Source: Utricularia gibba (taxonomy: Eukaryota; Streptophyta; Magnoliopsida; Lamiales; Lentibulariaceae). From it: DNA of 34,481 bases. Where the stretch lies: contig NEEC01000090.1 in the NCBI GenBank assembly GCA_002189035.1, positions 1-34,481 on the forward strand, written 5' to 3'. This document shows positions 1 through 34,481 of the stretch, in pieces. The stretch's first letter is position 1; every line of letters begins with the position of its first letter. The notes beneath the pieces were generated by a model, which was not told the origin of the DNA, made no database searches, and was given only the letters and a program-made list of their open reading frames with translations. Made by a program: the position numbers and the translations under genes.

Positions 1-794
1 TTTTCAAACCTGCAATAAAAATAAAATGTTTCATTTATTCTCATTTTATGCAATATATAATATGGATAATTATAATTCTAATTATTCATAATTAATTTTG
101 AAATGTTGATACACAAAAATGAGGATGTTAGACTCATTCTCCATTCTATTTTATTTGCAGATTTATTAACCTCCAGAGAAAAAATGTAAATGAAATAAAT
201 AAATAAAAAAATGAGCGAACATTGATGAGGCGGGGACCAGCCTTGTGAAAAGATTAATGGAGGGCTGAAGGCGACACTTGCTTCTTCCCTGCGATGTCCA
301 TTTCATTTTTTCAAGGAGCCAGCGGTCACCACCCACCCGTGGTAAAAACTGTCGGTTAAATCTTCTTCAGTGGGCTGTTAATTCTCTGGAGAGGCACATC
401 GGACGCCTCTCTCAGGGAACATATTGCCGAAAGCTACGGTTTATGACATACGAGGATGGTACCACGGCTGTTTGGGTAAGAATCCGACCGACCAACTTCC
501 ACTCGCCTTCTGAAACACACTGTTTTTTTTAATAATGTCTCTCGTGGTTATCCTCGTTTCATGCTTATCTCAGGAGACCATGAAGGTAATAAAAAGCTTC
601 TGCGAAATGGGTTCACTGATAATACTACTACTACTGCCAGAAGGGTTTTTTATTGACCTTTTAATGTTCTGTGCATTAGTTGCCAGCATCGCCAACCACA
701 CTAATAAATATTCACTGCAGTTCCCACAGGGAGACTCATCCAGACAGCAGCAGAGGTACGCATGGATGACGCCCCCTGCCCCGCACATATCCTT
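1..794. other. intergenic, 3' flank of the WEB gene
   Basis: AT-rich at the left edge, more balanced from about 230. Short open frames exist on both strands (for example 278-532 and 535-849, +) but they show no recognisable domain and no consistent exon structure. The right part lies just beyond the stop codon of the - strand WEB gene and may include its 3' UTR. I see no RNA gene or mobile element. Confidence 0.5.
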
Positions 795-2124
795 TCATGG
801 CCTACCCTTGGAAGAGGATGACGCCCTTTTGATGCTTCCCTCTGAGTAAAGAGGATTTGAGAATAATCCAGAGTGGCTCCTAGGAACCACCACTTGCTTC
901 TCGACGCTTGCCCTTGAGAGGTTGAGGATGAGTTTACATGGCTCCTTCAGTCTCTGGCTGAGAGAAAGGTGCTGATGTTCCTCTTTGGGGTATTTCAGCA
1001 AACGCTTCTTCATCACCTGATCATCATCCTGCGACGTGTGGCTGAGCTTTCTGGTGAGTATGGCTCCGATGGAAACCGCCCGGCTCTCCTTTTTCAACTC
1101 CGAACCGGTGTTCTGTCGACGCCCAGACCGGGAATTCCTGTATTGCTTGTGTTTATTGGGTTGGTGGTTTTCAGCTCGTGGACCATTCTCCCCATGTGTC
1201 CTTCTGCGATAGTAAATGCCCCTGTCTGGCTCTTGCAACCCTGGTTTTGCCTCGTGGCCTTTCACATATCCATTCCCATGAACTTCTTGAGTTCGCCCAA
1301 TGATGGTTTTGTCAATGAACTTGATTACCCCATCCGGGTTCTGAAGTGGGTCACTTGTGTTGTCAGGGGCGAACGCACATTTTCTCTCCGCTACAGCTAT
1401 GGCTTCAACAGCTTTTGCGGCTTCTTCCATCTTCTTAGCTGCATTCAGTCTCATCTCTGCTATAATGATGCTGTTTTTGGTCCTTTCGATCTCTCTAATC
1501 GCCTTGCTCACTTCATATCTGGAAGCATCTTTCATCTTCTTCAACTGCTCTGAATCCACATTCGTAACCACCAGTTCTCTGTCTTCCACTTGCTGCTGCT
1601 GCTGCTGAAGCTCATCTATTCTCATTTTCTTGTTCAGCGATTCTAATGACGATTGAATTATCGAAAGAGCAAGTGAAGCCCTATTGAAACTGGACTGCGT
1701 ACGCATCAGTTCTGCAAGCATGGCTCCAGTGCAAAATGCAGGATGATGATCCACCAGAGAAGATGATGAGGCCGCCATGAAATCAGCTTTCAATCCTTGA
1801 ACAAATTTCTTTGTTGCCTCAAGTTGGTTCAAGACATTCATTGTCTCCTGTTCTTTTCTTACGAGATCTCTCTCCAACTGCTCCACTTGCTCCAGCATTT
1901 TCCCCACATCAAAGCTCTCCCTTTCGCGCTGCAAAAATGTTTCTCTCAATGCAGAAAAACCAGAGAAATGCAGTAGCATGAAAGAAAAAACTCACATGCC
2001 GTAAATGCATCATGTTGCTGCCTAATTGATCCATGGGCTTCTCTGATACAATTTCCAGTCCATAATCCAGCAGTGTCTTGGTTTCTGTAACTGTTGAGAA
2101 AGAATCCGTAGGTTCATCAGCCAT
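795..2124 (-). CDS. WEB-family (DUF827) coiled-coil protein, two exons
   Basis: Exon 1 is 2124-1996, the intron is 1995-1929 (GTGAGT...TTTGCAG, 67 bp) and exon 2 is 1928-795. Both junctions are in phase 0 and give about 420 residues. After a 43-residue acidic N-terminus, exon 2 codes for long heptad-rich helices (about residues 50-95 and 130-235), with a Gln run (LQQQQQQVE) and the Ala/Lys-rich stretch KKMEEAAKAVEAIAVAER that is typical of WEB proteins. The C-terminus is basic, Ser-rich and probably disordered. WEB1/PMI2 relatives are cytosolic coiled-coil proteins linked to chloroplast photorelocation and actin, but this looks like one of the smaller, uncharacterised members, so the function is inferred from the family only. 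The start was chosen because it opens exon 1 and joins exon 2 in frame. Confidence 0.75.
1929..1995 (-). other. WEB gene intron
   Basis: The donor GTGAGT follows the codon for His43, and the acceptor TTTTTGCAG precedes an Arg codon. It is short at 67 bp, like the other introns in this window. The frame upstream of the acceptor in exon 2 has an ATG (1979), but using it would replace the conserved acidic N-terminus with intron sequence. Confidence 0.7.
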
Positions 2125-4560
2125 GAAAGGCTATGCTGATCTCAAAGCTTGCACAGGTGAAAGATGGGATTCCGAAAACAGAATGTGGGATGATGATATA
2201 GTAACAAAGATAAGAAATCAGACTCATAGGGACCCTAGGGACTGGACCAAAGTGAAAGGCACACTATAGAGTATCCTCCTAGCATCAGAATCAAAACAAT
2301 AAATAATAACAGTAAACAAATGTCAAGCAAATGAGATGGAATCTGCTCAACGGTTAGTTGAAGTAGCAATCAGTCTGCTGGAGAAGGAAAAGGAGACTCG
2401 CGGAACCCAGAGACATTGAGATCTTGCAATCAAACCAACCCCTTATACCGTAACATGCAAAGGGTCCCCCCTCATTTATTTTAGTCCCCATCGCAGGTTG
2501 GCATACAGACCATGGTAAATTTTAAACCCAAAGATACGGAGAAGAAGTTATTCAAGAAAAAGCAAATTGAGACAGTGAATCTTTTGCATTTTTACCACGT
2601 TGGGGAATATCATATCACCTCAAAAAAGCCATGCTGCAATGCTCTAGGTGTTGAAACACACCAGAGTCCATTATTCGTCTCAAGAGAGCTGCAATGTACA
2701 TGCGTAGATGGTAATGTACCGGCCATGGAGCTAGACAGAGTATCAGTTGAAAACCGTATAGTTGAATCACAGTTGAATCCCCATGGACTTGGAATAGAAG
2801 GCCAATCTGGTCCCTATTTCATAAAGAGTGAGATATTTGAATGAAAAGTACCAACGAACTCAGCCACATTCTGATCTTTAATCTTCGTTCAAATATGCAC
2901 TGTTTCTGCTGTTGAACAAAATCTCAAGGCAATCAATGGTGCTTTCCATTTTGGCGTAACTCTTCTGCAAAAGTTACCACTATGTTCATAGTATCACACA
3001 AGAAAATCAAAAGGTTGGATGTTTAAGACTCCGTTGCTTGTAGTGTTTTTTGCTTGAACTTCCATCATTCACTAAAAAAACTGGTAAATAAATCAGAAAG
3101 CACTTGCAGTTTGCAGACACCATGTGCATCACCAGCTACCAGTATATAATGAAAACAAATCCAAGTTGGAATACCACATTCATGTGAGATGCACACAATA
3201 AAAACCAACACTTTCGAATGTATTATCTTATTCGTACCTCTCCTTGATTATCGAGAAAAAACTAGAAAAACACCAAATAAACGACAGAAAGCACTCCTAC
3301 ACCCACAGTTCTTGAAGTACATAGAGCATGCTGGCTTTTGAACTTGTAGAATTTTATGGAAGATTTAATTGCAGATCAACTTCATCATTCATGAAGGACA
3401 AGAAGCATTAAATGAATATAAACACAAATCAAGACTAGTTGCAAACGAACAGGGGACATTACGGTGGCTTATGCTATAAGAATGTTGGTGCTATTTCTGA
3501 AAGATAAACTAGAAGCCAATGGAATATTAGTAAATGTGAGAGCTACTTGCGGAGGAAAAAAAAGGAATATGGCACCACACATTGGCTCATGAGAATATTT
3601 TGAAACTGGACCAACATTTATGAACACTAACTCTGAGACATCTGTAAAAGAATTATTCAACTACACTTGAATTCTTGGTCCTCATCACAGTGCGACCATT
3701 TCAAGATCCAATGGCGCCGTTCCTCTTCTTCCTATAATAATTGCTTTTCTTGCAGATCTGGGCCATGCATAAACTCCTAGGAATTCGAAAAGAATTTAAA
3801 GGGAAGCACAAGTAACGAGAGAAAAAACGGTTCTTTTCAAGAGCAATCAAGAACAGCCCAAGTAATAGCCAAAGCATTGAATGAAGATCAGAAATAACTC
3901 CAGACCATCCGGTGCCCCGCATGCTGATCGATCAAAGCGGCTCATCCGATATGGTAACGCGTGGAGCCGCAGAAGGGAGTAAACAATGGAAGTATGGGAG
4001 CACAAACAATTAAGTTATCAGATGAATGATACAGAAGCGGTTGCCTGAAATTATTAGTCACATCTGGCGAGACTTTCCGCATATCCATGTCATCAAAATC
4101 ATGTCTAATCAACCTCGATTCCAGCACCCGACCTTGGACTCGATCTGAGACATAGGCAACGAAAAATATACACAATCCTGACCGGCCACCAAATATCCCA
4201 AGATTATTGCCCACTGTACACCCTCCATAAGAACATGCACTGAAACGCCTAAATACTGAACGAAGAGAAATGAAGAAACAATGTAGATGACACTCATTTC
4301 ATAAATCAGAACACAACTTCCATTATCGGGAACGACGACGGCCGTCTCGTAGATTCAAATTATTCATCATCACATCTGGCAAGGGTTTCCACATTGCATT
4401 GCATCCTCTCAACAAATCCAGGTCTAATCAACCTAGATTCCAGGATCGGATCCTCAACTCGATCCCAGACTCACGCTTAGTTCCAAGTTACCTCCATATT
4501 CGCAACAAATGTAGGTCTAGTTTGGTAGCCAGCCGTACTTAAGTAGTGTTTAAATGTATT
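2125..4560. other. non-coding stretch: WEB 5' flank and unassigned sequence
   Basis: The first few hundred bases hold the 5' UTR and promoter of the - strand WEB gene. Beyond about 2.5 kb the base composition is moderate and short frames occur on both strands (such as 2512-2844, +), but none shows a domain, codon bias or splice-linked continuation. It could hold an untranslated exon or a lncRNA. The only clear structure is a pair of direct repeats listed separately. Confidence 0.4.
4048..4471. repeat. pair of diverged direct repeats (4048-4151 and 4358-4471)
   Basis: Two segments of about 105-115 bp lie 310 bp apart. They share CACATCTGGC, GTCTAATCAACCT and ATTCCAG, and end in ACTCGATC followed by GAGAC or CAGAC. 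Read on the - strand both give a similar peptide, with L-E-S-R-L-I-R in common, so they may be relics of a duplicated exon. I do not recognise the family. Confidence 0.55.
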
Positions 4561-4859
4561 TGTTATTAAATAAAAGCATATAATAATAATATGTGATATA
4601 GGAACATGTGTTTGGTGGAAAGGTATTTTTGTTTAACAAAAAACATGTGTTAAAATTTTATAAATAAATAACATAAAATATCAATTTGATTTACAAATCT
4701 TGAATTTTTTTTATTTTTAATTTGAAGCACCACAAAGATAGATTTGTAGTAAGTAATCTTTTTATTTTTAATTTCAAGCACTGGAAAAATGTAGATATAT
4801 GGTATCTTGAATTTTGAAATTTTTTCTCCCTAGCATTTCTTCTAAAAACTATGGATTTT

Positions 4860-5600
4860 ATTCTATAAATCAGTTAGCAAACACGAAACACCTATGTTGA
4901 ATATAAATCTAATTCAAGTTAGATCAACTCGGCCCACTTTAAGGCCCACTGTGCCAAACGAAAATCGAAATGCAAAGGCCCAACTCACACTACGTCTTAA
5001 CAAATGGGCCACATCAGGTGAGAGCCCATATTTCAACGCCAGGCGGCAGCCCATGCGCAACTTGGTCGTGAGGAATTATGTAAGAATTAAGACGAAATAT
5101 TATTTTAACAATTATATTTGCGTTTGACTCTTGTACATATAAAATATTATAAGTGTTTTTCATATATTAATTATTACATGTATAATTTATGAAGTATATT
5201 TAAAAATGAAAACAAAGCGAAGTAAAAATTCAAACGGGTATTTATGAGTATATGCTATTTTTCGATGATTTAGAAAATCTGATTATTTGTATTTTCGCTC
5301 TCACACATTAATACAAAAAAATTGTACTAAAATCATCATTTTCTCACATATATTTAACAGATGGTCAGATTTATAAATTACTCATTCTTTTATTATTATA
5401 TTCTTTCTCATATATTATATCAATAATTATTATTTTTGTCTTTTGCTTTTAGTATTTATATTTAGCAATCTTGTATTCTCTCAATTATTTGTCATTAATT
5501 AAAATTAAAAGAAAATCAATTTACCAAATTCTGATAATAATATTATCGAAAGCAACATTCATCCACTTATTTAAGCGACTTGACTCAAAGAATGATTAAA
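4860..5600 (+). repeat. array module A, copy 1 (promoter-like block)
   Basis: This is the first of several direct copies of an AT-rich module. It begins with a stretch containing several GGCCCA/TGGGCC motifs (site-II-like, common in plant promoters). It continues through a landmark near 5160 (ATTAATTATTACATGTATAA) and ends with a conserved tract leading into TTATTTAAG at 5567-5575. The copy at 8396-9150 aligns over its whole length at an offset of about 3.55 kb. Shorter or more diverged copies lie at 7150-7660, 10315-10800, 17880-18190, 20100-20350 and 24925-25380. Confidence 0.7.
5567..5575 (+). promoter_or_regulatory. conserved TTATTTAAG box, copy 1
   Basis: It sits in the shared context ATTCATCC-n-CTTATTTAAG and looks like a TATA box facing right. 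About 300 bp downstream begins the inverted RING copy (5900-6076), and then a sense copy (6866-7149). A transcript from here would therefore be antisense to the first and sense to the second. Promoter activity is inferred from conservation and position only. Confidence 0.45.
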
Positions 5601-5899
5601 ATTACCAATGCTCCAAAGCATATTGGAACTAATCGAATTACTCTGTTCCTCTTGTAGTAGCAATACAAGTGTAGATTATTCTCAAGTCCTTTGGACTCGG
5701 ATGGAAGCATCAAAAAGGCATCATCATCCTCTTCTTAGGATGGATGATGGTCGACCTTCACATCATCTACAATTAGTTTATCAAATTCGATATTATTATG
5801 ACGAAATAATTTCAATTATCTCAATTTTTTTCAGGTATCCAGGAAACATTATTTGAGAATTGTTGTATATATTGTGCTTGTTGGGCTCTTGTTGGTCTT

Positions 5900-6076
5900 T
5901 ATGAGGTGCTTGGTGGTAGCTGTTTCAACATAATATTTTGTCTGAGCAATCCTCACAAATATTTTCAAAAAAGAATTTTCTTAAATGCAAAACAAAACAA
6001 AATTATAGTACCGAAATTATTGGAGCCCTATGGGGCAATTGAACACCTCCATATTCACCCATTTGTATTCAGTCAT
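5900..6076 (-). pseudogene. SINA-like RING fragment R1 (broken)
   Basis: The start codon is at 6076. The first 15 or so residues (MTEYKWVNMEVFNCPI) match the copy at 6866 almost exactly. About 16 bp that would hold the second Cys pair residue and the following loop are then missing, and the frame stops at about 6017. After a donor-like GTACTA and AT-rich intron sequence, exon 2 starts at 5957 with Cys-rich codons (C-E-D-C-S-D-K-I-L-C) and stops at once. It has the family's exon-intron layout but cannot make a RING. Its CTATATAAG promoter lies at 6114-6122. Confidence 0.7.
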
Positions 6077-6113
6077 TTTTATGATGTAAGTTTTTTATTT
6101 CATCATCCATCTT

Positions 6114-6240
6114 CTTATATAGCGTTGGAGGAGCAGAATCTATGTGTTTTTAATGTTATGGATAAATATTATATTTTAGATTTATATTTTATGATAATAT
6201 TTGTGTAGAATTTTGGTATTCTAAAAAAAATCATTAAAGT
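6114..6240 (-). promoter_or_regulatory. RING-family promoter, copy P1
   Basis: On the - strand CTATATAAG (6122-6114) is preceded by GCTCCTCCAACG and ATAGATTCTGCTCC-like sequence, 38 bp upstream of the R1 start codon. The same arrangement is found at 6700-6833, 12560-12700, 17390-17560, 21545-21700 and 26420-26545, which shows it is the inherited promoter of the RING gene family. Confidence 0.6.
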
Positions 6241-6289
6241 TCATGGTCCAAGTCCCAAAATGAGTGAAACCCATTTTCCAAATATAGAT

Positions 6290-6560
6290 CTTACGTAATT
6301 TGTATCTCTTTTGTGTGTGTGTGTTTTTTTTTTTTGTTAAATTCCCTTCTTTGGGGTGAGGAAGATTAAAATTCAAATATGGGATATCTAGGGATGAAAA
6401 CTAAGCCCAAGTTCATGGGCCGGTCCGAGCCGGTTCTAGGAAGTATTGGGCTTAGACCTGATCCAAATTTCATTGGGCTTTTGGCCGAGACCGGCCCAAA
6501 TTCCATCCATAGTGATATCATTCCGTACCCATCCCTTCACTGCCTTCCTTGCCCTTGAAT
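6290..6560. other. GT/T-rich tract and low-complexity GGGCC-rich stretch
   Basis: A (GT)n/T(n) tract at about 6313-6340 is followed by sequence repeating GGGCCGG, GAGCCGG and CGGCCCAAA. This is a pattern often seen in plant non-autonomous elements and degenerate satellites. No gene or TIRs were found. Confidence 0.35.
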
Positions 6561-6599
6561 ATTCAAAATTGATATTGCAATATTTTTCTAAATTTTTGT

Positions 6600-6833
6600 G
6601 CTATGTGGCAGTAAATTTTGTAATGTACACAATATTGATATTCATTTTTCAAAAATTGTTAGCACATCATAGTGAATTTTGTAATATGCCTGTTTAAAGT
6701 GTAATTACATGAATTTTTATAGAATTATTATCATATGACGGTGCATTTTGTATGTGCTGGAATTAAAGTGTAGCGTTGTTTGCAAATCACACCTTTTGGT
6801 AGTATAGATTTTGCTCCTCCACCACTATATAAG
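6600..6833 (+). promoter_or_regulatory. RING-family promoter, copy P2, with internal direct repeats
   Basis: CTATATAAG lies at 6825-6833, 33 bp before the R2 start codon, behind TATAGATTTTGCTCCTCCA. Upstream, a module of about 60 bp containing TGAATTTTGTAAT and TTAAAGTGTAA appears two to three times in tandem (about 6608, 6669 and 6738). Other family promoters have it once. Confidence 0.6.
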
Positions 6834-6865
6834 TTGGTGATGAAATCAAAACTTACATATTAAAA

Positions 6866-7149
6866 ATGCCCGAATACAAGTGGGTGAATATGGATGTCTT
6901 CAGCTGCCCTATCTGCTGAACGGCCCAATGAGGGCTCCTATCTTTACGGTAGTATTCTTTTTTTTTTTTTTTTTTGAAAAATTCTTATTAAAAAACATGG
7001 ATACTCATGCCCAGTGCAGCGAAGGCCACGTCGTCTGCAACGTGTGCGCATCAAAACTACATCGAAGACCACATCAAATCCAATTTCGGGTCAGGCTGGC
7101 CCATGCCACCTCCCGGATGCCACGTCAGATGAAACGAATGTTCAGTTAA
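6866..7149 (+). pseudogene. SINA-like RING fragment R2 (broken)
   Basis: Exon 1 is 6866-6948 and codes for MPEYKWVNMDVFSCPIC. It is then thrown out of frame by a 1-nt loss inside the next codons, where the family has the motif C-x-G-P-M/I-R. The donor is GTAGTA at 6949, the intron carries the family's poly-T tract, and the acceptor is CCCAG at 7010-7014. Exon 2 (7015-7149) codes for CSEGHVVCNVCASKL, the third to sixth zinc ligands of a SIAH-type RING. It then diverges into unrelated sequence before the last C-x2-C and ends at a stop. It is head-to-head with R1 at 790 bp between start codons, so R1 and R2 form a loose inverted pair. Confidence 0.75.
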
Positions 7150-8395
7150 ATGCAAAGGCCCAGCCCGGTTCATAGAGATCGTAACAAATGGGCCAGGCCG
7201 TACGCACACCCAAATTCCAAAGCCAGATCCAATTCCATATTGCAGTCAACCAATAGGGATGAAAGTTGGGTCCTTACTCGCCACTTTGACCCTAATTCAA
7301 AAGACTTTCACCAAGTTTCGGGTTTGGATCCGGCTGAAACCGAATTATATATAATAATGATTAATATGTTCTTAATTTGATTATACAATGAGTTGGACTG
7401 GCCCAACGACATAAATTAATAAAACATTTTATAAAATTATTAAAACTAATATACAAATTAATATTATTTAAATAATTTATAGAAACTAATTTAACATTAT
7501 TATATGATTCATTAATACGGTGCAAAACACTAACCAAATTTGGCCACACAAATCATTAGTGTTTCACGTATCTTAATTATTACATGATATTACATGTATT
7601 ATTTCACCTATATATTTAAATTCTTAAATAAAGAAGAGTAAAATTGCAAACAAGGGAATGCATCATTACTACGACACAATATCTCTTATGTTACTTTCAT
7701 CACAAATTAAATAGTTGGAGTTTGACGATGACATCTCAAGTTATAATCAACATAAAAAATTTAATTTTCAAGTTTCAAAATTGCATTACACTTACTTTAA
7801 CTCTTTTTTTTTTCAAACAGTTTGTCCATGAACATATAAAATTACGTATTTGACCTTCCATATTTCCAAAAGTTTGACCTCTAATATTATTATAACGGTA
7901 TATCATTATAAATAATATCTACAAATATCATGATTATTACCCTTATGCTTTTACTCTTGTCAAACTTAAAAAATGACAATACGCGAATGTGATATAATCC
8001 TAACAATGGATTTTTATTTGTCGAATTTCATATGTGAAAAACCTTATTATGAATTTTTTTAGATGTAAATCAAAAGGGGCTCATGCTTGGGTATTCTCTG
8101 AATTATTTTGAAAAATTAAAGTGTGTTTTTCGAAATTGTGAAACTTGGGGATTCCAATATTTATATTGATTGAAATTTAAAGTGTTGCTTTTGCACTTTT
8201 CACTAAATTTAAAATAAAGAAGATTATATGCTTTTGCTTATGTTATATGCATGACTCTATAACAGTGAAATCCCAAATTGCAATGCTAGATCCAGTTCCA
8301 ACTCGGCCCAGCTCATGCCCAACTCAATCGTGAGATGAAAATCATAGTACCAAATACTATTGTAACCATTCTAGAATTTATGCAACACAATAACG
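7150..8395. other. diverged module A remnant and AT-rich spacer
   Basis: 7150-7240 repeats the GGCCCA-rich start of module A, and 7560-7660 repeats its TTAATTATTACATG part. The rest is AT-rich with no credible coding frame. At 8283-8335 a stretch of about 50 bp (GATCCAGTTCCAACTCGGCC onward) foreshadows the same sequence at 8597-8645, so module A itself has been locally duplicated. Confidence 0.45.
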
Positions 8396-9150
8396 CCATC
8401 CTTTAAATCAGTTAATAAACACGGAACACCTTAGTCGAATACAAATCCAATTCAAGTTTGATCAACCCAGCCCAATTTAAACTCTATAACACGTTGCCCC
8501 TGCTTTGTATCAAATGAGACCCAAATACAATGGCCCAACTCACACTATACATCTTAAAAATGGGCTAACTCAGTTGCGAGCCCATATTTCAACGCAAGAT
8601 CCAGTTCCAACTCGGCCCAGCTCATGCCCAACTCAGTCGTGAGGAATTACATAAGACCAAATATTATTTTAACGATTTTATTTTCGTTTGACTGCTTTAC
8701 ATATAAAATATTATAAGTATTTCTCATATGTTAATTATTACATGTATAATTTATGAAATATATTTAAAAATTTAAAACAAAGCAGAGTAAAAATTCCAAC
8801 GAGTATTTTATGATTACACATTATTTTTTCGGTGTTTTAGAAATATGATTATTTGGATTTTATTTCTCACACATGAATAAAAAAAAATTACATTAAATGT
8901 CCAATTTTCGCACACATATTATAGTTGGTCAGATTTATAAACATCTCATTCTTTTAATATTATATTTTTAATTCTTTTTTTTTTTTGTACTTTTGCTTCT
9001 GGTAGTTATATTTCGCAATCATATATTCTCTCAATTATATTTCATTAATTAAAATTAAAAAAAAATCAATTTACAAACTTCTAATAATAATATTATCGAA
9101 AGAAACATTCATCCGCTTATTTAAGGGACTTGAGTGATAGGATGATTAAA
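8396..9150 (+). repeat. array module A, copy 2
   Basis: This is a full-length direct copy of 4860-5600, diverged by scattered substitutions and small indels, with its TTATTTAAG box at 9117-9125. The leader that follows (9150-9300) also matches 5590-5830, including CCAAAGCA-ATTGGAACTAAT and CTCTTGTAGTAGCAAT. The repeat unit therefore includes promoter, leader and foldback. Confidence 0.7.
9117..9125 (+). promoter_or_regulatory. conserved TTATTTAAG box, copy 2
   Basis: The context is the same as copy 1 (GAAAGAAACATTCATCC, then CTTATTTAAG). It lies about 330 bp before the outer end of the tight foldback at 9453-9833. The spacing fits a Pol II TATA box whose transcript contains the whole hairpin, but no expression evidence is available here. 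Confidence 0.45.
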
Positions 9151-9379
9151 ATCACTCATGTTCCAAAGCACATTGGAACTAATTGAATTACTTTGTTACT
9201 CTTGTAGTAGCAATGCAACGTCCTTTGGACCCAGAGGGAAGCAGAAAAATGCATCATCTATAATCAATTTATATTGATATTATTATGATGAATTAATTTC
9301 AATTATCTCAATTTATGTGAGAAATGAATTTTCAGGTATATTATTATTATGCAATCCTGGAACAATCAATGTTATGGAT

Positions 9380-9637
9380 AAATATTCATAGTTTACGGTT
9401 TCAGTCACATGCTCCAGGTTCCAGGTCGCACCAGAGTCGTGTCGACAAAGTGGGCACCTCAGAAATTTGTGTGAGCATACAACGTGTCCTTCGTACACTG
9501 GGCACGAGTATCCATATTTTTAAATAAGAATTGGTGTTTAATACAAAACAAAACAAAAATATAGTAGCGAAATTAATTCTTGTACTTCTTGTGAGGCCCT
9601 GGCAGCAGCAAAGGGGACAGTTGAATACCTTTGTATC
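9380..9637 (-). pseudogene. SINA-like RING fragment R3 (left arm of F2)
   Basis: This is a - strand copy without a start codon. Exon 1 begins inside K-V-F-N-C-P-L-C at about 9630. The intron runs from about 9570 to 9512, and exon 2 (about 9512-9380) codes for C-P-V-Y-EGHVVCSHKFLRCPLCRHDSG, then a family-type tail W-N-L-E-H-V-T-E. The last C-x2-C is preserved here although it is lost from the sister arm. Confidence 0.65.
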
Positions 9638-9833
9638 GCAACAGAGATTGATGAATACAGAGGTGTTCAACTGCCCTATTTGCTGCTGCCAGGGCCTTAC
9701 AAGAAGTACAAGAATTGATTTCGCAACTGTATAGTTTATTTTGGGTTTAACAAAATTCTTATTTAAAAATACGGATACTTGTGTCCACTGTACGGAGGAT
9801 CATGTTGTCTGTACACAAAAATTATTGAGATGC
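9453..9833. repeat. RING-derived foldback F2 (arms 9453-9637 / 9653-9833, loop about 15 nt)
   Basis: The left arm read on the - strand and the right arm read on the + strand align along their full lengths of about 180 bp, with scattered mismatches (by eye about 80-85% identity). Both carry the family exon 1 (V-F-N-C-P-L/I-C), the intron with its TATTTAAAAATA-GGATACT end, and exon 2. On the - strand exon 2 reads CPVYEGHVVCSHKFLRCPLC; on the + strand it reads CVHCTEDHVVCTQKLLRC. The two arms together are two halves of an inverted duplication whose intervening DNA has shrunk to a few bases. Neither arm codes for a complete RING. Confidence 0.85.
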
Positions 9834-9850
9834 CAACACAAATTAAATTA
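9653..9850 (+). pseudogene. SINA-like RING fragment R4 (right arm of F2)
   Basis: This is a + strand copy: E-V-F-N-C-P-I-C from 9661, an intron without a clean donor, and exon 2 from about 9781 coding for C-V-H-C-T-E-D-HVVCTQKLLRC, then a stop at about 9850. It is the reverse-complement partner of R3. Confidence 0.65.
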
Positions 9851-9867
9851 GATTAATATCTGTTGTT

Positions 9868-10300
9868 TATTCAAAAAAATGAATGCTACATATTATATAT
9901 ATCTTTATCACCTCCCCCACTCTCTCTCTTACTTTTATCAAATATTGATAAAAATCTATTAATTAAATAATATGTAAAAAAGTAATACCTTCATATCAAG
10001 TTCAAATAAATTAAATTTATTTTATCATAATCTCATTAGCTAAAAACTCTTGGAACTTAAATATGTATTGTAAGTGTGGGATTGGCCAGGCCAGCCTGAC
10101 CTGAAATTGGATTTGAATCCAAGAGTTTTTAGTTAATGACATTGAACTTAAATAAAATTAATGTGAAGGTATTAATTGTTTACGTATTCTTTAATTAATA
10201 GAATTTTTATCAATATTTGATGAAGTAAGAGAGAGAGATAGAGAGAGTAGGGGAGATGATAAAAATATATATAATATTTAGTATTCAATTTTGTAATAAA
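9868..10300. mobile_element. foldback / MITE-like element (arms about 9868-10050 and 10118-10300)
   Basis: An imperfect inverted repeat with arms of about 170-180 bp contains CTAAAAACTCTTGG / CCAAGAGTTTTTAG at the inner end, AAGGTATTA / TAATACCTT in the middle, and a CCCCCACTCTCTCTC / GAGAGAGTAGGGGAG tract near the outer end. The loop of about 70 bp holds CCTGACCTGAAATTGGATTT, which is the reverse complement of sequence at about 7068-7100 in fragment R2. No transposase is present. This IR does not carry RING sequence in its arms, so I treat it as a MITE or foldback element rather than a family foldback. Confidence 0.55.
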
Positions 10301-10314
10301 AGACCAGTTGGGCT

Positions 10315-10800
10315 TTAAACTCTACAACGCCATCCCCCTGGACTGTGCCCAATGAAAATAATCCCCCGTTATATATGAAGGCCGGACTCAACACATAAGC
10401 ATCTTGACAAACGGGGCGGGTCAGTGCAAACCCAAATTGCAGCGCCAGATCCAGTTAACTCGGCCCAGCCCATGCCCGAGTTCGACTGTTGCACAAATAA
10501 AATACCTTTAGAATTTATGCAAAATAATTACATCCATAATGCTGATATATTATAAATATTTTTCATATATTAATTAATTATGAAATATATTTACGGATTT
10601 ATAAAAAATAAAAATAAAAAGTCAACTGGATATTTACGATTAGCTATGCTTTTGCATTTAGTGATTACAATTCGTAACTCTATATTCTTTCTATTACATA
10701 TGTTTTTTTCATTAATTAAAATTAAAAGAAAATCAATTACCAAATTTGATAATAATATTATTGAAAGAGATATTCATCCATTTATTTAAACGAATTTGTT
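10315..10800 (+). repeat. array module A, copy 3 (shortened)
   Basis: It repeats the GGCCCA-rich start (near 10380-10480), the TTAATTAATTATGAAATATATTTA landmark with internal deletions, and the conserved tract leading to TTATTTAAA at 10782-10790, where the last base of the box is changed. Confidence 0.6.
10782..10790 (+). promoter_or_regulatory. conserved TTATTTAA(A) box, copy 3
   Basis: It is preceded by ATTGAAAGAGATATTCATCC as in the other copies and lies about 220 bp before foldback F3. The terminal G seen in five other copies is A here. Confidence 0.4.
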
Positions 10801-11007
10801 CCTCTTGTAAATTCACAATCCTTTTGTACTCGGTGGGCAGCACCAAGGGCATCATCGTCGTTTCTACCATGGCATCATCTGCAGTCACTTTATAGAGTTT
10901 GATATTATTATGGTGAAGTAATTTCAATTATCTCAATTTATAATAGAAATGAATTTCCAGGTATATTATTATCATCATTTGAACATTATGAGTGTTAATC
11001 AGGTGAA

Positions 11008-11257
11008 TACTTTTTGTGAGCACTGCATACAGACTACCCGTCCTTCGATACACGTCCACGAGTATAGATATTTCTCAATGAGAATCTTAATTAATACGAA
11101 ACAAAATAAATGATACTTTTTACGGAAATGATGGTGGCCAACCATTTGTGTAATATATTTTTGTTTTGTATATAATAAATTCTCATATAAAAATATCAAT
11201 ACTTGTTGGGGTGTATCGTGGGACGCGTAGTATGTATGCAATGCTTGCTCACAAAAG
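11008..11257. repeat. RING-derived foldback F3 (arms 11008-11116 / 11150-11257, loop about 33 nt)
   Basis: The left arm on the - strand ends in exon 2 codons C-I-E-G-R-VVCMQCSQK. The right arm on the + strand ends in the matching TATGTATGCAATGCTTGCTC-ACAAAAG. The arms pair over about 108 bp. The loop holds a remnant of exon 1 (GGCCACCATCATTTCC then GTAAAA, seen on the - strand). No arm is coding. Confidence 0.8.
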
Positions 11258-11405
11258 GTAATATATTTTTGTTTTGTATATAATAAATTCTCATATAAAA
11301 ATATCAATACTTTTGGGTGTATACGCGTAGTATGTATGCAATGCTTGCTCACAAAAGGTAATATATTTTTTTTGTATATAATAAATTCTCATATAAAAAT
11401 ATCAT
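11150..11405 (+). repeat. tandem repeat of the F3 right arm (about 2.5 units of 100-108 bp)
   Basis: Unit 1 is 11150-11257 (108 bp), unit 2 is 11258-11357 (100 bp) and a partial unit 3 is 11358-11405. Each begins GTAATATATTTTT and, when complete, ends in GCTTGCTCACAAAAG. Unit 2 has small deletions. The 3' arm of the hairpin has therefore been amplified while the 5' arm stayed single. Confidence 0.9.
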
Positions 11406-12540
11406 TACACACTATTTTTTATTTAATACACACAAAAATTAAAATATTTAGAGTTATAAATGACCAAATGACGATGTAGTATTTGGGGTGTGAAAAATTG
11501 ATTTAATGTGCAAGATCGAAAAATACGATTATCTGATATGTAAATGATTTGATTTATCTTAATTTTAATTTTTTCATTTAAATAAATTGAATAGATTCTT
11601 TACATCAAACTAACTTGTTAATATTTATATATATTATCTGAAAACTATTTTCATTAATTAATAAAATTTAGAATATGATATTTGATTTTAATTAAATCTT
11701 TATCCTATCTACATATATATTATTTAGACTATCATATCTAAAATATGCCCCCAATATGGTTTTAGTTCAATAAATGTGATATATATTACTTATTCTAGAG
11801 TTTGTATTATCACAAAGAAAGTCCACTCTTGGCCTCCTGAATAACAATTCAATTCTATCCGATAACATTGAAAGAGATGAAGCCATGTTTATATATGGGG
11901 TACAAAAAGGGGGTCATGGTCTGTGAGATCTGTTCGCTCAAATTATCAAGATCCCCAACCTAATTGTCTATCATTATTGATACTAAGATCGGACGTGTAT
12001 TGCCCATTATACCCTTTATTGCATCAAAACCCTAAGGCAATTTTATTTATTTAATCGAAGTAGAAGGATTTTTTTGTCTTATTATTATAAACAGAGATTA
12101 ATGTTACATTATCTTAGTGGGGTTCTTCTTCCAGTGTAGATTGAGGGCATAGTGGGCATCTTCTGTGTAAATTAATATCTTTATTCTAAATATATAAGTT
12201 TAGATAATTATTTTACTTTTTATAAATAGGTTCAACCCAAAACAAAATTGAATCAAACAACCAACTGAGCCGGTTTTAAAGACACCGCCGTAGGTCTACT
12301 TTAAAATTGCATAGAGTCGTTCCCCATAGCACACGCAAAGCCCACATTAATACCCATCTTAAAATTCAAATGCAGAATGGTATCTCCTAATATGTTAGAT
12401 TTTTATAATCAACGAACAACTCTTTTTATTTACTGTCATAAAGTTGCACATATAAAATAAAGTATAAATTACATCAATAATGTATATATATTATCATTGT
12501 TTGTAATGCATAATAATTATTATGCTGAATTAAAGTAAAA
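11406..12540. other. AT-rich spacer
   Basis: There is no coding frame or RNA gene. A segment at about 11990-12080 (CCCATTATACCCTTTATTGC, AAAACCCTAAGGCAA, AGGATTTTTTTGTC) recurs in related form at about 20050-20130, 20990-21040 and 27140-27190, which marks another family-associated flank. Confidence 0.4.
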
Positions 12541-12559
12541 TTACAAAGTACGTATTACA

Positions 12560-12700
12560 ATTTTTTCTAGAATTATTAGCACAACATTATGAGTTCTGTA
12601 ATATGAATGATTAAATTGTAATGTTGTTCAAAAAGCATTAACTTTTCATAATATAGATTTTGCAACTCCAACACTATATAAGAAGCTAGGGTGATGCGAA
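12560..12700 (+). promoter_or_regulatory. RING-family promoter, copy P3
   Basis: TCTAGAATTATTAGCAC, GTAATGTTGTT, TATAGATTTTGCAACTCCA and CTATATAAG (about 12675) appear in the family order, about 40 bp before the start codon at 12725. Confidence 0.65.
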
Positions 12701-12724
12701 TTGCAATTAAACCTTGTATCATAA

Positions 12725-12930
12725 ATGGCGGAAAATGAAAGCTATATCATGACGGGAGAATTATTCAACTGCCCGATTTGATGCGAGGGCCCCATGAGGG
12801 AGGCCATCTTCTCGTTAAGAGATTTATATTTTTTATTTAGCACAATTATGAACTAATAATTTTTATTTTGAAAGTGTGGCGAGAGCTACATACTATGTGA
12901 TGCCTCCTCACTCTCGCAGTTAGACCTCAA
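12725..12930 (+). pseudogene. SINA-like RING fragment R5 (nonsense mutation in the RING)
   Basis: Exon 1 (12725 to about 12815) reads MAENESYIMTGELFNCPI, then TGA where the family has the second zinc-binding Cys, then CEGPMREAIFS. The donor has become GTTAAG and is doubtful. Exon 2 (from 12875, acceptor GAAAG) reads CGESYILCDASSLSQLDL. The His ligand and the last Cys residues are lost. This copy keeps the best promoter and start context of the broken ones. Confidence 0.7.
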
Positions 12931-12970
12931 AGTAATAATGTATGGATATTATTGAAATCTTAGAGAACAA

Positions 12971-13309
12971 AATCACGGAATTCAAGACAACGGCAGTGAT
13001 GAGGTGGCCCTAGGACAACAACATGGTACAATGGAAACCTATTTTAAAGTGATGCAGGGTAGAACTAACTTAGGTGGAGAGTATTCTGTAGGCTACGGTA
13101 CACAACCACTTGGAAGGTCCAAGCATCCGAATCAATACCAGGTAAGGCGGCGTTTTGAGGACCTTCCAGGTGCTCGTATTCCGTACCCTACAGAATACTC
13201 TCCAGCTCAGTTTGTTCGACCTCACATAACTTCAAAATAGGTTTCCATTGTACTAGGTTGTTGTTGCTATGGCCACCTCACCAGTGCCGTCGTCTTGAAT
13301 TCCATGATT
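12971..13309. repeat. non-RING foldback F4 (arms 12971-13120 / 13159-13309, loop about 38 nt)
   Basis: The arms of 150 bp pair along their full length, from GGAATTCAAGAC at the left edge to TGGAAGGTCC at the inner edge. About four in five positions match, with long identical runs such as TACAATGGAAACCTATTTT and GGAGAGTATTCTGTAGG. I see no RING codons in it. Its right arm runs directly into the LTR of the gypsy element, so it may derive from retroelement sequence. The + strand frame 13004-13240 crosses both arms and is not credible as a gene. Confidence 0.85.
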
Positions 13310-13882
13310 CTTGATGAGATCATGGATGCTACTGATTATTCCAATGAAGACAAAGGACACAAGATCAATAATTTTCCATTGATTTCAGTAGGGCCAATCA
13401 CTAGATCAAGAGCAAGAATGAATCAAGAATTGCTTAAGACCTTATGGGCCAATCACCCAAGCTATGAGATGTTTGGGATGGAATTCAACATTATCAAAGT
13501 GGATCAACTTGATTAGAGAAGGCCTATTACGACCAAATACATTATTATGACTACTTTGCCTCCAATAAGGCCCAATCCTTCAACTATATAAGAAGGGCCT
13601 TACTCTTGTTTTGGACAACTTTAATTGTAATCACTTTTGAGAGCAAATTCTCCTTCCTTGAGTTCTTGTACAACTTAGACTTATCAAGCTTTGCTTGTGG
13701 TGTCTAGTGTGTGGTTTATCACTCCCAATTTCTTCATTAATTCTGTGAGTGTGGTACCATTTCATAGTTTGGGTTGCAAGGATCTTTCAATCCTTGAGGG
13801 CCAACTTCTTTTTCTTGACGGATTGTTTCTTTTCAACCAAGATCTGGTTTGCCAATCATTTGTTGATTGGAGGGTCGTATCA
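13310..13882 (+). mobile_element. LTR (or truncated LTR) of a Ty3/gypsy element
   Basis: The stretch ends in GTATCA, two bases before a perfect PBS. It contains a TATA box (CTATATAAG, 13584-13592) and T-rich sequence as expected for an LTR. Its first part is open (13295-13516, +) and codes for G-P-I-T-R-S-R-A-R, a motif found at the C-terminal tail of many plant gypsy polyproteins; in some elements the pol frame runs into the LTR. The left boundary is not clear: it abuts foldback F4 and I find no TG start with a matching second LTR downstream. Confidence 0.65.
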
Positions 13883-13884
13883 GG

Positions 13885-13897
13885 TGGTATCAGAGCC
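13885..13897 (+). other. retroelement primer-binding site (initiator Met tRNA type)
   Basis: TGGTATCAGAGCC is the standard plant LTR-element PBS complementary to the 3' end of initiator methionine tRNA. It sits two bases inside the LTR end at 13882. Confidence 0.9.
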
Positions 13898-14594
13898 AAT
13901 CTTTCTCTTCTTCATCTCTTATTTATCTTGTTTTTGTTTCGTTCTTAGAAAGAAAAAAAAAAACCAGAAACTAGTCCAGATCTATATTGATTTGGTTATC
14001 TTGTCTTTTGCTCATCTCTTCTTCTGAAAAGAAGAACCAAGGGGGGTTTCTTATCTTTGTTTCTTCCATCCTTTTCTTCTGGATTGCTGCAAAAAAAAAA
14101 AAAAAACGTGTTGAAGGGAGAAAGAAAGTTAGTAGCTGAATTTTCAACTTTTCACACATAAGAAAAGTCAAAAAAAGAAGTTAGTCATTTGAATCCATTG
14201 AATCTTCTCTTTACCAAAAAAAAGAAAAGTCAATATTGTACAACTTTGTCTATTGTCCTACTTCTATTTCATTTTAACTCTTTTCAATTGTCTACCTACC
14301 TCTTTTGGTGTTAATCACAAAAAGTTACACTCTATCTTTCCATTCCTACTCTTACTTAACCATTATTACTATTACCATCACCAAGTCTTATATTGTTCGC
14401 TTTCTTTATCCCACTCATTACTCTAGCCACCCTTATCTCTTTAAACCACACTTAGATGGATTTTTTAAGGTTTATTGAGTCTTAAAGTTAAAGAGGACTT
14501 GAGGTTTGGAAATTCTTTCTTTCTTCATTTACTTCTATCTTTCTGTCGTTGTACTCTTTCCTTCTTTTTGTCTACACTTTTCTCTTGTAGTAGG

Positions 14595-16244
14595 ATGTCG
14601 AGCTCTAATAACCCTGCAGAAGAATCAAATGTTATGGATGTTCGTTTTGTACTTAATGCAATGCAAAGTGAGTTCAGGAGATTACAAAGATGCATGGAAC
14701 AAATCCACGTCAAACTAGAGGACCATGATGAATCTCTCAAGAACATCAAAAAGCAAGAAGAGGACAGTGTCTTCCATGGAAGAACAAGAGTTCCAACACA
14801 CCATAGCAGAAGGAATTCTCAACAAGAAAAAGATTTGGAATCTGAGGCTCAAGAGGCAAAGCATGGTGAACAAAGGAGAAACAATGACAACATCCCTGAT
14901 GAGTATGATTCATCTAGTGGTGATGATACAGAACGAAGATGTCAAAGAAATTGGAGGCCAATTCGTGGTGTGAGATATGATGAAAGACCCAGGGGTAGAC
15001 ACACACGTGAATACAAGGAATTTGATAACATCAAGATGAAAATCCCTTCTTTTCAAGGGAAAAACGATCCAAATGCCTACTTGGAATGGGAGACTCGTGT
15101 GGAGCATGTGTTTGATTGTCACAACTATTCTGCAGTCAAGAAGATCAAGCTTGTTGTTGTTGAGTTTACAGATTATGCCATAACTTGGTGGGATAAAGTA
15201 GTACTCAACAGAAGACGAAATGATGAAGAACCAATTCGCACTTGGGCTGAAATGAAGAGGATCATGAGAAAAAGGTTCATTCCCAGCCATTACCAAAGAG
15301 ATCAACACCAAAACTTGCAGAAGCTCACCCAAGGGAGCAAAACCGTGGAAGAATATTGGCAAGAAATGGAGGTGTTAATGATTCGAGCCAATATAATAGA
15401 TGATAGGGAAGCTACAATAGCAAGATTCCTCTATGGTTTAAACAAGAAAATCTCTCAAGTGGTCCAGTTGCAACACTATGTGGAGATTGAAGACATGTTG
15501 CATGTTGCAATAAAGATTGAAAAGCAACTAAAGTCTAAGGGACAACATAGAGACCATCCAAAACCTTCTACCTCGTGGAATGTTGCTGGAAGTAAGGAGA
15601 AGAAACCAAATTATCCTTCATTTGGGAAATCAACCAAGTTTGGACCGATGAAAGAGGGCACTTCAGATACTCGAAACCAGGAAAGAGTATTTAAGTCTTC
15701 TGGACCAACACGAAATATCAAGTGTTTCAAATGTCTTGGCCATGGTCATATTGCTTCGGAATGCCCAAACAAGAGGACCATGATTCTAAGGGACTCTGGA
15801 GACGTTGAATCTGATGTTGAGTGTGAAAGTAGAAGTGAAGTACAGGAGATAGATGATGGGGAACAACAACCTGTCATTGGTGAAAGTTTGGTAACAAGAA
15901 GGACTTTAGCCATGGATGCTAAGTCAATGGAGGAGCAACGAGAAAACTTATTCCATACACGTTGCTTTGTGAATGGGAAAGTTTGTAGCCTAATAATCGA
16001 TGGAGGCAGTTGCGCAAGCGTTGCTAGTGTTCTCATGGTGGATAAACTTCATCTTCCTACTCTTAAACATCCAAATCCCTACAGGCTTCAATGGTTGAAC
16101 GAAGGGAGCGAAATAAAGATCACTAAACAAGTTCTTGTTGCTTTCCAAATTGGAAAGTATCAGGATGAGGTTCTTTGTGATGTAGTGCCCATGCATGCTG
16201 GACACATACTCTTGGAAGGCCGTGGCAATACGATAGGAAGGTGA
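14595..16244 (+). CDS. Ty3/gypsy gag-protease polyprotein, truncated
   Basis: About 549 residues from the ATG at 14595. This start was chosen over upstream in-frame non-ATG codons because it opens the Ser/Asn-rich gag N-terminus. Residues about 20-60 form a coiled coil. A Retrotrans_gag domain follows (F-x-G-x-x-D-P-x-x-Y-L-E-W, then W-x-x-M-K-R-I-M-R-K-R-F). Next is a CCHC zinc knuckle (C-F-K-C-x4-H-x4-C near 15720-15765), and then an aspartic protease with the catalytic L-I-I-D-G-G-S motif near 15990. A 1-nt loss just before the conserved G-R-P-W motif (about 16217) breaks the frame. The original frame continues for only about 55 more codons, to a stop at 16385-16387. No reverse transcriptase, RNase H or integrase follows, so the element is non-autonomous. 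Confidence 0.85.
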   Translation: MSSSNNPAEESNVMDVRFVLNAMQSEFRRLQRCMEQIHVKLEDHDESLKNIKKQEEDSVFHGRTRVPTHHSRRNSQQEKDLESEAQEAKHGEQRRNNDNIPDEYDSSSGDDTERRCQRNWRPIRGVRYDERPRGRHTREYKEFDNIKMKIPSFQGKNDPNAYLEWETRVEHVFDCHNYSAVKKIKLVVVEFTDYAITWWDKVVLNRRRNDEEPIRTWAEMKRIMRKRFIPSHYQRDQHQNLQKLTQGSKTVEEYWQEMEVLMIRANIIDDREATIARFLYGLNKKISQVVQLQHYVEIEDMLHVAIKIEKQLKSKGQHRDHPKPSTSWNVAGSKEKKPNYPSFGKSTKFGPMKEGTSDTRNQERVFKSSGPTRNIKCFKCLGHGHIASECPNKRTMILRDSGDVESDVECESRSEVQEIDDGEQQPVIGESLVTRRTLAMDAKSMEEQRENLFHTRCFVNGKVCSLIIDGGSCASVASVLMVDKLHLPTLKHPNPYRLQWLNEGSEIKITKQVLVAFQIGKYQDEVLCDVVPMHAGHILLEGRGNTIGR

Positions 16245-16387
16245 TCCATGATGGCTATACTAACAAGTATTCCTTTTCTATGAAAAGAAAACAAAATCAC
16301 ATTGGTGCCTTTATCTCCAAAATCACATTGATCCATGATGGCTATACTAACAAGTATTTGATTATATGTCCATGCACATTTATGTAA
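16216..16387 (+). pseudogene. gypsy pol remnant after the frame break
   Basis: In the shifted frame the conserved G-R-P-W-Q-Y-D-R motif that follows gypsy protease is readable. The peptide I-H-D-G-Y-T-N-K-Y then occurs twice, because a stretch of about 30 bp (ATCCATGATGGCTATACTAA onward) is repeated at about 16245 and 16330. The frame ends at 16387 and the element stops there, as if cut by an internal deletion. Confidence 0.65.
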
Positions 16388-17340
16388 GCTAACAATATCT
16401 TTTTTTAGAGCCATTTTTGGGTTTAAAATAAAATTAGTTTTATATAAAACTCTTTACTAAACAAAAACTTATTAAAGTCATTTAAAACTTCTATGAAACA
16501 TACCCTAATGTCAATTCTTTTAAATCAAATTGATTTTTTAGTTTTTTTCCAAGCACCCGAAAAAAGGACAGAAACATCGCAAATTATTGGCACACATAAA
16601 CCCACCGTTCCTCTGACACCACGCGTAAATAATCTTGATGAATGTTTACAAATTCACGTATTTAAGAAAACGTGTGGATCAAATATCTATTCTTTTTAAA
16701 GTTGGGGATTTAACCTTTTAAGTGCAGCTACTAAGCCCAGACCAGGTAACGCAAGCCCAACCCACCTAAACACCCACTTTGAATTAGTGTTCTGATCGGT
16801 TTGAAATAAATACTTCATAAACCACAGTTCGATTTTAAATTCAATTTTGATTTTAATTTGAAACTGAAATTATAAATCTTGAATCGAACCCAAAGCAAAA
16901 TCGCAACCGAAACGCATGTTTTCGTTTCGAACCCCAATTTTAAATATTAATAATTAATTTAAAAATAAAAGTTATATTTTTCATAAATTTTTTTATGGAT
17001 GTCTAGAAACATTTCCAAAAATATCAAATTTTTTTTCAATGATTATTATGAATGCTTGAAAACACTATATTTTTTTAAAAAAATTTCAATCACCCAAAAT
17101 GACTTGTTTTGATGTCTGTAAATATCTCAAAAATATCTACTATGTTTCATGTATCCATAATATGTGGGTGTCTAAAAAACAATATTTTTTTATCCTTTTT
17201 TTCAGGCATCCATAGCTGTTCATAGGGTGACTTAAACCTTTATTGCTTCCAAAAATGATGAGCCGACATGAAACGGACAATTCTGATTTGTACAAAAAAA
17301 GTCAAAAAAGTCAGAATGCTTGAAAGATGCCCTAATTACC
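16388..17340. other. spacer with low-complexity tracts
   Basis: 16790-16950 is rich in GATTTTAAATTCAATTTTGA-like and CGAACC motifs. 16995-17210 holds three loose repeats around (G)GATGTCTAGAAA / GATGTCTGTAAA / GGTGTCTAAAAA. No coding frame, second LTR or RNA gene is visible. Confidence 0.4.
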
Positions 17341-17560
17341 ATCTTTGGCCATTGCACTGATACAAGGTTTAATTTCATCACCCCAGCTTCTTATATAGTG
17401 TTGGAGGAGCAAAATATATATTATGAAAAGTTAATATCTTTTGAACAACATTACAAAATTCACTATGATATGTTAATAATCTTGTAATATATACTTTGCA
17501 ATTACAATTTAACTAGGTACGTTACAAAACTCATATTGTTGTGCTAATAATTCTAGAAAA
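17332..17560 (-). pseudogene. RING-family promoter P4 and start-codon stub
   Basis: On the - strand, TTCTAGAATTATTAGCACAA (near 17555), the promoter body, CTATATAAG (17398-17390) and AAACCTTGTATCA lead to an ATG at 17352. This is a close match to 12560-12727. The reading frame stops after six codons (MAKDGN), and no exon 2 is recognisable to the left. P3 and P4 face each other 4.65 kb apart with the gypsy element between them. Confidence 0.65.
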
Positions 17561-17879
17561 AGTTGTAATCTGTGTTTTGCAATTATAATTTAATTCAACG
17601 TATCACACAATTTCCATGATTGTTTAAAAATTACTATTTAATTCGTTTTACATGAGGAATTGTTCATGGTAAAAGTTATATTAAATTTTATTACTACACA
17701 ACATAAAATCATTAGATACAATTTATTTGTTCTTCATTTTCTCATACAGTAAGTACTACATAATATGGTTGGTTAACGTAAAATGAACCAAAATCATCTG
17801 AAACATAGCTAGCATTGAGATGTAAATATAAAGTATTAACTATAATTTATAATAATATACAGCATACATTATGTCTGAA

Positions 17880-18340
17880 ATGTACAAAAGTTCGTCATAT
17901 ATTAACTATTACATGAAATGATTTATCGTATATAATTACAAATTTTAAATCAATGATGATTGAAAATTCAAACACGTATGTACGCAATATTATGCACTGC
18001 TTTTTTCTTATATTATGTCCTTTAGTGTTATCAAAATAATTTTTGGATATTTTTACTGATATCAGTTATTATTTATAGTCAAATATTCTCATATTTTCCC
18101 CCATGAATTGATTGCAAAAAATGATTCATTGAAAGAATTTTGAGAATATTATTTTAGAAAGAATAATTCATCTACTTATTTAAGAGACTCGTTACATAAC
18201 ACAAGCCAATATATTAAATCTCTTTGCTTCTCCAGGGTATATCATTATTATACATGATGTTGCCATATACTTTACATTTTATTATGATAAATTCTTGGTT
18301 TAACTAAATGATTCTTATAACACAATAAAATACATAGAGT
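17880..18340 (+). repeat. array module B copy 1 (promoter-like block)
   Basis: This is a relative of module A (ATTAACTATTACATGAAAT, AAAATTCAAACACGTATG) that continues with ACAGT/TAGTCAAATATTCTC, TTTAGAAAGAATAATTCATC and TACTTATTTAAG. It repeats at 20160-20560 at an offset of 2.16 kb, which shows a second round of tandem duplication. Confidence 0.6.
18176..18184 (+). promoter_or_regulatory. conserved TTATTTAAG box, copy 4
   Basis: It sits in AATTCATCTACTTATTTAAG, about 160 bp before foldback F5 begins. Confidence 0.45.
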
Positions 18341-18801
18341 AATTAATCTAATGATATGTTATTCAACACGCCTGGAGGAGGAGGACGACGAAGAGGGTCT
18401 TCCTCGAAAGTGGGCGACTGGATGAGCTGCCGAGACCTACAGCAAATCGGGCCTCCGCAGAAGGGACATAGTGACAATCGTTTTTTTTTTCAAATACAAT
18501 TCATGCAAGTAAAAAAAACAAAAAACTACTGAATAAATTAGACCCGTCATGGACCCATTGTAGATGATAATAGTGCCCTTGTATGCTACTATGGGTCTCG
18601 AATTTATTCAGAAAGTATTTTTTTTTTTACGTAATATGAATTTTATTTGGAAAGTCCTGTGTACTGTCACTATGCCCGGTTCTGGCGAGGCCGCCCGATT
18701 TACTTGGACACGGAGCGGGTCATCCAACGTCAACCGCTTTGGAGGAAGACCTCCTCGTCGTTCCCCTCCTCCAGACGTGTTGAATAAACAATTAGATTAA
18801 T
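18341..18801. repeat. RING-derived foldback F5 (arms about 18341-18550 / 18588-18801, loop about 37 nt)
   Basis: The arms of about 210 bp pair from AATTAATCTAAT at the outer edge, through ATTCAACACG-CTGGAGGAGG, to GACCC / GGGTC at the loop. On the - strand the left arm reads CPFCGGPICCRSRQLIQ, the last zinc pair and post-RING motif of the family, followed by a Pro-rich tail. The right arm carries the same region with substitutions that destroy the Cys residues. It is the largest of the tight foldbacks. Confidence 0.85.
18370..18462 (-). pseudogene. SINA-like RING fragment R6 (exon 2 end only)
   Basis: Without a start or exon 1, the - strand frame codes for CPFCGGPICCRSRQLIQSP, then acidic and Pro-rich codons ending near the foldback edge. 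C-P-F-C followed by I/V-C-C-R-x-R matches the intact copy at 26588-26939. It forms part of the left arm of F5. Confidence 0.6.
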
Positions 18802-18956
18802 TCTTGTATGATTACTATATGTATTTTATCTGACCGCGTAAGTTAAACACAATAATTTTCAATTTCTTTTTCTTTCATCAATTAGTATTATAAAATTATA
18901 ATAATTTCCATGTAATATTTATTAATCTTGTTTTTGTTTATTAGGACGGCCCCGAG

Positions 18957-19142
18957 GCGCCTTTGTCTGTCCTCTATGATGTGCTCCATGTCACGGCACC
19001 TACAAGACAGTGGCCCACAACATTGTGGGCATCTTTCAAGTTTGTGGCCTTCCGCACACTTCCACAAACATACATATTCTTTCTGGAAGTGTCCGGAAGC
19101 CCACATTGTGTGTGACGCCACAAACTGGAAAGATACCCACAC
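18957..19142 (-). pseudogene. SINA-like RING fragment R7 (left arm of F6)
   Basis: This - strand frame covers exon 2 only: C-A-E-G-H, a deletion of about six residues that removes two zinc-binding Cys, then K-L-E-R-C-P-Q-C and the SINA-like post-RING motif C-R-C-R-D-M-E-H-I-I-E. The frame is open but starts in the opposite arm, so it is not a gene. The inverted partner on the + strand (19084-19203) keeps HIVCDA and lost other Cys. Confidence 0.65.
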
Positions 19143-19206
19143 TGTTGTGGGCTACTGTACTGCACGTGCCGCCACGTAGAGCACCTCATACAGGACAGGC
19201 AGACGG

Positions 19207-19530
19207 GTCATTTAGAAAAATGGACATCTTTCCCACCTATATTATAACATTTTTGAAATCTATTTTTATTTTTCAAAATTACTTTTAAAAAGTAGAAATA
19301 AAAAGTAAAATTAACTAACTCCTTACTTTTCCAAAAATAATTTTTGTAGTTATAATTTTAAAAGTGTTTTTGATAAAATTACTTTTCGAATTAAAAGTAT
19401 TCTAGAACAAAAATATTTTTATTTTTGAAAAATATAAATAAATTTTAAAAATTTTACAGAACACTGTTTAATTCAAAATTTTTACACATAAGTTTACCAC
19501 TTTTCTACAGTGACTACTTTTCTAAATCAC
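19207..19530. mobile_element. small TIR element (MITE-like) inside F6
   Basis: About 324 bp, AT-rich and non-coding, bounded by GTCATTTAGAAAAATG on the left and its near inverse CTACTTTTCTAAATCAC on the right. It interrupts the right arm of F6. No clean target-site duplication is visible, so the superfamily is open. Confidence 0.5.
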
Positions 19531-19602
19531 TCCACGACAGACACGCTGCGGCAAAATGCGCCTCGCGACCCTCCTAATAAACAAAAACAAGACTGATAGT
19601 TT

Positions 19603-20160
19603 TATATTTATTATATTAAATTAACATATTTTGCAAGGCACCCCCGGCCCATCGACCTAGTGTTTGTTTAAAAGAATATTTTATAAAATAAATTATTTAA
19701 TTTTTAAATATTGATTTTAATCAACTAATTAATATAAATAAATAAATTAGTATAATTCTCATTGTCTATAAAACATGTAATGTGATTAATCAAAAATTAA
19801 TTAAAATCATCCAAAGACAAAAAGTATAAAAAATATTTATAGATAAATATTTAATTTTTTTATTTAAAAAATATGAAAACAAGACTGGTCAATTTTCTAC
19901 ATTGCATTTTATGGTCCTAAGCCCAATCAATACTGAGCATATGGGTGTCGGGCCGAAAAGCCCTATAGATTCTAGAATCGGGCCAGATCAGCCCATAGAT
20001 TCGACCTAAACTTTCATTTATACTAGCCATCCATCGTATTTGAAATCAGATGTATTGACCGTTGTACTCTTTATCAAAACCCTAGTGCAATCCTTATCTC
20101 AGTTGAAGGATTTTTTTGTCCATCCTCAACAGGTATTTAAACCGACCTAATCAGTAAAAT
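19603..20160. other. AT-rich spacer
   Basis: No gene is visible. At 19900-20010 there are GGGCC/GGCCC motifs, and at 20050-20130 a copy of the CAAAACCCTAGTGCAAT flank mentioned at 11406-12540. Confidence 0.4.
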
Positions 20161-20560
20161 TAATGTTTATGATTATTTATATACTACCTTTTCTGATATT
20201 GTTCCTTTTGTATTATAAAAATATTTTTTTGATATTTTTACAGTCAAATATTCTCTGGATTTTCAATTGAATGCAAAAGATGATTCATTTACCTAACTTT
20301 GAGAATAGTATTTTAGAAAGAAGAATTCATCTACTTATTTAAGATATTCGTTTCATAATATAATGCATGTCAATCTATCAAATGTCCTTGCGGATCATCC
20401 TCTTTCAAGGGTTGGCATCATCTTCTTTCAATTAGCTGAATTTCTGGTGGAGATTAACGGTTATTATGCAAGAATGTGCCATTATTGTGCATTTTATTAT
20501 GATAATTTCTTGATTCAACTAAATGACTCTAATAACATGATAAAATGCAAACAGTAATTA
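20160..20560 (+). repeat. array module B copy 2
   Basis: This is a direct copy of 17990-18350. Shared landmarks are CAGTCAAATATTCTC, TTGAGAATA-TATTTTAGAAAG, TTATTTAAG (20335-20343) and, further right, TTATTATGATAA-TTCTTGATT and TAATTAATCTAAT. Confidence 0.6.
20335..20343 (+). promoter_or_regulatory. conserved TTATTTAAG box, copy 5
   Basis: It sits in GAATTCATCTACTTATTTAAG-like context, about 235 bp before the degenerate foldback F7. Confidence 0.4.
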
Positions 20561-20830
20561 ATCTAATAAATAGGTTATTCAAATCGGGCGGGCCCGGGAG
20601 AAGGGGCATGGAGCGGGGTTTTTTTTAAAAAAAATATCCACTATGTTTTGATTATATTAGAAATTTAACTATTCTACGTGTATTTTTTTGTGCTTAATGT
20701 ATGAAAGAAATGAACAGTGAGTATTTTTTAAAAACACCCATGGAGCGGGTCATCCCAGTCAACCCCTTCCCAGGAAGACTTTTCTCATATTCCTCCTCCT
20801 CCATCAGATTAATTTTTGCATAATTAATTA
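20556..20830. repeat. degenerate RING-derived inverted pair F7
   Basis: The left remnant on the - strand reads TGCCCCTTCTCCCGGGCCCG, matching C-P-F of exon 2. The right remnant (20736-20815) matches the right arm of F5 (GGAGCGGGTCATCC, GTCAACC, CCTCCTCC). Large deletions leave only about 30 bp able to pair. It is the decayed sister of F5, 2.16 kb away. Confidence 0.55.
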
Positions 20831-21150
20831 CTCAATTAGTATAAAAAATGATCACACAAATATTAACCTTACCGCCTAAGTTAAAACATAATTTTCAATT
20901 TCTTTTTCTTTCTTCAATTAGTATTTTAAAATTATAAGAATTTCCATAATCCCTCACACAATCCAATCAAAAATGATACTTTATACCATCCTATTTGTTG
21001 CCCATTCTACCCTCCATGAAAACCCTATTGCATCATATCTGAATGGGTATCATTCTCATCCGGTTTATACGGATTTATGTTATGATAATTAACTAATTTT
21101 ATTTACCACTGAAAATTAAATTCTCAGGTATATTATTTTACAAATACGAC

Positions 21151-21533
21151 TTAATCATTCTTTTGTTTGTCGGTGTCGGGGACTGGGGGAGGAGCCGGAT
21201 CTCCATCTCCATCTCCCTCGAGAATAGACCGAAATATCTTTTCCAGGTCTGAACACCTGCAACAGATTGGTCCCTTACAGATTGGGCATTTTACAATTTG
21301 TGGAAGCATGGCTCACACACAATAATCTCTCCTTCTCCGCACTGCATTCAATTTATTTTTTTTCTTAAAAATAAATATTGGTAATTAAAACAACAAATAA
21401 AATAAAACCAAAAAAAGGTTACCGAGAAGATGGGCCCTCTGATGGGGCCGACACCGCACGCCGAGCAATTAAAGAGGTGGGCAGGGACATAACATAGCTT
21501 CTTTTTCTCCATCTTGTTCATACGAGTTTTCAT
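21151..21533 (-). pseudogene. SINA-like RING fragment R8 (one frameshift, otherwise complete)
   Basis: Exon 1 is 21533-21423 (37 residues, with C-S-A-C then GVGPIRGPIFS). The intron is 21422-21342 (GTAACC...GCAG) and exon 2 is 21341-21151. Exon 2 gives C-G-E-G-E-I-I-V-C-E-P-C-F-H-K-L, then a 1-nt loss (near 21293) puts a stop in frame. In the next frame the family sequence continues as K-C-P-I-C-K-G-P-I-C-C-R-C-S-D-L-E-K-I-F-R and a D/P-rich tail ending K-Q-K-N-D. The zinc-binding His of the usual C-x2-G-H is Glu. If read through it would be about 100 residues, RING only, with no SINA/TRAF-like domain. The promoter is P5. Confidence 0.75.
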
Positions 21534-21544
21534 TTCACCAACAA

Positions 21545-21700
21545 CTTATTATATATCGATGGAGGACCAAAATCTATGTTACGAAAATATGTGATTTACG
21601 GACAGGATTACGCTTTAATTAAGAACGCGCTATCATATTATAATAATTCTCGAAAATGACATTGCGATATTAACGGTGCGTATTGTAAAGTCAGGGGTCT
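21545..21700 (-). promoter_or_regulatory. RING-family promoter, copy P5
   Basis: The - strand order is GAGAATTATTATAATATGA, TTAATTAAAGCGTAAT, CATAGATTTTGGTCCTCCAT, and a TATA region CGATATATAATAAG (21558-21545) close to the R8 start. It is diverged from the CTATATAAG copies but collinear. Confidence 0.55.
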
Positions 21701-22959
21701 GATTATGATATACTACATTAATTACAGATGAAGGAATTGATGTGGTTAAATAGAGAGATATTTTGAATCTTTTACTAAGGACTTTTTCTTAAAAAATAAT
21801 AACGTACAACTATAAAGATTTGATTTTTGAATTAAATAATATCATATAAAATAAGTATGAATCATTATGTTGATATCAGACTAAAATCTGGGTGTGTATC
21901 AATAGTGGGACAACAGAGAGAATTAAGTCTATGAGTATATTTCAATTATCACACATTGATTATAGATCGGTACGTGATTAATGAGTAAAAATTTTACTAA
22001 TCTTATATGAGACATTTTCTAAAAAAGATAAAAAAAAAACGTAAAATCATGAGGGTTGAATGGTCAATACACATAATATTGTGAAAAGTAATTGTAGTTG
22101 GTGACATGCATGGTGCAATATGTATCAATTTTGATTATTGGAGGGCAAAGACCCCCACCCCCTATTCCTTACCTCGGGCGAAGGCCCATAAAGAGGAGCC
22201 GGTCCAGGAAACGTATGGGCTTGTTCCATGGTGAACCCATTCCCCGGCCCAAAGCTTGAGATGAGACACCTCTTTGTAGAATAGAATGCATGATAATTTT
22301 TTTTATAATTTTTTAGAAATGTATTTAAAATTATAACATGGAAAGAGAATTAATGCAGCTCATGTCCCGATTATGCAATTTAAACAACAACCATTTTTAT
22401 GTATTAAAAAATAATCATTATTGATTTTTCAGAATTGTACAAAAGGTAGTCCTAACTGCCACGAACAAATCCGTACGGGTAAAAACCTAAAACAGCGGCC
22501 TGTCGCCCCCCGGATTCGCATTCTGGGGGATGGACGAAGATGCCACCCCACCCACCCAAGAAACGACACCGTTTCTGGAAGCATCGATGGCGGAGGACGA
22601 CGACACTGTTGGTTACAGTTCATTTACCCATGATATGATGATTCTTCGGCAAATGGTTTGGCGTATTTGTGTAATTAAGAAGATGTTGGGAGGGTAATTC
22701 CTTGAGGAAGTTCCGAATTCCCCTGCAACTTGCGCACCCCACTTGCTCGAAACCGCCTGACAATGGAAAAGCGAGGGCGAGAAACGCAGAAAAATCTTCA
22801 TGATGTTTGCTCTGCAACTATTCGGAGATATTTTCTCTTCTGCCGGTTCGTATACTTTGTCTGTTCTTCGTGAATCGCTCATAGGATTCATCGACTGTTT
22901 TCTTGTAGACGCTTTTCCCCAGGTTCCTCGGCCACAAATAAAGAAGAAGAAGCATAAGA
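21701..22959. other. spacer and 5' flank of the PYL gene
   Basis: It is AT-rich to about 22140, and then holds GGGC/GGCC-rich stretches (22140-22270, 22480-22600). Overlapping short frames on both strands at 22421-22891 carry no domain. The last few hundred bases probably hold the PYL promoter and 5' UTR; an AG-rich GAAGAAGAAG lies just before the start codon. Confidence 0.4.
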
Positions 22960-23633
22960 ATGCCGTCTTCTCTGCAGATTCAGAGGATTAGCTCCAGGAG
23001 CCCTCGCTTCACGGACCGCCTGGATCTCATGTGGGTTTCTCCGATTTCCCCTGAAATTCCCCTGCCGGATGATGTTCGCCGCCGTCACACTCACCTGGTA
23101 CTGTCTGATTTCGTTTTGATTGATTTCCGCCTCATACGGGTAACCCTTTCTTAATCATGTGCCGTTTCTAGGTAATGGAAAACCAGTGCTGCTCCGCGGT
23201 GGTGCAGGCGATCGATGCCCCTATCGAGATCGTGTGGTCCTTGGTGCGACGATTCGACAACCCACAAGCGTACAAGCATTTTCTCAAAAGTTGCCGAGTG
23301 GTTCACGGCGGCGGGGAGGTGGGTACTGTAAGGGAGGTGACGGTCGTCTCCGGGTTGCCGGCGGGGAGGAGCACGGAGAAGCTGGAGATTCTGGATGATG
23401 AGAAGCATGTGATGAGTTTCAGAGTCGTCGGCGGCGATCACCGTCTCCGGAACTACCGGTCCATCACGACACTCCATGCGGCGGGAGCGGCCGCGACGGT
23501 GGTGGTGGAGTCGTATGAGGTGGATGTGCCGGAAGGGAATACGGTAGAGGAGACTCGTGCCTTTGCGGATACGATCGTGAGATGCAATTTGCAGTCGCTT
23601 GCTCAGATCTCTAGAAGTTTGCTCACAAATTGA
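22960..23633 (+). CDS. PYR/PYL/RCAR abscisic acid receptor, PYL4/5/6-like
   Basis: Exon 1 is 22960-23097 (46 residues) and exon 2 is 23172-23633, giving about 199 residues, the usual size. START/Bet v 1-like fold landmarks are all present: NQCCSAVVQ after the N-terminal extension, [16 protein letters not shown] with the ABA-contacting Lys (K85, equivalent to PYR1 K59), the gate loop SGLPA (106-110), the latch HRL (136-138) within [11 protein letters not shown], and D-V-P-E-G-N-T before the C-terminal helix. Receptors of this type bind ABA in the cytosol and nucleus and then inhibit clade A PP2C phosphatases. Sequence points to the PYL4-6 group. An intron is required because reading on from exon 1 meets a stop. 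The gene sits alone between members of the RING array and is intact. Confidence 0.9.
23098..23171 (+). other. PYL intron (74 bp)
   Basis: The donor GTACTG is non-ideal at positions 4 and 6; the acceptor is TTTCTAG. It splits the gene in phase 0 between T-H-L and V-M-E-N-Q-C-C. Arabidopsis PYL4, PYL5 and PYL6 lack introns, so this one deserves a check. Confidence 0.75.
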
Positions 23634-24537
23634 ATTTTCAATATATATATATTTTTTTGCCAGGCTGTTTAATCCTCATTATCGCATTAAATAGCCGCTT
23701 AATACTTCAAAAACAAAAAAAACTAAAAGCATTTTCCTTTCTAATTAAAGGCATTATGTTAATAAAAAAAATTTTATTATCTAAATTCTTTCTTCAAAAT
23801 GAGAAGTATTTTTGTTGAGGAGGCAAATGCCCAACAGTCATCATAAAGCCTTCCATCAAAATGGACCAGGTCGCAAATTAGGGTAAAGCCCAGTTCGAAC
23901 AAGTACGAATATTTATACGTTTTTTATATTATATATAAAATAACCATTATCAGATCAAAATGGGCTGGGCCACCGATGAAAAAGAGTGATCAGCGTGGCC
24001 CAATACGCAAATTTTCAATTTCTGTTTTTTCGGTAAATTATTATTATAATTTGATATCAATTTGGATCGATTCCGGCAACAATACAATGAAAAAAGCATT
24101 AGTGCAACTTGTTTTAGTATGATTTTCTTGGTTAAATTCATGAATTTTTTTATAATGAATTAAAAAAATATAAATCTTATATTTAATTAATTTTTTTATA
24201 ATGAAATACAATTTGCTTCTCAACAATAAAAATGAAATAATGTTTGAGAAGAAACTTGTAGTAATGAGTTTCTGGTTTTCTTTAAAAAAAAAACTAAAAT
24301 ATTAATTATAATAATTCAAAAATAAAGAATAAATTGTGGTTTTTATTTATTTTGTAGGCAACCCTTGTGCTGGGCACAGAAAACACAACCTACCATCAAT
24401 GTTTTTTAAAGCAACTATGTAAATGGGGCCGTGAGAATCAAAAAATGCACCAAGTATTAACTATTGCCAATACCTAGCTGCCACTAACACGTACGTACGG
24501 GTAAAACACAGGTTCGGGTCGGGTCGGCCGACATCTC
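23634..24537. other. PYL 3' flank and AT-rich spacer
   Basis: At 23990-24130 it carries a copy of the flank found after other family copies (CAAATTTTCAATTTCTGTTT, TTGATATCAATT, AGTGCAACTT). That flank recurs at 27020-27200, downstream of the intact RING gene, which suggests a deleted RING copy once stood near here. Confidence 0.4.
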
Positions 24538-24920
24538 AGGTTCCGCCGCCGTGCGTTCTCGCAGGAGTGAGCAACCAGTCATGAGAATAAGCTCTAGAAC
24601 AAGGCGTCACCTTAAAAAAAAACATCGCTACCATAAATCTCATCAGGCAAAGATATATCAGGAGGATATTCTTTCTTCTTGCGTATTGCCATCTCTTTTC
24701 CTAGTTCCTCCTCCAATTCGAAATCTCCGGCGACCCCGTTCAACAGCATCTCCAACTTTCTCCTGCTCAACGATTGAGAAGACCAAGGAGCCATCAAATC
24801 TCCAGCTCTTTTCCCCTTCGAATACAAAACATCATCATTACCGACGATGACCATGAACCGCCGCCGTCGACGCAGTGAAGGGGGGTGGCGCCGCCGGAGC
24901 CGGAAGCTCTGTTGACATCA
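24538..24920 (-). pseudogene. truncated copy of the CCCH zinc-finger gene
   Basis: On the - strand this stretch matches about 29630-30093 of the RR-TZF gene. It codes for [13 protein letters not shown]-(R/K)[12 protein letters not shown] and KKKEYP-DISLPD-IYG, but with internal deletions, a frame break and loss of both ends. Ankyrin and zinc-finger regions are absent or cut. The left edge falls inside the parent's PGENARRR region and the right edge just after GTTGACATCAA, where array sequence starts abruptly. Orientation is the same as the parent gene 5 kb away. No poly-A tail or TIR explains the move. Confidence 0.85.
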
Positions 24921-24924
24921 ATAA

Positions 24925-25400
24925 TATATATTAATTATTATTTATTTGTCATGTGTGGTTACAAATTCTGACTCAAAGTAGGTTGAAAATTCAAATGTGT
25001 ATTCATGACTACATATTATTATTATTTTTTACTTGTAGTCTATGAATTTGGAGACAGCAAAGTGGAAGCGATGTAACGTTCATTATAATTGATTCGATAT
25101 TCGAAAACGTAAAAAAAAATTAATATAATGATATGTATATTATTAGAATTAAATAAAAAAATTCATATTAGATTCAGGAAAAGAAATATATTATTTAATA
25201 GATAATATCACGCTTAGAAGCATTTTAAAGGAGACCAAAAGTGGAGACCATTATGGATTAAGAAGATTTGTAACATCATAATTATTTATTGCATGTATTT
25301 TCCATGCAAAAGAATCGATTTTATTGAAATTTGGATAATAATATTGTGGTGAGAAGGATTCATCCCCTTATTTAAGTGACTTAGCGCAAGGCATTATGGG
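24925..25400 (+). repeat. array module A-like block before the palindrome
   Basis: It shares TATTAATTATT, GGTTGAAAATTCAAATGTGT and TGACTACATATTA with modules A and B, and ends in GATAATAATATTG-GAGAAGGATTCATCC and TTATTTAAG at 25368-25376. Confidence 0.6.
25368..25376 (+). promoter_or_regulatory. conserved TTATTTAAG box, copy 6
   Basis: It lies about 345 bp upstream of the left arm of the 2 x 382 bp palindrome and points into it. A transcript from here would run antisense through the left RING gene, then the spacer, then sense through the right one, giving a very long perfect hairpin. Confidence 0.45.
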
Positions 25401-25718
25401 AATTAAGAATGCACTAGAATACCATCCAGTTTGTGTCTTCTTGGGATTATTCTCAATTCTTCTTAACACCATCCTCCTTCCAAAGGCAGGCAAGTAGATG
25501 GAGGTTCATGACGGATGATCAATTTTCTAAATGACGCTATATCATTCTCACTCAATTTTACAAAGTAGTACTATTCATTCATTCATTTTTTCTTTATTGA
25601 TAAAAATATTAATTTTTTGTTGGTTTGGTGTTATTTGAAAAGCATAGGTTGGGTGTAGAAGCAATATTTGGTTCTTGTATATATTATCAAGTACACACAA
25701 ATATTTGTACAATTTTTA

Positions 25719-26070
25719 CTAATCTTGCTTCTCTTTGTGGGCAGCTGGAGGACGAGACCGCGACGTCGCCTTGGGTTCGAAGCGCGTCGTTTGGAAAAGC
25801 GCTTCGAAATGCCTGCATCTACAGCAGACGTCCTCTCCGCAGAAGGGGCATCTCCCTAACTTCTGCGAACACGGCCCACACAGAATGTGGCCGTTCATGC
25901 ACTGCCAAAAAAAAAAAAAAATTAAGAACACATACACTTGATTTAATAGAAACACAGCAAAACAAACCCAAAAAACTTACGGAAAAGATGGCCCCTCTGA
26001 TGGGGCCGTCACAGCAGATCGGGCAGTTGTACATCTTCATGTCAGCCTCGATTAATTTGTATTCAGCCAT
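25719..26070 (-). CDS. SINA-like RING-only microprotein, left copy (intact frame)
   Basis: Exon 1 is 26070-25981, the intron is 25980-25902 and exon 2 is 25901-25719; 90 residues. The protein sequence is identical to the right copy at 26588-26939, where the domain description is given. The stop codon is TAG instead of TAA because the repeat ends one base earlier. This arm ends 31 bp upstream of the start codon and so lacks the family's CTATATAAG promoter. Only a weak AT-rich stretch lies upstream, so it may be silent as a protein gene while still able to supply antisense sequence. Confidence 0.6.
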
Positions 26071-26187
26071 TTACTCTCTGGTACAGTGTTAAATTTCATC
26101 AATTACTTCATTTAATATTATTATACTTTAAATTGTTTCAAGTATGAAGAATTAGGCTACATGAAAATTAACGTGATTTGGAGGGAA

Positions 26188-26203
26188 TATGTATGTATGT
26201 ATG

Positions 26204-26239
<36 letters not shown>

Positions 26240-26274
26240 TGTATGTATGTATGTATGTATGTATGTATGTATGT
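26188..26274 (+). repeat. (GTAT)n microsatellite in the palindrome spacer
   Basis: About 20 tandem GTAT units, interrupted once by TATATAT near 26205. It lies in the non-duplicated spacer. The open frame across it is an artefact of the repeat. Confidence 0.95.
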
Positions 26275-26419
26275 ACATGCACTTCTACACCCATCACATC
26301 ACCTCATTCATGATCCTCGAATAATCAAATCGCAAATTGCATGTTACATATTTTTCTTGAATTATTATCAGAATTTTGAAATTTCCAGAAAATTGATTTT
26401 GCAAATATTTCTAAGTCAT

Positions 26420-26545
26420 TATCAATTTTTTCTAGAATTATTATAATCTCAGGTGAATTTTGTAATATGTGTAATTAAAGTGCAATGTTGTTAAAAAGCA
26501 CGACTTTTTCATACTATAGATCTTACTTCTACAACTCTATATAAT
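26420..26545 (+). promoter_or_regulatory. RING-family promoter, copy P6
   Basis: TTCTAGAATTATTATAATCT, GAATTTTGTAATATG, TAATTAAAGTGCAATGTTGT, TATAGATCTTACTTCTACAA and CTATATAAT (26537-26545) lie 43 bp before the start codon at 26588. This is the best-supported promoter of the family because it serves an intact frame. Confidence 0.65.
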
Positions 26546-26587
26546 AAACAAGCTGGTGATGAAATTTAACACTGTACCAGAGAGTAA

Positions 26588-26939
26588 ATGGCTGAATACA
26601 AATTAATCGAGGCTGACATGAAGATGTACAACTGCCCGATCTGCTGTGACGGCCCCATCAGAGGGGCCATCTTTTCCGTAAGTTTTTTGGGTTTGTTTTG
26701 CTGTGTTTCTATTAAATCAAGTGTATGTGTTCTTAATTTTTTTTTTTTTTTGGCAGTGCATGAACGGCCACATTCTGTGTGGGCCGTGTTCGCAGAAGTT
26801 AGGGAGATGCCCCTTCTGCGGAGAGGACGTCTGCTGTAGATGCAGGCATTTCGAAGCGCTTTTCCAAACGACGCGCTTCGAACCCAAGGCGACGTCGCGG
26901 TCTCGTCCTCCAGCTGCCCACAAAGAGAAGCAAGATTAA
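26588..26939 (+). CDS. SINA-like RING-only microprotein, right copy (intact frame)
   Basis: Exon 1 is 26588-26677 and exon 2 is 26757-26939 (donor GTAAGT, T(15)GGCAG acceptor); 90 residues. The C3HC4 RING is complete: C16-P-I-C19, 11 residues, C31-M-N-G-H35-I-L-C38-G-P-C41, six residues, C48-P-F-C51. The post-RING motif C-C-R-C-R-H-F-E-A-L-F-Q resembles the R-C-R-A-M-E-K-V-I-E of plant SINA-like proteins. The protein then ends in a basic, Pro-rich tail, with no SIAF/TRAF-like substrate-binding domain (full-length SINA-like proteins are roughly 250-350 residues). Family knowledge suggests E2 binding. Lacking a substrate domain, it could act as a dominant-negative partner, which is an inference. 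The first zinc gap is 11 residues, one more than usual. It has its own family promoter, P6. Confidence 0.75.
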
Positions 26940-28681
26940 ATATTGTATAATTATACAAAATAATTTATTATACTTTATTGTAAAGAAGGTGAATTAGCGA
27001 TGGTGTTAAGAATTAAGGAGCCCCAGCCCATCACAATTTTCAATTTCTGTTTTATCGGGAAATTAATATTATAAATTGATATCAATTAAATCAATCCAAC
27101 GAAAACCAGAAAGATGAATAACACAATCCACTCAATCCTGGCCCTCCATTACCGCGAGATGTTTCCCTCAATGAAAATCCTAGTGCAACTATACCTACTT
27201 CATGTGAGTCCAAGGCCTCGACGAGTGTTTTAAAATAATGGGTTTTTTTTTATGAATTCAATTTAACAATTTTTATATAAATCGAAAAATTATTTAAAAA
27301 AATTAAAAATATTACATTTAATTAATCTTATAATTTGCTTCACCACAATTATTTCGTCTTGTTATGAAAATATGAAATATGAATAAAAGGAAATAGTTGG
27401 CGAAAAGAAAATTGTTCTAATCAGATTCTGTGAGCAATATTTTAAAAACGTGTTCAATTCATGATTTGAATTAGTGATCCCTACGGTTAAATTGGATTCC
27501 TTAATTTTTTATTATATACAATAAAAATAATTGTTTAGACAAACCGTTATTTTAAAATATGGACGGCTGTAGTCGTTAACTTTCTAGTCATAGAATGGTA
27601 GTGGATCATTGATACGAACCCAATTTCACGTTCGGCCCGATCCACCTAAAGAAGGCCCACCGTAAAATCCATAGAGCCGTTGGATGACGTAATTATGGGA
27701 TGAGCCCTTCCTTTGCATAAACCCCGTCTGCCACTTGAATACGGATTGATGTACGTGCATAGTCGATACTTGTGATTAGAACACGCAAAAACAAATTCAA
27801 AAATTTTGGTGAACTGAAAATCCCAAGGAAAATTGAGAATACTCAGATATGCCAAATAAATTGATCTAATTAAAAATGAATGAACAAATGTAACAAACAT
27901 CAATATAACAATATTATTCATTTTAGATATTTAATTTTCATTGTTTTATATTTGGTATTTTCAATTTTCATCCTCAAATTACTCTAGATTAAATATATTT
28001 AATTTTGAAATTCCTATCAATAACTTTTCACCATACTCAGAAAATAGATCTCTGCATAGTCATTTTATTCAATTTTATCATTTCTCATACATGAATTCAC
28101 TTAGACCATCCTTTCTCGTGCAGGGCATCGGATTCGAAGCATGAATGATTGAGGCCTAGTTCGATATTTCTATAAATAAGTTTAAACAATGTAGAACCAA
28201 AATTAGTTTTTTTATTAAATAATAAATCTCACATTCTAATAAATCATGGAGAGGAGGAAGCTTCCAACTGCCAATTCATGGGATAACCCTAATAATGTAC
28301 ACGTGTTTAGTATTAGGATGGCAGGCTGGACCCCACCTAAGTAAACATGTCGACACATTAGATGACATTAAAATCTAATTAAAAAGTGAGAATTAATTAG
28401 TATTTAAGTGTAATTATTATAGATGAGAAGATAATAGTGAGAAAATAAGGAATATGAATAAATGGAATAATTTTTTAAAAGAAGATTTTAGTAATCGAAT
28501 TTATATCGTGGCTGCTTTCTAAAACAATAATTCAATGAGAAAAAATAAATCAGCTTGGAGGTGGCGCGGCCGGTTAGTTCCCGGGATGACGGCGGAGGCC
28601 ATGATGATCTGCTTACGCGGCTGCTTCCGCCGCTCTATTTACATTTCTCGACGTGCCACCATGTTATCAAGGGGGTCTCCT
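26940..28681. other. AT-rich spacer, 3' flank of the RING gene and of the CCCH gene
   Basis: 27000-27200 is the conserved downstream flank of the array (TTTTCAATTTCTGTTTTATC, AATTGATATCAATT, AATCCTAGTGCAACTAT) and marks its right limit. From 27.2 to 28.5 kb the sequence is ordinary AT-rich DNA without genes. The last 150 bp probably hold the 3' UTR of the - strand CCCH gene. Confidence 0.45.
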
Positions 28682-30393
28682 TCACCAGTAGACTTCTGGG
28701 TCATCCATGTTCGGAGTCAGCATTGTGTTTCTGGCGTGAAATCCATTCTCGCTACGGATTCCGAAAGATGGAGATTTCTTGAGCTTAGTCGCATCGTCGC
28801 CATTGAATCGCCAGTCCAGCTTCCCATCCGGAGATCCCCACTCGGATGGAATTGAGTGCACGGGGGAATTGGCTGAGCATGAGAGGGAATAGCGGCCGGG
28901 ATCGATGAAGCTCTGACTTCGTTTGGACAGAGCTGAAGATCTTGAATTCAAGATGGCGGCCGCCATTGCTGAGGAAGAGTCGAAAGCATAGTTTCTTGGT
29001 TGTGCAGATGAGATGCTTGAGGGAAAGCTCGATCGGAGGTGGTTCATGTTCTGCCGGTATGCTGGAGATTGCACCTGAGGGGACGAGTTGGAGCTGAATT
29101 TTGGAGATAATCCCTGCATCTGTGAGATCAGAGACTGGTCATACGAACCAAAAAGTTCATCAAGATTGCCTTGCTTCAGCTCTCCCCCAGCTCCCATTCT
29201 GCTGTATGGAGAAGAGATGTTCCCCATTTCCTCGAATCCCAGAACTTTCATATCTAAATCCGCATCCCTTGCACTCAGGGTCGCCTTCAATCGGCTCCCC
29301 GGAAGCTGCAGAGCCGGAGGAGTGGTATTGATCTTGCTCTGCCAGAGCGAACCCCTACGATCGGAGACGAACCTGGTGAACCAAGAGGCAGTTGACTCAA
29401 ATCCAAACCAGTAGAGGCGTACGACTGCCGGAGCTCTTCGGGCTTGTGAGCGAAGAAGCAAACTTTCCTCGAGCAACCAGTTTCATCCTTACAGAGACGT
29501 GTTCTGTATTGAGCGGGATGAAGCCATGATTCGAAAACACCATGAGCATATTCACAGTTGTCTCCTTTCACGCAAGTTCCCTTCTTGAATTCAGGACAAG
29601 GAACACAACTATAATGATACTTCCTCAGATCCCGGCGCCGTGCGTTCTCGCCGGGGTGAACAAACGGACACTCCGTCCAGTCATGAGAATAAGCTCTAGA
29701 ACAAGGCTTCACCTTAAAACTGTACATTCTGAACTCATCAGTGCCATAAATCCCATCGTTTATATCAGGCAAGGATATGTCAAAAGGATATTCTTTCTTC
29801 TTCTGTATTGCTATTTCTTCTTCTGCTTCCTCCTCCTCGTCCAATTCGCAATCGCCGGCGACCCCATTCAACAGCATCTCCAACTTTTTCCTGCTCAACA
29901 ATTGAGAAGACCTTTTCACACAAGGAGCCATCAAATCTCCAGCTCTTTTCCCCTTCAAATCCAAAGCGTCAACATCACCCGCGGCGTTGATCAGAATATT
30001 AACGACCTCCAAGGATGACCACGAACCGCCTGCGGCGGCGCAATGAAGGGCGGTGGCGCCGTCGGAGCCGGAAGCTCTATTGACATCAACTTTGCCTGAT
30101 TCAACTAAATATTTGAGAATCGATAAGCTCCCATATAAAGACGCAACCATGAGAGGGGTTCTTTCTTCAAACCCCATCCTGTTTGAACCTAACCTTCTAC
30201 AGTACCAAAATCCCATTTCATCTAAAGAAGAACCCATCTCGATTTCATGGAGAAACCCTGACAGATCATCAAACGCAGCTAATTCAAGCAAAACAGTGCA
30301 ATATTTCCGAGCTTCTCCCCCTTGTTCAACTTGAAATTCAGCCTCCATCTCCGAATTATAACCGTTGCTTTCACTCTTCCCACCTCCACACAT
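28682..30393 (-). CDS. RR-TZF CCCH zinc-finger protein with ankyrin repeats, one frame break
   Basis: Start at 30393 (MCGGGKSES, the usual opening of the family; an upstream in-frame ATG lies before a 3' splice site). Residues about 75-145 hold two ankyrin repeats ([25 protein letters not shown]). Residues 231-316 hold the arginine-rich motif C231-x4-H-x5-C-x3-H246 and the tandem finger C-x7-C-x5-C-x3-H-x16-C-x5-C-x4-C-x3-H, an exact match to the plant RR-TZF pattern. Such proteins bind AU-rich mRNA or act in stress-responsive transcription. Near 29350, after G-S-S-P-I-V-G, the frame must shift by one base to reach [21 protein letters not shown] and a family C-terminus about 220 residues long, ending in D-D-P-E-V-Y-W. 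The usual Ser/Pro-rich linker is short and the last residues after W appear lost. The gene is intron-free within the coding part. Confidence 0.8.
29345..29358 (-). other. frame break in the CCCH gene
   Basis: The - strand run GTAGGGGTTCGCTC is where the upstream frame (through residue about 347) and the downstream frame meet. A single base lost in or beside the G run would explain it. Both sides remain open and well conserved, so the event is recent or is an assembly error. Confidence 0.7.
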
Positions 30394-30850
30394 GAGAATC
30401 TGGAACGGAAACAAGGAATCGAAAACTAATCACCGCCATATCTACAGCAAAACAAAAAAATCGAAAATTTCCATACAAAAGAAAATCCCAGTTGCCCAAA
30501 AAGGTCTACAGGATCAAAAATAAAAACCCAGATCACAAAAACAAGAATTGACGACAAGTCGCCGAGAAACAAACAGGGAAAACAAAACCCACCTCAACTA
30601 CCAACCAAACAACTACGCACAAAAAAACGGAATCTGAGAAACCAAAAGCTTCGCCCTTCTCACCTCTCACCAACGAAGACTAAAAGCTCTGAATCTACCA
30701 CGAAAAAAGCTTTGAACAGAGAATAAATGCCCCGATGTTCACACCTTCACAGTGCAGCCCAAGTTTGAGAAAAAAAAAAGCGAAGACTTTAGAGGTACGC
30801 GTGAGAGGGGAAGGGCGACTTTTCCTCTCCATTTCTTTATTTTAATGCCG
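30394..30850 (-). other. probable 5' UTR with intron of the CCCH gene
   Basis: The sequence TTTCCGTTCCAG on the - strand (about 30411-30400) is a good 3' splice site a few bases before the start codon. GGTGAGA-type donors lie near 30660-30670. A leader intron of about 0.26 kb is therefore likely. Family members often carry one, but the exact donor is not decided. Confidence 0.45.
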
Positions 30851-31843
30851 GTTTCCTCCTTTTTTTTTAATAATATTTTTAATACCTTTCTATCCTAGAA
30901 AATTTTGAAAAGTCTTTCCTTCCTAGGAGTAAAATTTTATTTTATTTCATATGGCCCTTTGGATATTAATAAAAATTCAAAAACACTTCCTTTTCCATTC
31001 CACAAAGTACACGAGTTCCATTAATCCTTATCATTAATTACTAAATAAGATACTTTCTATAAAAATCTTGCACAAGATTCGGATAAACTTTTTGCATGTA
31101 TTGTTGATTCTGACGTCAGCATCATGTTTCTGTCCAAACTTGGCAAAGGGATAAGAATTGAACAATGGACCGACCATGTAGAGTTTGTAATTTTGGCTGT
31201 CGTGGCATTTTATTTCGTATTTTGAGAAGCAATAAATAAAGAAAATGATTTATTTAATTAAATTAAACACCTCCCAAAATGGGGTATAAATGATTATAGA
31301 TAAGATTTTCTAAAAATGAAATATTGGTTAAATGTAGTTATTAGAAAATGAAGTGCGTCGAAAATTACTAGACAAACACCATTTGGGTTTGACAACTTTA
31401 GTCAAAAATGGACGGCGAGGGAGACCACGAAATGGACGGCTGCAGATCGGGTCACTTTTGCTTAACGGATTCCATCGCACGCATGCATCTTCCATCATAA
31501 TAAAATTATTATCATCATGACCCCTCATCTCCCCCGACTTTTACTTTTCCTCCACACACGTTTTTAAATTTTATAATATAATTTACGTTACTTATTATTA
31601 GTAATTAAAAAATGATAAAAATGGAAGACATGGTGATTCGAAGAATGAATGATCAATAATTAGGTTGTAATAAGTTTTTAAAGTTTATATTAAAATTGTA
31701 TAACTAATTCCATAGGATTTGAATGAGAATGATTGTAATTTTAAAATAATAATAGAAATGGCTTTTAATTTTTTTAAATATAAACAATTTTTGTAAATTC
31801 CGGGTTCTAGAATGTACGCTCATCTCTTTGGTTAACAAGGAGG
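30851..31843. other. intergenic, between CCCH and DYRK genes
   Basis: AT-rich sequence with the CCCH promoter on the left and the 3' flank of the kinase on the right. No coding frame, repeat or RNA gene stands out. Confidence 0.4.
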
Positions 31844-34439
31844 TTACTTTTCCTCAAAACTGGCATCGTATCGGGTCTCAAACCAGGGGTGGCGCAGCGC
31901 TTCCTCCGCCGTCGGCCTTTTCCGTGGATTGACCTCCAGCAAGCACCGCAGGAAATCAAGGAAACCGGCGTCTGAGATCTGGAGATGCTTCTCCAGAGAC
32001 GATGCCTCAGGGACGACGTATTCGAGCTCGTCTGTTTCCTGAGGGCATGATTAATTCTTTCAATCAGGAAGCTCTCACGAATGAAAGAGTTAAGGTTAGG
32101 TTTCGAAGATGTCACCTCGCTTAGGAAATAGAGATCGTAGTCATCTGTGAAGTACTTGTGTGTATATTGGCCGTTCTGCAGCATGTCTGGTTCCATAGGA
32201 CCAAGAATTCCGATCATCTGTGCGAGGATAACCGCAACCGCCTCGTTTGCGAAGAGCACCTGGAAGGCATACTAGTATTAATGATGAACCATATGGATTT
32301 CCCATATGAATGTGGATGTAGTAGCTACCTCGCCGGAATACAGCTCTGCTAAAATGCAGCCGATGGACCAAAGGTCGATCTTTTGGTCATAGGGGAGGCC
32401 TAAAATAATCTCTGGTGCTCTGTAAGAGCGGGATTGTATGTACATTGAAGGACTGTCTGTGAGAAAACAACTGCTTCCAAGATCAATAATTTTTATCTCA
32501 CATCTCCGGTAACTTTTGATGAGAATGTTTTCAGGCTTCAGATCACAATGGATGATGCCCAGACCATGAAGGTAGGTCAGTGCTTCTAGACATTGCCTGG
32601 TAATTGCCTGTACACAAGCACACGATAAACTCAAATTTTCTGACATTTGTATGGGATGTGATAAGTGAATTACCTGAAGCCTCTGCATGGTGAAATATGG
32701 CTCTCCACCTGATTCCTTGTTGAACTTCTGAAATTCGTATAGGTTTTCTCCCAGAAGCTCGGTGACAATAAACAGGTGTTCCTGCAAAAAGTAAAAGGAA
32801 ATTGAGAGGCTTTCGTACATGTCACTGATGTCTTGACTGAAATCCAGCAGTTTTCGCTACCTGAAAGTAGAAGTAATCGTAAAGACGCAGAACATGGTAT
32901 GCGTCATACGGATCATTCTTATTCACGAACTTGAGTAGTTTGATTTCATCCAAGCTCTGATCGAAGAAGTCCTTGTTATTTTTTATGATTTTCAGGCAAA
33001 CATCTAGCCCCAGATGAAGATCATGAGCTTGGACCACTTTGCTGAATGCTGCGGCGCCAAGGAATTCCATGACAAAATATCTACATGCTATAATGCTATT
33101 GATCACGATGGGGAAATCCTTGTTCTCCTCGAACCCGGTCCTGTGAATGAACAGCTCAAGTAACTAAAACATCACATACAGCCAACATGAGAGCATGAGC
33201 AGTGCCTTGCTTACCTATTTTTTCTGTGTATGATTCTTAAGTCAAATTCCTCATAATCATCATCATCATCATCATCATTTTTATTGTATATCAGAAGCTC
33301 GTCAGAAGAACAAACTCCCTCATCTTTTGGCTCTGTGTCAGGCTCATGCCGCTCTCTTCCATTCACCTCACTTGGTGGAGAGTCGGAGCCCTCATTCACA
33401 CTGGACCGCATCTCATTTAAACTTGCATCGACTACAAGAGAATTGACAACATTTCTGTTCGAATTACATCTATACAGATTCCCAGCTTCATGTTCTTCGG
33501 AATTACTCTGATAAACCAGTATCCCATCATTACAACAAGCACAAAGAGGGGATGAACACCTGTAGTCATCCAGATGTTCACCAAGCATCTCATCATTTTC
33601 TTGGAGCAGAAAATGTTCTTCCAAGTCAAAGTAATCAGTGAAAGCATGCTCCTTCAACTCCTTTCTCAAGTTTAATGGCAACGGATCTTGTACATCCTCT
33701 CTGGTTCTTTCGGGAAAGACAGTATTCCACAATGGGTCCTCACTCCCCTCCACTTTCATTGTCATAACAGACTTATCCTCACTTAGATCACCACCGATTT
33801 CTCTACCTACAAAGAGAGTTGGCATAGCATAGTCTTCATCCCTCTCTTTATACCAGAGATGATCATTTTGCATATCAAAATCAGGAATATCCCTTGCTGT
33901 TCCGAACTGAGACATCCCATCGGACGAAGCTTGAGACGGTTGGCAAGTATCATGAACCCCATATGGATTTATGAATTCTGGAAATTGCAGAGATGCAAGG
34001 GCAATTAGGATTTGGTAAAACTGGCAGAGAAACATCTCTTAAGTGGCTGTGTGAGATAAGCAGTTTCTATCATAAGGAATGGATCTCCAAAAAAACAGCT
34101 GGCGAATTAAAAACTAACAAACGAGAGTTATAGTGAAGGAAAACAAAATGAGTACCGGAAGAGCATAAACAGTAGCCGAAGAGCCCAAACTCAGAAACTC
34201 TTCCTCTGACGAACCATCTAAGTTCGAATTAAGTTCCCCCGGCGGCTGACCTTCCGTGACAATGGAATCCGGAGCGGGGAGGCGGTTTCGCTACAGGAAA
34301 ACTGAATCTCTCGGAAAAAGAAGCACTCGGATCAGATTTCTCCAAGACATCCACCATAAGCGCTGATTCGCTCTCAGATAAGCGATTCCTCCGCAAACTC
34401 CAATACCGCCTCCAACTCAATCTCGGCCGCTTGAGCCAT
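31844..34439 (-). CDS. DYRK-type dual-specificity protein kinase, first exon disrupted
   Basis: Exons on the - strand: exon 1 from 34439 to about 34156; exon 2 about 33977-33215; exon 3 33140-32861; exon 4 32781-32674; exon 5 32607-32329; exon 6 32259-32116; exon 7 32038-31844. Exons 2-7 join in frame with GT-AG sites. The N-terminal half is acidic (poly-Asp near 33265). Then come the Gly loop LGAAAFSKVV, VAIK-type Lys in CLKIIKNN, catalytic loop HCDLKPENILI, DLG in place of DFG, activation loop YIQSRSYRAPE with the DYRK-specific Tyr, and W-S-I-G-C-I-L-A-E-L. Plant DYRKs phosphorylate Ser/Thr and autophosphorylate on that Tyr. Exon 1 codes for a LisH-like helix (V-L-E-F, then L-R-R-N-R-L-S-E-S-E-S-A-L) and later T-E-G-Q-P-P-G-E-L, but these lie in three frames. 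The exon 1/2 junction is not resolved. Confidence 0.75.
34156..34439 (-). other. exon 1 of the DYRK gene, frames disagree
   Basis: The ATG frame (from 34439) ends after M-A-Q-A-A-E-I-E-L-E-A-V-L-E-F and a few codons. The expected continuation L-R-R-N-R-L-S-E-S-E-S-A-L is in a second frame, and D-S-I-V-T-E-G-Q-P-P-G-E, which leads to the donor at 34155, is in a third. A sequence TTTTCCTGTAG near 34290 could be a 3' splice site, so an unrecognised short intron may explain the second change. The first looks like a 2-nt loss near 34393. Confidence 0.5.
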
Positions 34440-34481
34440 GAGGAAAAGGCCTTCCTTCACCACAAAACAGACTCAAGTGAA

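Follow-up and report, generated by a model that had tools for sequence, protein, structure and literature searches.

The window that we analysed, a 34,481-nt stretch of Utricularia gibba DNA, harbors within 22 kb eight hairpin-forming inverted copies, six derived from a two-exon mini-RING gene and one from a protease-inhibitor gene, and a promoter-like sequence of local occurrence stands directly 5′ of five of the eight as well as of one remnant (Table 1). RING fragments, located by tblastn and arm alignments, number 14, or 15 when a tandem copy is counted, matching the original prediction of at least 15, nearly all inverted: 12 of the 14 make up six inverted pairs. A tblastn match was obtained for 12 of the 14 (two of them weak, E 0.22 and 0.063), and the arms at 11153 and 18586 were called RING solely through pairing with their partners.

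Table 1. Features of the array, in window coordinates (strand "." marks head-to-head units).
Feature	Position	Strand	Details or basis
Promoter-leader module 1: GGCCCA-rich upstream part, TATA-like core 5557-5575, leader	4860..5725	+	
Unit 1: spaced head-to-head RING pair	5959..6998	.	arms 5959-6143, 6804-6998
RING pair, unit 1	6143-5959 / 6804-6998	- / +	tblastn, arm alignment
Promoter-leader module 2, core 9107-9125	8398..9258	+	self-comparison, core motif
Unit 2: tight RING foldback	9450..9837	+	arms 83.5% alike, loop 18 nt
RING pair, unit 2	9637-9436 / 9655-9850	- / +	tblastn, arm alignment
AT-rich foldback 3′ of unit 2	9866..10300	+	z -21.6
Promoter module 3, core 10772-10790 (2 mismatches)	10649..10800	+	79% with module 1
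Unit 3: decayed RING foldback, tandem repeat of 3′ arm	11008..11408	+	
RING pair, unit 3	11111-11008 / 11153-11260, tandem copy to 11408	- / +	arm alignment
RING-gene promoter, exon 1 (with stop), intron, exon 2 start	12526..12940	+	82% with C317:614112-614414
RING fragment beside cystatin foldback	12725-12940	+	tblastn
Phytocystatin-derived foldback	12944..13313	+	antisense to cystatin in 5′ arm, sense in 3′ arm
Solo RING-gene promoter, inverted partner of 12526-12721	17357..17597	-	86-87% in two pieces
Promoter-leader module 4, core 18166-18184	18003..18324	+	self-comparison, core motif
Unit 4: RING foldback	18325..18820	+	arms 81.5% alike
RING pair, unit 4	18563-18325 / 18586-18820	- / +	arm alignment
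Second RING foldback behind module 4	18920..19598	+	arms 18964-19058, 19107-19201
RING pair, second behind module 4	19058-18920 / 19107-19201	- / +	tblastn, arm alignment
Module 5, core 20325-20343, and centre-deleted remnant	20189..20947	+	core motif
Single RING copy with own promoter	21163..21656	-	self-comparison, tblastn
Unpaired RING copy	21512-21163	-	tblastn
Promoter module 6, core 25358-25376	25327..25412	+	self-comparison, core motif
Unit 6: head-to-head twin mini-RING genes	25701..26954	.	98.5% arms, 455-nt spacer
RING pair, unit 6	26101-25701 / 26557-26954	- / +	tblastn, arm alignment

Self-BLAST of the 34.5-kb window returned nine rows, which reduce to eight separate inverted pairs (arms ≥60 nt), compared with one inverted pair in 52.3 kb from nine other loci of the same genome, of which three had been chosen because they matched foldbacks, the sole control pair sitting in such a locus. 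Most units have short loops and arms that have drifted to about 80–87% identity (80–84% in the five older RING pairs, gaps left out), and, when 16 sequences were compared, each arm had its partner as reciprocal best match in all six RING pairs of the window and in the pair at C317. Several states occur side by side, as had been proposed: a spaced pair (unit 1, whose 660-nt spacer contains the promoter sequence of the + copy), a tight hairpin, a 98.5% palindrome and a centre-deleted remnant. This remnant, unit 5, is of the unit-4 type, with similarity to 18003–18366 and 18709–18911, and no hairpin survives in it (z −0.2, no inverted pair at 20189–20947 in self-BLAST of the window). In the second foldback behind module 4, the outer arms (18920–18964 and 19554–19598) are kept apart by a high-copy repeat at ~19237–19484. 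Arms are gene-similar beyond 21 nt in the RING units and in the cystatin unit, and not in the foldback at 9866–10300, which had been taken as RING but is AT-rich and not recognisably so. This foldback was rejected as gene-derived: the short C375 and C414 stretches that it matches at 74–82% are likewise AT-rich and have no open frame of at least 60 codons over the match.

The palindrome of unit 6, previously described as perfect, falls slightly short of that in self-BLAST, and the same intact RING can be read from both of its copies; its arrangement is repeated at C412:785944–787930. The palindrome-gene protein, RING-only and ~90 residues long, scores 31.5 bits against Sina_RING PF21362 (cut-off 29.3) and so has a Sina-type RING, whereas the single RING copy (C412 version) reaches 14.5 bits, under the cut-off. 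"SINA-like" thus applies to the RING and no further: the mini-RING protein resembles SINA / SIAH E3 ligases in this domain but differs from them in its size and in lacking the TRAF-like SINA domain (PF03145), which matches at six other genome loci only and nowhere in the mini-RING gene.

That the units share a TTATTTAAG module was borne out, with ATTCATCYNCTTATTTAAG occurring at up to 3 mismatches at six sites in the window, all on the + strand, against 0.23 expected. The distance from core to 5′ arm is 149–392 bp at five clear inverted pairs, upstream of which the TATA-like core appears promoter-like; the sixth core stands before the unit 5 remnant. Perfect core copies in the 100-Mb genome are confined to this cluster and a near-identical C412 copy of the region, and a genome-wide search at up to 1 mismatch found 11 sites (five on C87, five on C412 and one mismatched stray on C1; the reversed-pattern control gave 1 and 1). 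Outside the cluster, searches with the module recovered short pieces only (at most 87 bp, 55–63 bits) on three contigs, core excluded. The module does not have the uniform 0.5-kb size once assigned to it, being ~0.9 kb in units 1 and 2 (modules 1 and 2 are 77% alike over 905 alignment columns) and ~0.4 kb in units 4 and 5, with only ~70–120 bp common to all six. Between units, identity is 80% in the core versus 69% and 65% in the flanks; the core's apparent conservation could also stem from recent unit duplication.

The stretch at 12944–13313, originally assigned to the RING foldbacks, proved by sequence match to come from the 3′ end of a phytocystatin gene, present as an inverted copy (z −23.4) and 78–81% identical to cystatin relatives at C412:1396.9 kb and 1400.5 kb, a tandem pair located on C412 at a distance of ~627 kb. 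Upstream of this foldback is a RING-gene promoter rather than the shared module. Both arms carry 12 derived changes in common, indicating that capture preceded the inverted duplication or that the arms were homogenised. Changes from C/G to T/A number 23 versus 4 in reverse, the pattern expected of methylated inverted repeats, whereas a gene fragment that forms no foldback gave 9 versus 16; CpG and non-CpG sites were alike, with no CpG-specific decay in the foldback. The C-to-T excess may also reflect GC-rich coding sequence drifting toward an AT-rich background. When 21-mers were compared, 17–26 pairs per arm and gene agreed within 2 mismatches (best 1), making cystatin mRNA the best candidate for a trans target of the array's hairpins.

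Full-length SINA mRNAs, the trans targets named in the original prediction, had to be given up. A genome search found six full-length SINA (PF03145) loci, and 13 sequences of arms or genes, with low-complexity 21-mers taken out, matched them at best with 3–5 mismatches, compared with 1–6 for dinucleotide shuffles, no better than shuffled sequence. Unfiltered, 11 sequences with one simple shuffle each gave 2–5 versus 3–5 mismatches, six of the 11 lying below their own shuffle; arm 1R, which had a 2-mismatch 21-mer in the unfiltered comparison, reached 3 at best with low-complexity words out and every second position scanned (four shuffles: 4, 4, 4, 4). Apart from one T run, the window's other RING arms contained no 21-mer matching the palindrome gene with 2 mismatches or fewer: judged by these comparisons, the older RING hairpins have diverged from it.

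RNA folding of each unit, a check proposed at the outset, set eight of nine window units strongly apart from shuffled sequence (z −8.3 to −74.5; the ninth, 20570–20810, z −0.2), and 28 control segments from eight loci gave a mean z of −0.18 and a minimum of −2.4. The region of unit 2 (9400–9850), for example, folds at −248.8 kcal/mol (z −20.6). GU:AC mispairs on the + strand, summed over the nine units, were near even at 53:43. Taken as a test of selection on RNA pairing, this is not positive overall, and unit 2 alone leans to GU (13:4, p 0.049, uncorrected). An Rfam search of the window returned 11 matches at E ≤1, none at the gathering score; the best, mir-297, was discarded as an ATGT repeat in the palindrome spacer. 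Young MIRNA loci need not belong to a known miRNA family. The genome holds three Dicer_dimer matches, one with internal stops.

On balance, we think it probable that these features represent a local family of hairpin-RNA-type loci, formed via repeated inverted duplication of gene segments. The inverted-duplication reading is strengthened by the cystatin foldback in the array and by related inverted RING pairs, tail-to-tail in arrangement, at C316, C412:844 kb and C317, and new silencing-RNA genes may arise in this array. The idea of a hairpin-locus nursery is supported in part: inverted duplications of gene origin do follow a common promoter-like module, but SINA targeting falls away. Transcription of the + strand would start from the module, or from the RING gene's own promoter in the case of the cystatin and tail-to-tail units; the transcript would then fold back, with the antisense arm leading in the RING and cystatin units of the window. 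From the near-perfect palindrome, DICER-LIKE enzymes would produce mixed siRNAs, and from the mismatched older stems fewer, more miRNA-like products; the likeliest effect of the palindrome would be to silence its own twin RING genes in cis. Under the rule reported for hairpin transgenes (PMC9263138), one would expect methylation at the near-perfect palindrome only, with low levels at mismatched stems. Points weighed against hairpin loci were the near-even GU:AC ratio, unit 5 without a hairpin, the Rfam matches below their gathering scores and the cystatin unit without a module.

The main alternative, which we rate as possible rather than probable, is mutational debris: a locus prone to palindrome-forming errors of repair or replication would accumulate inverted gene pieces that have no RNA role and decay. 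The GU:AC count, the centre deletion in one unit, the stops or degenerate RING residues in the RING copies read other than the palindrome pair, the differing number of foldback units (two at C316, one at C412:844 kb) and the capture of a piece of an unrelated gene all fit such debris, and gene conversion inside palindromes could by itself yield arms that are reciprocal best matches; it accords less well with six cores that are all better kept than their flanks and all on one strand, which recent unit duplication could partly explain. We consider it quite improbable that a small RING protein family is what selection maintains here, with divergent twins as the functional state and hairpins as by-products. 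Both palindrome copies are intact, their protein passes the Sina_RING cut-off and RING promoters are 71–87% alike across copies, but those of the other copies that were read are degenerate or interrupted by stops, several tight foldbacks have no gene start, and the TTATTTAAG core leads into an antisense arm rather than a RING start. Very unlikely, and disfavoured for the RING units, is a foldback-type or gene-capturing DNA transposon (MITE or Pack-MULE-like) whose terminal inverted repeats form the arms: despite short relatives of the 9866–10300 foldback on two other contigs and a true high-copy repeat within the 18920–19598 unit, RING units occur at only a few genome loci rather than as many dispersed copies, arm ends vary among units, arms are made of gene exons, introns and promoters, and self-comparison of the window detected no terminal repeat of at least 60 nt common to all units.

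Returning to hairpin loci born by inverted duplication, a bolder version, which we offer tentatively and think rather unlikely, is a nursery with a private promoter, in which a promoter-leader cassette repeatedly acquires inverted pieces of a RING-only gene that evolves fast and would be held in check by hairpins of its own, as in hairpin-driver conflicts, a RING promoter having also gained a cystatin hairpin able to silence a protease inhibitor. If this were true, a single locus would display the passage from twin genes through a palindrome to a miRNA-like stem.

Endogenous inverted-repeat siRNA loci of plants include chalcone-synthase and similar inverted repeats. Their likeness to the array lies in a long, nearly perfect palindrome whose arms both derive from one gene, although only unit 6 is of this kind and most others are short-loop stems of 80–87% identity. 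According to excerpts of Fahlgren 2007 (PMC1790633), the inverted-duplication model of plant MIRNA birth predicts such gene-derived foldbacks in several states, and MIR163, with its co-duplicated parental promoter, and 16 gene-similar young Arabidopsis loci are MIRNA genes of this origin. The array resembles these young loci in gene-like arms extending well beyond one small-RNA length and in some arms that no longer match the parent family, but differs from MIR163-type loci in its many units per array, six of them sharing a locus-private core, and its two unrelated donor families. A possible parallel, outlined in excerpts of two reports (PMC10292708, PMC10317233), is offered by Drosophila hairpin-RNA loci that silence Dox-family drivers, where a fast-turning gene family likewise supplies hairpins able to silence itself; that pathway is an animal one, and the present array is a matter of DNA sequence.

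Among the matches listed (titles and abstract openings), we found no published account of this locus, and searches joining Utricularia with cystatin, or SINA-like with inverted repeat, found none. The passage from plant gene to silencing-RNA gene has usually been inferred from single isolated loci, whereas here one array with a common promoter-like core brings together several stages and two donor genes, and exists in two assembled versions that can be compared, so that one can test directly in which order inverted copying, loop shortening, drift and loss took place and what part promoter capture played. If active, the cystatin hairpin would represent a newly arisen protease-inhibitor regulator. 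The C316 copy matches 7075–7101 exactly over 27 nt, but alignment led us to drop this match as a conserved small-RNA site: it lies at the start of a GGCCCA-rich stretch 3′ of both RING copies that resembles the upstream part of the modules.

The RING gene multiplied in the window spans two exons and ~90 codons; its product has a RING of the Sina type and lacks a TRAF domain. It is present in 14-15 copies, 12 of 14 of which are arranged as six inverted pairs, and, of the copies that were read, the palindrome pair (unit 6) alone retains a whole RING. The original prediction took this cluster for a nursery of hairpin-RNA loci. When minimum-energy folds of each unit were compared with 10 or 30 dinucleotide-shuffled versions of it, eight of the nine window units came out well below their shuffles on either strand (z -8.3 to -74.5); the ninth, a remnant at 20570-20810, folded no better than shuffled sequence (z -0.2 and -0.4). 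Outside the window, units on contigs C317 (z -17.4) and C316 (two units, -11.0 and -9.6) also folded strongly, against a mean z of -0.18 and a minimum of -2.4 in 28 control segments. Hairpins could form from the window units, production of hairpin RNA is putative, and we infer a function for these hairpin loci.

Features of the window, with the insertions and open frame lying among the RING units
Feature	Position	Remark
Unit 1	5959-6998	
Unit 2	9450-9837	
Unit 3	11008-11408	
Cystatin foldback	12944-13313	
Ty3-type LTR retrotransposon remnant	13312-16322	
Unit 4	18325-18820	
High-copy dispersed repeat, ~230 bp	19237-19484	insertion into the 3' arm of the foldback at 18920-19598
Unit 5, remnant with module 5	20189-20947	
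Open frame that we take to be PYL-like (Polyketide_cyc2)	23175-23633	between RING units
Unit 6, palindrome	25701-26954	

Units 1 to 6 share a promoter-like module whose TATA-like core matches ATTCATCYNCTTATTTAAG. Six such cores, five perfect and one with two mismatches, lie in the window, all on the + strand, where 0.23 would be expected in shuffled sequence. Throughout the genome (100.09 Mb in 516 contigs), 11 sites were found at no more than one mismatch: five on C87, the contig of the window, their five counterparts on C412, and a single site on C1 that has a mismatch. A control search with the reversed pattern gave one site per strand. The core stands 392, 333, 226, 149 and 333 bp upstream of the 5' arm in the five clear inverted pairs, and the sixth core stands upstream of the unit-5 remnant. 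Mean identity across all 15 unit pairs is 80% in the 40-base stretch that includes the TATA-like box, 69% in the 200 bases upstream and 65% in the 140 downstream, with gaps allowed in the flanks and none in the core value. Outside the cluster, a search with module 1 returned short pieces only (on C328, C2 and C213). The leader of this module carries, at 5674-5731, a 58-base sense copy, at 83% identity to 811-868, of the 3' end of a neighbouring WEMBL-like gene that scores under that family's cut-off; by module comparison, the trace is weaker in modules 2, 5 and 6 and absent from modules 3 and 4.

Foldbacks of this kind might be the product of a one-off assembly error, which is unlikely because the palindrome and the other foldbacks are present in C87 and C412 alike. 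From 3582 onward, C87 matches C412:760.6-795.2 kb at 98.7-99.7% identity and is therefore either a second haplotype or a duplicate of recent origin; three adjacent differences between the two, at 21291-21293, fall within the single RING copy. The window has flowering-plant gene content (a CCCH/ankyrin protein, a kinase, a Ty3-type gag frame and the PYL-like frame). A fragment from the neighbouring CCCH/ankyrin gene region recurs in direct orientation at 24535-24921 (73.6% to 29624-30089), and a short direct repeat flanks the palindrome unit (24010-24062 and 27035-27087, 92%). A genome search located the same RING gene at C412:840-844 kb, C316 and C317:614 kb, as one single copy plus inverted pairs. 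The C316 locus is a second copy of the C412:840-844 kb region, with two tail-to-tail foldbacks as against one at C412:844 kb. Pairs are head to head in the window and tail to tail at these other loci, so that transcription from the RING gene's own promoter would there run through sense arm, loop and antisense arm in turn.

The birth of hairpin loci by inverted duplication is a known process, as described in passages of PMC1790633 and PMC3237417; the unusual features here are how many units lie together, the private promoter-like core that they have in common, the two opposite topologies within one gene family, and a second donor gene. The modules of units 1 and 2 are 77% alike over 0.9 kb; unit 1 has a spacer of 660 nt with RING promoter sequence and unit 2 a loop of 18 nt. 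Because arm identity within these units (76% and 78%) exceeds that between them (64-71%), either each was re-duplicated separately or the arms were homogenised within palindromes. Unit 5 appears to be derived from a unit-4 copy that has lost the centre of its hairpin, and the dispersed repeat in the 18920-19598 foldback occurs at 84-89% in at least 38 other places, among 40 scored of 305 candidates.

The second donor is represented by the cystatin foldback, which is 78-81% identical to two tandem genes at C412:1396.9 kb and 1400.5 kb, the product of the first bearing Pfam SQAPI and Cystatin domains. Its arms, 5' antisense and 3' sense, span the last part of the coding region and what follows it; of 140 comparable sites, 12 carry a derived change common to both arms, 8 and 11 carry one found in a single arm, and at 2 both arms differ. 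Upstream lie a RING promoter and then a broken RING exon 1, and directly beyond lies the LTR retrotransposon, whose 3' part is found in C412 but not in C87. Two other features at this element, a second copy of the LTR and an additional inverted RING promoter right behind it, likewise occur in C412 and are missing from C87.

Under selection for pairing of the + strand RNA, the mispairs left by drift should be G-U, not A-C. The G-U:A-C counts in the nine window units, in order, are 5:5, 13:4, 6:5, 5:2, 4:8 (cystatin), 7:11, 5:5, 3:1 (remnant) and 5:2 (palindrome); C317 gives 18:10, and C316, where the - strand is presumably the transcribed one, gives 6:9, 5:6 and, for a third, spaced pair, 8:11 on the + strand. 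The balance is near even overall, the lone lean being that of unit 2 (p 0.049, uncorrected). Relative to the state that both cystatin genes share, the unique changes of the cystatin foldback comprise 23 from C/G to T/A, 4 in reverse and 15 transversions, compared with 9 and 16 in a non-foldback gene fragment of less certain polarity. This excess fits methylation of the inverted repeat and would likewise result from drift of a GC-rich piece of coding sequence; CpG sites in the foldback are no more affected than others. PMC9263138 reports self-methylation and self-silencing of perfect hairpin transgenes, an outcome prevented by altering ~25% of the sense sequence; the older stems here, with arm identities of 80-84% (RING) and 85-87% (the other two), approach this altered state.

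The proposal that the hairpins target full-length SINA-like mRNAs in trans lacks support: after removal of low-complexity words, the best 21-mers of 13 arm or gene sequences matched the six SINA loci with a TRAF domain found in the genome at 3-5 mismatches, as against 1-6 for dinucleotide shuffles. For the palindrome, the predicted targets are the genes that form it. The arms on C317, promoter included, match a degenerate RING copy at C316:14.6 kb at 1-2 mismatches (42 and 24 21-mer pairs), the best of these falling within promoter sequence. The cystatin unit has clear sequence matches outside itself, its arms giving 25 and 26 21-mer pairs at no more than two mismatches with the first cystatin gene and 17 and 23 with the second. 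Between these two tandem genes, C412 carries an inverted repeat (L020:5442-6419) with arms of ~355 bp, 86.6% identical, and a spacer of 267 nt.
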